DNA of 64,000 nt, taken from the NCBI GenBank assembly GCA_016946835.1, contig JACVTC010000043.1, positions 719,501 to 783,500 on the forward strand, written 5' to 3'. Positions 1 to 64,000 of the stretch are shown here, piece after piece; within the stretch, counting starts at the first letter, position 1; each line of letters opens with the position of its first letter. The position numbers were made by a program, and so were the translations under genes. Origin of the DNA: Neocallimastix lanati (nom. inval.) (lineage: Eukaryota; Neocallimastigomycota; Neocallimastigomycetes; Neocallimastigales; Neocallimastigaceae). The notes under the pieces are model-generated. The model saw only the letters and a list, made by a program, of their open reading frames with translations. It did not search any database and was not told the DNA's origin.

Positions 1-2943
1 TTTTGTTCTTTATTTTTAATAATCTTTCGAAGATTATTATCTTCTTTATAGAATTCTTCACCATCAACTTTAATTATTTTATTACCAATAAAACTATCCA
101 TTAAAGATGTAGCAGACAAATTAGTAGCGTTCACTTGAATAACAGGATTCCGGGATAATGCGTCGGCAAGAACATTCTTTCTACCATCTTCATAATGCAC
201 TACGACTTTAAGCATACTAAAGGTTAAAATCCAATTTGTGAGTTGTCTATCATTGTCTACGGGTGATTTGGATTTAAACAAACTTACGAGGGGTTTATGA
301 TCAGTGATCAAGATAGTTTCAAAATCGTTTCCTGTAATAAAAGCTTTAAATTTCATTACGCAATAATAAGCAGCAGCGCCTTCTAGCTTAGTTATTGGAT
401 AATTCTTTTCTTCTTTCTTTAAAGATCTACTTTCGTAATAAAGAGGAAATTCTGTTTTATCATGTTTTTGTAATAAAACTCCTCCAAAACCATTATAAGA
501 GGCATCAGTTCTTATAATGAATTGTTTGGAAAAATCAGGATACTTTAATATTGGGTAATTGATCAAACGTTCTTTTAAATTATCAAAACATTCTTGACAT
601 TCGATTGACCAAAGAAATGGTACATCTTTCTTGAGCAAATTATATAAACAATGGGCAATCTTGGATAAATTTGGTATAAACTTACGGTAGTAACCTACAA
701 TACCAAGAAAAGATCTTAATTTACTCACATCGGTTGGAGGATCCCAATTTTTAATTGCCTCCACCTTCGTCATCACAGGTTTAATACCATTAAGTGTAAG
801 CATGTGGCCGAGGACTTCAACTTCTTTCATGAAGAAATTGCACTTCTCTATATTAATTTTAAGTCCGTTTTCCTTGATTATTAGAAAAACTTTTTCCAAG
901 TCCAAGAAATGTTGTTCTAAACTAGGGGAAAATATCACAAGATCATCAATATAAACAAACATACATTTTCCAATTATTATTTCCCGTTGAAAGGTGGCCG
1001 GCGCATTGGTCAAACCAAACGGCATTACAACAAAGTTATAGTTTCCAAACATTGTTGTAAAACTTGTCTTCTCGATATCATTTTTGTCCATTGGAATTTG
1101 GTGGTAGCCAGAAAATAAATCAATAGTACTAATGGCTTTAACTTCACCACCAATCGAAAAGAGAATTTCTTCTATAAAGGGGATGGAATACGAATCTTTT
1201 ATTGTTAATTCATTAAGTTTCCTGTAGTCAACGCATAATCTCCATTTACCATTCTTCTTCTGGATTAGCATGATAGGAGATGACCACGTAGAGTGTGAGG
1301 GTACTATTAATTTCTTATTAATTAATTTAGTTATTTCTTCCTTTAAAATGTCGGCTTTAGCTTTTGATAGACGATAAGAACGTTGTTTAACTGGTTGACT
1401 TCCTTCCTTTAGTATTATAGAATGAGGAAGTAATTTAGTTTCATTCAAATCATCGGTACTGATGGCAATAATTTCGTCAAATTTATTTAATAAATCTCTT
1501 ATACTTTTTACAAGATCTTCATTATTGGAACCAATTCTGGTAGACAGAATTCCATTGAGTTTATGGGATCTATCGTTCTTTTTATTTTCATTCTCATTAT
1601 AGTTAAATAGGACAACTTCGTCAAGTATGACTTCGTCAGTACCTACATTATATGGAATAAAGATTCCATTCTCCTCGTCCTTTCGAGAGGATTTATCCAT
1701 CGACAAAATTAAGTTACAAAGTGCACCATCTGGCACATCACCATCAGATAAATCATCTTCAGTCTTGGTTTCGTCACTTCGATCTAGTTTTTCCAGGTTT
1801 TCGATGACTTCCCAAAGATCAAATTTATTGGCGATATCATTAATTTTCTTTGTATCTAAATTAGAATTTATCTTACATAATTCTAATGTAATGGGATTAA
1901 TAAATAAATAATTTTCGATAATAGTCTCGTAACATATGATAATGTCGAATAAAAGGTTGTCTCTTTCCACAAGTCTGAAATTAGCATTAAATGTATGGGA
2001 TCCAATAGTTAAAGGTAAATTGTATATAAGACCAGGTTTAGAATCGGAATCAGACAGAACTTGAACAATAGAACACATAGCAATTCCAACTGGTTGCGGT
2101 TTGTTCGGTAGTTTATCAAAATAGCTCTTTGAAATTAAATTGATACCGGCACCATAATCTAGATATACTTTAGAGGGAATATCAAACATTTTGCATCTTG
2201 AGATAGCAATTTTTCCTTTATGAACTAAATTAACGATAGGATTATCCTTATCTAACTTTAAATTCTTGACAAGATCGGCTCTAACCTTCGGACTGACATC
2301 AAGCAATTGAGCATATGAGATGTTTGCCGGAGTAGAGTTCAAGTCTTTCACTATACTATAACTTGGTTCGTTGCTAATCAACTTGATATGCTTTGGAATA
2401 CTTCTCTTCTTGATTTTCTTGTTATCTTGTATATCTTCCTCCATGATTAATTCTTCTATCTCTTCCCTATTATCATTCATTGGAGAGGGGTCTTTCGGAT
2501 TTTTATCTGGATGCTTCGGTTTTTTCTTCACATACTTCTTATCTTCCTTCTTCTCATTCTTCTTTTCCACTTCCATGTTCTCCTTAATGCTATTTATTTC
2601 TTTCAATCTTTCCTCTTTGTTAGTTTTCTTAACTGTTTCGATCCTTGGTTGGGCTATTATGGATGGATGGATTACTTCAATGGGTTCATTAGTTGGGCGG
2701 TTTACCTCTAAGGATTCAACATCCATAGCCTTTTCCTTGCCCTTGTCTAACCTTTTCATAGCGGGAGTATTAGAAATAGGTTGAGGATCATCTTTCAATG
2801 ATCTCCTTTCTCCAGAGCCTGGTTCATAGACCTTCATCTTCTGTTGTTCAATAACAGTCTTTTTCCTCTCGGCTCCAAACATCTTGATTTTTCCGTCGCT
2901 GATGTTAGTTTGATTTACGAGAGCTAACGGACTCTCCTTTAGA
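1..2943 (-). CDS. pol: Pol of element A, partial (protease-RT-RNase H)
   Basis: An open frame runs from just after the gag stop to the left edge, about 980 codons. It starts with a basic, low-complexity linker (2350-2880). The pepsin-like protease region follows, with catalytic motif D-Y-G-A at about 2155-2170 instead of the usual D-T/S-G. RT has the palm motif YIDD at about 935-945 and the MPFGLTNAPATFQRE block. RNase H carries RTDAS and, near 160, the VLADALSR motif. About six residues between FQRE and IIGKC are missing relative to element E, so the RT fold may be damaged. Pol is read in the +1 frame relative to gag here, unlike the -1 arrangement of the related elements, probably through a 1-nt deletion next to the gag stop. 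Integrase lies outside the window. Confidence 0.8.
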
Positions 2944-2951
2944 AGTTTTTT
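2920..2951 (-). promoter_or_regulatory. Gag/pol frameshift signal of element A (damaged)
   Basis: Heptamer A AAA AAC lies in the gag frame at 2945-2951. It is followed by a 7-nt spacer containing the gag stop TAA, then a GAGAG/CTCTC stem (2933-2937 and 2920-2924) with an 8-nt loop. This matches the signals of D, E, G and H. Here the pol frame needs +1 instead of -1, consistent with loss of one base near the stop. Confidence 0.65.
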
Positions 2952-4450
2952 GGTTTATCTTCCTTTAAAACTTCTTTCTTCTGTTTATTTACTCTTTGAG
3001 TTAGAAGTTTAAGTAAACTTTCGTCGTCGTAAGGACAATTATAGCCTTTATGTCCTTCTTCTCCACATCGGTAGCATTTACTGTTGGCTGTATGATATAA
3101 AACTGGAACATTAGGAGTGCTTGATTTTCTCCTATTGTTCGAGGAATAGTTTTGGAATAACCTTGGTGTGTCCGCTTCTTCTTTCTGGTAATGTTTACCT
3201 GAAGTTACTTCGGCTGGCCTGTACGGTTTTATAAACGGAGGTAAGAGTGGAGATTCAATATGGTTACGTACTTGATTTCCCCGTTCTCTGTCGAAATCTA
3301 GTAGTTTTTGGATCTTTTCAGCTGACTTGCATGCTTCTTCTATCGTTTTTACTCCATCATAAACGACAGCATGGCAAGCTTCCGGTCTCGGCCCAATAGC
3401 GTGTAAGTAGTCAGCAATCCTTATCCCGTCCTTTAGGTCGTCGCTGACCCTACCATAGAGGTCTAAATAAGCTTCGTTGAATTCTGGAATGCTCTGGTTA
3501 TCTTGTATAACCAGAGCTTTGATCTTGTCATAAGTTTCCATTTTTGTTAATTGTGTGGCTTGTAATAAGGTAGCCTTGATCTGTTCCAATTTCGGAAAGG
3601 TAGAACTCTCTTCCTTCAGCTTAGCAATGGTTTTCCGGGCTTCTCCTTCAGATACCAGGTAGGCAAGACGGTAGCGTGTTTCATCCTCGGTTATCTTCCC
3701 CAATTCCATAAGGTTAGAGAAGTCTTCATACCACCTCTCCACAGATTTCCTATCTACTTCCTTAAGACGAGGTCTGTAGGAAATACGAAAATCAAATTTA
3801 GATAAGAAGAGACTCCATCGTATTTGTCGTTGATTTAAATGTTGTGGTTTTTTTAAGTACAACAAGTTTTTGTGGTCCGTTATGACTTGAATTGGATACT
3901 TCGCACCTTCTAAATGGTGCCTCCATACGTCAAAGGCGGTTATAACGGCAAGGAGTTCCTTATCATAAATTGTATAGTTCTTTTCATTCGAGTTAAGAGA
4001 CCTTGAGTAGAACGCAATAGGATGAAGTAGCTGATCATTTTCTGAGATTTGAGATAAGACACAGCCAATAGCATAGTTGCTTGCGTCTGTTTCGACAATA
4101 AATTCTTTGTTATAGTCTGGAAAGATAAGGATTTCATTGGATAAAAAAGATTTTTTGAGATTTTTTAAAGCATTTTCGGCTTGATCATTCCAGATATATT
4201 CACTATTTTTCTTCAAAAGTATGCGGAGAGGTTCCATAATTTCGGCAAAATTTTTTATAAATCTTCGATAGAAATTACAAAGTCCAAGGAAACTTTGTAA
4301 TTCCTTAACATTCTTAGGAGTTGGCCATTCAATTATCGATTTTACTTTATTTTGATCCATTGTGAGGCCGTTAACCGAAATTGTAAATCCAAGGAAAGTT
4401 GTTTCTTTAACATGGAATTCGCATTTTTCTTTCTTAACATATAGGCCGTT
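2939..4450 (-). pseudogene. Chimeric frame: RNase H of element B fused to Gag of element A
   Basis: A 504-codon stretch opens right after an in-frame TAA (4451-4453) that splits it from the upstream frame of element B. First comes the end of RT (GFTISVNGLT, FLGLCNFYRRF), then RNase H (VETDASNYAIG, YDKELLAVITAF, TDHKNLLYL). Near 3775 the RNase H is cut before its C-terminal motif and the frame runs straight into a gag missing roughly its first 14 residues: R-x-VERWYEDFSNL, compared with DVDIWAEEFTRL in element E. It continues to a zinc knuckle C-x2-C-x4-H-x4-C (CYRCGEEGHKGYNC, about 3020-3065) and stops at 2939. The fusion is in frame by chance; I infer a deletion or template-switch junction between two tandem elements, not a functional domain order. 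Confidence 0.85.
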
Positions 4451-6448
4451 TTATATTAATAACGAAAGCACATTTTTAACATGAACGATATGATCTTCAA
4501 GATTATTTGAGTAAATAATTATATCATCCAAGTAAACTTGGACGTGATCACCAATAAGTTCACCAAGGACATCTTGAATAAAATGCTGGAATACGGACGG
4601 AGCATTTCTTAATCCGAAGGGCATCACCAAGTATTCGAAATGGCCGATGGGAGTTCTGAATGCTGTGAGATATTCATGGCCTTCTTTAACCCTAACAAGA
4701 TTGTAGGCCGATCTTAGGTCTAACTTTGAAAATATTTTGGATCCTTTAAAGGCTTCAATCAAGTCATTAATTCTTGGTAGAGGATAGCTATTTCTAATAG
4801 TTACTGCGTTTAGCCTCCGATAATCAACACAAAGTCTGAGGGTTCCATCTGGTTTTCTTACAAATAAAATTGGAGCACCAGCGGGTGATCTAGATTTTCT
4901 TATGAATCCTTTAATAATATTTTCTTTGATATAATCTTTAAGTGCACTCATTTCGACTTGTGACAATGAGTAAATGGGACCAAAATAGAGTTGACTTCCA
5001 GGGATAAGATCAATGGATATGTCGTATGGCCTATGTGGAGGCAATTTGTCAGCCTCCTGTTTTTTAAACACAAGAGTTAGATATTTGTAATATTTGTTAA
5101 TTATTTTTTCTGTCCTTGAAACTCCTTTTTTAATTTCGGGCATAGCTCCGCATATATCATTTTCGTATAGTTCATCTTCTGAAATGGAAGAAGGAATTAT
5201 TGAATCAGTAGTATCGTCAACCATTGGCGCGGCTACTTCAGAGGAATGAAAAACAAATTTGTTTCCTTTTGCTGAAGGACGATGATTACTACAGAAACGT
5301 TCTAAGAAATATATCTTGTTATTTTTAAAATCGATATAAGGATTGTGCTTAGAAAGCCAATCTCTTCCGAGGATTCCACTAATTCCATTAAGCTGTAAGT
5401 TCCCCACAAGAAATTCATATTTCTCTTCGTGATCTAAGAATTTAATTTTTACTGGTTTTGTTACTTGCTTAATAGTCATACTCTTACTATTAGGCAATTG
5501 GATGTTTATGGGAGAAGTAAGTCCTGAAGTCGGGATCCTATTAGCAATTATGAAGTTCTTACACATAAAGCTTTTGGCTGATCCAGAATCAATAAGAAAG
5601 TTTATTTTTTGTTTTCGTTCGTTTAAAAGAATTACAAACGTAGTAACCATAGTAGTTGACTTGTCCGGAGTGTAGTTTGCAGAGAGGACTTCTTTCTTCT
5701 GTTTATTGTTAAATTTTGATTTAAAGAAGTTTTTATTACTTGTCTTATTTAACTCATATTTCTTTCTTCCAAAAGTTTTACTTTTTCTTCTAGGATCTTC
5801 AGAGCTACAACCTCTTAAACTATTTTCGATGTAGCATTTCTTATCAATGTTTATTATTATATTGGTTGCCTCAAATAAAGTCTTTGGGTTTTTTACTTTA
5901 TCAAATTCATCTCTGACTTGATCTATTAGTCCCTTTCCAATAATATCTATAAAGACACTATCTGGCCATCCCAGTCTTGAAGCAATTTTTCTAAATTCGA
6001 TGGTATATTCTGCGGCTTTCCCCAACTTTTGTTGTTGTAAGTTTATAAGTTTATTTATAAGAATATATTTTTGTTTCTTTTCGTTTCCGAAGTCAAAATT
6101 TTCAAGTAAGAGATTTTTGAATTCTTCATACTTTAAAGTGCTCAGGGTACCATCCACAAGCAAAGATAACCCCCATTTCTTTGCAAGTCCTCCTAACTTA
6201 TTAATTACATAAGTATTTTTGGTTTCATCTGACAGGAAAGAATTTGGATGGTCGGCAAAGAAATTTTCGCTCTGTATAATTGTTTCTAAAACACTTCCAT
6301 TGTTCTTCTTCTCACTTTCCTTTAGTAGCATCCCTCCAGGTGAGAAAAAGGTAGGAACGAACTCTGTTATAGCCTCAATGAACTTAGAAGCATCCACATT
6401 TTTATTTATTTTGCTCATTTCTTCCTTTTGGTTCTCAGTAGTTTCCAT
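4451..6448 (-). pseudogene. pol: Gag-protease-RT of element B, cut by one nonsense codon
   Basis: 665 codons from an ATG at 6448. Gag capsid-like region: residues ~20-210 (KKWGLSLL, EFRKIASRLGWPDS). Protease: FLIDSGSAKSF around residue 285, with a standard D-S-G triad. RT: from about residue 510, with VDYRRLNAVTIRNSYPLP, KLDLRSAYN, MPFGLRNAP and catalytic YLDD near residue 645. There is no CCHC knuckle and no frame change between Gag and Pol. The frame ends at a TAA (4451-4453) just before a segment that continues RT and RNase H in the same frame, so a single nonsense mutation interrupts an otherwise continuous polyprotein. The dialect (DSGSA, VDYRRLNAV, YLDD) is closest to element F in this window. 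The initiator is preceded by a 317-nt A/T leader after the 5' LTR. Confidence 0.85.
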
Positions 6449-6555
6449 TTCTTATAATTATTATATTTTTTTTTTTTTTTGAAATTATTTATTTATTAAT
6501 TTATTTATCTAGATTCAAAATTATCTAAAATATATTGTTAGAGCAGTATATTATA

Positions 6556-6557
<2 letters not shown>

Positions 6558-6607
<50 letters not shown>

Positions 6608-6750
6608 TATAATTATAATTATTATAATTATTACTATTTTATCTATTATTATTACTATTATTATTATTATTTCTATTATTATTATTACTATTTCTATTAT
6701 TATTATTACTATTTCTATTATTATTATTATTATTATTTTTTTTTAATATA
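6558..6750. repeat. Poly(T) tract and TAA/TAT microsatellite in the leader of element B
   Basis: About 47 consecutive T (6559-6605) are followed by ~140 bp of imperfect ATT/TTA triplets with scattered C. Read in element sense this is an A tract plus TAA repeats between the primer site and gag. Confidence 0.9.
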
Positions 6751-6753
6751 AAT

Positions 6754-6765
6754 AAGAGTTATTAT
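6754..6765 (-). promoter_or_regulatory. Self-complementary primer-binding site of element B
   Basis: Immediately inside the 5' LTR the element-sense sequence is ATAATAACTCTT. It has no TGG tRNA-type start. The same 12-mer occurs on the plus strand inside the LTR at 7017-7028, so the transcript contains AAGAGUUAUUAU, which can pair with this site. That segment lies 36 nt downstream of a TATAAATA box (7057-7064), where the RNA 5' end is expected. This is the arrangement of the Tf1 self-priming mechanism; use in priming is inferred. Confidence 0.6.
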
Positions 6766-7666
6766 TGTAAAGAATTAAATTTAAACTTAATTAAATTTAA
6801 CCCTTTTCTACAATTAATACTAATATTAATCGAGAAATTAAAAAAAAAGAAAATACTTAACGAAACTTAAAATAGGGTAGGAGTTTATTATAAGAGATTA
6901 GTTCAAATAAAATTTTTATTAAAATATTTTTTATTAAAAATAATTTTTATTTAGATTTTTGTTATTTTAAAAAATTAAAAATTTATTTTGTTTATTATTA
7001 TAATTATATTCTTATAATAATAACTCTTGATTTTCAAAATAAAGAAAATCAAGAATTATTTATAGTAAAGTTCCAAATCTTAATGAATAACTTTTTAGGA
7101 AAAGATTTGGGAGAAAAACCTAAAAAGTTTAATGATCAATTATTAATAAAATTGATCATATGTTAATTGAATAAAAACCGATATTTTCCAATCGGAAAAC
7201 TTCAATTAACATTTGTTTTGTTTAAACAATGTCAATTATACATGACATTGTTTTATTTTAATTAATTTTTTAAATATTAATTATTCTTTTTTCATTTGAT
7301 TTGTTACATTATGATTTTTAATATAATTTTATAATTATTTCTAAATTATAATTCTATAATTTATATTAGATTTATTTAAAATTATATTAATGTAACAATT
7401 ATTTAAATTAAAACTTAACATTTAATTATCAAATGAATTTTAACAAATATAAAAAATATTAATGTTTAATTATTTTAATATTATTAATTAATACAACGAT
7501 AAAGAATAATAATTTTACAATATTAATTTTAAATTATTAATAATAATTTTATATTAAAAATATTTTATAATAAAGTTAATAAATTTTATTAAATAATTAT
7601 TATTTAATTTAATAAAGATTAATAATTATTTTTTATTTTAATAAAAATTAATTATTATTCTTTACA
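6766..7666 (-). repeat. 5' LTR of element B (LTR-2)
   Basis: 901 bp with TGTAAAG...CTTTACA termini. It contains a TATAAATA box (7057-7064, minus) and, 36 nt later, the segment complementary to the primer site. Target duplication CAAGA is seen only on the outer side (7667-7671) because the 3' half of the element is lost. It is related to solo LTRs 1, 3, C1 and C2 by the shared ATAATAACTCTTGATT block. Confidence 0.85.
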
Positions 7667-7671
7667 CAAGA

Positions 7672-8145
7672 TGTAAGAAATATAGATAAATTTATTATAA
7701 AATTTATCTATCTTTCTTATTTAATACATTAATTTAATACATTAAATTATTGTATTTATTTTAACCAATAATATTTATTTATTAATTTACATATATTTGA
7801 TTCTCTTGAGTTCTCTAGGAGAAATCAAGAGTTATTATTTTAGAATTTTTATAATAAATAATAATTCAAATAAAATAATTAATTAATAAAACAAAACCCT
7901 TTTAATAAAACATATTTTATAAATATTTGTGTCTTTTATTCCTTTTGTGTTATTGTTTATTATAAACTTTCTATAATAAACTCTATCATATATTTAAGTT
8001 AAGTATAATTATTTATTTATATTATTTTATATTTATTTAATTATATTTAATTTTATTTTCTCAAATTAATGTTAATTAGTAATAATTAATGTTAATTTGT
8101 AGTTAAGAAATTATTTATAATTAATTTTATAAGTAATTTCTTACA
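7672..8145 (+). repeat. Solo LTR-1
   Basis: 474 bp with inverted termini TGTAAGAAAT/ATTTCTTACA, flanked by perfect 5-bp duplications CAAGA (7667-7671, 8146-8150). The TCAAGAGTTATTATT block near 7830 is in plus orientation. It belongs to the B-like LTR group. Confidence 0.85.
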
Positions 8146-8151
8146 CAAGAG

Positions 8152-8270
8152 TGGGACGTAATGCTCTATATTAATTATTTTTATAATATTTTATTTATTT
8201 TTATTTTATTTTATTAATATTATTATTTTTTCCTAAAAATTTATTTTTGTAAAATTTCCTATTTATATAT

Positions 8271-8325
<55 letters not shown>

Positions 8326-10017
8326 TTAATTTAATATTTTTTTATACTATTTGATTATTTTCCTAATTTTTATTTTATAATTTTTATACAATTTAATTGT
8401 TAATATAAATTGAATTAATATATTTTAACTAAATATACCTTAAAAATAATAAACAATATTTATTTTAAATACATATTAAAAATAATTAAAAATATTTATT
8501 TTAAATACATATTATTTAGAAATATTAGTAATTTAAAATTATTTAACTATTTAGTTTATTATTTACATAAATAAAAATACTAACTTTTAATTAAAAATAT
8601 ACTTTAATTTAATAATTTAATTGTTTGTTAAATAAATATCATTATTTATTTACTTATTCATATAAATTAATTAAATATAAATTTAAATAATTTAAATTTT
8701 TTTTTTTTTTTTTTTTTTTTTTGTTAAGATTTTGATATAATTTATAGTTTAAATTTAAATAAAATAATATGGTTTATTAAAAAATATTCACTAAGTCGAT
8801 ATGTCTATATAGTAATATACTATATAGATATATAATAAAAATAATAAATATTTAAAGGTTTAGTTTAATAAAAATTTATTTATAATAAACTTTGATAATT
8901 AGAATTATCAAATTAATTTAATTTTAAATTTATTTATTTTATTTAATAATAAAATATCTATAATATATTACTATTAAGGTAATTTTACAATAACCTTACA
9001 AAGAACATAAAAGATAGATTTTTACATCTTTCTTTTATACTTTGTAAGTTACATAATAATAATATTTAATTATAAGATAGTAATAATATAGTAATATAAA
9101 TAATAATAAAATATAAGGATAAATTTAATTATATAATTAATTTGAATAATTGAATTTAATATAGATATGTTGTAAACATATATAAAAACATAATATAAAT
9201 AAAATACACGTGACGTCAAATGTATCATTGAAATTAATTATTAATATAAACCTTATTTATTAATATTCTCAGGATTATTAGGCCTAAGATAACCCTTTAA
9301 ATATTAAACAAGAATTTATATTAATTATTAATTATTTAAATATATATATATTTTATAATTAAATAAATAATATTTTTAATTATTGAAATGTAAATAACTG
9401 AAATTGAGATTTCAATTCAGTTATAATTTCAACATTTTTTTTTTTAAATTTAAGAAATTCATATTTTTCTGAACGTAACGTTCCAAGAGTGTTGAGGTTC
9501 ATATTAGAAAAGGAGTGTGAACATTAAATAAATAGATAAATTAAATAATTACTAAACTACACTAAAAGAATTTATTATTACACATTATAAATTTTATTTA
9601 AAGAACTATTATTAAAAATATTTATTATTTATAAATTATATAATTATTTTATTGTTAAAAATACTTTATTAATATTAATATTTATTTTCATAACAATATG
9701 GGAAACCTTTCAATTATTATTCCTAATTCATTTTTTTTTTACTATTTCTAATTCTTTTCTTAGAAAGGCCCCCTTCATAAAATAATATGGATAATACATA
9801 TTTTATATTATTTAATTACATTATTAAAACCAATCATATAAATTAATTAATTACATAAATTTAATATTTAAAATAATAAAATATAATTAATATAAAAAAA
9901 ATTATTAATATAGAATATAAGAAAATTATTAATAGTAAAGAATATAATAATATATTTTTATATAATAAATTATTAAAAATTTAATTAAAAATATCATTAT
10001 TATTCTATTCTTTATCA
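8152..10017. repeat. Solo LTR-T, with nested LTR-Y3
   Basis: Runs from TGGGACGTAATG to CTTTATCA, about 1.15 kb after removal of Y3, and is flanked by AGAG (8148-8151 and 10018-10021). Contains poly(T) at 8274-8320. No coding sequence was seen. Orientation is not certain. No paired LTR is in the window, so the boundaries rest on the TG/CA ends and the duplication. Confidence 0.6.
8722..9434 (-). repeat. Solo LTR-Y3 (F-like)
   Basis: 713 bp, TGTTAAG...TTTCAACA, inserted in a T tract so that both flanks read TTTTT. It contains CACGTGACGTCA near 9208-9219 and the long hairpin CTTACAAAG...CTTTGTAAG (about 8995-9049) shared with Y1 and Y2. The hairpin includes a TATAAAAG box on the minus strand. 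Confidence 0.75.
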
Positions 10018-10021
10018 AGAG

Positions 10022-10458
10022 TAATAAATCTTGGTTATAAATAGATTTTTATTTTATTATTTGATTATATAGAAATTGTTTTATATACTTTATAAATATA
10101 TATAAGTATATAAATCTTTATTAATTTATTGATTCATTTATTATTAAAAATTTATTTTATTCAAAAGAGAGAGATTAAAAATATTTTTTTTTAAATTATT
10201 ATTTTTATATTCTAAAATTGGTGTAACAACAATATCCAATCAGTAATAATAATAAAATAATAATTATAATTTTATAATAAAATATTCTTTAGAAATAATA
10301 GTAAAGTATTAAGAATTATTAATAATTTATATATAATACTAATAAAATAATCTATTATTATTTATATCATAAATTTTATAATAAAATTAAAAATATTTTA
10401 TATATATAAATATATATATATTTTTAATAAATAACGTAATTATAGTTATTATTTATCA
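10022..10458 (-). repeat. 3' LTR of element D
   Basis: 437 bp, the partner of 15445-15870. It begins TAATAAATCTTGG and ends TTATTTATCA on the plus strand. Next to it in element sense is the purine-rich stretch AGGGCGAGAAATCT (10459-10472), the likely plus-strand primer. Confidence 0.9.
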
Positions 10459-10509
10459 AGATTTCTCGCCCTAAGATAAAATTTTATCTGAATAATTAAT
10501 ATAAATAAT

Positions 10510-10512
<3 letters not shown>

Positions 10513-10543
<31 letters not shown>
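10513..10543. repeat. Homopolymer T31 (A tract after pol of element D)
   Basis: 31 consecutive T on the plus strand, i.e. an A tract between the pol stop (10560) and the 3' purine tract of element D. Element F has a similar tract at the same place. Confidence 0.95.
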
Positions 10544-10550
<7 letters not shown>

Positions 10551-10559
10551 TTAAAACGA

Positions 10560-13301
10560 TTATATTGAAGCTAAGTAGGGTTTAACATTCTTAACATGGA
10601 CGTTTCTTTCTAGTATTTTGTGAGTATCTATTGTTTCTAAAACAAGTGTGTTAAATTTAGAAGCCTTAATTACTTTAAATGGTCCAATGAAAAATGGATC
10701 TAATTTCTTTCTTCCAATGTAGCGAACTAAAACTAAGTCACCAGGTTTATAGGTATGGTTCATACTATCAACTGCTTTGCTTCTTTGAAGCCAGTAAGAA
10801 TGAGCTTGCTTTATGTTTTCCATGGCTTCTTTTACCCATTTTTGGTGACGAATGAATCTTCTTAAATTATATTCATCATCTGATTCATTTTTATTTTTGG
10901 CAATGTCAGGAATAACAACACTCAATGGCCATAGATCTTTCCTACCATATAGGAGTTCAAAACTACTAAAACCGGTTACGCTAGACCTAGAAGTCCGAAG
11001 TGCCCATAGGGAAGCTGGAATATATTCATCCCAATTTGCTTGATAAAGACAGAGATGTCTTAATATTTTAATGATTTCTCTGTTCCTGTTCTCGACCTGT
11101 CCATTAGCTTCTGGATGGTGAGGAGCAACAAACTGAATCCACGATCCATATAAATCAACCATTGTTTTAGTGACATCCGACGAGAACTGCGTGCCATTAT
11201 CTGTTATTATTAGTTCCGGCACACCATGTCTTGCAAAAACATCTTTAAGAAAGCTAATTACATCTTGACTTTCTATTTTCTTTAAAGGTGATGCCTCTAC
11301 CCATTTAGTAGTGTAATCTACAAGTACGATTAAGTATTGATTTCCTTTATCTGTAATCGGTAGAGGACCTACAATATCAAGGCCTACTCTAACGAATGGT
11401 CTTTCAACAGGAGTGGGAATATTCGAAAGGTTTTTACTTATAGGCTTCGGACGATAACATTGGCAACGTAAGCATGTTTTAACATGCTTATTTACATCGT
11501 TTCTCATGCCTGGCCAGTAGTACGCTTCTTTTAGTCTTTTGAATGTTTTCTCGGCACCTTCATGACCCACAAGATGAGCCTTACGAATTAAAGAGGATTT
11601 AGTAGAATCGTCCTCTATCACTTTTAAAAATTTACCATTTTTGTCTTGAAAAACAAGTTGCCCATTATATAAAGAATAATTATTTTTAACATATTCAATG
11701 ATTTGGGGAGGAGCGAAGGAAGAGGTGTCATCGCTATCGGTAAGGATAGACTTAATAGAACTAATACGCGAAGGTAAACGAGACAGAGCATCTGCAAAAA
11801 CGTTATTTTTACCTTTTTCATAAATTAAATTAACTCTAAACTCATTAAAAATTGAAATCCACCTAAAATGACGGTCTTTGCTGGGAATACTATTATAGAA
11901 AAAACCAACCAAAGGTTTGTGGTCAGTATAAATATTGACTGGAAAAGGAGAAGCGGCTATATATGAACGAAACTTCTTTAAAGCAAAGATAACCGCAATA
12001 CCTTCTTTTTCGGTGACAGAGTAGCGGGTTTCAGCGTCTTTTAAACAACGGCTTACACAATAAATGAGAAATTCTATGTTAGATTCGTCTTGGACTTGTA
12101 ACAAAACAGCACCAACAGCGTAAGAGGATGCATCAGTCCGTATGATCAGTGGGCGGTGTGGATCTGGGTATTTCAAGACCGAATTTGAACAAATGACATT
12201 TTTAAGATTGTTAAAGGCGTCAGTATGGATGTTTGTCCAGTGAAATGGCTTTTTTGGACTAGTAAGTTTATATAAGCAGTTAGAGATACCTGCAAAATTT
12301 GGGATAAACTTCCGGTAATAGCTGATAAGGCCCAGAAAGGAACGAAGTTGAGTGACGTCTTTACTAGTATTCCACGAGGCTATTGCAAGAACTTTAGAGG
12401 CCATAGGCTTAATGCCCTCTCTGGTGAGCATGTGGCCAAGAACTTCAACTGAACCTTTACAGAATGAACACTTTTGTGGCATAAGAATACGATTCATCTC
12501 CCGTTGGAAGGTAGCAGGAGCATTAGTGAGTCCAAATGGCATTACTAAGAAATTGAAATTTCCAAACTTTGTCGTAAATGCCGTTTTTTCAACATCTTTT
12601 GGGTTCATTGGAATTTGATGGAACCCTGAGAATAGATCAATAGCAGAAAAAAACCTAGATCCGTGGACCGATTCCAAAAGTTCATCAATGAAGGGGAGAG
12701 CGTATGCATCTTTTATAGTAATTTGGTTAAGTCGACGGTAGTCGACACACATACGCCATTTACCATTTTTTTTGCGTACAAGTATGACTGGGAACGACCA
12801 AGGTGAATGTGACGGTTCATTTAATCCATGGTTTAATAACTTAATAATTTCATCTTTGAGGGCCTTGGATTGTTCCAGTGAGATTTTGTAGGGTCTTAAT
12901 TTGATCGGTTTTTCATTGGTAAGTTCTATTGTATGTGGTTCAGCTTTAGCAATGGATGCATCATCAATAGAATTTATAAGTACATCTTTATATTTGTCAA
13001 TAAGATTATTAAGTTTTATGTTATCAATATCACTAAGTTCAATACCACCATCAGGAAGTTCAGAATAAGCGGGGAATTCATCTGGATTACTATAAATAGA
13101 GATTCTAAATAATCTATTTGATGTAGTGATATCAGTTGGATGCGCTACGAGTACTGGGTTGGTGTCGGTTTTCATATACAGGGCATCATCGTCTGGATCG
13201 ACGAACAAACGATAATCTTTGTGAACCTGGCGACCTATGATAATATCATAAGAAGGGTCGTCGTCATCCAATATATAGAAGGGGGCATACAAGATTTTCA
13301 A
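10560..13301 (-). pseudogene. pol: Pol of element D: RT (deleted palm), RNase H, integrase
   Basis: 913 codons. RT fingers begin near 12870 (VRKKNGKWRMCVDYRRLN, MPFGLTNAPATFQREMNRIL). Directly after this the frame jumps to KCSFCKGSVEVLGH, so relative to element E about 40 residues including the catalytic YIDD are missing in frame (near 12480); RT should be inactive. RNase H: RTDASSYAVGAVL, TDHKPLVGFF, VFADALSRL. Integrase: HLVGHEGAEKT...CLRCQ zinc region near 11540, then catalytic D (VGLDIVGPL), D (ITDNGTQF) and E (HHPEANGQVENRNRE), then the GPY/F-type tail (FFIGPFKVIKA). The apparent start at 13301 is a TTG produced by a frameshift in a C5 run (13281-13285); the true upstream frame is the protease frame. 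Confidence 0.9.
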
Positions 13302-14511
13302 ATTTTAAGCATAAATTAATAACTTGATTAGTGGAGGTCATATTCTTTCCAGGGACTTTAAAGTAGTTTCTTTCAAGAATGTGGACTTTATGATTTTTAG
13401 CAATTAATTCAAAAAAAGGCTTGTTAATGATGTTTACTTCTGCTCCTGTATCTACTAATACTTTCACGACATGTTTATCAATGGAACCAATCACAGCGGC
13501 GATATTTGCTTTATTTATTAGATTTATTCTTTTTGTGCTAAGGTCGTTTAAACTGGATTCAACTACTTTTTCACTTACAGGAGTAGAACTTTTGTAATCA
13601 GTGTTAATATTTTTAAAAACGTTTATAAGAAAATCGGAGTCATTTTCGTCTAGATTTGTATGGTGAACGGAATTGATTTTTCTAATATCTTTAGGGTTTA
13701 ATTTTAAACCCTTAATGCATAAACGTCTTAATAGAGGACTTACGGCAAATAGCTGAGCAAAGGTTATTCCGGCATTCGAATTGTTTAGGGCTTCAAAGAG
13801 GTCATATTCCTTCTTGTCATCTAACATAAGAATAGTTCTGAGGAAGTCATAATAATTTTTCTTTGTAGCGTTGTCGTTGATTTCCGTGTCTGGAACGTCT
13901 ATTTCAACCTCCTCATTCTTATTAGTAGAATCCAGACCTATTCTTCTCTTATTTCTTTCTTCTTTATTCTTTTTCTTGGCTGAAGAAATATTTTTCCCGG
14001 CAATAACAGAAGTGTCTAAAATTTCTAATTTATTGGAGTTGTTCTTATGAAGAATTTTACCATTTTGGTTCCGTTGATACACTTCTTGATCTGGTTTTTC
14101 TTGTTGAGCTTTCAGTTGAGTAGCTTTGGTATTTATAGGAGTAGCATTTTCCATAAGTCTCTTTTTGGAAAAAGTATATTGTTCATTTTTGTTTATTTTG
14201 TTAGTATCGGAGTGTTTTCGTTTGATACCATATAAAAGATTATTATTATCTTGGATGCTGGTTGAATTTACTAAATCTTCATGTGGGAAATTGTAATTAT
14301 TTGATTTTTCTTCGGATTCGTCTGTAGATGATGTGGTATCAGACTCAGGGGCCTCTGGATAATTATGGTAATGGTTAACTTTGGATTTTTCACCGTGATG
14401 ATATGCAGTTGCCTTATGATTATTATGTTCGTTTTTGTTTCTATATTCAAAAGCGCTATCAATCTTGTTTATACGTCGGGAAGATTGAGAACTTCCCTTT
14501 ATTAATTTAAA
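13264..14511 (-). pseudogene. pol: Protease region of element D Pol, up to the frameshift mutation
   Basis: Entered by -1 frameshifting from gag at 14505-14511 and open to 13264; the first ATG is at 14154. An N-terminal basic, asparagine-rich linker leads to a conserved patch (EALNNSNAGITFAQLFAVSPLLRR), also seen in E, G and H as ITIGQLLNACPKIRSQL. The protease core is VLVDTGAEVNII (about 13440-13475), the only canonical D-T-G-A triad among the CCHC elements here. The frame is thrown off at 13281-13285, where one extra C in a C5 run separates it from the RT frame. I read this as a mutation, not recoding, because no related element changes frame at this point. Confidence 0.85.
14478..14511 (-). 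promoter_or_regulatory. -1 frameshift signal of element D
   Basis: Slippery heptamer T TTA AAT in the gag frame (14505-14511), a 7-nt spacer containing the gag stop TAA, then a perfect 6-bp stem GGGAAG/CTTCCC (14492-14497, 14478-14483) with an 8-nt loop. Pol is open in the -1 frame across this point. Confidence 0.8.
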
Positions 14512-15356
14512 TGTTTTTGATATTGGATTATTGTAGCTATTGCTTTGTTCAGATCGGACATTTCATTAGGGCAAAATCTTTCTTCATGTCCCTTTTCATG
14601 ACATCTATGGCAAACGTGGATCTTCATTTCAGCGAAGCTTTTGGTCAAAGCTTCTAGATCGGATTCTTGAATATCCTTATCTATTTTCTTTCGATCTTTC
14701 TCAACTTTATTGAATTTATCTTCTGATAAGTTATTCTGTTTCCTTCTGTTGAAGCTTCTTCTTTTAGGTATTCTGTTAAATTGTGTACTATCGTATTCAT
14801 CATCGCTTACATAAGGTTCAATAGTTTCTTCGACCTTCAATGCAATATCGTATGCATCTTTTAATGATTTTGGTTGCTTGGTCAGTAGCGCGTTAAAAAC
14901 AGGGGTTCTCTTCTTACAAGCTTTTTTATATAAGAATATCAACCTTTCTTCATTTGGCTTGTCTCTTTCGGATATTTCTAATAATAGTTCTTTAAATATT
15001 TTATTAAACTCTTTAACGGAGTATTTACTAATTTTTAAAGCTTCGAGTTTATGTAAATTAGCGTTAGATATTTTGCTATTACTGAATGGTTCCCCTATTT
15101 TTGAAATAAAATCGGAGAGTGATAGGTCTTTATTTTCGTAATATATATCAATACTACGATCTTTAGTTTTGCCATAGGTAGCTAGTATCACGATTTTCTT
15201 TTTTTCTTTTTCTGAAAGAGATAAATCTTCGAAGATATCTTCTACTTCCATCTTCCACCGAAAGAATTTAGTATCTCTTCTTCCTAGAGCGGCAATTTCT
15301 TTAGCCATGAGAGTGGCTTTTTCATAATCATTTTCTTTTATTTTATTTGAAGACAT
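14502..15356 (-). CDS. gag: Gag of element D
   Basis: About 284 residues from the ATG at 15356 (MSSNKIKEND). An upstream in-frame GTG lies inside the primer site and is not a credible start. Helical, charged capsid-like region through ~residue 210 (FFRWKMEVEDIF, SVKEFNKIFKELLLEISERDKPNEERLIFLYKKAC), basic stretch (RRSFNRRKQN), then one zinc knuckle C-x2-C-x4-H-x4-C (CHRCHEKGHEERFC) near the C-terminus. The gag stop TAA falls in the spacer of the -1 frameshift signal. Leader between the 5' LTR and ATG is only 88 nt, far shorter than in G and H. Confidence 0.88.
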   Translation of the reverse strand: MSSNKIKENDYEKATLMAKEIAALGRRDTKFFRWKMEVEDIFEDLSLSEKEKKKIVILATYGKTKDRSIDIYYENKDLSLSDFISKIGEPFSNSKISNANLHKLEALKISKYSVKEFNKIFKELLLEISERDKPNEERLIFLYKKACKKRTPVFNALLTKQPKSLKDAYDIALKVEETIEPYVSDDEYDSTQFNRIPKRRSFNRRKQNNLSEDKFNKVEKDRKKIDKDIQESDLEALTKSFAEMKIHVCHRCHEKGHEERFCPNEMSDLNKAIATIIQYQKHLN

Positions 15357-15424
15357 AAAATAAAACGGTAGATAATTTAAGAATATGGGGAATTGTGTGT
15401 TATATAAAGTAGGCTTTCCGGGGT

Positions 15425-15442
15425 AAGAGTGGTTCTCCACCA
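15425..15442 (-). promoter_or_regulatory. tRNA-type primer-binding site of element D
   Basis: Two bases inside the 5' LTR the element-sense sequence is TGGTGGAGAACCACTCTT, with the TGG expected for pairing to a tRNA 3' CCA end. The donor tRNA was not identified; it does not match the 3' end of the tRNA-Ile in this window. Confidence 0.7.
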
Positions 15443-15444
15443 CT

Positions 15445-15870
15445 TAATAAATCTTGGTTATAAATAGATTTTTTGATTATATAGAAATTGTTTTATATAC
15501 TTTATAAATATATATAAGTATATAAATCTTTATTAATTTATTGATTCATTTATTATTAAAAATTTATTTTATTCAAAAGAGAGAGATTAAAAATATTTTT
15601 TTTTAAATTATTATTTTTATATTCTAAAATTGGTGTAACAACAATATCCAATCAGTAATAATAATAAAATAATAATTATAATTTTATAATAAAATATTCT
15701 TTAGAAATAATAGTAAAGTATTAAGAATTATTAATAATTTATATATAATACTAATAAAATAATCTATTATTATTTATATCATAAATTTTATAATAAAATT
15801 AAAAATATTTTATATATATAAATATATATATATTTTTAATAAATAACGTAATTATAGTTATTATTTATCA
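15445..15870 (-). repeat. 5' LTR of element D
   Basis: 426 bp, matching 10022-10458 except for an ~11-bp deletion after TATAAATAGATTTTT. Followed by the AGAG duplication (15871-15874). Confidence 0.9.
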
Positions 15871-15874
15871 AGAG

Positions 15875-17072
15875 TGATACGATATTATTAAAAGTATCGG
15901 TGTTCGGTTGAGCAAGTTGTTTGATTATAAAATAATATATTCTAACAGAAGAATATAATAATAAACACACACTAATAAAATATATAGTAAACAATAATAA
16001 TTCTTTTGTCGTATTTTAATTTTATTATTTTATTTTATATTTAAATATTAATCAATATATTTTATTATTTTAGTTATATTAATACATATTAAATTCTACT
16101 AAATTTTATATTAGTTAATTCCTCTGAATAACTAATTATTTTCTTTATAACTATAATTATAATAATATTAAGTTTTCTCTCCTTAATATTAACTTTTTAG
16201 TTAACTCTCTAACTTCCTTCTTAATTTATTATTTATTTTCTTCATTTTATATTTCATTATTTCTCTTAACTCTATTCTATTGGTTAGTTTATCTTATTTA
16301 ATTTTATTAATACTTATTAATTGTACAAACTCATTTATTTACATGTATTAAATTATTTATCTATTATTTAATGTTAAAGTTTTTAGATAATTTGGTCTTA
16401 ACGATTAGGTCAAGATGCCAAATTATAGTAATTAATTAATAATTAAATTTTATTCTTATTCAAAACATATTGTTATTAGTAAATTTTATAATTAGGTTTT
16501 TATCTAAAATATAAATTTTATTTAATCTTAATAATATTTTATTACATTATTATTTTATATAATTATTACTATAATTTAAATTACAATAATCCTACAAAGG
16601 ATTAATCAAAGAATTTAAACATGTATTTATATAAAATAATTAATTATTAAAATATTAATTATTAATATGAATATGTAAATAATATTAATATAAGTTTGAT
16701 ATTGATAATATAAAGTTAGATAATAATATAAATATTTAATATAAATAAAATATAAGAATCAAATATTGCTAAATATTATATTTTATAATTAAAATATAAT
16801 ATGTAGAAATTAATTTAATGACAATCACGTGTTTACATTATTTAATATATATTAAATTCAATATGTTAATAATATTTAGTAATTAGTTGGCCTAGACTAA
16901 TTCCTAAATATTTTAATAATAATTATTATATTATTAATTATTAATATTGAAATTCAAATAACTGAATTATTGAAATTGAAATTGAAATTGAATTAAATGG
17001 AAATTCAATTATTATCTTAACATTTAAATTATTTTTATAGTTATTTCTATATTATTTGTAAGTGTCGTATCA
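15875..17072. repeat. Solo LTR-Z, with nested LTR-Y4
   Basis: Inverted termini TGATACGA/TCGTATCA, about 540 bp without Y4. The left flank is AGAG (15871-15874). The right copy AGAG is split by the later LTR-3 insertion (AGA at 17073-17075, G at 17920). No partner LTR in the window. Confidence 0.65.
16372..17022 (-). repeat. Solo LTR-Y4 (F-like, diverged)
   Basis: 651 bp, TGTTAAAG...CTTAACA, with a perfect 5-bp duplication TTTAA on both sides (16367-16371, 17023-17027). It carries CACGTG near 16828 and the CCTACAAAGG block that corresponds to CTTACAAAG in F. Confidence 0.75.
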
Positions 17073-17075
17073 AGA

Positions 17076-17914
17076 TGTAAATAATTAATTAAAAATATTT
17101 AATTATATTAATAATTAATTCTTTCTACAATTAATAATAAAAAATATTATTAATTGAGATAAAATTAAAAAATATAATATAAAAATTGAAAACGAAAATT
17201 TAAAAACTTAGAGTTTATTATAAGATTATAATAAACAACACTAAAAGTAGGTTAAGAGAATTTTAGAAATTATTTTATTATAAAAATTTTTTATTAAAAG
17301 TAATTTTAAGATATTTGTGTTAATTATTATAATTTATTATAATAATAACTCTTGATTATTTTTAGAAGAATCAAGAGTCCTATTTATATTAATTTGATTT
17401 CTAATCTTGGAAAATTATCTCTATCTAGAAAAAGATTAGAAGAAAAAACTAGATAGATCTCGATTGGTGTTTAATTACATCAATCTTTAGTTAATAAGAA
17501 AACCCGAATAAGGGAGAAAACTTATTAACTAATTATATATTAATTTTATTAATATTTAATCACAAGTATAATTAAATAATTAATTCTTTTAATTATCTTA
17601 ATTAAAAGTCCAAGAAATAATATAATTTAATTATTTCTTGATTAAATAAAATTATCATTTTAATACAATTTAATTTTTCTTAATTAAATAGAATTTAACA
17701 TTATTTTAATACAATAATACATTATTATAATTTAATATATTAATTATTGATAATTTAATTTAATTTAATTTTAAAACAATAACATTAATTAATAATTACT
17801 ATGTGACATAATTAATAAAATTATTCATAAAATTTTATAAAATAATAAACTTTAAATATTAAATTTTTAATAAAGAATAATAATTATTTTGAAAAATAAT
17901 TATAATTCTTTACA
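17076..17914 (-). repeat. Solo LTR-3 (B-like)
   Basis: 839 bp, TGTAAATAAT...TTCTTTACA, flanked by perfect CAAGA duplications (17071-17075, 17915-17919). It has the ATAATAACTCTTGATT block with TATAAATA about 35 nt upstream on the minus strand, as in LTR-2, C1 and C2. Confidence 0.85.
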
Positions 17915-17920
17915 CAAGAG

Positions 17921-18601
17921 TGATGCAGGTACACAATAAACTTCAAAAAAAAATGAAAATAATATATTAGTTAATAATTTAATTTCAATTTCCAGTTTTT
18001 TTTATTTTTTTTAACTCCTCCTTTTTTATTAAGTATTTTCTTTTTCTTTTATACTTTTTTACTACATGAATTTTTATAATAATTTAAATTATTTTAATTC
18101 TTATTAGTATAATTATTACATGTGATTTTAAATAATATTTTTTAAGAGTTATTTTAATAATAAAAATATTAATACTAATATAATTAATATTATCTTTAAT
18201 GACAAATATTATTAATGATAAAATTAAAAAATTTAACAATAAAATTATTGGTAATATTTTTGATAATATAATTCTTGAAACAATTTAATATTAATAATAA
18301 TTAAATATAATAATAAAACAATTTAATTAATATAAGATAATAATTATTTAATAATTAGTCATTAATCAATTTAATTAAATAATGATTTTTTAATAATTAG
18401 TCATTAATCAATTTAATTAAATAATAATTTTTTAATAATTAGTCATTAATCAATTTAATTTGATAATTTATATAATTATTTTAAATTAAGAATAAAATTT
18501 TGGAATTATAAAAATAGTTTAAAATATTTAATACATAAAGTTATTAAACTTAATTATAATTTCCAATAGTATAATACGAATTATTAGTTAGTTCCGTATC
18601 A
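17921..18601 (-). repeat. 3' LTR of element E
   Basis: 681 bp beginning TGATGCAGGTACAC and ending TTCCGTATCA on the plus strand. The adjacent element-sense purine tract AAAGAAAGGGCG (18602-18617) is the likely plus-strand primer. Confidence 0.9.
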
Positions 18602-18614
18602 TGACGCCCTTTCT

Positions 18615-20312
18615 TTATTTAGACTTCGTCCCTGAAGTCTCTAATTCACATAATTTATAAGGAACTATATTTTTTAGATGTACATTCCTATCAGAAATTT
18701 CGCCGGTAATAGGATCTGCGAGAGTAACTGTATTAAATTCCTTTTTGATGATTTTCAGTGGGCCTACGAAATAAGGATCTAATTTTCTTCTGTTTATTAA
18801 TCGTATTAATACTAGGTCTCCTGGATTGTAGTTGGCTTTCATTCTTTTCACCTGGTTCCTTCTGTCTTCCCAAATTTTGTTGGCTGTAGTGATATTATTA
18901 ATTGCTTCATGAATCCATTGGTAATGTTTAGCAAATTTTCTTATAAGGTATTCCGTAATACTTTCACCTTTTTCTTTTTTATCCAGATTTAAAGATAGCT
19001 CGAAGGGTTGTAAGTCACGACGGCCGTAGAGTAATTCAAAGCTTGAAAATTTTGTTACTTCGTTTTTGCAGGTACGGAGAGCCCACAAAGCACTTGGTAG
19101 AATTAAATCCCAATTTTCTTTATTTTTATTACATAATATTCTTAGATATTTTCCTATTTCTTTATTTCTGTTTTCTACCATACCATTAGATTCAGGATGA
19201 TAGACAGAAACAAAGTGCACATAAATACCATATAAATCTAGGAAAGCTTTAGTTTTGTCGGACTTGAACTGGGGACCGTTATCCGTTATTAATATTTCGG
19301 GAACTCCATGTCTTGAGAAAACTCTTGTTAAGAAGCCTATTATATCATCAGATTCAATCTTGACAGTGGGTTCAGCTTCAACCCACTTTGTTAAATAATC
19401 GACTAATACTAGGATATACTGATTTCCATTTTTTGTTTGTGGTAAAGGGCCTACTATATCCAGTCCTACCTGGGTAAAAGGTAATCCCGGCTTTGTTGGG
19501 ATGTGTTCGGTGTTTGAATTGAAAGTTTGTGGTTTGAACAGTTGGCAGTGTTTACACGTATTGACTATGTATTTTACATCCAAGACCATGTTATTCCAAT
19601 AGTAATCACGTTTGAGCCTGTTATACGTTTTGAAGATTCCCTCATGGCCTATCCTATGGGCTTCTAATAATAGTTTAATTTTTTCTTTATCTTCTTTAAT
19701 TACTTTTCTGAATGTGCCTCCATCTATAAAATATTCTTCATTGTTTATTCTTGAAAATTTTTCTTCAAACTTATTTAATAACGAATTTTTTCCTGTATTA
19801 ATTTCTTCTAAATAGGTAGCTATTACTTCCGATGGTTTTGATCTAAGTCGAGATAACGCATCCGCTAATACATTACGTTTTCCTGGTTCGTAAATGACTT
19901 TAACTTTTAACATAGAGAACATAATTACCCATCTTGACTGTCTGGCATTTAAGGTTTCTTTACTTTTGAATATACTTATTAATGGTTTGTGATCTGTGAA
20001 CAACAATATTTCGAATTTACTTCCCGAAATATAGGATTTAAATTTTTTAACACAAAAAGCGGCGGCAGCTCCTTCTAAATCTGTAATCCCATAGTTTACT
20101 TCAGCTGGTTTCAAAGTTCTGCTCATATAATGTATTGGTTTTTCGATATTATTTTCATCTTTTTGTATCAGGACTCCACCTATTCCATCTTTTGAGGCAT
20201 CTGTCCTGATTATAAATTGTTTGTCGAAATCAGGCATTGATAAAATAGGGGCTGTGATTAATCTTCGTTTAAGTTCTTCAAAGCTCTCTTGTTGAACAGC
20301 TTCCCAATTTTT
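18615..20312 (-). pseudogene. pol: RNase H and integrase of element E
   Basis: The frame is readable from about 20310, after the deletion junction, to the stop at 18615. RNase H: IRTDASKDGIGGVL, DLEGAAAAFCVKKFKSYI, TDHKPLISIF, VLADALSRL. Integrase: HRIGHEGIFKTYNRL...CKHCQ zinc region near 19620; catalytic D in VGLDIVGPLPQ, D in LITDNGPQF, E in YHPESNGMVENRNKE; tail DPYFVGPLKIIKK (GPY/F module). All integrase catalytic residues are present. No chromodomain follows. The first ATG (20237) is internal to the RNase H region; the natural product was a continuous Pol. Confidence 0.88.
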
Positions 20313-21967
20313 TTATTAATTGGTGATATTCCTTCAATTGATACTGTGTGTCCTAATAATTCAACTGATTCCTTGAAAAAATCACATTTGTCGAGATTGA
20401 TTTTTAATCCATTATCCTTTAGGATATCAAATACTTTCTTCAAATCTTCTATGTGTTGTTCAAAAGTTGGAGAGAATATGATTAAATCATCGATATATAT
20501 AAACATACACTTCCCAATGAGCGGAAAAAATATCCTGTTCATCTCTCTCTGGAAGGTTCCTGGGGCATTGCATAAACCAAACGGCATTACCCGGAATTGG
20601 TAATTACCGTACATTGTTGTAAAACTTGTTTTGGGAATGTCTTCATGGAACATTGGAATTTGATAAAAGCCGGAGAATAAATCTATTGTTGAAAATACTT
20701 TAACTTTCTTTCCGATTGAGAAAAGTATATCATCTATTAGTGGCAGAGAATAAGCGTCTTTAATAGTAACGTTGTTGAGCTTCCGAAAATCTATACACAT
20801 TCTCCATTTATTATTCTTCTTCCTTACAAGAATAACTGGAGAAGACCATGGTGAACTGGATGGTTCAATTAAATGGTTGTTCAGTAATTTAATTAGCTCT
20901 TCCTTCAGGGCGTCTGCTTGTACTTTAGATAATCGATAAGCTTTTTGTTTGATTGGAATCGTATTTTCTTCTAAACTGATATGGTGCGGTAATAACTTTG
21001 TTGAACCTAATTCATCTATTTTTATTGCTAAGATTTCAATATTATCTTTTAATAGTTCCTTGAATCGGCCTCTAACTACTTCTATTGTATTTTTTATAAT
21101 TTGTTCAATTCTTGTCTTCTTTTCTTCAATGATTGTATTTTCTTCTTTGTCTTTTTTATTTTCCTTAATCGTAATTGCATTCTGTATTTCTGCTGATTCT
21201 TTGTTTATGAAACAAAATAACATGGAGTCTGGATTATCTTGCATTTCAGTTTCTTCAATTTTTACTTCTTCATCTATTTCTTTTTCTTCTTCATCTATTT
21301 CTTTTTCTTCTTCATCTATTTCTTTTTCTTCTTCATCTATTTCTTTTTCTTCTTCATCTATTTCTTTTTCTTCTTCATCTATTTCTTTTTCTTCTTCATC
21401 TATTTCTTTTTCTTCTTCATCTATTTCTTTTTCTTCTTCATCTATTTCTTTTTCTTCTTCATCTATTTCTTTTTCTTCTTCATCTATTTCTTTTTCTTCT
21501 TCATCTATTTCTTTTTCTTCTTCATCTATTTCTTTTTCTTCTTCATCTATTTCTAAAGCTGAGATTGTTGTAAATGTACCATCTTTCTTCATTTTACATA
21601 GACTATTACGAATAGGATTAATGAATAAATTATTATCCTTTAAGGTCCTAAAACCTATCAAGATATCAAACAGATCCTGATCATGTTCTATTACTCTAAA
21701 TACGTCTTGAATAATGAAATCGTTGAATTCAACTGTTAAATGATATAATTCAGAGGATATGTGGGTCTTCGAAGTTACCTGTATAATATTGTTAGTTGTA
21801 TAACCAAATGGTTTTATATTTTTCAACTTGCCTAAAAACTTACTCGTTATTATGTTGATGCTTGCACATGTATCTAAAAAGGCGAATCCATCTTCTCCGT
21901 TAATTTTACACTTAGTAGTAGCTATATCCTTCCTTGAGACAGTAGATAATACCATTTCTTCCATTTT
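20258..21967 (-). pseudogene. pol: Protease-RT of element E with an EIDEEEK repeat insert
   Basis: 568 codons from the ATG at 21964; the original frame entered from the linker at 21912-22517 before an A6-run frameshift (21964-21969). The protease core is GFAFLDTCASINIIT (about 21840-21880), with D-T-C replacing D-T-G. Residues ~138-235 are 14 copies of a 7-residue acidic repeat. RT: VRKKNNKWRMCIDFRKLN, STIDLFSGFYQIPM, MPFGLCNAPGTFQREMNR, catalytic YIDD near 20500. After LLGHTVSIEGISP the frame hits NKK and is truncated; about 57 residues of connection expected before RNase H are absent. Confidence 0.88.
21271..21553 (-). repeat. 21-bp coding minisatellite, 14 units (EIDEEEK)
   Basis: A 21-bp period runs without visible slippage between its first and last CATCTATTTC boxes (21271 and 21544, exactly 13 periods apart). 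It adds a strongly acidic segment between protease and RT of element E. The homologous linker in A, D, G and H lacks it. The antisense frames are open only because of the repeat. Confidence 0.95.
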
Positions 21968-22694
21968 TTCCGTTATGAGGTGTTTCTTTTAGCTTTAACA
22001 ATTTATTAAGTTGAGCTCGTAATTTTGGACTTATATCCAACAATTGAGCCAGAGTTATATTAGCTGTGGTAGATGTTAAATCAGTTACAAGATCGTACTT
22101 TGCTTGGTTTTCCATTAGAATAATGTGCTTCTCCTTTTTGTTATTTGGATTCTCTTCATTTTTATTTTCGATTCTCATTTCTTCTTTATTTTTATCATTT
22201 TTTAATCTTTCGCATTTATTCTTCTTTTCTTCCATTTGAGTACTGGGTAGTTTAGCTGTAACCTTTTTTCTCATTTCTTCTTCTTCGGGTTTCTTATCCA
22301 TTATTTCTGATATTCTTTCCTTCTTTGAATCCCTTTTTGCTTTGTTTATTGATGGGTTGGCTATCACAGACAAGTCAATTTCTTTTAAGGTTTCCGTTTC
22401 TTCTCTATTTTTTGGGTTATTTAAGGGTTCTTCTTCATTGTTACTTTTTGGTTCATTATTAATATTTTCTACTTCTACTTCCATTTTTCGATCATTTGTT
22501 TGTGATTTCGAAAGCATTTTTATTGGTTGAGGATTTTCTTTTAATGTGGCTATTTTCTGATGTTTATCGTAAGGTTTCTTTTTTGTATTTAATTGTCTTG
22601 TTTGCCTAGTGACAGCTGCTACGATATCATCAGTTTCAGTATCATTTATGGTTTTTATAAGGGAAGTTTTCCTTCTTCCATTTGGGAGTTTAAA
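21912..22694 (-). pseudogene. pol: N-terminal Pol linker of element E
   Basis: The frame is entered by -1 frameshifting at 22688-22694 and open to 21912; the first ATG is at 22517. Lysine/glutamate-rich low-complexity sequence with the conserved KENPQPIKML-like patch and the patch TTANITLAQLLDISPKLRAQLNK, shared with D, G and H just before the protease. An A6 run at 21964-21969 marks where the frame is lost before the protease. Confidence 0.8.
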
Positions 22695-23546
22695 GATTCC
22701 TTTGAAATCTGACCTTTTTCCTCTAACTCAGCTAATTCCTTAAATGAATAAGGGCATTGCTTGACACCATGACCTTCCTGGTTACATCTGAAACACTTAT
22801 ATGTTCTTTTATATGTATTGTTAGTCTCGTATTTTGGATTCTTATTTAAGAGTTTATCATTAGTGCGACTTCTCATATTTCTTTTGGGGTTGTTAACTTC
22901 TATATAATTATTGGCAGAAAATTGTCTAAAAGGATGTTTCCCAGTTCTATTTGATTGAGAAAAGTTTGAATAAACCCCGAGTATATAAAGTAGACATTAC
23001 AGTTTCATTTGTTTCTTTCCTCTCTTCGGCTCTTTCGGCTAATTCCGCTTCCTCAAATGCATCCTCGAGATCTACACATCTTTGAGTTATAACCTGGGCT
23101 CTAGCAAAAGGTCGGTATGAAATGGATTCAGTATAATCCTCCACTGTTATGAAAGATTGATAAAGTCTTGGTAAATTATTGTAAAGTTTTTTATATCGTC
23201 AATTAAAATTTTTAATACTTTCTCCTCTTTTTATTTTTAATCTTTGTAATCTTTTACATTTATCCTGTGGAGTGATTTCTAAGGCTTCTTCTAAGGCTTC
23301 TTTTATTTTTTTCATAGAAGGAAATTCTTCTTCTTCATCTTCATTGACTTTCACCAGATCTTGTAAGACTCCCCTGAGTTTGCCCTCAACACATTCAGTC
23401 GCCCAGGTATGAATGCTAGCTGGATTGTTAATACCAGCTAATTTCATTAATCTTGTGAATTCTTCGGCCCAGATATCAACGTCTCTAGCATCTTCATCAA
23501 GCCTAGGTAGTAGTTCCTCAAGTTCTAAGATTTTCATTCTTGGCAA
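22655..23546 (-). pseudogene. gag: Gag of element E
   Basis: Starts at the ATG 23546 (MPRMKILELEELL). The capsid-like N-terminal part is VDIWAEEFTRLMKLAGI, ending in KRGESIKNFN, where an in-frame TGA (23199-23201) interrupts a segment that continues in the same frame (RYKKLYNNLPRLYQ...DLEDAFEEAELAER). A second lesion in the CCCC run near 22976-22979 shifts the frame. The C-terminal piece 22655-22876 carries the zinc knuckle CFRCNQEGHGVKQC. The gag frame reads past the frameshift signal and stops 11 codons later at 22655. The acidic DEEEEEF segment and basic tail match Gag of G and H. Confidence 0.88.
22662..22694 (-). promoter_or_regulatory. -1 frameshift signal of element E
   Basis: Slippery heptamer T TTA AAC in the gag frame (22688-22694), an 8-nt spacer, then stem GGAAG/CTTCC (22675-22679, 22662-22666) with an 8-nt loop. 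Pol is open in the -1 frame here. Confidence 0.8.
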
Positions 23547-23680
23547 TTTAATTTATTTTATTATATTATTTTTAATATAGAATTAATTTTTTTTTTTTTT
23601 ATAATTAAAATTTCTTAATATTTATTTAAATTATTAATTTTTCATATTATTTTCTTTGTGTCCTGCATAGCTCGCCAATT
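23547..23680 (-). other. Short 5' leader of element E
   Basis: 134 nt between 5' LTR and gag. It contains the tRNA-type primer site TGGCGAGCTATGCAGGAC in element sense (23660-23677), three bases inside the LTR, and otherwise A/T-rich sequence. Confidence 0.75.
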
Positions 23681-24361
23681 TGGTGCAGGTACACAATAAA
23701 CTTCAAAAAAAAATGAAAATAATATATTAGTTAATAATTTAATTTCAATTTCCAGTTTTTTTTATTTTTTTTAACTCCTCCTTTTTTATTAAGTATTTTC
23801 TTTTTCTTTTATACTTTTTTACTACATGAATTTTTATAATAATTTAAATTATTTTAATTCTTATTAGTATAATTATTACATGTGATTTTAAATAATATTT
23901 TTTAAGAGTTATTTTAATAATAAAAATATTAATACTAATATAATTAATATTATCTTTAATGACAAATATTATTAATGATAAAATTAAAAAATTTAACAAT
24001 AAAATTATTAGTAATATTTTTGATAATATAATTCTTGAAACAATTTAATATTAATAATAATTAAATATAATAATAAAACAATTTAATTAATATAAGATAA
24101 TAATTATTTAATAATTAGTCATTAATCAATTTAATTAAATAATGATTTTTTAATAATTAGTCATTAATCAATTTAATTAAATAATAATTTTTTAATAATT
24201 AGTCATTAATCAATTTAATTTGATAATTTATATAATTATTTTAAATTAAGAATAAAATTTTGGAATTATAAAAATAGTTTAAAATATTTAATACATAAAG
24301 TAATTAAACTTAATTATAATTTCCAATAGTATAATACGAATTATTAGTTAGTTCCGTATCA
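23681..24361 (-). repeat. 5' LTR of element E
   Basis: 681 bp, TGGTGCAGG...TTCCGTATCA on the plus strand. TATAAAAG on the minus strand at 23806-23813 is the probable promoter TATA box. Nearly identical to 17921-18601. Confidence 0.9.
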
Positions 24362-24366
24362 AGAGA

Positions 24367-25132
24367 TGATAAGAAATTATTAATAACTTACTTTAGTTTA
24401 TTAATAACTCTTTATCAAAGTTATAAATTTTAAGATAATTAAAATATATTTTATTATAAAACTTTTTAAAATTGATTTATTAGAAACAATGAAGTTATTT
24501 TAATACATAAATTTTTTTAATTTTTAAATATTAATTTTTATTAAATTTTAAATTTATAATATTAAATAAATACTTTTAAATTTAAATAAAGATAAAATAA
24601 GTATTTATTGAACAAGTTTTGATAAACAAAAATGTTAACAAAAATGTTGTTCTTTTAAATAAGAATTATTACATGTTTTTATAATTTTCGTTAAGATTAA
24701 ACTATATAATTAACTATCTAATTTAATTACTATTTATATCTTTTAGAAATATTAAAAAAAGAAAAAGTATTACTATTTTAATTCTATTTAAAGTCTTATT
24801 TTCTATTTTAAAAAAAAAAGAATTAGTTTTAAGTCTTTAAAATAAAATAACTATTTACTAATTATATCAAATAATAACAAATATTTATGTAATAAAATAT
24901 ATTTTACATAATAAAATTATTTAAATTTAATTTCTATATTAATTATTTAAATTTAATTTCTATATTAATTATTTAAATTTACATTGTTCTTTTATTAATC
25001 TTAAAATTTTATTTGAAAATACTAACTTTTTATAATAATTATTTATAATTTTATAGTTTAGTAAATTATTATTATAAATTATTAATTTTAGTTTATTAAT
25101 TAATTTTAAATTATAAATTTCATCTTTTATCA
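24367..25132. repeat. Solo LTR-U
   Basis: About 766 bp with inverted ends TGATAAG/TTTTATCA. It abuts the 5' LTR of element E through AGAGA (24362-24366) and C1 through TCAGA. No partner in the window, so the boundaries are inferred from the ends. Confidence 0.55.
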
Positions 25133-25134
25133 GA

Positions 25135-26134
25135 TGTAATAATTTAATTAAAGAATTATAATTAAATTATTAATCATTAATATTAGCTCTAACTGCTAAT
25201 ATTAAAGGTTTAGAAAAGAATCATACTTACCTATGATTCTTTCTAATTATCGAGTTCATTATAACGAATTATAATAGACGAAACACTAAAATTGATAAGG
25301 AAAAGTTTTAATTATAAAATTTGTTTTATTAAAATAATTTGTTTTATTATTTATTAAAAATTTTAAATGTTAAAACTTATTGTTATTATTATTATATTAT
25401 AATTGTTATAATAATAACTCTTGATTTCTCAAAGAGAACTCAAGAGCCTTATTTATACTTTTTTGTCAAAATAAGGTTAAAATCAAAAGGGGTTCTAATC
25501 TTAACAAATCTCTTATCTAGGAAAAGACTAGAAGAAAAACCTAGATAAGTTTTTTGATCGATATTCTATCCATATCGATCATCGTGTTAATTAAGTAAAA
25601 CCGATTACTTTTAAGAAGTAATTGGAAAAACCTTAATTGACCGATTACTTAATCTAATATAATGATCGAAAATAAAAGAATAAAATAATGAAAATTATTT
25701 CGATCATAAAATTTAAAATTTAATCTATTTAGTTCTATTTTATAGAACTTTACATAAAAAATATAAAACAATACATTAATAATAAAATACATGATTAATA
25801 CAATACAGAATACATGATAGAATACAGAATACATGATAAAATACAAAATAGTGTTTTAGTTTATGATTTAATAAATGAGAGAAAACTAAAACTAATAAAT
25901 TTAATAATTAAGTGAATAATTAAATAAATTTAATATTATTTTAAATGTATAAAAATTATTTAATTAAATAAATTTTTAATATTAAACTAAATAAAATTTT
26001 AATATATAATTAAATAAATTATTAATTATAATTAATTGTATAAATGAAATATGAGTTAAATAAAAGTTATATTAATTATAACCTAACTAAGAAAATATAA
26101 TTATTTTGTTAAAAATAATTATAGATTCTTACAT
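25135..26134 (-). repeat. Solo LTR-C1 (B-like)
   Basis: 1000 bp, TGTAATAATTT...GATTCTTACA, with TCAGA on both sides (25130-25134, 26135-26139). Contains TATAAATAAGG 35 nt upstream of CAAGAGTTATTATT on the minus strand and paired ATCGATATTC/GATATCGATC segments. Confidence 0.85.
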
Positions 26135-26139
26135 CAGAT

Positions 26140-26996
26140 GTAATAATTCTATTAAGAACTAACTCAAAATAGAATTATTAACTACAACTTAACGACTAAT
26201 TCATTAAGTTGAGAAAATAAAATAAAATAAATTTTTTTACCTTTAAAGTAGAGTTTATTATAAAATTAATTATAATAATAACACAAAATGTAAGAGAAGA
26301 ATTGTTTGTATAAATTGATTTTAAAAATATGTTTTTGAATAAAATATTTTTATTAATTTATTAAAGTTAAAAATATAAAAATGTTACTATTATAACTATG
26401 TTTTTTATAATAATAACTCTTGATTTCTCAAAGAGAACTCAAGAGCCTTATTTATATTTTTTTATGAAAATAAGGTTAAATAAGAAAGGGTTTTCTAATC
26501 TTAACAAATCTCTTATCTAGGAAAAGATTAGATAGAAAAACCTAGATAAGTTTTCGATCGATATTCTATCCATATCGATCATCGCATTAATTAAGTAAAA
26601 CCGATTACTTCTAAAAAGTAATTGGAAAAAATCTTAATTAACCGATTTTCCAATCTAATGATGGAAAATAAAAGAATAAAATAATAAAAGATATTTCGAT
26701 CATATAATTTATCCTTATATTAAAAATATAAAATTAAATAGTTAATAAAATACAGAATACATTATAAAATACAGAATAAAATACAATACAAAATACATTA
26801 GTTACAGTAGAGAATTTAGCATATTGTAAATATATTATTTAAAATTAATTAAATAAATTTTGTTAAATTAATGAATATTTAAAATTAAATTAAATAAATT
26901 TAATAAATATTATATGTAATTAAATAAAGTTATAGTTATAATAACTTAACTAAGAAAATATAATTATTTGCTAACAAATAATTATAGATTCTTACA
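26140..26996 (-). repeat. Solo LTR-C2 (B-like)
   Basis: 857 bp, a diverged relative of C1, with TCAGA on both sides (26135-26139, 26997-27001). C1 and C2 therefore sit in tandem, sharing one copy of the duplicated target. Confidence 0.85.
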
Positions 26997-27002
26997 TCAG
27001 AG

Positions 27003-27492
27003 TGATAAGAATGTACTAAATAATGCATTCTTAATTAAATCTACGATTTATTTCTAATACATTATGTGTACATTATTATTTTTGTACTTTAATAAATTTT
27101 TAAATCCAAAGATCAAAAATTAAATCAAAAATTATATTAAACTTTATATTTTTATATTAAATCTTATATTAATAGTAATATTTTTATATATTTAAAACTA
27201 ATATTAGCAATATTAATAATAAATCTTATTTTTTTATATTTTTATATTAATAATGAAAATTTGTATTAATAATATTTTTTATATATTGATAATTAAAAAT
27301 TTATATATTATATTTTAACTTTTATTATAAAATTTTATATCGAAATGTTTTATTTTATATTGAAAAATATTTTATTTTATTAAAAACCTTTATATTAGAA
27401 TAGTATTTTTATTTTTATTTGAATATTTTAACAGATTGTAATAAAAAAATATAGCCAATTAAATAAATTCTTATTAGTAATATTTTAGATAG

Positions 27493-27552
<60 letters not shown>

Positions 27553-27851
27553 TTTTATTAATATTATAAATGTATTTTATTTATATTGTTATAATTAAAT
27601 TTTATATAATTGATTATAAAACTCAATTTAAATTTAATAGTTTTTATAAAAAAAAATAAATAAAATGTAATTTAGTGGCAAGAACAACATTTATGCCTTG
27701 AAAAAAAAGTATAAATAGTTGTAAATTTTGCTACTAATTTTTTAAATATCATCAAATAAAATCAAATAAATTTATAAATAAAAATAATAAATAAATAAAT
27801 AAAATTTGTGTTTCTTACTTTATTTTTATTTAATTCTCTAAAACCTTAACA
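27003..27851 (+). repeat. 5' LTR of element G1
   Basis: 849 bp, TGATAAGAATGTAC...ACCTTAACA. It contains an A52-53 tract (27498-27550) and a TATAAATAG box at 27710-27718, giving a short R-U5 before the primer site. Confidence 0.92.
27710..27718 (+). promoter_or_regulatory. TATA box of the G1 LTR promoter
   Basis: TATAAATAG within AGTATAAATAGTTG, conserved in both G2 LTRs (for example 62078-62086 on the minus strand) and as AGTATAAATAAG in H (53266-53275). Transcription is expected to start ~30 nt downstream. Confidence 0.65.
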
Positions 27852-27857
27852 TTTATA

Positions 27858-27875
27858 TGGTGGAGATATCGGGGA
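27858..27875 (+). promoter_or_regulatory. tRNA-type primer-binding site of element G1
   Basis: TGGTGGAGATATCGGGGA, six bases inside the LTR. The same site occurs in H (53153-53170, exact) and in G2 (61901-61918, one mismatch). The donor tRNA was not identified. Confidence 0.75.
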
Positions 27876-28569
27876 ATTAAATAGAAATAATAGTAAATAA
27901 CATAGATTTTTTTTTTATTTTTTTTTTTTTTTTTTATTTTATATTGATAAACAAGTAAGTCGTTAATCCTTTGATTAACCTATGGCGCTTGTTTGATATA
28001 TATATAAAAAAAAAAAAAAAAAAAAAAATTTTTTTTAAATAAGTAAAATTAAGATTCTAAAAAAAAACCAAATCTTGTAAAATTATAACAAGGAGCGGAT
28101 AGAGCTCATACACAGTGTATTTCCAGAAAACAACAAAATATCTATTATTCATAGTAGGTTATTGGATAATAGTTATTTTGGGAATTAATTGGAAAGTAGA
28201 CGAAGGTATTTGGTTACCGACCCGGTAATAATAGTTCAGCCTTCAACGTTTCAACACACGAAGGTGCGGGTACTTTCCAAGCACTGGCGAATAAGGAGCT
28301 TACGTCACCGAAGGCGTAAGATTGTTTTTTTTTTTTATATTTTTTTTATTTTTCTTTGTGCTAGTTATAAGGCACTTTATTATATAAAGTATCAGACTTT
28401 GGCTAACTTCGCCATTTAAATTTTTTTTATTTTTTTTTATTACTGATACTTTATTTGTTTAATAATTCCTGTAAAAGAATCTTAATTTACTTTGAAAATA
28501 TTGTGTTTTTAGTTAATTTTTATTAGTTAATAAAAATATTATTGAATACTTTTAAAATTTTTTTTATTC

Positions 28570-28731
28570 CGTACATAGATTATCGGATTAAGTTTATCCT
28601 ACATAGTAATTGGGCTAGTGGGCTCTGAACTGCTATATTTTATATTGAATATAGTAATCGTGGCACACGCGTGGCATGACACCATTAGGTAAGCTGCACG
28701 TCAGACAGTGTGTACTATCAGATTGTACGAC
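28570..28731 (+). other. Leader block conserved between G and H elements
   Basis: Shared with 52938-53097 (H) and 61079-61245 (G2), on their own strands. It includes TAATTGGGCTAGTGGGCTC-type and GCTGCACGTCAGACAG stretches and a hairpin at 28633-28654, CTATATT/AATATAG with an 8-nt loop. In H the stem reads CTGTATT/AATACAG, a compensatory exchange. Confidence 0.7.
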
Positions 28732-28898
28732 AATAAAGATTATTTTTTGTGTTTAATAATTATAATTAATTAATAATTTTATTAGCTATAACAATACAAT
28801 ATTTATCGTTTAAAAAGAAAAATTTTTGAAAGGTGAAAATAATAAATAAAATTTTGCTTCTAAATTTATTACTACAAATATACTAAATTACAAAATTC

Positions 28899-29170
28899 AA
28901 GTGGTCGATAAAGATTTCGAGCTTGAAAAATATTCTATTAAGTTGTCGATAAAGATTTCGAACTTAAAAATTATTCTATTAAGTTGTCGATAAAGATTTC
29001 GAACTTAAAAATTATTCTATTAAGTTGTCGATAAAGATTTCGAACTTAAAAATTATTCTATTAAGTTGTCGATAAAGATTTCGAACTTAAAAATTATTCT
29101 TAATAAAGTAGTCGAAAAGAACCTCGTGCTTTATAATTTCTACTAAGTTGTTGATAAGGATTTCGAGCTT
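28899..29170 (+). repeat. Tandem hairpin array in the G1 leader (41-bp units)
   Basis: Five full units plus two degenerate ones. Each can form outer stem AAGT/ACTT and inner stem TCGA/TCGA around an 8-nt loop. The first and last units replace ACTT with GCTT, keeping a T-G wobble. G2 has two fewer full units. Confidence 0.85.
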
Positions 29171-29328
29171 ATATCTACTAAAGAAAGCAAATAAAATTTT
29201 TATTTTCAAAAGTTACTAAAATATATTGTTTTAAAAATTGATTCGATATTAAATTACCTATTAAATTATATTTTGAAAGTTGGATTTCCCAAATTTATTC
29301 GTATTTAGTCACCTCATATTTAGACAAA

Positions 29329-30234
29329 ATGTCCAAGGAAACAACTTTGAGCTTTAAAGAATTGAAAAAAGAATTGAGAGATATTGTGAAACTTAGCAAG
29401 GACAATTTAGATATTAAGTCCTGGGCTACTGAATTAAAACTTTGGATCAAGATACAAGGTATCACAGATCCAGAAACAATATTTAATGCTTGTTTACTTA
29501 CCAGCTCTGGTGAAGTACAACGCGTTATTGAAGATTTGGGAGAAGATAGTGATGATGAAAGTGATGATTCATCAGATGAAGAAGAAGATGATGATGAAGA
29601 AGAAAATGTTGATGATGATATTAAATTTCCTTCTCTTGAAAAAATTATTTCAAGTCTTGAAAATTTTTACGGTATTAAAGAAGACCAAAATTTACTTCTT
29701 AAAGAACTTCGTGCAATGCGAATTAAAAGAAACGAAAAGATTAAAGACTTTAATGTAAGATATAGAACTTTGTACACTAAACTTGATAAAAAGAGAAGAA
29801 AGCGCATTGGTGTACTAGATTATATTGATTCTATTCAAAATAATTATGAAGCCTGGAAGAAATTATCCCTTAAAGATGATATAAGTATGGATAAAGCTTT
29901 CAAAATTGCCGAGAAAGTAGATAGACTTTCTGTAAGGAACAATAATACCTATAATATTAATAATTCCCAACATAATCAAAATAATCAAAACAGTACTACT
30001 TCAAGACTTTATCCTAAAAGAAGAAACGAAACTTTCCAAACAAGTCAAACAAATAATAAACCGAAACCTCAAGATATTATAGAAGAATCAACCCAGAAAA
30101 TGAGAAATTTATCCGTTAAAACTTGCTTCTTCTGTAAGGAAGAAGGTCATTACTCATACTATTGCCCTCAATTAAATAAGATTATGGAAAAAAATAAAAA
30201 AGAAATATATTCCAAAAAGTCTTTAAACTTCTAA
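29329..30234 (+). CDS. gag: Gag of element G1
   Basis: 301 residues from ATG 29329. N-terminal capsid-like part (FKELKKELRDIVKLSKDNLDIKSWATELKLWIKIQGITDP), a strongly acidic segment at residues ~65-105 (DSDDESDDSSDEEEDDDEEE), a second helical part (LRAMRIKRNEKIKDFNVRYRTLYTKL...KRIGVLDYIDSIQNNYEAWKKL), an Asn/Gln-rich linker, then one zinc knuckle CFFCKEEGHYSYYC near residue 266. The stop TAA lies in the spacer of the frameshift signal. Nearly identical to Gag of G2, with a few residue and small indel differences in the acidic and Asn-rich tracts. Confidence 0.93.
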   Translation: MSKETTLSFKELKKELRDIVKLSKDNLDIKSWATELKLWIKIQGITDPETIFNACLLTSSGEVQRVIEDLGEDSDDESDDSSDEEEDDDEEENVDDDIKFPSLEKIISSLENFYGIKEDQNLLLKELRAMRIKRNEKIKDFNVRYRTLYTKLDKKRRKRIGVLDYIDSIQNNYEAWKKLSLKDDISMDKAFKIAEKVDRLSVRNNNTYNINNSQHNQNNQNSTTSRLYPKRRNETFQTSQTNNKPKPQDIIEESTQKMRNLSVKTCFFCKEEGHYSYYCPQLNKIMEKNKKEIYSKKSLNF

Positions 30235-33200
30235 ATGGGAGCAGAAGCACTCCCAATGACAAAACAATAGCTTCATTAAATAATTTACAAAATAATACTT
30301 TTACTAAGAATACTCCAATTGATAATAATTCCTTTAACGAAGAATCTGAAGAATCTGATTTTAGTGACACAACTGAAAGTGAGGATGATATCATTATAAA
30401 TGCTATAAAAAGAAAAATGAATGATAATAACAGCGAAAAAGAAGAAAATAATTCCAAGAAAGTACATAAAAGTTTAAAAGATAATCCACGTCCTTTTGCA
30501 ACTCCTGCTTTAAGAAAGAAGAAAGAAAATGAGCTGCATAATAAACCAAATAAAGCTTATAAAAATCAAATACTTCCATCAATTTTAACTCAACCAAATA
30601 TTAACAAAGAAAAACAAAAAGAAAAGGAATTAAGAAATATGACAAGAGTAAGAGAAAGTAAAGAAGAAAACAACAATTATTCATCAAAAGGAAAGGAAAA
30701 AGTTGAATCTGAAGATATACTTGTAATCGATAATGAAATAGAAGATCTAGAAATGAATAAAGATAATCAACAAAATAAAACTAATACTTTGGAAAAATTA
30801 ATTTCAACAAAAACTAAGGAAACTAATAATGGAAATACTCAATTAGTAAAAAGGAATATCAAAATGATGAATAATAAAGAACCTTACAATATTATGGATG
30901 ATTTAAATAATCTTAAATCCAGTATTACGATAGGTCAACTCTTGAATGCATGTCCGAAAATTCGTTCACAATTAACTCAAGGTTTAAAGTTAGAAAAATC
31001 TAATATAATTGGAACTGTAGACAATGTAATAGCACGAACTTTATTAGTAAATAACTATGATCATAGCTACATAAGTAAAAGTAATGAAGTAGCCGAAGAA
31101 GACTTAGCAATGGTTGATGCAAGTGTTGACGGAGTAATAGGAAAACTTTTTATTGATTCTTGTAGTAACCTAAGCATCGTTACTAAGCAGTATTTTGATA
31201 AATTACCTGGTGAATATGAAACAGTTGGAAAAAGTCGTGGAAGAATCCAACTAGCAACACAAGATGAAGAATACTCGGAAGGAATTATTGTTCGATTACC
31301 AGTAAAAATTAATAATTATGAATTTAATGCGGACTTTAGAATTATTGAGAAAGAAGACTCTTTTTATGATATGTTAATAAACTTTAAAACTCAAATCGAT
31401 CATTGTTTATTTATTCATCCGACCTTAAACAGTTTATGTGAACTTTTGTCAGAAAGTGAATACGAAGAAATAGCTAAAATAAATAATCAATATTATGATG
31501 AAGAAAGTATAATTTGCACTATTAGAAAAGTTAAAGAAACGAATAATGAAAAGGAAATTATAAAGGAATTAACTCCAAAGGAATTTATTGAGAGTGATGA
31601 ATTTTTAAGTACCTTAAATAAAGATTATAAAGAACAAATTATTAAAATTCTCAAAGAAATGATTGACATAGTTGCCACTTCAACAGAAGAACTAACTCCT
31701 TCTAAACTTTCACCACATAAGATCCGTTTAAAAGCTAATGCAAAGCCAGTAAAATTAAGAAGTTATAGGTTAACTAAATTAAAATCAGATATCTTAAAAG
31801 AAGAACTTACAAAGCTTATTAAGAAAGGATTGATAGAACCATCCTGTTCAGAATGGTCATCTACAGTAGTACTTATTCTAAAACACAATGGAAAGTGGCG
31901 CTTGCGCATTGACTACCGAAAAGTCAATGATATGACAGAAAAAGATTCTTATTCAGTTCCATATATAGATGAAATTTTTGATAGTCTCGGAGGAGCTAAA
32001 ATATTTACAACTCTTGATTTATTTTCTGGTTTTCACCAAATCTTAATGGATGAAGAAAGTGTTGAAGTAACCACTTTCACTACTAAGTTTGGAAATTATC
32101 AATTTAAGGTTATGCCTTTTGGACTTACTGGAGCTCCCTCAACCTTCCAAAGAGAAATGAATAAAATTTTATTCCCTTTTATTGGTGAATTTGTTTACGT
32201 ATTTATTGATGATGTTTTAATATATTCCAAAAGTATTGAAGAACATTTAGTCCATATTAAACAAGTCTTAGAAGTATTTAAAGAAAACAAGTTAAAAATT
32301 AATATTGAAAAATGCCATTTTCTTCAAACTGAAGTTGATGTATTAGGTCACAAACTTACTACTAAAGGATTAAGTCCCATGGAAAGCAAAATAACAGCTA
32401 TTAAGAAGTGGGAAGCCCCTTCATCACTTCATGAATTAAGATCATTTTTAGGAGCAGTAGGATATTATCGTGATTTTATTCCTAAATATGCTCAAATTAC
32501 CTCACCTTTATGTAAATTATTGAAAAAGAATACCAAATATGAATGGAATAAAGAACAACAAGAAAGCTTTGAACTCCTAAAAGAAAAATTAATCAATGCA
32601 CCTATTCTAAAATTTCCGTCATTTGACAAACCTTTTATCATTAGAACTGATGCTTCGTATAATGGAATTGGTGGAGTTCTTTTACAAAAAGAAGAAGAAA
32701 CCGATAAGGAGCATCCAATACACTTTATAAGTAGAAGTTTAAAGAAAGCTGAAAAGAATTATGGTATTACCGATTTAGAAGGAACCGCTTTGTTTTACTG
32801 TATGACTAAATTTAAATCTTATATTGAAGGAAATCCATTACCTACAACTATTTACACAGATCATAAACCATTAGTTGGTTTATTTAAGAATAAAGAACCT
32901 TTGAATGCAAGGCAAACAAGATGGTGTCTAACCGCTAGTATGCTCGGAATTAATATAAAATATGAATCAGGCAAAAAGAATGTGTTAGCTGATGCTCTTT
33001 CAAGAATGAAAAGTAAGGAAGAGAGAAAGATATTATTAACAAAAATTACTAATGGAAATAATGAAGAATTATTATCTAAAGTTATAAAGGAATTTATTAA
33101 TGAAAAGTTTACTGTTATTGATGGTGAAGATTACTTTATCGACAATGGAAATTATAGAAAATTAATAACGGATGAAAATAAAAAATTTAAATCAATTTTA

Positions 33201-34233
33201 GAAGCTCATAATATTGGCCACGAAGGATATTACAAAACATATCAAAGACTTAAGAAAAACTTTTATTGGAATCATATGATTAAAGATATCAAAAGAATTG
33301 TTAGTAATTGTGAAAAATGCCAGTTAAATCGTCCTCAACCATATCCAGAACCAACCGAAAACCATCCAACTAAAGTGGAGGGTCCCTTTTGTGCATTTAG
33401 GATTAGATATTATAGGACCGTTACCAAAAACAAGAAATAATAATCAATATATTATAGTAACTGTTGATTACTTTACCAAATGGGTTGAAGCCGAACCCAC
33501 TGAAAACATAACTTCCTCTGATATAATTAAATTTTTAATAAATGTTTTTGCAAGACATGGTGTGCCTCAAGTTATTACCACCGATAATGGAGCCCAATTC
33601 ACCTCTGACATGACAAAAATCTTTCTTGACCTTTACGACGTTTATGTAAAATTCATAGCTACTTATCACCCTGAATCCAATGGTCTCACTGAAAACCGAA
33701 ATAAAGAAATTGAAAAATTACTTCGTTTATTAGGAAGGAAAAATCAAGATTGGGATGAAGTTTTACCTTCTGCTTTATGGGAACTTCGAACTACCAAAAA
33801 TACAGCTACTGGACATTCTAGTTTTGAATTAGTATATGGAAGAGAAGACCAACAGCCGTATGATATAGCCATAAGAACAACTGAAAATGCAGGTAAATCA
33901 TATGATGAAATTTTAATGGAAAAATTTGTTCGTCATTATCAATGGACTAGAGAAGCATGCGAAAATGTGAAGAATGCTAACAAGTATTGGGCAACAAGAC
34001 GAGAAGAACAAATAAGTATGAAAAAAGGAAAAGAATTAAAGGCTGGTGATCTTGTTCTTGTTAGAAACTTTAGCCGCACTAAGCTAGAACCATATTACAA
34101 TGGACCATTTAAAATTTTAAAAATTCAATTCAACACAGCAACCCTAATCGATCAGAAGACTGGAAAGCAACTCGATAGGAATGTTCACTTTAAAAATTTA
34201 GTAAAGTTTAACTCCGCTTACAGAGAAGCTTGA
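30198..34233 (+). pseudogene. pol: Pol of element G1, frameshifted before integrase core
   Basis: Open in -1 from gag; first ATG 30417. Linker (KSLKDNPRPFATPALRKKKEN), pre-protease patch (ITIGQLLNACPKIRSQLTQ), protease with FIDSCSNLSIVT (D-S-C, ~residue 247 from the ATG), RT with LRIDYRKVNDM, FTTLDLFSGFHQILM, MPFGLTGAPSTFQRE and FIDD (32202-32213), RNase H with IRTDASYNGIGGVL and VLADALSRM, integrase zinc region H-x3-H...CEKCQ near 33220-33320. One extra T in a run at 33387-33390, relative to G2, shifts the frame. The rest continues at 33391-34233 with catalytic D (LGLDIIGPL), D (TTDNGAQF) and E (YHPESNGLTENRNKE) and tail YYNGPFKILK. In the RT fingers, SSTVVLILK differs from SSPVVLILK in G2. 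Confidence 0.92.
30222..30255 (+). promoter_or_regulatory. -1 frameshift signal of element G1
   Basis: Slippery heptamer T TTA AAC (30222-30228) in the gag frame, 7-nt spacer TTCTAAA with the gag stop, then a 6-bp stem TGGGAG/CTCCCA (30236-30241, 30250-30255) with an 8-nt loop. The -1 frame is closed by TAA at 30195 and open from 30198 onward, so the overlap is only 37 nt. Confidence 0.88.
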
Positions 34234-34251
34234 GTCTTCGTCGGGGCATCT

Positions 34252-34741
34252 TGATAAGAATGTACTAAATAATGCATTCTTAATTAAATCTACGATTTAT
34301 TTCTAATACATTATGTGTACATTATTATTTTTGTACTTTAATAAATTTTTAAATCCAAAGATCAAAAATTAAATCAAAAATTATATTAAACTTTATATTT
34401 TTATATTAAATCTTATATTAATAGTAATATTTTTATATATTTAAAACTAATATTAGCAATATTAATAATAAATCTTATTTTTTTATATTTTTATATTAAT
34501 AATGAAAATTTGTATTAATAATATTTTTTATATATTGATAATTAAAAATTTATATATTATATTTTAACTTTTATTATAAAATTTTATATCGAAATGTTTT
34601 ATTTTATATTGAAAAATATTTTATTTTATTAAAAACCTTTATATTAGAATAATATTTTTATTTTTATTTGAATATTTTAACAGATTGTAATAAAAAAATA
34701 TAGCCAATTAAATAAATTCTTATTAGTAATATTTTAGATAG

Positions 34742-34799
<58 letters not shown>

Positions 34800-35079
34800 T
34801 TTTATTAATATTATAAATGTATTTTATTTATATTGTTATAATTAAATTTTATATAATTGATTATAAAACTCAATTTAAATTTAATAGTTTTTATAAAAAA
34901 AAAATAAATAAAATGTAATTTAGTGGCAAGAACAACTTTTATGCCTTGAAAAAAAAGTATAAATAGTTGTAAATTTTGCTACTAATTTTTAAATATCATC
35001 AAATAAAATCAAATAAATTTATAAATAAAAATAATAAATAAAAAAATAAAATTTGTGTTTCTTACTTTATTTTTATTTA
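34252..35079 (+). repeat. 3' LTR of element G1 (3'-truncated)
   Basis: Matches the 5' LTR from TGATAAG to TTATTTTTATTTA, then diverges; the terminal ATTCTCTAAAACCTTAACA is missing. Contains an A tract at about 34747-34797. The preceding bases GTCGGGGCATCT match G2 and H (GTGGGGGCATCT) and mark the 3' end of the internal region. Confidence 0.9.
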
Positions 35080-35321
35080 TAAATTTATTTGATTTTATTT
35101 GATTTTATTTGATTTTATTTGATGATATTTAAAAATTAGTAGCAAAATTTACAACTATTTATACTTTTTTTTCAAGACATAAAAGTTGTTCTTGCCACTA
35201 AATTACATTTTATTTATTTTTTTTTTATAAAAACTATTAAATTTAAATTGAGTTTTATAATCAATTATATAAAATTTAATTATAACAATATAAATAAAAT
35301 ACATTTATAATATTAATAAAA

Positions 35322-35378
<57 letters not shown>

Positions 35379-35867
35379 CTATCTAAAATATTACTAATAA
35401 GAATTTATTTAATTGGCTATATTTTTTATTACAATCTGTTAAAATATTCAAATAAAAATAAAAATACTATTCTAATATAAAGGTTTTTAATAAAATAAAA
35501 TATTTTTCAATATAAAATAAAACATTTCGATATAAAATTTTATAATAAAAGTTAAAATATAATATATAAATTTTTAATTATCAATATATAAAAAATATTA
35601 TTAATACAAATTTTCATTATTAATATAAAAATATAAAAAAATAAGATTTATTATTAATATTGCTAATATTAGTTTTAAATATATAAAAATATTACTATTA
35701 ATATAAGATTTAATATAAAAATATAAAGTTTAATATAATTTTTGATTTAATTTTTGATCTTTGGATTTAAAAATTTATTAAAGTACAAAAATAATAATGT
35801 ACACATAATGTATTAGAAATAAATCGTAGATTTAATTAAGAATGCATTATTTAGTACATTCTTATCA
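35067..35867 (-). repeat. Inverted G-type LTR forming a palindrome with the G1 3' LTR
   Basis: Reverse-oriented LTR ending in TTCTTATCA at 35867. It starts at the 13-bp microhomology TTATTTTTATTTA (35067-35079) and lacks its outermost ~65 bp. Together with 34252-35079 it makes arms of roughly 780 bp around a spacer of ~35 nt. No internal element sequence lies between the arms. Confidence 0.9.
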
Positions 35868-35898
35868 AAGATGGTAGACTCGGGGTTGACACTTAGAT

Positions 35899-35949
35899 AT
35901 TTAAAATCAAGCAGGGGGGGACGGGTATTACCCTGCTTTGATTTTAAAT
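35899..35949. repeat. Long G/C-containing hairpin in LTR-V
   Basis: The 18-base arm ATTTAAAATCAAGCAGGG is answered by its complement (one extra T) at 35931-35949. The 14-nt loop GGGGACGGGTATTA extends a G7 run. It stands out in an otherwise A/T sequence. Confidence 0.85.
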
Positions 35950-36833
35950 AAAAAAAAAAATTCTTTATTAAAAATTATTTATTTTTTTTTATTAATATAA
36001 AAGTTTTTTATTTAAAGTACACACATTTAATTTTTAAGAAATTGTTACAATATTTATATTTTTTTATAAATTTAAAGTATAATTAATTGTTTATAATTTA
36101 AGTAATTTTATAGAATTATTGAATTAATTTTATATCAATAATTCATTTTTGTTTTAATTTTTATAAATATAATAATATAATATTCAAATATAATTTAATT
36201 AAAAATAATTATAAAATAAATATATAGAAAATAGTTTTTACTATTTTCCGTGATATTTTTAAGTTAAATAAATTGTTTTTAAAGATTAATATAATAAATT
36301 TAATAATCTTTAATTATTTTAAATAATACTTGTAATTATTTTCAAAATAAAATAAAATTTTTATAATATTTAATTAATAAATTTGATAATAATAATTTTT
36401 ATAATAAGTAAAAATTTTTAATAATAATTTTTAATAATAAATTTAATTAATAATCTTAATAATTTTATAATAATATTTAATAGTTATAATAAATAAATTT
36501 TTATAATAATATTTAATAATTTTAATAATTTTATAATATTAATAATTTATAATAATTTTTAGAATAATATTTAATTAATAATTTTAATAATTTTATAATA
36601 ATTTTTATAATAATATTTAATTAATAGTTTTAATAATTTAGTATCTTAAAAGTATAATTTTAATATTTACAATTGTATTTTAATATATACATATATTTAA
36701 TAATATAACAATAAAGTAATTAATTAAAATTTATTTACATTATTTACAAGTGTAAATTAATTTATATCAAAATAAATTAAATTTTATTATTAAGTTTAGG
36801 TTATCAAGAATATAGGAAAGTACAATTTAGTAA

Positions 36834-37569
36834 TGTTGAAATTATAACTGAATTGAAATCTCAATTTCAGTTATTTACATTTCAATAGTTAACAAATATT
36901 ATTTATTTAATTATAAATAATATATATATTTAAATAATTAATAATTAATATAAATTCTTATTTAATATTTAAGGAATTATCTTAGGCCTAATAATTCTGA
37001 GAATATTAGTAAATAAGATTTATATTAATAATTTCAATTATCTACATATGACGTCACATGTATTTATTTATATTATGTTTATATATATGTTTACATCATA
37101 TATATTAACTACTATTTTTAATTATTCAAATTAATTATATAATTATAAATTAAATTTATTTAGTTATATTAAATATTTTAAACATATCGATATTGTTATT
37201 ATCTTAATATTTTATTAATATTCATATTACTATATTATTAATATCTTATAATTAAATATTATTATTATGTAACTTACAAAGTATAAAAGAAAGATGTAAA
37301 AATCTATCTTTTATGTTCTTTGTAAGGTTATTGTACTTACAATAATTATATACTAATAATTCAATAAATAAATATTTTCATAAATCCTTCAAAGAAATTA
37401 TTATTTAAAATATTCTTAGATATTAAGTGTTTAAATAACTTAACTATTTATCTTATATTATTTTTATATTATTATTAATTAATTATTGTTGGATTATTAA
37501 TATATAATTCAACATATTAAACTAGTAACGTTATTAATCATAAAACTATTTTATATCTTAATTTTAACA
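36834..37569 (+). repeat. Solo LTR-Y2 (F-like)
   Basis: 736 bp, TGTTGAAATTATAACTG...TTTTAACA, with perfect AGTAA duplications (36829-36833, 37570-37574). Contains TGACGTCA (about 37048-37055) and the CTTACAAAG...CTTTGTAAG hairpin with TATAAAAG. Nearly identical to Y1. Confidence 0.88.
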
Positions 37570-38552
37570 AGTAAAGAATTATTAATAATAAAATAAAGGT
37601 TATTAATTCATTCTTTACCAAAGATGATTTATACCTAATATTCTTAATCTACAAAAATTAAATTTTGTAGAAGTGAATAAAAGGATAAATACTGAATAAA
37701 ATTGATTTAAGAAATTTAAAAAAAAATAAATATGTTTTATTATTAAACACAAAAATGTTTTATTAAAAAAATTTATTTTTATTTTAATATTAATCTTTAT
37801 TTATTTAATAATTAATTTTGTTTAAATTAATAAAATAATTGTTAAAACTAATAAAATAATAAAATGAAATATTTATTATTTATACTAATTTATTTTAAAT
37901 TTTAATAATAAAATTGATTATTAATAACTAATAAAATATTTATAATAATTTATTAACTAATTAATAATCATAAAAAATTGATTATTAAAAACTAATAAAA
38001 TATTTATAATAATTTATTAACTAATTAATAATAAAGAATAAATTATAAGAAATATTTACATGTTTTTATATTTTTCTTTGATTTTAAACTATTTACATTA
38101 AAAATAATAAAATTAATAAAAGAGAAATAAAGAATAATTTATTATTAAATTAAACAATATTTACAATTAAAATGTTGATAAAGATGAGTTTTAAAATGTT
38201 ATTTTTAATTACAATTTGTTTATAAAAGTTGAGTTATAAAATAAATAAAATAATCATTATTTTAAATAAAAGTAACTTAAAAATTATTTAACTATTTAAT
38301 TTTAATTTTGTGATGTTTATAAGTTTGTTTATTTGTTATTTATAATTTATTAAATTTGTTTATTATTTTGTTTATTTGGAGTTTTAGAAAAATATTATTT
38401 ATTAATTTATTTTAGTTTTTAATTAAAATTATTAATGATTAATTAATTTATTATTATTTTATTTTAATTATTTTTATTTAATTAATTTTTCTTAAATATG
38501 GATTTAATTTTTTTTAGAATGGATTAATTTTTGGGTTAAGTTAGACAAGAAT

Positions 38553-39203
38553 TGTTAAGTTGGTACTTAGATTAAAGGGTAAACTTGGTTGGAAGCCTTT
38601 AATCTAATAACCTTTTGATATTATTTTATTTTTATAAATTGATTTATTCAAATATAAAATATTATTTTATTATTAAACTTTTAATTAACTATATTTTTAT
38701 TTAATATGTTTTATTATAAAGTTATCAGATTATTTGTAAATAATAATCTTACAAAGATTTAAAAAAGAATATTTTTTAGTTCTTTTATATTTTGAAAAAC
38801 AATATAAAATATTTAATAATATATTTTAATAAATACTAATTTAAAGATAACAATATAAAATATAATTTTAATATATAAAGTAATAGAATAATACATATAT
38901 AATATAAGATAATAAAAATATATAAAATAATATAATTAATAAAAAACAATTTTTATAAATAATATTCAACTATATTAATTAATATAAAAAGAGATAATGT
39001 TAATTAATATGTAATACAATATTAATCAATTAATATATTAGGGGTTCAATAATGTATAAAAGGGATAATATTAATTAATATATAATACAATATTAATTTG
39101 GTTATGAACGGTACAAGGATTTAAGGAGTACAAATTATATTTATAATTAAATTGTTATTTTTGTAGTATTAAATATAAATTAATTTGTATCAAATCCTTG
39201 ACA
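38553..39203 (-). repeat. 3' LTR of element F
   Basis: 651 bp, TGTTAAGTTGG...AATCCTTGACA on the plus strand. The purine tract GGAGAGAG (minus, within 39204-39215) adjoins it. Contains ATAATCTTAC at 38743-38752, the copy of the primer-site sequence. Confidence 0.95.
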
Positions 39204-39386
39204 ACGCTCTCTCCAAGAATTCGCATTCCAGGCGAATTCAAGAATACTAATATTTTTGATATTAGTTTATTCAAAAGAGTACTCAAGAAGTATTTGAAAT
39301 TCACTTGAACATAAATGTTCAATTGGCCATGTGAATTTCAAATTAGTTGGAGAAATAAATTGTGTTGAATATATATTTTTAAAGAA

Positions 39387-39390
<4 letters not shown>

Positions 39391-39437
<47 letters not shown>
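39391..39437. repeat. Homopolymer T, ~47 nt (A tract directly after F pol)
   Basis: In element sense an A tract begins within the pol stop codon TAA (39438-39440) and runs ~47 nt. The same position in element D holds A31. Confidence 0.95.
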
Positions 39438-39443
<6 letters not shown>

Positions 39444-42400
39444 ACTATATGAGATCGAGACTGGTTTCCTATTATTATTAATGTATTTAATAAAAATATT
39501 TTGGTTTCTTGGATTATCTTCAACTTCAGAAGAAGATACCCAATTATAGGAGGAACGATATTTATAACGGATTTTATATTCGTATTGTTTCTTCTTATAG
39601 TTAGTTCTAAAACCCGCAATTTCAATAATATCCTTAATAGACTCAGGATCTTTATATCGTTTTCTAAACTTTTCAGGCACTGGTGTGAATGGTTCGAGTT
39701 CAGAGACGTGGAAAACGTTATGATGCTTAGGAAAGGGTGAATTTTTAAGTTCAATTTCATAATTATTATTATGTAAAACATTGGTTACTTTGTATGGACC
39801 AAATTTGCCTGGAGCTAGTTTTGAGCTTGATTCTATATTTAACGAAGGGGGAGCTTGAATCCACACCAAATCGTCAATGTTGTAAGAAGGAGCGGTAATT
39901 CTTTTTCTATCAGCAGAACGTTTATATAGCTCTTGGGATCGGAGAAGAACTTCTTTAACATGATTAAAACTTTCATAAACTTTTTGAACCATTTTATGAT
40001 TAATGTTACAAGTAGGGAGTAGTGTATATTCATCCATGTAAGGATGAAATCCATAGTTGATAAAAAAGGGAGTTTCGTTAGTGGAAGGGTGAATTGAGTT
40101 GTTATAAGCAAATTCAGCAAGTGGAAGAAAATCAACCCAATCATCATGATAGAAAGATCTTGAGAAACAGCGAAGGTATTGTTCGATGAAAGAATTGCAT
40201 CGTTCAACTTGACCTACGGTTTCATGGTGGTCAGTAGTAGCTATTTTCGATTTAATATTTAATAAGAATAGAAATTCTTGCCAAAGTTCACTCGTAAACT
40301 GTGAACCTCTATCCGTAATAATATCATAGGGTAGACCATGGAGCTTATAGATATTATTGATAAAAGCTTTGGCTGTTTGTACGGAATTTGGAATATCTTT
40401 GAAGGGAATAAGGTGTATCATTTTTGAAAATCTATCAACTACAACCATAATCACCGTATTACCTTTGGATGGTGGAAGACCACATAAGAAATCAATTTCG
40501 ATTGATTTCCAAGGTCTTTCTGAAACGTCAAGCGGTTGAAGTAACCCAAATTTTCGGTGCCTAGATTTTTTGTTTCTCATACATGTTTCACACGACTTTA
40601 CAAAATTCTTAACATCATCTTCCATCTTGGGCCACCAAAAGTTTCTTGAGATCAACTCCAAAGTTCTTTTGACACCAAAATGACCCGCAGCAGGTTTCTC
40701 ATGATAACGAGTTAAAATATCTAAACGAAGTTGATCTGGTATGTAAATTAGATTGTTGTATAATATTAAATCATTTTCTAATTTAAACTTATTCATTTTG
40801 CGAAATGGTTTATAAGGGAAACCTTGAGAGACATTATTTTCAGAAAAATATATACGAAGATCCTCAGCAACCTTATCATTCTTTAAGTTTATTTTAATAT
40901 TATTGAGAAGATCGTTAGTTATACTAATTAAACATGGGATTTTACCAATATTCTTACTGTCTAAGATAAACTCAGGTTTATCCTCTATATCTTCCTTTTG
41001 GTAGTCTGGTCTTCTGGATAACGAATCGGGTTTGCCATTCTTTTTACCTTGGCGATAGATAAGTTCAAAGTCGTATTCTTGGAAGAATAGATGCCAACGA
41101 TGTTGACGTTGATTACCTATCTTCCCTCCAAGGGTATATAGAAGATTTCTATGGTCAGTAAAAACTTTAATCTTGAATTTAGCACCTAACAAAAGGTGAC
41201 GCCATGATGAGAAAGCTTCTTTAATTGATAAAAGTTCCTTATCGGTAATCGAATAGTTTATTTCGGCATTGTTAAGACTACGAGAAAAATAAGCAATAGG
41301 ATGAAGCTTATTATCATTATCATACTGGGAAAGAACTGCTCCAATAGCAAAGTTACTAGCATCGCACTCAACAATAAAAGGTTTTGTTAAGTCAGGATGC
41401 ATGAGGAGAGGGGAAGAAGTTAAACGTTTTTTGAGAATTGAGAAGGAGGTATCACAATCTTTAGACCAAACAAACTTCCTTCCTTTCTTGGTTAAAGCAT
41501 GCAAAGGTTTAGCAATAGCAGCAAAATTCCTTACGAATCTTCTATAGTAATTGCAAAGACCAAGAAACCTTTGAACCTCTTTTACGTTTTTTGGAATGGG
41601 CCATTCTTTGATTGATTTGATCTTCTTTGGATCAGTGGACACACCAGAACCAGAAATGATATGTCCAAGGAATTCGACTTCCTCTTTATCGAATTCACAT
41701 TTCGAAAGTTTAGCATATAAATTATTGTCAATAAGCTTTTTGAGAACCTCACGTACAGTTTGATGATGATCATCTAATGAATTAGAATAAATTAGAATGT
41801 CATCTAGGTAGAGTATTACCGATTTCTCTAAGAATGGACGAAGGACAGAGTTAATAAAAGATTGGAAGATTGCAGGTGCATTTTTAAGACCAAATGGCAT
41901 TACTAAATATTCGTAATGTCCATACTTAGTACGGAAAGCTGTTTTATATTCATCGCCTTCCTTTATACGAATTAAATTATATGCGGAGCGCAAGTCCAAT
42001 TTAGTAAAGTACTTGGCTCCTTTGACTCGTTCAATAATGTCGTTGATGAGCGGTAAAGGATAGGAATTTCTAATAGTAACCGCATTTAAACGTTTGTAGT
42101 CAACGCAGAGTCGGAGAGAACCATCACTCTTTTTTTGAAAGAGAACAGGATAGCCGGCTGGGGAGTGAGATTCTCTAATAAATCCTTTCTTTTCGTTTTC
42201 CTTTATGTAATCTTTTAAAACTTCTGATTCTTCCAATGTAAGCGGGTAGATTGGTCCATAATGTAAAGTAGCACCTGGTTGAAGATTGATCTCACAGTCC
42301 GTTAAACGATGGGGAGGAAGCTTATCTGCTTCCTTTTTACTGAAGACTATTGCAAGGTCTTTATACTGTTCAGGAATACGCTCAATATCAGGTTCTTCAG

Positions 42401-43016
42401 AATCCTCTGATACCTTATTTGAAAGAAAAGAATAGATTAAAAAGTTGTAATTATAGGGTAATCCGTCATAAAAATTAATTGAATTCGCATTTTGTTTAAA
42501 ATTCTTTATAATTCTTGATTTAAATTTTGAGATTTTAAAAGTAGAGTAAAGATAATGATTATCATAACTAAAATGTATTTTATAGTTTTTCATAAATTGA
42601 TTTCCAAGGAGTAAATCCACTGGAATATGTTTTGAAACAAGGAATTTTTCTTTAAATTTGATTAAATGAAACGTATTGTTAATTTTGATTTTTAGTTGAA
42701 AATTTAAAGACACAAATTCATTAATGGAATCTGTATCACCACTAATACCTTTTATATATATTTTATTATTAAGTTTTTGAGGTACAAGATTTAACCGAGA
42801 GATTAAATTGGTAGAAATAAAATTGCAGTAAGAACCACAATCTAACATTGATTTGGTTTGTAATTTAATGTTTTTGTTCCTTTTGTTTATTGTTGGGATA
42901 AATGATTTAAACAAAAAGAAAGAATTAGGAAGAGGAGGGTTTAAAGTTGGATAATTATATTGAATAGTTTTAATCGGAGAGGACTTCTTGGGAAGTCCAT
43001 TATCTAGTTTTTTGAG
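39438..43016 (-). CDS. pol: Pol of element F: protease, RT, RNase H, integrase, chromodomain
   Basis: The frame opens at 43016, reached by -1 frameshifting at 43007-43013; a TTG at 42914 is only an internal codon. Protease: MLDCGSYCNFI, with D-C-G in place of D-S/T-G. RT: DGSLRLCVDYKRLNAVTIRN, KLDLRSAYNLIR, MPFGLKNAPAIFQ, catalytic YLDD near 41810. RNase H: VECDASNFAIG, TDHRNLLY, PDSLSRRPD. Integrase: H-x4-H region (YHEKPAAGHFG...CETCMRNK), catalytic D (IEIDFLCGLPPSKG), D (ITDRGSQF), E (HHETVGQVERCN). C-terminal ~60 residues (KDIIEIAGFRTN...YKIRYKYRSSYNWVSSSEVEDN) look like a diverged chromodomain, which in chromoviruses guides integration to modified chromatin. The stop codon merges with the A tract. 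Confidence 0.93.
42981..43013 (-). promoter_or_regulatory. -1 frameshift signal of element F
   Basis: Slippery heptamer A AAA AAC (43007-43013) sits directly before the gag stop TAG (43004-43006). An 8-nt spacer leads to a perfect 6-bp stem GGACTT/AAGTCC (42993-42998, 42981-42986) with a 6-nt loop. In the pol frame a TAA lies immediately upstream of the site (its codon ends at 43017), so the two frames overlap by only about four codons around the heptamer. Confidence 0.88.
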
Positions 43017-44227
43017 TTAATTTTTTGGACTTCGGTAACATAATTTTCTCGGTTGTTGTAACTGGAATTAACCTTAGATTTATTATTATGGAAGTTATTA
43101 TTTTTACTATGATTGTAATAATTGTTATTCTTCTTATTCTTGTTTTCACTATTGGGATAAGAATGAGAGTTCTTTCTCTTATAATTTTTATTGCTGGTTA
43201 ATTGATTTATCTTTAATTTAGTTTCTTGAGAAGATTCAAACAATATGCACTTTGTTGTAATTTCTTCTATTTTCTCTGGAAACTTCTCCATTTTATTAAT
43301 TTCTTCTTTAAATTTTGGATGAAGACCATTATAGAAAAATAATACTAATGGTTCTTCAGGCCAACCAAGATCAGCTGTTAGTTTACGGAAAGAATCGATA
43401 TAGTCCTTAATATTACCATGAGAATGTTTAAGATTTATTAAATTAATTTTCTTTAACTTTTTGCTGACAACATCAGGAAAAGCTTCTTTTAATTCATTAA
43501 GAAGAGCCTCTAGGGAAGCAGGAGGACTACTGGAATATTTTGTTTGGTACCAACTTCTAGCAGCTTCTCTTAATCTTGATTGCACAAAGTTGATTTTCGA
43601 ATCTTCAGGCCAAGACTTACATGGATAGGTTTTAAATGTGTCCCCACACAGTTGACAGAAAAGTTCGGTTTCAGAAATATCACCTGAAAACAAACCTGGA
43701 TCGGGAACTTGAGGAATATTAATAGGGTAAGCAGATTGCATGATAACATCATGATCATTGTCATATCTTGTAGTAGTTGAGATATTATCATCGAAAACAG
43801 AATGGAGGTTTACCGTAGGATTTCCAGATGTCAACGGTATCGACGAGGTAGCACCAGAAGAAGTATTTTCTACTTGAGTTTTATTACATAATTCATGCTT
43901 AAAATAGAGGGTAGCCTTCTTCAAAGATTCTAAAGAGGCCAATATTTCATTATTCATTTTATCATAAGCTCCGAATTGTTTCATTACCTCTTGATGGTAA
44001 TTTTGTAAGTCTGCTTTGGAAACGAAGTTTTCATTCACCCCAGAAACTATACTATTACAAGCTTGTGAGGTATCATTTCTTAACTGTTGAACACCTTCTG
44101 CTAAGGTGGTACAAGCTTGGGTGGCTTCGGATCGCAATTGTTGTACTGAGTCTTCTTTATTCATATCCATTTCTTCATCCGATCTAGCTGAATACATTCC
44201 CGAGCGTCTTAGGCCAATTTTAGGCAT
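43004..44227 (-). CDS. gag: Gag of element F
   Basis: 407 residues from the ATG at 44227, 34 nt after the 5' LTR. N-terminus carries two repeated helices (VQQLRSEATQACTTLAEG and VQQLRNDTSQACNSIVSG), likely a coiled coil. Residues ~170-350 form a capsid of the Retrotrans_gag type (PDPGLFSGDISETELFCQL, FVQSRLREAARSWYQTKY, NLINLKHSHGNIKDYIDSFR, LGWPEEPLVLFFYNGLHPKFKEEI). The C-terminus is basic and Asn-rich (NYKRKNSHSYP, NKSKVNSSYNNRENY) without a CCHC knuckle; this tail may bind RNA instead. Closest Gag style in the window is element B (EFRKIASRLGWPDS). Ends at TAG within the frameshift signal. Confidence 0.92.
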   Translation of the reverse strand: MPKIGLRRSGMYSARSDEEMDMNKEDSVQQLRSEATQACTTLAEGVQQLRNDTSQACNSIVSGVNENFVSKADLQNYHQEVMKQFGAYDKMNNEILASLESLKKATLYFKHELCNKTQVENTSSGATSSIPLTSGNPTVNLHSVFDDNISTTTRYDNDHDVIMQSAYPINIPQVPDPGLFSGDISETELFCQLCGDTFKTYPCKSWPEDSKINFVQSRLREAARSWYQTKYSSSPPASLEALLNELKEAFPDVVSKKLKKINLINLKHSHGNIKDYIDSFRKLTADLGWPEEPLVLFFYNGLHPKFKEEINKMEKFPEKIEEITTKCILFESSQETKLKINQLTSNKNYKRKNSHSYPNSENKNKKNNNYYNHSKNNNFHNNKSKVNSSYNNRENYVTEVQKINSKN

Positions 44228-44250
44228 TCCAAGGAAGTTTCTAAAATAGC

Positions 44251-44261
44251 GGTAAGATTAT
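44251..44261 (-). promoter_or_regulatory. Self-complementary primer-binding site of element F
   Basis: ATAATCTTACC adjoins the 5' LTR in element sense. The first ten bases recur on the plus strand inside both LTRs (38743-38752, 44452-44461), so the RNA contains GUAAGAUUAU, able to pair with this site. That segment lies ~37 nt after TATAAAAG (44491-44498, minus), near the expected RNA 5' end. Tf1-like self-priming is inferred; there is no TGG start. Confidence 0.65.
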
Positions 44262-44912
44262 TGTTAAGTTGGTACTTAGATTAAAGGGTAAACTTGGTTG
44301 GAAGCCTTTAATCTAATAACCTTTTGATATTATTTTATTTTTATAAATTGATTTATTCAAATATAAAATATTATTTTATTATTAAACTTTTAATTAACTA
44401 TATTTTTATTTAATATGTTTTATTATAAAGTTATCAGATTATTTGTAAATAATAATCTTACAAAGATTTAAAAAAGAATATTTTTTAGTTCTTTTATATT
44501 TTGAAAAACAATATAAAATATTTAATAATATATTTTAATAAATACTAATTTAAAGATAACAATATAAAATATAATTTTAATATATAAAGTAATAGAATAA
44601 TACATATATAATATAAGATAATAAAAATATATAAAATAATATAATTAATAAAAAACAATTTTTATAAATAATATTCAACTATATTAATTAATATAAAAAG
44701 AGATAATGTTAATTAATATGTAATACAATATTAATCAATTAATATATTAGGGGTTCAATAATGTATAAAAGGGATAATATTAATTAATATGTAATACAAT
44801 ATTAATTTGGTTATGAACGGTACAAGGATTTAAGGAGTACAAATTATATTTATAATTAAATTGTTATTTTTGTAGTATTAAATATAAATTAATTTGTATC
44901 AAATCCTTGACA
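44262..44912 (-). repeat. 5' LTR of element F
   Basis: 651 bp. TATA box TATAAAAG at 44491-44498 on the minus strand. One base difference seen from the 3' LTR (ATATGTAATAC against ATATATAATAC). Confidence 0.95.
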
Positions 44913-44967
44913 AGAATTTGTTTTTTATTATTTATTTTAATTTAATAATTTTGTTATTTATCAAAGA

Positions 44968-45809
44968 TGTTATGGTTCGGGTTTTATTAGAATTTTTATT
45001 TAATTATTTATTTTTAATATTTTTCTGTCTACATTTTAATTATTGAAAAACTTCACTTATTTATACTTTTTGAAAAAAAATAAATATGTAAAGCCTTTCT
45101 ACATTTTATTATCATATTTAAAAAAAAATATTTACTATTACTAATTACTTAAAATTTTATATTAATTTAAATTAACTAATTCATAAGTATTTTTATTTTA
45201 ATAAATTTTGTTTACATAATTTTATATTATTTTTCATATACTAAAACTAAATTATTTAATATATACGAAAAGTAACAAACAAAATTTAAAAAGATTTTAC
45301 AGAAAAATAAAGTTATTTTAATCAAGAATGTTAATATAATATTCTTATATTTTATATAAAATAAATTTAAAAACTATAATATATTTAATATTTATTATTA
45401 ATCAATTAAGATTTGATTTTATTTGTGGGGAATAAAAATATAAAATAATCAATTTAAAAATAAAATAAAATACTAAAAAGAATACAAGTTTAATATTGAT
45501 ACAATATAATAATAATATAATAATATATTTGAAAATAAAAATAAAATATTAATATTGATAATAAACACTTTAATAAAATAATAAAATTTAAGGTTAAATT
45601 ATAGATATTGATATTAATAATAAAAATATAAAATTATTGATAATATTTTAGAAACTTTTAATAAAAATATATAAAAAAAATAAATATATTTAGAAAATAT
45701 TTTAGTATAGAAAATATAGTAAAGTAATATTAAGTAAAGAATAATATAATGGATTCTAAAGTAAGTTGAAATTCTAATTAATAATCCATTATATGTTCGT
45801 TCTTTACCA
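44968..45809 (-). repeat. 3' LTR of element H
   Basis: 842 bp, TGTTATGGTTCGGG...TTCTTTACCA on the plus strand. Uninterrupted at the site where Y1 sits in the partner LTR (near 45760). The adjoining element-sense sequence AGTGGGGGCATCT matches G1 and G2. Confidence 0.93.
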
Positions 45810-45832
45810 AGATGCCCCCACTAAGACTCAAG

Positions 45833-48800
45833 CTAATCTATAGCTGAGTTATACTTTACTATATTTTTCAAATGAACATTACGATTCATTTGAATCATAG
45901 TATTTGGGTCCGCAAGTGTTACGGTATTAAATTGTTTTTTTATTACTTTTAAAGGACCGACAAAATAAGGTTCTAATTTAGAACGACTAAAATTTCGAAC
46001 AAGAACTAAATCACCGATTCTTATGTTTTTGGAATTTTTCATGCTATTTTTTTCTTCCCTTCGATTGGCCCAATATTTACTTGCGTTCTTTACATTTTCA
46101 GCTGCTTCCATGGTCCACCTATAATGTGAGATAAATTTTTCTAAAAGAATTTCATCTGAAGATTTATTCACTCCTTGTGTAGGTCTAGCAGCAATGTCGA
46201 AAGGCTGTTGATCCTCACGACCATAAACTAATTCGAAGCTAGAATGTTTGGTTACAGAATTCTTTGTAGTTCTAAGGGTCCACAAGGCTGAAGGTAATAC
46301 CTCATCCCAGTCTTTATTTTCTTCACCAAGTAATCTCAATAATTTACCAATTTCTTTATTCCTATTTTCAACCAATCCATTACTTTCTGGGTGATAGGTA
46401 GTGGTAAATTTTACGTAAACATCATATAAGTCCAGGAATATTTTAGTCATATCCGATGTGAATTGAACGCCATTATCCGTTGTAATGACTTGAGGAACTC
46501 CATGTCTAGCGAAAACATTTATTAAAAACTTAATGATGTCCTTAGATGTAATATTTTCAGTAGGTTCAGCCTCCACCCACTTTGTGAAATAATCCACCGC
46601 AACAATGATATATTGGTTTTTATTACCAGTTTTTATTAAGGGACCAATAATATCAAGTCCAAGATGAGTAAAAGGGCCTTCAACTTCTGTTGGAATGTTT
46701 TCGGTTGGTTCTGGATATGGCTGAGGGCGATTTAACTGACATTTTTCGCATTTTGAAATTATCCGTTTTATATCGTTGACCATATCATTCCAGTAGTAAC
46801 TTTTTCTAAGTCTTTGATATGTTTTATAATAACCTTCATGGCCAACATGATGTGCTTCGAGAATTAATTTTAGTTTTTCATTTGTTTCGGTAACAAGTTT
46901 TCTATAATTATTTCCATCTATAAAATAATCTATACCATCAATCTTTGTAAATTTTTCTTCAATAAATTCTTTAATTACTTTAGAAAGTGAATCATTTTCA
47001 TCATCTTTATTCGTTTTTATAGCTAATACCTTTTGTTCTTTATCGTTCTTCATTCTAGATAAAGCGTCGGCTACTACATTCTTTTTACCTTGCTCATAGC
47101 GAATATCCACTTTTAGCATACTTGCAGTCAAACACCATCTTGTTTGCCGTGCATTATTCGGTTCCTTATTATTAAATAAACCTAGTAGAGGTTTGTGATC
47201 TGTAAAAACTATGGTTCTAAAGGGGCTTCCCATAATATAAGGTTTTAATTTAGTAATACAATAATATAAAGCCGTTCCTTCCAAATCGGTTATTCCATAA
47301 TTCTTTTCTGCTTTGGTTAAGCTACGGCTAATGAAATGAATCGGGTGTTCTATTTCCGATTCGTCTTTCTGCAATAAAACTCCACCAATACCTTCATATG
47401 ATGCATCTGTTCGAATAATGAATTCTTTGGAAAAATCAGGATATTTTAAAATAGGAGCATTAATTAATTTTTCTTTTAATTTGGTAAAACTTTGTTTTTG
47501 TTCATTATTCCATTTATATTTTACGCCTTTTCTTAATAGCTTACAAAGAGGAGCTGAGGTTTGAGCATATTCATTTATAAAGTTTCTATAATATCCTAAG
47601 AATGATCTTAACTCATGTATATTCATGGGTTCTTTCCAGGCTTTAATTGCTTCAATTTTACTATTTTGAGGACTAAGACCCTTAGTAGAAATCTTGTGAC
47701 CAAGAACTTCAACTTCCGTTTGCATAAAGTGACATTTTTCAATATTAATTTTTAATTTATGTTCCTTGAAGATTGCTAATACCTGTTTTATGTGTTGGAT
47801 ATGTTCTTCGACAGTTTTTGAATATATAAGTATATCATCAATAAAGTTGAAAACACATTTTCCGATTAAAGGAAATAAAATTCTATTCATTTCCCGTTGG
47901 AAGGTAGCCGGAGCTCCAGTTAATCCGAAAGGCATAACTTTGAATTGGTAGTTGCCAAATTTGGTTGTAAAACTGGTTATTTCAACACTTTCTTCGTCCA
48001 TTAGGATTTGATGGTAACCTGAGTATAGATCCATAGTAGTAAAGATTTTGGCACCATCTAAACTGTCAAATATCTCGTCAATATATGGAAGGGCATAAGA
48101 GTCTTTTTCGGTTAGATCATTCACCTTGCGGTAGTCCACACACAATCTCCATTTTCCATTAGCCTTTGGGACCACAACAACAGGTGAAGACCATTCTGAA
48201 TAAGATGGTACAACTAGCTTTTTCTTAATAAGTTTAATTAGTTCTTCTTTAATAATATCCGATTTAAATTTGGTTACCCTGTAACATCTTTGTTTAACAG
48301 GTTTTGCGTTCGCTTTCAAGTTAATCTTATGAGGTGCTAAGTCTGACGGGGTTAATTCTTCAGAAGATGTCGCTATAATGTCCAAGTTTTCTTCAAGTAA
48401 TTTTACTATTACATCTTTATAATCTTTACAAAGACTTGCTAAAAATTTTTCATCATGGATATACTCTTGCGGGGATAGACCTTCAAGTTTCTTTAATTCA
48501 TTAGTTGTGTCTTCATCTTCAAGTATTTTCCTTACTATACATACTAATTTTTCTTCTTCTTGGAAATTATTATTAATAGGAGCTATAACGTCGATTAGTC
48601 CTTGAGAATTAAATTGACATAAACTATATCTTATAGGATGGATAAAAAGATTGTGTTCTACTTGAGTTTGAAAATTAATCAACAAATCATAAAATGGGTC
48701 ATCATCATCAATTATACGAAAATCTACTATCATTTTATAATCATTAATCTTAACAGGTATTCGTACAATGATTCCTTCTGAATACTCATCATTCTTAGTC

Positions 48801-49942
48801 GCTAAACGTATCCTTCCACGACTAATACCTACTTCTTCATAATTTCCAGGTAATTTCTCATAAAATTTTTTTGTGATAACATTGAGATTGCTACAAGAAT
48901 CAATTAGTGCTTTACCAGGAATTTCATCTACTGTTACATCAACCATGGCAATATCTTCTTCTGAGGTTTCCTTACTTTTGCTAATATAAGAGTGATCAAT
49001 ATTATTTACCAAGGTAGCAGCAGCAATAGTATTGTTTAATGCACCTATTATTTTCTTTTCAGGTTTTTCTAATTTTAATCCTTGACTTACTTGACTTCTG
49101 ACTTTTGGAGAAACATTGAGGAGCTGACCGAAACTAATATTACACTTGGTTTCATTCAAATCTTGTAAAACATTATATTCTTCCTGATCCTTACACATCT
49201 TGATGTTCCTAAGCGTTCTACTAATTGTTGCTTTTTCTTTAGGCTCTTGAAAATCTATGAGCTTCTGTAATGTAATATTCTCATGACCTTCGTCATTAAG
49301 CTTTTCAGGAACTTCAATAACTTCCATTTCATTGATTTGTTTTGTTTTAATAATTTTATCGTTTTCATTATCAATTAATTTATTTAATCGTTGATGCATT
49401 TTATCACTAGTAGTACTGATGCTATTTCTTTGTTTTGAAGAATCCAGACTTTGCTTTTCTCTTATAGTAATATTATCCTCCCTTTCCTTCCTTTTTCCCT
49501 TGTTATTTCCAAAGTTAGCTCTTTCTTTATTCCGAATTTGTTTTTCTTTGGCTTTCTCAATATTTATATTAGGCTGCGCCATTATCGAAGGATGTAGTTG
49601 ATTTTTATTTTTAACAATTATTCTATTTTCTATTTCCTTCTCTTTTATCTTTCTTATTGCAGGAGTTGTTATAGGGGTAGGATTATCTTTGAGACTTTTA
49701 CGTTGTCTCTTTTCATTATTTTCACTAGTTTCATCGTTAGTCGTCAACTTCCTTTTTGTCGCACTAACTATAAATTCTACATCATTCTCATTATCGGATT
49801 CTTTGTGAGTTTCATTAGTATAGGAAGCATCTTCTTTTTCTTCCTTATTATAATCATTTGTACTACTAGGAATGGATTTGTATTGTAATGAAGCTATTTT
49901 ATTTTTATAGGGAGTGCTTCCTCTCCCTTTTAGTGGTTTAAA
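45833..49942 (-). CDS. pol: Pol of element H: protease, RT, RNase H, integrase
   Basis: Entered by -1 frameshifting; first ATG at 49747 gives 1304 residues. Linker with KSLKDNPTPITTPAIRK, pre-protease patch CNISFGQLLNVSPKVRSQV (~residue 215), protease ALIDSCSNLNVIT (D-S-C near residue 281), RT with LCVDYRKVNDLT, FTTMDLYSGYHQILM, MPFGLTGAPATFQREMNR and FIDD near 47835 (Phe instead of the usual Tyr), RNase H (IRTDASYEGIGGVL, TDHKPLLGLF, VVADALSRM), integrase zinc region HHVGHEGYYKTYQRL...CEKCQ, catalytic D (LGLDIIGPL), D (TTDNGVQF), E (YHPESNGLVENRNKE), and tail PYFVGPLKVIKK. SFLGYYRNF lacks three residues present in G2 (SFLGAIGYYRDF). No chromodomain. No nonsense codon or frameshift seen. Confidence 0.93.
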   Translation of the reverse strand, partial: FKPLKGRGSTPYKNKIASLQYKSIPSSTNDYNKEEKEDASYTNETHKESDNENDVEFIVSATKRKLTTNDETSENNEKRQRKSLKDNPTPITTPAIRKIKEKEIENRIIVKNKNQLHPSIMAQPNINIEKAKEKQIRNKERANFGNNKGKRKEREDNITIREKQSLDSSKQRNSISTTSDKMHQRLNKLIDNENDKIIKTKQINEMEVIEVPEKLNDEGHENITLQKLIDFQEPKEKATISRTLRNIKMCKDQEEYNVLQDLNETKCNISFGQLLNVSPKVRSQVSQGLKLEKPEKKIIGALNNTIAAATLVNNIDHSYISKSKETSEEDIAMVDVTVDEIPGKALIDSCSNLNVITKKFYEKLPGNYEEVGISRGRIRLATKNDEYSEGIIVRIPVKINDYKMIVDFRIIDDDDPFYDLLINFQTQVEHNLFIHPIRYSLCQFNSQGLIDVIAPINNNFQEEEKLVCIVRKILEDEDTTNELKKLEGLSPQEYIHDEKFLASLCKDYKDVIVKLLEENLDIIATSSEELTPSDLAPHKINLKANAKPVKQRCYRVTKFKSDIIKEELIKLIKKKLVVPSYSEWSSPVVVVPKANGKWRLCVDYRKVNDLTEKDSYALPYIDEIFDSLDGAKIFTTMDLYSGYHQILMDEESVEITSFTTKFGNYQFKVMPFGLTGAPATFQREMNRILFPLIGKCVFNFIDDILIYSKTVEEHIQHIKQVLAIFKEHKLKINIEKCHFMQTEVEVLGHKISTKGLSPQNSKIEAIKAWKEPMNIHELRSFLGYYRNFINEYAQTSAPLCKLLRKGVKYKWNNEQKQSFTKLKEKLINAPILKYPDFSKEFIIRTDASYEGIGGVLLQKDESEIEHPIHFISRSLTKAEKNYGITDLEGTALYYCITKLKPYIMGSPFRTIVFTDHKPLLGLFNNKEPNNARQTRWCLTASMLKVDIRYEQGKKNVVADALSRMKNDKEQKVLAIKTNKDDENDSLSKVIKEFIEEKFTKIDGIDYFIDGNNYRKLVTETNEKLKLILEAHHVGHEGYYKTYQRLRKSYYWNDMVNDIKRIISKCEKCQLNRPQPYPEPTENIPTEVEGPFTHLGLDIIGPLIKTGNKNQYIIVAVDYFTKWVEAEPTENITSKDIIKFLINVFARHGVPQVITTDNGVQFTSDMTKIFLDLYDVYVKFTTTYHPESNGLVENRNKEIGKLLRLLGEENKDWDEVLPSALWTLRTTKNSVTKHSSFELVYGREDQQPFDIAARPTQGVNKSSDEILLEKFISHYRWTMEAAENVKNASKYWANRREEKNSMKNSKNIRIGDLVLVRNFSRSKLEPYFVGPLKVIKKQFNTVTLADPNTMIQMNRNVHLKNIVKYNSAID
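49909..49942 (-). promoter_or_regulatory. -1 frameshift signal of element H
   Basis: Slippery heptamer T TTA AAC (49936-49942), 7-nt spacer with the gag stop, then a 6-bp stem AGGGAG/CTCCCT (49923-49928, 49909-49914) with an 8-nt loop. The stem differs in sequence from G (TGGGAG/CTCCCA) at the closing pair while staying paired. Confidence 0.85.
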
Positions 49943-50823
49943 GATTTTCCACTATATAACCGTTTCTTATTTTCTTGAATAATTGCATTTAACTTAGGAC
50001 AATTATACTGCAAATGTCCTGGATCGCTACAATAAAAACAGGCTTTAATGGTAAGATTTTTCATTTTTTTTGTTAAGTCCTCCAATTCGTAATCTTTATT
50101 TCTTTTTGGGCTTCTAACTTCATAATTCTCTCTTACTACCTTTCTGTTGTTTTGATAATTATTCATGATATTTATTCTTGGGTTGACAATTTCAGTTGAG
50201 TACTCTTTTGAGGGTCTCAAATTCATTACTCTATCAACTTTTTCGGCAATGTCAAACGCCCGATTTAAAGAAATGTCATCCTTAAGGGAGACCTTTTTCC
50301 AAGCTTCTTCATTGTTCCTAAGAGCATCAATATAATCGAGAACACTGACTCGCTTCTTTCTTTTCTTATCTAATTTCAAATATATGGATCGGAAACGAGT
50401 ATTAAAGTCTTTTACTCGCTCATTTCTTTTAATTCTTAAAGCACGGAGCTCACGAAGTAACATATTCTGGTCTTCTTTAAGACCATAAAAAGTTTCTATT
50501 GCTTCTACAATTTCCTTTAAGGAAGGATATTCATCTTTTTTCTTTTCTTCTGAATCAGATTCTTCTTCTTCTTCGTCCTCACTTTCTGATTCAGAATCGG
50601 TACTGTAACTTTCAATTAAATCCTGGATAACTTCGCGAGGCTCTCCAGTAGACGTGAGTAAGCAGGCGGTAAAAATCTTTTTGGGATCAGTAACTTCCTC
50701 AAGTTTTATCCATAATCGGATTTCTGATTCCCAAGATTTGATATCGAGATTTTCCTTTGAAATTTTCTCGATATCTTTTAATTCCTTTTTTAATTCTTTA
50801 AAATTGATTTTATTTTCAGCCAT
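49930..50823 (-). CDS. gag: Gag of element H
   Basis: About 297 residues from ATG 50823 (MAENKINFKELKKELKDIEK); an in-frame upstream start at 50862 is less likely because homology to G begins at FKELKKELKDI. Capsid-like N-terminus (LDIKSWESEIRLWIKLEEVTDPKKIF), acidic tract at ~90-115 (STDSESESEDEEEEESDSEEKKKDEY), helical RNA-binding-like part (LRALRIKRNERVKDFNTRFRSIYLKLDKKRKKRVSVLDYIDAL), and zinc knuckle CFYCSDPGHLQYNC near the end. Similar in layout to Gag of G1 and G2, which places H and G in one clade. Stop TAA lies in the frameshift spacer. Confidence 0.92.
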   Translation of the reverse strand: MAENKINFKELKKELKDIEKISKENLDIKSWESEIRLWIKLEEVTDPKKIFTACLLTSTGEPREVIQDLIESYSTDSESESEDEEEEESDSEEKKKDEYPSLKEIVEAIETFYGLKEDQNMLLRELRALRIKRNERVKDFNTRFRSIYLKLDKKRKKRVSVLDYIDALRNNEEAWKKVSLKDDISLNRAFDIAEKVDRVMNLRPSKEYSTEIVNPRINIMNNYQNNRKVVRENYEVRSPKRNKDYELEDLTKKMKNLTIKACFYCSDPGHLQYNCPKLNAIIQENKKRLYSGKSLNH

Positions 50824-50943
50824 TTGAAAATTTAAAAATGGTATTAATGCTATGATATCCAATTTAAAAAAAAAATGTTTACTTTAAAAATATATTTAAT
50901 AATTAAAAAAATAAATTTATCTTTGTTTTATGATAATATAATT

Positions 50944-51121
50944 GTGGACTCAGAAAACCCTCTGACAATCCAATTCTTTATTCCAATAATAATTCAGACT
51001 CAGAATCTCTCTCTGAAAATCTGATAAATTAATTCAGACTCGAAAACACCCTTCGAAAATCTGAAACTAAAAAAAAAAAAAAATAAATTCAGACTCAAAA
51101 ACGCAATTTGAAAGTCTGAAG
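50944..51121 (-). repeat. Array of four two-helix hairpins in the H leader
   Basis: Units share the pattern outer stem / CT / inner stem / loop / inner stem / 4 nt / outer stem (plus strand). Outer stems: TGGA/TCCA in unit 1, CAGA/TCTG in units 2-4. Inner stems: CAGA/TCTG, CAGA/TCTG, CGAA/TTCG, CAAA/TTTG. Both helices change sequence between units but stay complementary. Confidence 0.8.
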
Positions 51122-51345
51122 CTTTTTATTATGAATTTTAATGTTTATTATATTCTCTTAAGCATTAATACACAAAATATGTATATCTTAATCTTTTTTT
51201 TTTTTTTTTTTTTTAAATTTATTTGTAGTAATAACTTCTTTATTTAATTTTATTTAATATATTTATTTCCTTTATTAAAATAATTAATATAACATAAAAC
51301 AAATTGTATAAATACTTAAATAATAATAATAATATATATTTATTT

Positions 51346-51392
<47 letters not shown>

Positions 51393-52212
51393 GTATATAT
51401 TTATATTCTATTAATTCTTTGTTATAATATTTAATAAAATATTAAATAAAAAGTTAAAATACAAGCCAAACTATATAGTGTTGAACCATCAAATATATAG
51501 CTTGTTAACCCTTCTTACAATAAGTCCCCTTAGCTCTTTATTGATAAGTTGATAATGTCGATTGTTAATTATTAAGAAACTTAATAAAAAGAAGGTAGCA
51601 ATATTAAATTCTTTTTAATTTGGCTAACTTATTGTTAGTAATAAAGAAGATAATAACGTATCCTTCCCAGTATCAACAAGATCAAAACAATAAAGTATTA
51701 TGTGTGGGTGTTCAACTATCCCGCGTAGAGAGTTGTAAGACAGCTTATTTATATTTTTCTTTTTAATTAAAATTTAATTAATTAAATAACGAATAATAGA
51801 AAATTTAACACACACAAAAAAAAATTTCAATTATAAAAATTTCAATAAAAAAAAATTTAATTATATAAAATCATAAAAATAATACACTTATTTGAAAAAT
51901 AATAATAATAATCTAATTTTATATATTCTATATATATATATTGTACATGTATATATTAAAAAAAATAAAATAAACTGATAAACATAAAAAATTACAATTT
52001 ATTATTTAGAATTATTAATATAAAAAAAAAAATTTATTTATAAAATTTATTCTTATTAAAAAAAAAATTAAAAATTTGTGCTACAAAAAAAAAATTTTAC
52101 TTATTATTTTAATATTTATCATTAATTAAAAAAAAATATATTTTTTCTTTTTTTTTTTTTTTTTTTTTACATATATAAATCTATATCTATGATAATACTA
52201 TTGGTTAAAAAA

Positions 52213-52265
<53 letters not shown>

Positions 52266-52499
52266 TTTGTTATACACTAAAGAAAAATTTAATTTATTAT
52301 TTATTAAAAAAAAAATTTATTAATGAAATATTTATTATTTTAATAAAAGGAAAAAAAAAATATATATATTTTTATTTTATTGCAAAAAAAAAAATAATAA
52401 TAATAATAATAATAGGCGAACAAATTTATAAAAGCCTAAAATAAAAATAAAAAAAACTATATATTTTAACGTCACTTCGCATGAATGACCAGGGTTTTA

Positions 52500-52516
52500 T
52501 CAGGGATCGAACCTGA
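52500..52516 (-). other. tRNA T-arm / B-box-like sequence in the H leader
   Basis: On the minus strand TCAGGTTCGATCCCTGA has a perfect 5-bp stem around TTCGATC and matches the Pol III B-box GGTTCGANTCC pattern. No complete tRNA cloverleaf could be drawn around it; the A-box candidate is weak. It could be a tRNA-derived relic or chance. Confidence 0.4.
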
Positions 52517-52937
52517 CCCACCTCTTATTTTCTGCGCGAGTGAACAAACTATCACCTGTTGAAGTGTGTAGTTGCCTTCAGCGTGAAGGTTTTATAGTTC
52601 TAGGGCGTATTTGCCTAATTGTCAAGGATTTGTTCCTTGAGATACTCGCGTTTACAATCTACAAAACCTTGCAAAATTGTAAATAAGAGTTTATGAAATT
52701 AATATCCTGCAAGCTAACACTGTCTTACTCGAATATTAACTTCGTAAATTTGTTAACTTTTTATTATTTTTTTTTTTTTATTATTATTTTTTTATCTATA
52801 ATCTATAATTAAATAAAGTTACTACAAAAATTAAAGTTTTCCAAAGTTTTCCAAAGTTTTTTTTTTTATGATAACTTTTATTATTATTAATATTAATATT
52901 AAATTATTAATTATTATTATTTAACAAAACTTATGGA

Positions 52938-53097
52938 TAATCTGATAGTATACCCTGTCTGACGTGCAGCTTGCCTCTTCACGGCGTCATGCCACGCGGG
53001 TACCACGGCTACTGTATTCAATATAAAATACAGCAGTCCAGAGCCTACTAGCCCAATTACTATGTAGGTTAAACTTAGCCCGGAAATCTATATCCAA
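52938..53097 (-). other. Leader block conserved with G elements (H copy)
   Basis: Counterpart of 28570-28731. Retains CTGTCTGACGTGCAGCTT exactly on the plus strand and hairpin CTGTATT/AATACAG (53012-53033) with the same 8-nt loop. The G MluI-like core CACGCGTG is changed to CACGCGGG. Confidence 0.7.
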
Positions 53098-53151
53098 GGC
53101 TTTGTTAAATAATTTAATTAATAAATAATATTAAATTTTATTTTTCTAATA

Positions 53152-53170
53152 TTCCCCGATATCTCCACCA
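53152..53170 (-). promoter_or_regulatory. tRNA-type primer-binding site of element H
   Basis: TGGTGGAGATATCGGGGAA in element sense, seven bases inside the LTR; identical to G1 over at least 18 bases although the LTRs of H and G differ. Confidence 0.75.
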
Positions 53171-53177
53171 TAAATTA

Positions 53178-54748
53178 TGTTATGGTTCGGGTTTTATTAG
53201 AATTTTTATTTAATTATTTATTTTTAATATTTTTCTGTCTACATTTTAATTATTGAAAAACTTCACTTATTTATACTTTTTGAAAAAAAATAAATATGTA
53301 AAGCCTTTCTACATTTTATTATCATATTTAAAAAAAAATATTTACTATTACTAATTACTTAAAATTTTATATTAATTTAAATTAACTAATTCATAAGTAT
53401 TTTTATTTTAATAAATTTTGTTTACATAATTTTATATTATTTTTCATATACTAAAACTAAATTATTTAATATATACGAAAAGTAACAAACAAAATTTAAA
53501 AAGATTTTACAGAAAAATAAAGTTATTTTAATCAAGAATGTTAATATAATATTCTTATATTTTATATAAAATAAATTTAAAAACTATAATATATTTAATA
53601 TTTATTATTAATCAATTAAGATTTGATTTTATTTGTGGGGAATAAAAATATAAAATAATCAATTTAAAAATAAAATAAAATACTAAAAAGAATACAAGTT
53701 TAATATTGATACAATATAATAATAATATAATAATATATTTGAAAATAAAAATAAAATATTAATATTGATAATAAACACTTTAATAAAATAATAAAATTTA
53801 AGGTTAAATTATAGATATTGATATTAATAATAAAAATATAAAATTATTGATAATATTTTAGAAACTTTTAATAAAAATATAAAAAAAATAAATATATTTA
53901 GAAAATATTTTAGTATAGAAAATATAGTAAAGTAATATTAAGTAAAGAATAATATAATGGATTCTAAAGTATGTTGAAATTATAACTGAATTGAAATCTC
54001 AATTTCAGTTATTTACATTTCAATAGTTAAAAAATATTATTTATTTAATTATAAATAATATATATATTTAAATAATTAATAATTAATATAAATTCTTATT
54101 TAATATTTAAAGAATTATCTTAGGCCTAATAATTCTGAGAATATTAATAAATAAGATTTATATTAATAATTTCAATTATCTACATATGACGTCACATGTA
54201 TTTATATTATGTTTATATATATGTTTACATCATATATATTAACTACTATTTTTAATTATTCAAATTAATTATACAAATTAAATTTATTTAATTATATTAA
54301 ATATTTTAAACATATCGATATTGTTATTATCTTAATATTTTATTAATATTCATATTACTATATTATTAATATCTTATAATTAAATATTATTATTATGTAA
54401 CTTACAAAGTATAAAAGAAAGATGTAAAAATCTATCTTTTATGTTCTTTGTAAGGTTATTGTACTTACAATAATTATATACTAATAATTCAATAAATAAA
54501 TATTTTCATAAATCCTTCAAAGAAATTATTATTTAAAATATTCTTAGATATTAAGTGTTTAAATAACTTAACTATTTATCTTATATTATTTTTATATTAT
54601 TATTAATTAATTATTGTTGGATTATTAATATATAATTCAACATATTAACCTAGTAACGTTATTAATCATAAAACTATTTTATATCTTAATTTTAACAAAG
54701 TAAGTTGAAATTCTAATTAATAATCCATTATATGTTCGTTCTTTACCA
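53178..54748 (-). repeat. 5' LTR of element H, interrupted by LTR-Y1
   Basis: About 840 bp without Y1. TATAAATAAG box on the minus strand at 53266-53275. Near-identical to 44968-45809. Y1 lies in U3, upstream of the TATA box in element sense. Confidence 0.93.
53972..54697 (+). repeat. Solo LTR-Y1 (F-like)
   Basis: 726 bp with perfect AAGTA duplications (53967-53971, 54698-54702), nearly identical to Y2. Contains TGACGTCA near 54187 and the CTTACAAAG/CTTTGTAAG hairpin. Its absence from the 3' LTR of H shows it arrived after H. Confidence 0.92.
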
Positions 54749-54752
54749 AAGA

Positions 54753-55071
54753 TGTTAAGGTTTTAGAGAATTAAATAAAAATAAAGTAAGGAAACACAAA
54801 TTTTATTTATTTATTTATTATTTTTATTTATAAATTTATTTGATTTTATTTGATTTTATTTTATTTTATTTGATGATATTTAAAAATTAGTAGCAAAATT
54901 TACAACTATTTATACTTTTTTTCAAGGCATAAAAGTTGTTCTTGCCACTAAATTACATTTTATTTATTTTTTTTTTTTAAAAACTATTAAATTTAAATTG
55001 ATTTTTATAATTAATTATATAAAATTTAATTATAACAATATAAATAAAATACATTTATAATATTAATAAAA

Positions 55072-55120
<49 letters not shown>

Positions 55121-55616
55121 TTATTTATTTAAAAATATCTAAAATATTACTAATAAGAATTTATTTAATTGGCTATAATTTTTATTACAATCTGTTAAAA
55201 TATTCAAATAAAAATAAAAATACTATTCTAATATAAAGGTTTTTAATAAAATAAAATATTTTTCAATATAAAATAAAACATTTCGATATAAAATTTTATA
55301 ATAAAAAGTTAAAATATAATATATAAATTTTTAATTATCAATATATAAAAATATTATTAATATAAATTTTCATTATTAATATAAAAAAAATAAGATTTAT
55401 TATTAATATTGCTAATATAAGTTTTAAATATATAAAAATATTACTATTAATATAAGATTTAATATAAAAATATAAAGTTTAATATAATTTTTGATTTAAT
55501 TTTTGATCTTTGGATTTAAAAATTTATTAAAGTACAAAAATAATAATGTACACATAATGTATTAGAAATAAATCGTAGATTTAATTAAGAATGCATTATT
55601 TAGTACATTCTTATCA
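54753..55616 (-). repeat. 3' LTR of element G2
   Basis: 864 bp, TGTTAAGGTTTTAGAG...TTCTTATCA on the plus strand, with a T tract of ~42 (55075-55118) followed by TTTA repeats. Confidence 0.93.
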
Positions 55617-55634
55617 AGATGCCCCGACGAAGAC

Positions 55635-58600
55635 TCAAGCTTCTCTGTAAGCGGAGTTAAACTTTACTAAATTTTTAAAGTGAACATTCCTATCGAGTTG
55701 CTTTCCAGTCTTCTGATCGATTAGGGTTGCCGTGTTGAATTGAATTTTTAAAATTTTAAATGGTCCATTGTAATATGGTTCTAGCTTAGTGCGGCTAAAG
55801 TTTCTAACAAGAACAAGATCACCAGCCTTTAATTCTTTTCCTTTTTTCATACTTATTTGTTCTTCTCGTCTTGTTGCCCAATACTTGTTAGCATTCTTCA
55901 CATTTTCGCATGCTTCTCTAGTCCATTGATAATGACGAACAAATTTTTCCATTAAGATTTCATCATACGATTTACCTGCATTTTCAATTGTTCTTATGGC
56001 TATATCATAAGGCTGTTGGTCTTCTCTTCCATATACTAATTCAAAACTAGAATGTCCAGTAGCTGTATTTTTGGTAGTTCGAAGTGCCCATAAAGCAGAA
56101 GGTAAAACTTCATCCCAATCTTGATTTTTCCTTCCTAATAAACGGAGTAATTTTCCAATTTCTTTATTTCGATTTTCAGTAAGGCCATTTGATTCAGGGT
56201 GGTAAGTAGCTACAAATTTAACATATACATCATAAAGATCAAGAAAGATTTTAGTCATATCAGAAGTGAATTGGACTCCATTATCAGTAGTAATAACTTG
56301 AGGTACACCATGTCTTGCAAAAACGTTTATTAAAAATTTAATTATATCAGAGGAAGTTATGTTTTCAGTGGGTTCGGCTTCAACCCATTTGGTAAAGTAA
56401 TCAACAGTTACTATAATATATTGATTATTATTTCTTGTTTTTGGTAACGGTCCTATAATATCTAATCCTAAATGCACAAAGGGACCCTCCACTTTAGTTG
56501 GATGGTTTTCGGTTGGTTCTGGATATGGTTGAGGACGATTTAATTGGCATTTTTCACAATTACTAACAATTCTTTTGATATCTTTAATCATATGATTCCA
56601 ATAAAAGTTTTTCTTAAGTCTTTGATATGTTTTGTAATATCCTTCGTGGCCAATATTATGAGCTTCTAAAATTAATTTAAACCTTTCATTTTCGTCCGTT
56701 ATTAATTTTCTATAATTTCCATTGTCGATAAAGTAATCTTCACCATCAATAACAGTAAACTTTTCATTAATAAATTCCTTTATAACCTTAGATAATAATT
56801 CTTCATTATTTCCATTAGTAATTTTTGTTAATAATATCTTTCTCTCTTCCTTACTTTTCATTCTTGAAAGAGCATCAGCTAACACATTCTTTTTGCCTGA
56901 TTCATATTTTATATTAATTCCAAGCATACTAGCGGTTAGACACCATCTTGTTTGCCTTGCATTCAAAGGTTCTTTATTCTTAAATAAACCAACTAATGGT
57001 TTATGATCTGTGTAAATAGTTGTAGGTAATGGATTTCCTTCAATATAAGATTTAAATTTAGTCATACAGTAAAATAAAGCTGTTCCTTCCAAATCTGTGA
57101 TACCATAATTCTTTTCAGTTTTCTTCAAACTTCTACTTATAAAGTGTATTGGATGCTCCTTACCGGTTTCTTCTTCTTTTTGTAAAAGAACTCCACCAAT
57201 TCCATTATACGAAGCATCAGTTCTAATGATAAAAGGTTTGTCAAATGACGGAAATTTTAGAATAGGTGCATTGATTAATTTTTCTTTTAGGAGTTCAAAG
57301 CTTTCTTGTTGTTCTTTATTCCATTCATATTTAGTATTCTTTTTCAATAATTTACATAAAGGTGAGGTAATTTGAGCATATTTAGGGATAAAGTCACGAT
57401 AATACCCTATTGCTCCTAGAAATGATCTTAATTCATGAATTGATGAAGGGGCTTCCCACTTCTTAATAGCTGTTATTTTACTTTCCATGGGACTTAATCC
57501 TTTAGTAGTAAGTTTGTGACCTAATACATCAACTTCAGTTTGAAGAAAATGGCACTTTTCAATATTAATTTTTAACTTGTTTTCTTTAAATACTTCTAAT
57601 ACTTGTTTAATATGAATTAAATGTTCTTCGATACTTTTTGAATAGATCAAAACATCATCAATAAATACATAAACAAATTCACCAATAAAAGGGAATAAAA
57701 TTTTATTCATTTCTCTTTGGAAGGTTGAGGGAGCTCCAGTAAGTCCAAAAGGCATAACCTTAAATTGATAATTTCCAAACTTAGTAGTGAAAGTGGTTAC
57801 TTCAACGCTTTCTTCATCCATTAAGATTTGGTGAAAACCAGAAAATAAATCAAGAGTTGTAAATATTTTAGATCCTCCGAGACTATCAAAAATTTCATCT
57901 ATATATGGAACTGAATAAGAATCTTTTTCTGTCATATCATTGACTTTTCGGTAGTCAATACACAAGCGCCACTTTCCATTGTGTTTTAGAATGAGTACTA
58001 CTGGAGATGACCATTCTGAACAGGATGGTTCTATCAATCCTTTCTTAATAAGCTTTGTAAGTTCTTCTTTTAAGATATCTGATTTTAATTTAGTTAACCT
58101 ATAACTTCTTAATTTTACTGGCTTTGCATTTGCTTTCAAACGGATCTTATGTGGTGAAAGTTTAGAAGGAGTTAGTTCTTCTGTTGAAGTGGCAACTATG
58201 TCAATCATTTCTTTGAGAATTTTAATAATTTGTTCTTTATAATCTTTATTTAAGGTACTTAAAAATTCATCACTCTCAATAAATTCCATTGGAGTTAATT
58301 CCTTTATAATTTCCTTTTCATTATTCGTTTCTTTAACTTTTCTAATAGTGCAAATTATACTTTCTTCATCATAATATTGATTATTTATTTTAGCTATTTC
58401 TTCGTATTCACTTTCTGACAAAAGTTTACATAAACTGTTTAAGGTCGGATGAATAAATAAACAATGATCGATTTGAGTTTTAAAGTTTATTAACATATCA
58501 TAAAATGAGTCTTCTTTCTCAATAATTCTAAAGTCCGCATTAAATTCATAATTATTAATTTTTACTGGTAATTGAACAATAATTCCTTCCGAGTATTCTT

Positions 58601-59645
58601 CATCTTGTGTTGCTAGTTGGATTCTTCCACGACTTTTTCCAACTGTTTCATATTCACCAGGTAATTTATCAAAATACTGCTTAGTAACGATGCTTAGGTT
58701 ACTACAAGAATCAATTAAAAGTTTTCCTAGTACTCCGTCAACACTTGCATCAACCATTGCTAAGTCTTCTTCGGCTACTTCATTACTTTTACTTATGTAG
58801 CTATGATCATAGTTATTCACTAATAAAGTTCGTGCTATTACATTGTCTACAGTTCCAATTATTTTAGATTTTTCTAACTTTAAACCTTGAGTTAATTGTG
58901 AACGAATTTTCGGACATGCATTCAAGAGTTGACCTATCGTAATACTGGATTTAAGATTATTTAAATCATCCATAATATTGTAAGGTTCTTTATTATTCAT
59001 CATTTTGATATTCCTTTTTACTAACTGAGTATTTTCATTATTAGTTTCTTTAGTTTTTGTTGAAATTAATTTTTCCAAAGTATTAGTTTTATTTTGTTGA
59101 TTATCTTTATTCATTTCTATATCTTCTATTTCATTATCGATTACAAGTATATCTTCAGATTCAACTTTTTTCTTTCCTTTTGATGAATAATTGTTGTTTT
59201 CTTCTTTACTTTCTCTTACTCTTGTTATATTTCTTAATTCCTTTTCTTTTTGTTTTTCTTTGTTAATATTTGGTTGAGTTAAAATTGAAGGAAGTATTTG
59301 ATTTTTATAAACTTTATTTGGTTTATTATGTAGCTCATTTTCTTTCTTCTTTCTTAAAGCAGGAGTTGCGAAAGGACGTGGATTATCTTTTAAACTTTTA
59401 TGTACTTTCTTGGAATTATTTTCTTCCTTTTCGCTGTTATTATCATTCATTTTTCTTTTTATAGCATTTATAATGATATTATCCTCACTTTCAGTTGTGT
59501 CACTAAAATCAGATTCTTCAGATTCTTTATTAAAGGAATTATTATCAATTGGGGTATTCTTGGTAAAAGTATTATTTTGTAAATTATTTAATGAAGCTAT
59601 TGTTTTGTCATTGGGAGTGCTTCTGCTCCCATTTAGAAGTTTAAA
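55635..59645 (-). CDS. pol: Pol of element G2: protease, RT, RNase H, integrase
   Basis: First ATG at 59450 gives 1271 residues; the frame is open upstream to the -1 frameshift site. Domain order and motifs: linker KSLKDNPRPFATPALRK; SITIGQLLNACPKIRSQLTQ; protease LLIDSCSNLSIVT (~247, D-S-C); RT with LCIDYRKVNDM, FTTLDLFSGFHQILM, MPFGLTGAPSTFQRE, FIDD (~596-599); RNase H IRTDASYNGIGGVL (~742), TDHKPLVGLF, VLADALSRM; integrase zinc region HNIGHEGYYKTYQRL...CEKCQ, catalytic D (LGLDIIGPLPKTRN), D (TTDNGVQF), E (YHPESNGLTENRNKE); GPY/F-like tail EPYYNGPFKILKIQF. No breaks seen. It differs from G1 at few residues. If expressed, this could supply proteins for G1-type copies. Confidence 0.94.
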   Translation of the reverse strand, partial: FKLLNGSRSTPNDKTIASLNNLQNNTFTKNTPIDNNSFNKESEESDFSDTTESEDNIIINAIKRKMNDNNSEKEENNSKKVHKSLKDNPRPFATPALRKKKENELHNKPNKVYKNQILPSILTQPNINKEKQKEKELRNITRVRESKEENNNYSSKGKKKVESEDILVIDNEIEDIEMNKDNQQNKTNTLEKLISTKTKETNNENTQLVKRNIKMMNNKEPYNIMDDLNNLKSSITIGQLLNACPKIRSQLTQGLKLEKSKIIGTVDNVIARTLLVNNYDHSYISKSNEVAEEDLAMVDASVDGVLGKLLIDSCSNLSIVTKQYFDKLPGEYETVGKSRGRIQLATQDEEYSEGIIVQLPVKINNYEFNADFRIIEKEDSFYDMLINFKTQIDHCLFIHPTLNSLCKLLSESEYEEIAKINNQYYDEESIICTIRKVKETNNEKEIIKELTPMEFIESDEFLSTLNKDYKEQIIKILKEMIDIVATSTEELTPSKLSPHKIRLKANAKPVKLRSYRLTKLKSDILKEELTKLIKKGLIEPSCSEWSSPVVLILKHNGKWRLCIDYRKVNDMTEKDSYSVPYIDEIFDSLGGSKIFTTLDLFSGFHQILMDEESVEVTTFTTKFGNYQFKVMPFGLTGAPSTFQREMNKILFPFIGEFVYVFIDDVLIYSKSIEEHLIHIKQVLEVFKENKLKINIEKCHFLQTEVDVLGHKLTTKGLSPMESKITAIKKWEAPSSIHELRSFLGAIGYYRDFIPKYAQITSPLCKLLKKNTKYEWNKEQQESFELLKEKLINAPILKFPSFDKPFIIRTDASYNGIGGVLLQKEEETGKEHPIHFISRSLKKTEKNYGITDLEGTALFYCMTKFKSYIEGNPLPTTIYTDHKPLVGLFKNKEPLNARQTRWCLTASMLGINIKYESGKKNVLADALSRMKSKEERKILLTKITNGNNEELLSKVIKEFINEKFTVIDGEDYFIDNGNYRKLITDENERFKLILEAHNIGHEGYYKTYQRLKKNFYWNHMIKDIKRIVSNCEKCQLNRPQPYPEPTENHPTKVEGPFVHLGLDIIGPLPKTRNNNQYIIVTVDYFTKWVEAEPTENITSSDIIKFLINVFARHGVPQVITTDNGVQFTSDMTKIFLDLYDVYVKFVATYHPESNGLTENRNKEIGKLLRLLGRKNQDWDEVLPSALWALRTTKNTATGHSSFELVYGREDQQPYDIAIRTIENAGKSYDEILMEKFVRHYQWTREACENVKNANKYWATRREEQISMKKGKELKAGDLVLVRNFSRTKLEPYYNGPFKILKIQFNTATLIDQKTGKQLDRNVHFKNLVKFNSAYREA
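59612..59645 (-). promoter_or_regulatory. -1 frameshift signal of element G2
   Basis: T TTA AAC at 59639-59645, spacer of 7 nt with the gag stop, stem TGGGAG/CTCCCA (59626-59631, 59612-59617), 8-nt loop CAGAAGCA. Identical to G1. Confidence 0.88.
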
Positions 59646-60538
59646 GACTTTTTGGAATATATTTCTTTTTTATTTTTTTCCATAATCTTATTTAATTGAG
59701 GGCAATAGTATGAGTAATGACCTTCTTCCTTACAGAAGAAGCAAGTTTTAACAGATAAATTTCTCATTTTCTGGGTTGATTCTTCTATAATATCTTGAGG
59801 TTTCAGTTTATTATTTGTTTGACTTGTTTGGAAAGTTTCGTTTCTTCTTTTAGGATAAAGTCTTGAAGTAGTACTGTTTTGATTATTTTGATTATGCTGG
59901 GAATTATTAACATTATAGGTATTAATATTATTGTTCCTTACAGAAAGTCTATCTACTTTCTCGGCAATTTTGAAAGCTTTCTCCATACTTATATCATCTT
60001 TAAGGGATAATTTCTTCCAGGCTTCATAATTATTTTGAATAGAGTCAATATAATCTAGTACACCAATGCGCTTTCTTCTCTTTTTATCAAGTTTAGTGTA
60101 CAAAGTTCTATATCTTACATTAAAGTCTTTAATCTTTTCGTTTCTTTTAATTCGCATTGCACGAAGTTCTTTAAGAAGTAAATTTTGGTCTTCTTTAATA
60201 CCGTAAAAATTTTCAAGACTTGAAATAATTTTTTCAAGAGAAGGAAATTTATCATCATCAACATTTTCTTCTTCATCATCTTCTTCTTCATCTGATGAAT
60301 CATCACTTTCATCATCACTATCTTCTCCCAAATCTTCAATAACGCGTTGTACTTCACCAGAGCTGGTAAGTAAACAAGCATTAAATATTGTTTCCGGATC
60401 TGTGATACCTTGTATCTTGATCCAAAGTTTTAATTCAGTAGCCCAGGACTTTATATCTAAATTGTCCTTGCTAAGCTTCACTATGTCTCGTAATTCTTTC
60501 TTTAATTCTTTAAAACTTAAAGTACTTTTAGTAGACAT
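59633..60538 (-). CDS. gag: Gag of element G2
   Basis: 301 residues from ATG 60538 (MSTKSTLSFKELKKELRDI). Same layout as G1 Gag: capsid-like part, acidic tract (SDDESDDSSDEEEDDEEENVDDD), basic helical part (MRIKRNEKIKDFNVRYRTLY), Asn/Gln linker, zinc knuckle CFFCKEEGHYSYYC. It differs from G1 by the first few residues, one Asp fewer in the acidic tract and a short NIN insertion in the Asn-rich linker, typical slippage changes. Confidence 0.93.
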   Translation of the reverse strand: MSTKSTLSFKELKKELRDIVKLSKDNLDIKSWATELKLWIKIQGITDPETIFNACLLTSSGEVQRVIEDLGEDSDDESDDSSDEEEDDEEENVDDDKFPSLEKIISSLENFYGIKEDQNLLLKELRAMRIKRNEKIKDFNVRYRTLYTKLDKKRRKRIGVLDYIDSIQNNYEAWKKLSLKDDISMEKAFKIAEKVDRLSVRNNNINTYNVNNSQHNQNNQNSTTSRLYPKRRNETFQTSQTNNKLKPQDIIEESTQKMRNLSVKTCFFCKEEGHYSYYCPQLNKIMEKNKKEIYSKKSLNF

Positions 60539-61900
60539 TTCGTTTTTAGTTAATAATTTTTTTATTGTAAATTAACGAGGTTATTAAATACGAATAAATT
60601 TGAAAGTCCAACTTTAAAAATATAATTTAACAAGTAATTTAATATCGAATCAAATTTTAAAACAATATATCTTAGTAATTTTTGAAAATAATAATTTTAT
60701 TTGCTTTCTTTAGTAAGTATAAGCTCGAAATCCTTATCGACAACTTAGTAGAAATTATAAAGCACGAGGTTCTTTTCGACTACTTTTTTAAGAATAATTT
60801 TAAGTTCGAAATCTTTATCGACAACTTAATAGAATAATTTTAAGTTCGAAATCTTTATCGACAACTTAATAGAATATTTTTCAAGCTCGAAATCTTTATC
60901 GACCACTTGAATTTTGTAATTTAGTATATTTGTAGTAATAAATTTAGAAGCAAAGTTTTATTTATTATTTTCACCTTTCAAAAATTTTTCTTTTTAAACG
61001 ATAAATATTGTATTGTTATAGCTAATAAAATTATTAATTAATTATAATTATTAAATACAAAAAAATAATCTTTATTGTCGTACAATCTGATAGTACACAC
61101 TGTCTGACGTGCAGCTTACCTAATGGTGTCATGCCACGCGTGTGCCACGATTACTATATTCAATATAAAATATAGCAGTTCAGAGCCCACTAGCCCAATT
61201 ACTATGTAGGATAAACTTAATCCGATAATCTATGTACGGAATAAAAAAATTTTAAAAGTATTCAATAATATTTTTATTAACTAATAAAAATTAACTAAAA
61301 ACACAATATTTTCAAAGTAAATTAAGATTCTTTTACAGGAATTATTAAACAAATAAAGTATCAGTAATAAAAAAAAAATAAAAAAAATTTAAATGGCGAA
61401 GTTAGCCAAAGTCTGATACTTTATATAATAAAGTGCCTTATAACTAGCACAAAGAAAAGTAAAAAAATATATATAAAAAAAACAATCTTACGCCTTCGGT
61501 GACGTAAGCTCCTTATTCGCCAGTGCTTGGAAAGTACCCGCACCTTCGTGTGTTGAAACGTTGAAGGCTGAACTATTATTACCGGGTCGGTAACCAAATA
61601 CCTTCGTCTACTTTCCAATTAATCTCCAAATTAACTACTATTCAATAACCTACTATGAATAGAGTTAATTTGTTGCTATCTGAGAATACACTGTGTATGA
61701 GCTCTATCCGCTCCTTGTTATAATTTTACAAAATTTGTTTTTTTAGAATCTTAATTTTATTTATTTAAAAAAAATTTTTTATATATATATCAAACAAGCG
61801 CCATAGGTTAATCAAAGGATTAACGACTTACTTGTTTATCAATATAAAATAAAAAAAAATTAAAAAAAATCTATGTTATTTACTATTATCTCTATTTAAT
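60539..61900 (-). other. Structured 5' leader of element G2
   Basis: About 1.36 kb, homologous to the G1 leader, with no ATG frame of note. Contains the hairpin array (60721-60908), the conserved block (61079-61245) and the 61490-61620 island matching 28190-28320. Confidence 0.75.
60721..60908 (-). repeat. Tandem hairpin array in the G2 leader
   Basis: Three full units with TCGATAAAGATTTCGA (element sense) plus two degenerate ones, against five full units in G1. Outer stem AAGT/ACTT (or GCTT) and inner stem TCGA/TCGA are kept. Confidence 0.85.
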
Positions 61901-61918
61901 TCCCCAATATCTCCACCA
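61901..61918 (-). promoter_or_regulatory. tRNA-type primer-binding site of element G2
   Basis: Element-sense TGGTGGAGATATTGGGGA, six bases inside the LTR; one transition from the G1/H site. Confidence 0.7.
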
Positions 61919-61924
61919 TATAAA

Positions 61925-62243
61925 TGTTAAGGTTTTAGAGAATTAAATAAAAATAAAGTAAGGAAACACAAATTTTATTTATTTATTTATTATTTTTATT
62001 TATAAATTTATTTGATTTTATTTGATTTTATTTTATTTTATTTGATGATATTTAAAAATTAGTAGCAAAATTTACAACTATTTATACTTTTTTTCAAGGC
62101 ATAAAAGTTGTTCTTGCCACTAAATTACATTTTATTTATTTTTTTTTTTTAAAAACTATTAAATTTAAATTGATTTTTATAATTAATTATATAAAATTTA
62201 ATTATAACAATATAAATAAAATACATTTATAATATTAATAAAA

Positions 62244-62290
<47 letters not shown>

Positions 62291-62786
62291 TTATTTATTT
62301 AAAAATATCTAAAATATTACTAATAAGAATTTATTTAATTGGCTATAATTTTTATTACAATCTGTTAAAATATTCAAATAAAAATAAAAATACTATTCTA
62401 ATATAAAGGTTTTTAATAAAATAAAATATTTTTCAATATAAAATAAAACATTTCGATATAAAATTTTATAATAAAAAGTTAAAATATAATATATAAATTT
62501 TTAATTATCAATATATAAAAATATTATTAATATAAATTTTCATTATTAATATAAAAAAAATAAGATTTATTATTAATATTGCTAATATAAGTTTTAAATA
62601 TATAAAAATATTACTATTAATATAAGATTTAATATAAAAATATAAAGTTTAATATAATTTTTGATTTAATTTTTGATCTTTGGATTTAAAAATTTATTAA
62701 AGTACAAAAATAATAATGTACACATAATGTATTAGAAATAAATCGTAGATTTAATTAAGAATGCATTATTTAGTACATTCTTATCA
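61925..62786 (-). repeat. 5' LTR of element G2
   Basis: 862 bp, nearly identical to 54753-55616, including the T tract (62246-62288) with the same TTTATTTATTTA ending. TATAAATAG box on the minus strand at 62078-62086. Confidence 0.93.
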
Positions 62787-62801
62787 AAGAGATGTATAGG
62801 A

Positions 62802-62894
62802 GCTCCTGTAGCCTAGAGGTTTAAGGCGTCGTGCTTATAAGGGTGTTCCTCTTATGCAACGCGAAGATCGCGGGTTCGACCCCCGCCAGGAGCA
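62802..62894 (+). tRNA. tRNA-Ile (anticodon UAU) with 19-nt intron
   Basis: Perfect 7-bp acceptor stem GCTCCTG/CAGGAGC (62802-62808, 62887-62893), D-arm GCCT...AGGC, anticodon stem TCGTG/CGCGA (one G-T pair), T-arm GCGGG-TTCGACC-CCCGC, discriminator A. The loop CTTATA|A places anticodon TAT at 62836-62838. The canonical intron after position 37 spans 62840-62858; its CTTAT segment can pair with ATAAG of the anticodon region, as in eukaryotic pre-tRNAs. The Pol III A box (TAGCCTAGAGG) and B box (GGTTCGACCCC) are internal. The mature length is 74 nt before CCA addition. This is the only gene in the window not belonging to a mobile element, and the likely integration target of the neighbouring stack. 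Confidence 0.95.
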
Positions 62895-62900
62895 AATATA

Positions 62901-62905
62901 TTTTT
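62901..62905 (+). terminator. Pol III terminator of tRNA-Ile
   Basis: T5 run seven bases downstream of the tRNA 3' end, suitable for RNA polymerase III termination. Confidence 0.75.
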
Positions 62906-64000
62906 ATATTTTAAAAATTTTTTAGTAAAAATAAGTATCAATTAAAATATTTGGATTTATTTCTAGTTTCATATATATATTATAAATAATTGTATAACAT
63001 ACTTTTAACATTAATTATTATAAATTCTATCATTTTTATGAATGAATATGGTATATATTAAATTAATAACTAATAAATGATTTAATTTTTTTTAAAAAAA
63101 AAAAATTTTTTTAATGTATAAATTTTTATGATAGTACTGGTGATGTTGATGCAATTATTAATTTTTTTTTTTTTTTTTTTTTATTATTATTATTTCTTTC
63201 ATTTTATTTTAATTTATTATTATTATTACTATTTCATTTATTTGCCTATTTTTGTTAAAGTCAAGTAAATTATAAATTATTGTAATTAATAATCCTATCC
63301 ATATGTTTTTAATTTAAAAAATAAAGAGATTTAATTATATTATTATTATTTTTCAATTAATAAAAATTTTTTATTTATTTTTTAATGAAATAATATTTTA
63401 TGATAAAAAAAAAAAAAACTAAAATTCAAGGATTTGCAATAATTCAAATGAAAAACTAAGCCTATGATAAATTAATGGAGAATATATAAATATTCCAGAA
63501 GATATAACTGTAAACCTTAGTAATAATCCTAATATTATTTATCTTATTAAAGAAGAAATAAATTACAAGAAAACCAACTTAAATTAAAGATAAAAACTCT
63601 TAGATGTAGTATTCTTAATAAATCGAAGAGTTTAAACTTTTCTTCATTTAATTCTCAATTAATTTTTCATAATAATCATTGAACTATATTTATTGAAGTA
63701 ACTATGTGTCCTATTAATTTAATTTTGAACTATCACTTGATGAGAGATTAAATATTTTGATAATGATGATTTAACTAGTTTATCTGGATTTTCTTAAATA
63801 AAATACTTTAAGAATTAATTTCAATATTATATAATTATTTTCTTTGAAATTCATTGAATTGAAATTTTATATACTAGTATTATTGGTTGTTTTATGATTT
63901 TCATTGGATAAATCTTTATGTTTAATTAAAAAATAATTTAATATATCTTGATATTGAAAATAATTTAAAAATAATTTTTTGCTAAATTTATGGCTGTCAA
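62906..64000. other. A/T-rich flank downstream of the tRNA, no feature recognised
   Basis: Homopolymers (T at 63162-63181, A at 63405-63418) and AAT/ATT triplets. From ~63420 the composition is slightly less simple, with a short uninterrupted frame of about 38 codons near 63468-63585 (contains NIPEDITVNLSNNPNIIYL) that lacks an ATG and resembles nothing I know. No LTR ends or AAGA-type junctions were seen, so the stack appears confined to the upstream side of the tRNA. Confidence 0.6.

Follow-up and report, generated by a model that had tools for sequence, protein, structure and literature searches.

LTR retrotransposons that target Pol III genes have been described for ascomycete yeasts and dictyostelids, where the source sections used here explain the targeting as damage avoidance in compact genomes. 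In the cited sections, Ty3 of S. cerevisiae is described as inserting about 15 bp upstream of the mature tRNA, with Pol III genes in general as its targets (PMC8632968, PMC5006619). Tj1 of Schizosaccharomyces japonicus is an LTR element inserting just before tRNA and other Pol III genes; one family was tested, in S. pombe (PMC4600332), and its distance from the start site is given elsewhere as 1-10 bp (PMC5911963). In Dictyostelium, the Ty3/gypsy LTR element DGLT-A lies 13-33 bp upstream of tRNA genes and the non-LTR element TRE5 lies 40-54 bp from the mature tRNA, according to parts of the same source (PMC5911963).

We analysed a stretch of 64,000 nucleotides (the window) in which at least 17 LTR retrotransposon units of ~14 LTR families lie end to end in the 5' flank of a tRNA gene. 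Like Ty3, these elements have a Ty3/gypsy pol, the families other than C and M insert at about -15, and the group of J, H, K, C and M shares a 5-bp duplication. Unlike Ty3, there are ~14 families in one genome, a lineage with 4-bp duplications, deep queues, another group inserting at -66..-68 and targeted A/B-box repeats that match no Rfam family, and the host is likely not an ascomycete. The order of insertion resembles that in Dictyostelium, where a later insertion is described, in the section cited, between the tRNA gene and the earlier element (PMC5006619). A base-resolved queue or a second LTR-element site, both present here, is not described for DGLT-A in the cited portions of PMC5911963 and PMC5006619. 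TRE5 shares a more distant upstream position with C and M, but is non-LTR and lies at 40-54 bp rather than 66-68 bp. Tj1 shares insertion upstream of Pol III genes, and no far site is described for it in the cited parts of PMC4600332 and PMC5911963.

Organization of the stack

The units and the anchoring tRNA gene are listed in Table 1. The final LTR stops at 62786 and tRNA base 1 is 62802. The gap of 15 bp agrees with the first-pass annotation, which had placed the last copy of a recurrent word at 62787. The tRNA gene has an intron and, by the first-pass annotation's and our own reading of the sequence rather than from a tool, appears to be Ile(UAU); ARAGORN gave no isotype in one run and 'Ala(tgc), intron' in another. 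The genome listing contains this tRNA at 40 places. The right LTR of the outermost unit (6760-7664) matches, at 98.6%, an LTR whose end lies at -16 of a tRNA-Arg (L028).

Our unit list differs from the earlier one. A boundary AGAG at 9486-9489, previously missed, divides 8152-10017 into two LTRs; nested insertions were added inside 35872-37620, 37625-44963 and 44968-54748; and 27003-35867 consists of two family-A copies in opposing orientation, the fusion of which forms a 1.6-kb near-palindrome. At least ten families had been proposed to use this target, and we count ~14 at the site.

Table 1. Units of the stack in the window, from far to near the tRNA gene (TSD, target-site duplication)
Feature	Positions	Strand	Description
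U0	1..7666	-	Oldest unit in view; extends beyond window edge
K	7672..8145		Solo LTR; 5-bp TSD CAAGA
L1	8152..9485		Solo LTR containing inverted M-type LTR, right end 9434, 51 bp before L1 end (site 2)
L2	9490..10017		Solo LTR; TSD AGAG
F	10022..15870	-	Two-LTR element; 0 substitutions in 426; TSD AGAG
G	15875..17072		Solo LTR; TSD AGAG
H	17076..17914		Solo LTR; 5-bp TSD CAAGA, its CA being the end of G
E	17921..24361	-	Two-LTR element; 3 substitutions in 681; TSD AGAG
I	24367..25132		Solo LTR; TSD GAGA
J1	25135..26133		Solo LTR; 5-bp TSD TCAGA, its TCA being the end of I
J2	26139..26996		Solo LTR; 5-bp TSD TCAGA
A1+A2	27003..35867		Full family-A element (27003-about 35060, pol +) fused to partial inverted A LTR
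D	35872..37620		Solo LTR, split by M
M in D	36834..37569	+	Solo LTR; TSD AGTAA; 51 bp before D end (site 2)
N	37625..44963		Solo LTR (37625-38552 plus final 51 bp to 44963), split by C
C in N	38553..44912	-	Full-length element; TSD AGAAT; 51 bp before N end (site 2)
B	44968..54748	-	Full-length element; left LTR 44968-45809, right LTR 53178-54748 split by M
M in B	53972..54697	+	Solo LTR; TSD AAGTA; 51 bp before B end (site 2)
A3	54753..62786	-	Family A, full-length Ty3/gypsy-type, nearest tRNA; LTRs 0 substitutions in 862
Spacer	62787..62801	+	15 bp, AAGAGATGTATAGGA: TSD AAGA 62787-62790, then GATGTATAGGA up to tRNA
tRNA gene	62802..62894	+	Anchoring gene with intron; Ile-UAU by reading; ARAGORN

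Target-site duplications and insertion order

All words listed in the first-pass annotation were found at their coordinates. Its claim that the same short word marks every boundary holds for related words but not for a single motif: the spacers in the window are CAAGA, CAAGAG, AGAG, AGA, AGAGA, GA, TCAGA, TCAGAG and AAGA. In our samples (C)AAGAG is confined to this stack, and other stacks in the genome carry different words (GAAT, CAGT, CTGT, AAAT, CATA). Being particular to the window stack, the word is not a motif but the target-site duplication, 4 or 5 bp long, of a single site at -15..-11. The duplication is 5 bp in K, H, J, C and M, and 4 bp in A, B, D, E, F, G, L1, L2, N and I.

The H duplication (CAAGA) takes in the last bases of G, and the J1 duplication (TCAGA) those of I. 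Since both hold terminal bases of the left neighbor, the queue extends toward the tRNA, consistent with the earlier proposal that older units were pushed leftward. A simulated replay of 16 tRNA-side insertions, with duplication sizes picked to fit, reproduced the final tRNA flank together with 15/15 readable spacers. Divergence within LTR pairs gave no age gradient along the queue; starting at the far end, the values are F 0/426, E 3/681, A1 3/827, B 2/808 and A3 0/862.

LTR ends upstream of other Pol III genes

The genome was sampled rather than scanned whole, and the set of 88 distinct tRNA flanks is non-random, with 36 from one tRNA type. A repeat boundary is found at -13..-18 in 61 flanks and a CA end at -14..-18 in 58, and both occur together in 49/88. 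Neither sign is rare alone in control windows (boundary 2-14/88, CA 2-14/88). After removal of the window and four loci retrieved through the family-A LTR, 44 of the remaining 83 flanks carry both signs at about -13..-18, compared to 0-1 in each of eight control windows. The enrichment of LTR ends before other tRNA genes suggested by the first-pass annotation is thus seen in these samples as a strong excess at about -14 to -18. Most of the sampled tRNA genes besides the anchoring one carry such an end, about 16 bases upstream. Canonical tRNAs in a B-box sample show both signs in 10/11 cases. Eighteen of the 88 flanks show neither; six of these are tRNA-Thr (6/12 tRNA-Thr). Several flanks elsewhere in the genome are identical to one another (L221/L223, L224/L225, L237/L255, L257/L258).

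The ends of U0, K, L2, H, J, E, I, A, D, N and B recur at -14..-19 of other tRNA genes; end-word matches also fall outside this range for U0 (3/4) and H (3/8). Ends of F, G and L1 were not found at other tRNA genes in the flank set.

In samples centered on the LTRs, the 25 outer ends of family A adjoin tRNAs (5), A/B-box repeats (14), other LTRs (5) and another sequence (1). For family E, 5 of 17 adjoin tRNAs, 11 LTR starts and 1 other sequence, and for family J, 15 of 18 adjoin LTR starts and 3 other sequences. The A/B-box repeats that adjoin site-1 families are not recognized as tRNAs and match no Rfam family. From the LTR end, the A-box word GGTWA lies at 29-34 bases and the B box at 63-69 bases. 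Paired family-A flanks carry unrelated duplications, e.g. TTAA, TTCA, AAAA, ACAA, TCAC and GAGA. Of 16 copies of a dispersed tRNA-like repeat that contains a B box, one has an LTR end (by eye), indicating that the B box alone is insufficient.

A second insertion site

Families C and M insert elsewhere, at a second site that lies 51 bp beyond the first, at -66..-68. In the window, 4/4 nested C/M-type copies lie exactly 51 bp inside the tRNA-facing LTR end. C/M ends found in tRNA flanks (<=2 mismatches) are at -66..-68 in 8/8 cases, whereas shuffled words gave, per scan, 1.19 matches at any position and 0.03 within -65..-69. C and M are therefore not classed among the elements targeting -15. At three loci (L242, Ile; L012, Asn; L034, Thr), an M or C end lies at -66..-68 and there is no sign of site 1. 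For three C ends, a B-box-like word lies at 114-119, matching the expectation from -66. Outer ends fitting nothing make up 3/13 for C and 5/11 for M; of the other 10 C ends, 3 fit only in that they abut M. Assignment of C and M to TRE5-type non-LTR elements was rejected on the basis of their LTRs, integrase and position at -66..-68.

Element class and integrase

The units have LTR ends of the form TG..CA with a target-site duplication, except that F starts with TA. Pfam matches place RT, RNase H and integrase in this order in A, B, C, M, F and E (E in two frames); the J piece spans RNase H and integrase only. Among solved structures, each of the six pols examined (A, B, C, F, the J piece and M) matches Ty3 best. 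After the conserved motif at the end of the integrase SH3 region, C has 83 residues and M 82, and J stops after 12. The C tail was modeled as strands and a helix. Its match, with that of M, to chromodomain tails is weak (E 0.0048, probability 7.3%; reversed control E 0.23).

A proposed mechanism for queue formation

The queue is very probably the product of repeated insertion next to the tRNA gene, likely by integrases docking on the Pol III start machinery (TFIIIB) and recutting the same few bases. TFIIIB would likely be the dock for both groups, by analogy to yeast Ty3. Each insertion would duplicate 4 or 5 bp and leave the tRNA-side target copy intact, so that the next element would fall between the tRNA and its predecessor; older units would shift outward, as the duplications suggest. 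The first class may land at the start-site side of TFIIIB, and the second (C and M) at its far side. The two sites have their center at about -39 relative to the tRNA; relative to a start site taken as 10 bp upstream of the tRNA, this is roughly -29. The reported yeast TFIIIB region spans -15 to -32, and the center at about -29 thus falls inside it.

More tentatively, and with slightly less than an even chance in our judgment, the two groups may bracket TFIIIB, the extra C-terminal integrase module serving as the far-site ruler and Pol III promoters as inexhaustible landing pads. Cuts at -15..-11 and at about -66..-62 would then have their midpoint on the TBP region. Within the lineage of J, C and M, which shows both behaviors, the extra module would accompany the far site (C and M as against J), and SINE-like A/B-box repeats would count among the pads.

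Several other explanations were considered. Related words at all readable boundaries of the window stack could mean that the elements target a DNA word like (C)AAGAG, the tRNA being adjacent by chance. This has almost no prospect of being correct: it is refuted within our sample by the other words of other stacks and the unrelated family-A flank duplications, and what stays constant is the distance of the A and B boxes from the LTR end. Insertion may instead be random, with only the copies upstream of tRNA genes surviving selection or rearrangement; tRNA flanks are indeed seen as safe sites in the cited part of PMC5911963. Survival would not yield near single-base positions (-66..-68; 51 bp in 4/4) or 15/15 spacers, however, and few insertions lie elsewhere in the LTR-centered samples (A 1/25, E 1/17, J 3/18), which makes it extremely unlikely.

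Copying and rearrangement do happen, as the A1/A2 near-palindrome and identical flanks elsewhere attest, so the queue might derive from a few stacks through recombination or segmental duplication rather than through repeated insertion. We regard this as very unlikely, given that each unit has its own duplication, that families alternate, and that the same families occur at other tRNAs with different flanking bases. For the second site, most copies in stacks sit within LTRs, raising the question of whether C and M recognize a feature 51 bp inside other LTRs instead of a distance from a Pol III gene. The four host LTRs in the window belong to different families, though, and neither the three loci lacking a site-1 sign nor the three C ends with a B-box-like word fit such a feature, making it improbable. 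Docking on the Pol III start machinery is the reading that we retain.

Implications and host

Pol III targeting is here the rule for the sampled families, and the genome, of 199 Mb, likely belongs to an early-diverging fungus. This targeting is common to two integrase lineages and ~14 families, at two positions 51 bp apart, and the question of what determines the distance to the Pol III start site becomes a within-genome comparison. A duplication may borrow bases of its predecessor, and such queues can therefore give insertion order without a molecular clock. If the Pol III start machinery guides both groups, that order could be read from the locus as from a log. If the two groups bracket TFIIIB, landing pads would never be exhausted, which would have let ~14 families expand a 199-Mb genome, with the queue as the log.

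The host is likely an anaerobic gut fungus (Neocallimastigomycota). For PF02013, which we take to be fungal dockerins, 150/150 scored matches were above the cut-off (1,440 candidates), compared to 0/14 in controls, all prokaryotes. The nearest named relatives of the family-A pol are Orpsp1 proteins, presumably from an Orpinomyces-type anaerobic fungus. The GC content of the window is very low, 10-38% per 2-kb bin.

Composition and growth of the queue

Self-comparison of the window and reading of its junctions resolved at least 17 mutually abutting LTR retrotransposon units, followed by 15 bp and the tRNA gene at 62802. From left to right, the units are U0, K, L1, L2, F, G, H, E, I, J1, J2, A1, A2, D, N, B and A3. 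Two LTRs are retained in six elements (F, E, A1, B, A3 and the nested C). U0 runs off the window, A2 is a partial LTR, and the remaining units are solo LTRs. Pairwise LTR comparison indicated about 14 families at this tRNA site, in agreement with the earlier proposal that at least ten families used one target, and two more, C and M, nested inside host LTRs. In the same comparison J1 and J2 are 77% alike, and K, H and J share short matches of 66-73%. The inner part of U0 is possibly two elements. Its RT shares 67-68% identity with those of C and M, and RNase H is followed in frame by a weak zinc knuckle.

Features in the window
Feature	Position	Size and identity	Description
U0, inner part	154-6448		mixed composition
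U0, section of inner part	154-1396		resembles the A/B/E group
Tandem repeat	21176-21637	21-bp repeat	within the pol region of element E
Near-palindrome	34247-35873	1.6 kb, 97%	two family-A LTRs meeting in opposite orientation, junction deleted

The short words at the unit boundaries represent target-site duplications. The stack was rebuilt from CAAGAGATGTATAGGA by adding the units one by one, leftmost first, each between its predecessor and the tRNA, which yielded every one of the 15 readable spacers as well as the final flank. The duplications were set to 4 bp for A, B, D, E, F, G, I, L1, L2 and N and to 5 bp for K, H, J1 and J2; the A1/A2 junction, lost in the near-palindrome, was left out of the count. 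Because these sizes were picked to fit, the agreement alone is no proof. Two junctions indicate the direction of growth. The right copy of the H duplication, CAAGA, includes the terminal CA of G, and that of J1, TCAGA, includes the terminal TCA of I. The left spacers are therefore just 3 and 2 bp. Since these duplications hold the ends of G and I, the latter were inserted earlier, and the queue extends toward the tRNA. This bears out the first-pass annotation, which had the older units displaced leftward. Divergence between paired LTRs (0-3 substitutions per pair) showed no age gradient and was thus not used to order the insertions.

By the same annotation, the idea would fail if (C)AAGAG were equally common at random LTR insertion sites far from tRNA genes. 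Other stacks show their own spacer words (GAAT, CAGT, CTGT, AAAT and CATA), which answers this test. Judged from paired flanks, the 4-bp duplications of family A include TTAA, TTCA, AAAA, ACAA, TCAC and GAGA. In one family-A pair (L045/L046) the two copies differ by one base, CTGT vs TTGT. Another inverted family-A pair is found at L039, across a GAAT spacer. Some LTR termini carry TA instead of TG or CA (10022 in the window; loci L224, L232, L235 and L241). The TA terminus of F was inherited, because both F LTRs agree. The one at L232 looks like CpA-to-TpA decay, possibly RIP-like.

LTR ends upstream of tRNA genes

tRNA flanks were collected from all 40 listed places of the window's tRNA type, the top tRNA-model matches, canonical tRNAs in a B-box sample and four family-A loci. 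The B-box pattern had 1,344 genomic matches, against 102 for its reverse, and 60 of 100 listed places were fetched. After removal of duplicates, flanks shorter than 100 bases, 16 unassigned tRNA-like repeats and Arg genes downstream of an Asn gene, 88 distinct flanks remained, a non-random sample. A repeat boundary lies at -13 to -18 in 61 of them and a CA end at -14 to -18 in 58, with both signs in 49. In eight control windows, boundaries were found in 2-14, CA ends in 2-14, and both in 0 or 1. The excess of LTR ends predicted upstream of other tRNA genes is also present without the window itself and the loci fetched by the family-A LTR (five flanks in all), both signs occurring in 44/83 flanks vs 0-1 in the control windows. 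They are found in 10/11 canonical tRNAs from the B-box sample and, again without the window and A-selected loci, in 16/35 Ile genes. Among the 88 flanks, either sign occurs at 29/36 Ile, 15/18 Arg, 6/12 Thr and 9/10 Asn genes, at all 11 Val, Gly, Ala and Glu genes taken together, and at 0/1 Cys gene.

The families in the window contribute to these ends. With at most 5 of 24 positions mismatched, other tRNA genes have ends of U0, K, L2, H, J, E, I, A, D, N and B at -14 to -19, and three U0 and three H word matches fell outside this interval. The termini of F, G and L1 had no match in the collected flanks at this threshold. A dispersed tRNA-like repeat with a B box serves as an internal negative control: by eye, an LTR end was seen in 1 of 16 copies. 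This repeat (among L080-L138, e.g. L080) begins GCCATGTTGGTCCAGTCGG, and some copies are apparently 5'-truncated. At L134, low-complexity matches also end near -18.

Tandem tRNA-Asn and tRNA-Arg genes, a few bases apart, make up 10 of 30 fetched tRNA-model loci (L009-L012, L014-L016, L023, L026 and L027). In most, an LTR-like end lies upstream of Asn, which suggests that one Pol III promoter may serve the pair.

Targets faced by the outer ends

For family A, 40 of 41 listed places were read (30 loci and 10 stretches), and 25 ends were counted after 15 internal LTR ends had been excluded. For families E and J, 20 of 40 places each gave 17 and 18 counted ends, with 3 and 2 internal ends excluded. 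Because the same flank recurs for certain counted ends (L044/L049, L051/L066, L165/L166 and L192/L194), independent events are slightly fewer than the counts. The family-A ends, sorted by eye, face a tRNA in 5 cases, repeats with A and B boxes in 14 and another LTR across a short spacer in 5, and 1 did not fit; L074 is the sole end remaining as 'other'. Those of family E face a tRNA at 15-16 bp in 5 cases and the start of another LTR after 3-5 bp in 11, with 1 unplaced. For family J, an LTR-like start follows after 3-7 bp in 15 cases and not in 3. L211 was tallied as 'other', though its start resembles that of L2.

Measured from the LTR end, the A/B-box repeats have the A-box word GGTWA at 29-34 bases and the B box at 63-69. 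The equivalent distances in true tRNAs are 30-32 and 64-67. An Rfam search of 14 loci with such target repeats gave no match at E up to 1, and they are therefore termed repeats rather than tRNAs. Since these repeats keep tRNA-like box distances, the elements seem to recognise the geometry of a Pol III promoter rather than tRNA identity. The landing sites include A/B-box repeats of several kinds that match no Rfam family (L042, L044, L052, L070, L077 and L078). The landing repeats are possible tRNA-derived SINEs.

A second site used by families C and M

In end searches with two of the units, matches at most listed places stopped after roughly the first 250 of 300 bases, which revealed elements nested inside the units: C within N, and M within both B and D. 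L1 contains an inverted M-type LTR. In all four cases in the window, precisely 51 bp separate the boundary of the nested element from the end of the host LTR that faces the tRNA. The nested duplications are 5 bp long: AGAAT for C, AAGTA for M in B and AGTAA for M in D.

The same site was found at tRNA genes not selected for C or M. A scan allowing up to 2 mismatches and requiring CA located eight C/M termini, at -66 (4), -67 (2) and -68 (2). Shuffled words gave 1.19 matches per scan anywhere and 0.03 within -65 to -69. A looser scan (up to 3 mismatches) added two weak matches at -5 and -9; its control was unfit, with 32 reversed-word matches. At L242, L012 and L034 a C/M end is present without a sign of the near site, so the distance is measured from the tRNA and not from an LTR.

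Outer ends were also sorted for both families. Of 20 C places among the 40 leading ones, 13 ends were counted, 6 internal ends and one different place (L158) being excluded. An LTR start follows 54-56 bp on in 4, a B-box-like word at 114-119 in 3 and a directly abutting M in 3, and 3 did not fit. For M (20 of 40 places, 9 internal ends excluded), an LTR end or junction lies at 51 in 6/11, and 5/11 did not fit. C and M abut directly across 5-8 bp at L143, L150 and L155. From such abutment, the far site may build a queue of its own.

Integrases and a model for the two sites

The pols examined are of the Ty3/gypsy type, with two integrase lineages that are 22-26% alike. The integrases of A, B, E and F are 46-75% alike, make 4-bp duplications at the near site and have no SH3_Tf2-1 match at E 0.001. 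Those of J, C and M are 38-69% alike, make 5-bp duplications and contain SH3_Tf2-1. C and M match Ty3 in a single stretch from RT through integrase, and the best Ty3-matching stretch of A and B spans RT and RNase H only. The integrase of J, a near-site family, ends 12 residues past a conserved SH3-end motif. In C and M, which use the far site, 83 and 82 residues follow this motif. In a structural model, the C tail has strands and a helix, like a chromodomain; structure comparison covered the integrase core and SH3 part, and profile comparison of the C/M tail with chromodomains gave a weak result. The tail alone cannot set the far site, since Ty3 has a chromodomain yet uses the near site (PMC8632968).

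The same paper describes Ty3 integrase touching TBP and Brf1 of TFIIIB, cutting at -6/-2 relative to the start site and duplicating 5 bp, and places TFIIIB at -15 to -32 (PMC8632968). With a start site roughly 10 bp ahead of the tRNA, as given in a table note (PMC5911963), the near site would be the place where Ty3 cuts. The two sites have their midpoint at about -39 relative to the tRNA and close to -29 relative to such a start site, so TFIIIB would sit between them. Near-site integrases may dock in the manner of Ty3, and far-site integrases from the opposite side. Each insertion would renew the target, since it leaves the A and B boxes and the duplication on the tRNA side undisturbed.

Relation to known systems

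Near-site insertion is described for Ty3, Tj1, the Yarrowia elements and DGLT-A (PMC5911963, PMC5006619, PMC4600332). TRE5, as described in PMC5911963, is a non-LTR element inserting 40-54 bp upstream, whereas C and M are LTR elements at -66 to -68. PMC5006619 states that later insertions at one tRNA gene mask the original distance of earlier elements. Among titles and abstract starts in the literature searched, we saw no mention of LTR elements that target tRNA genes in anaerobic fungi, of an LTR element placed at -66 or of duplication-resolved queues.

Genome setting

The genome comprises 199 Mb in 762 contigs, with the window at 719501-783500 of contig C368, and window GC varies from 10 to 38% across 2-kb bins. 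PF02013, the fungal dockerin, gave 150/150 scored matches above cut-off in this genome and 0/14 in control genomes, all prokaryotes. Among relatives of the tRNA-proximal pol (A) that carry a name, the closest are Orpsp1 proteins, a label for an Orpinomyces-type fungus. GC, PF02013 and the pol relatives point to an anaerobic gut fungus as the likely host. On one contig (C555, about 170-399 kb), 34 of 63 listed tRNA-model matches lie on one strand, some about 540 bp apart.
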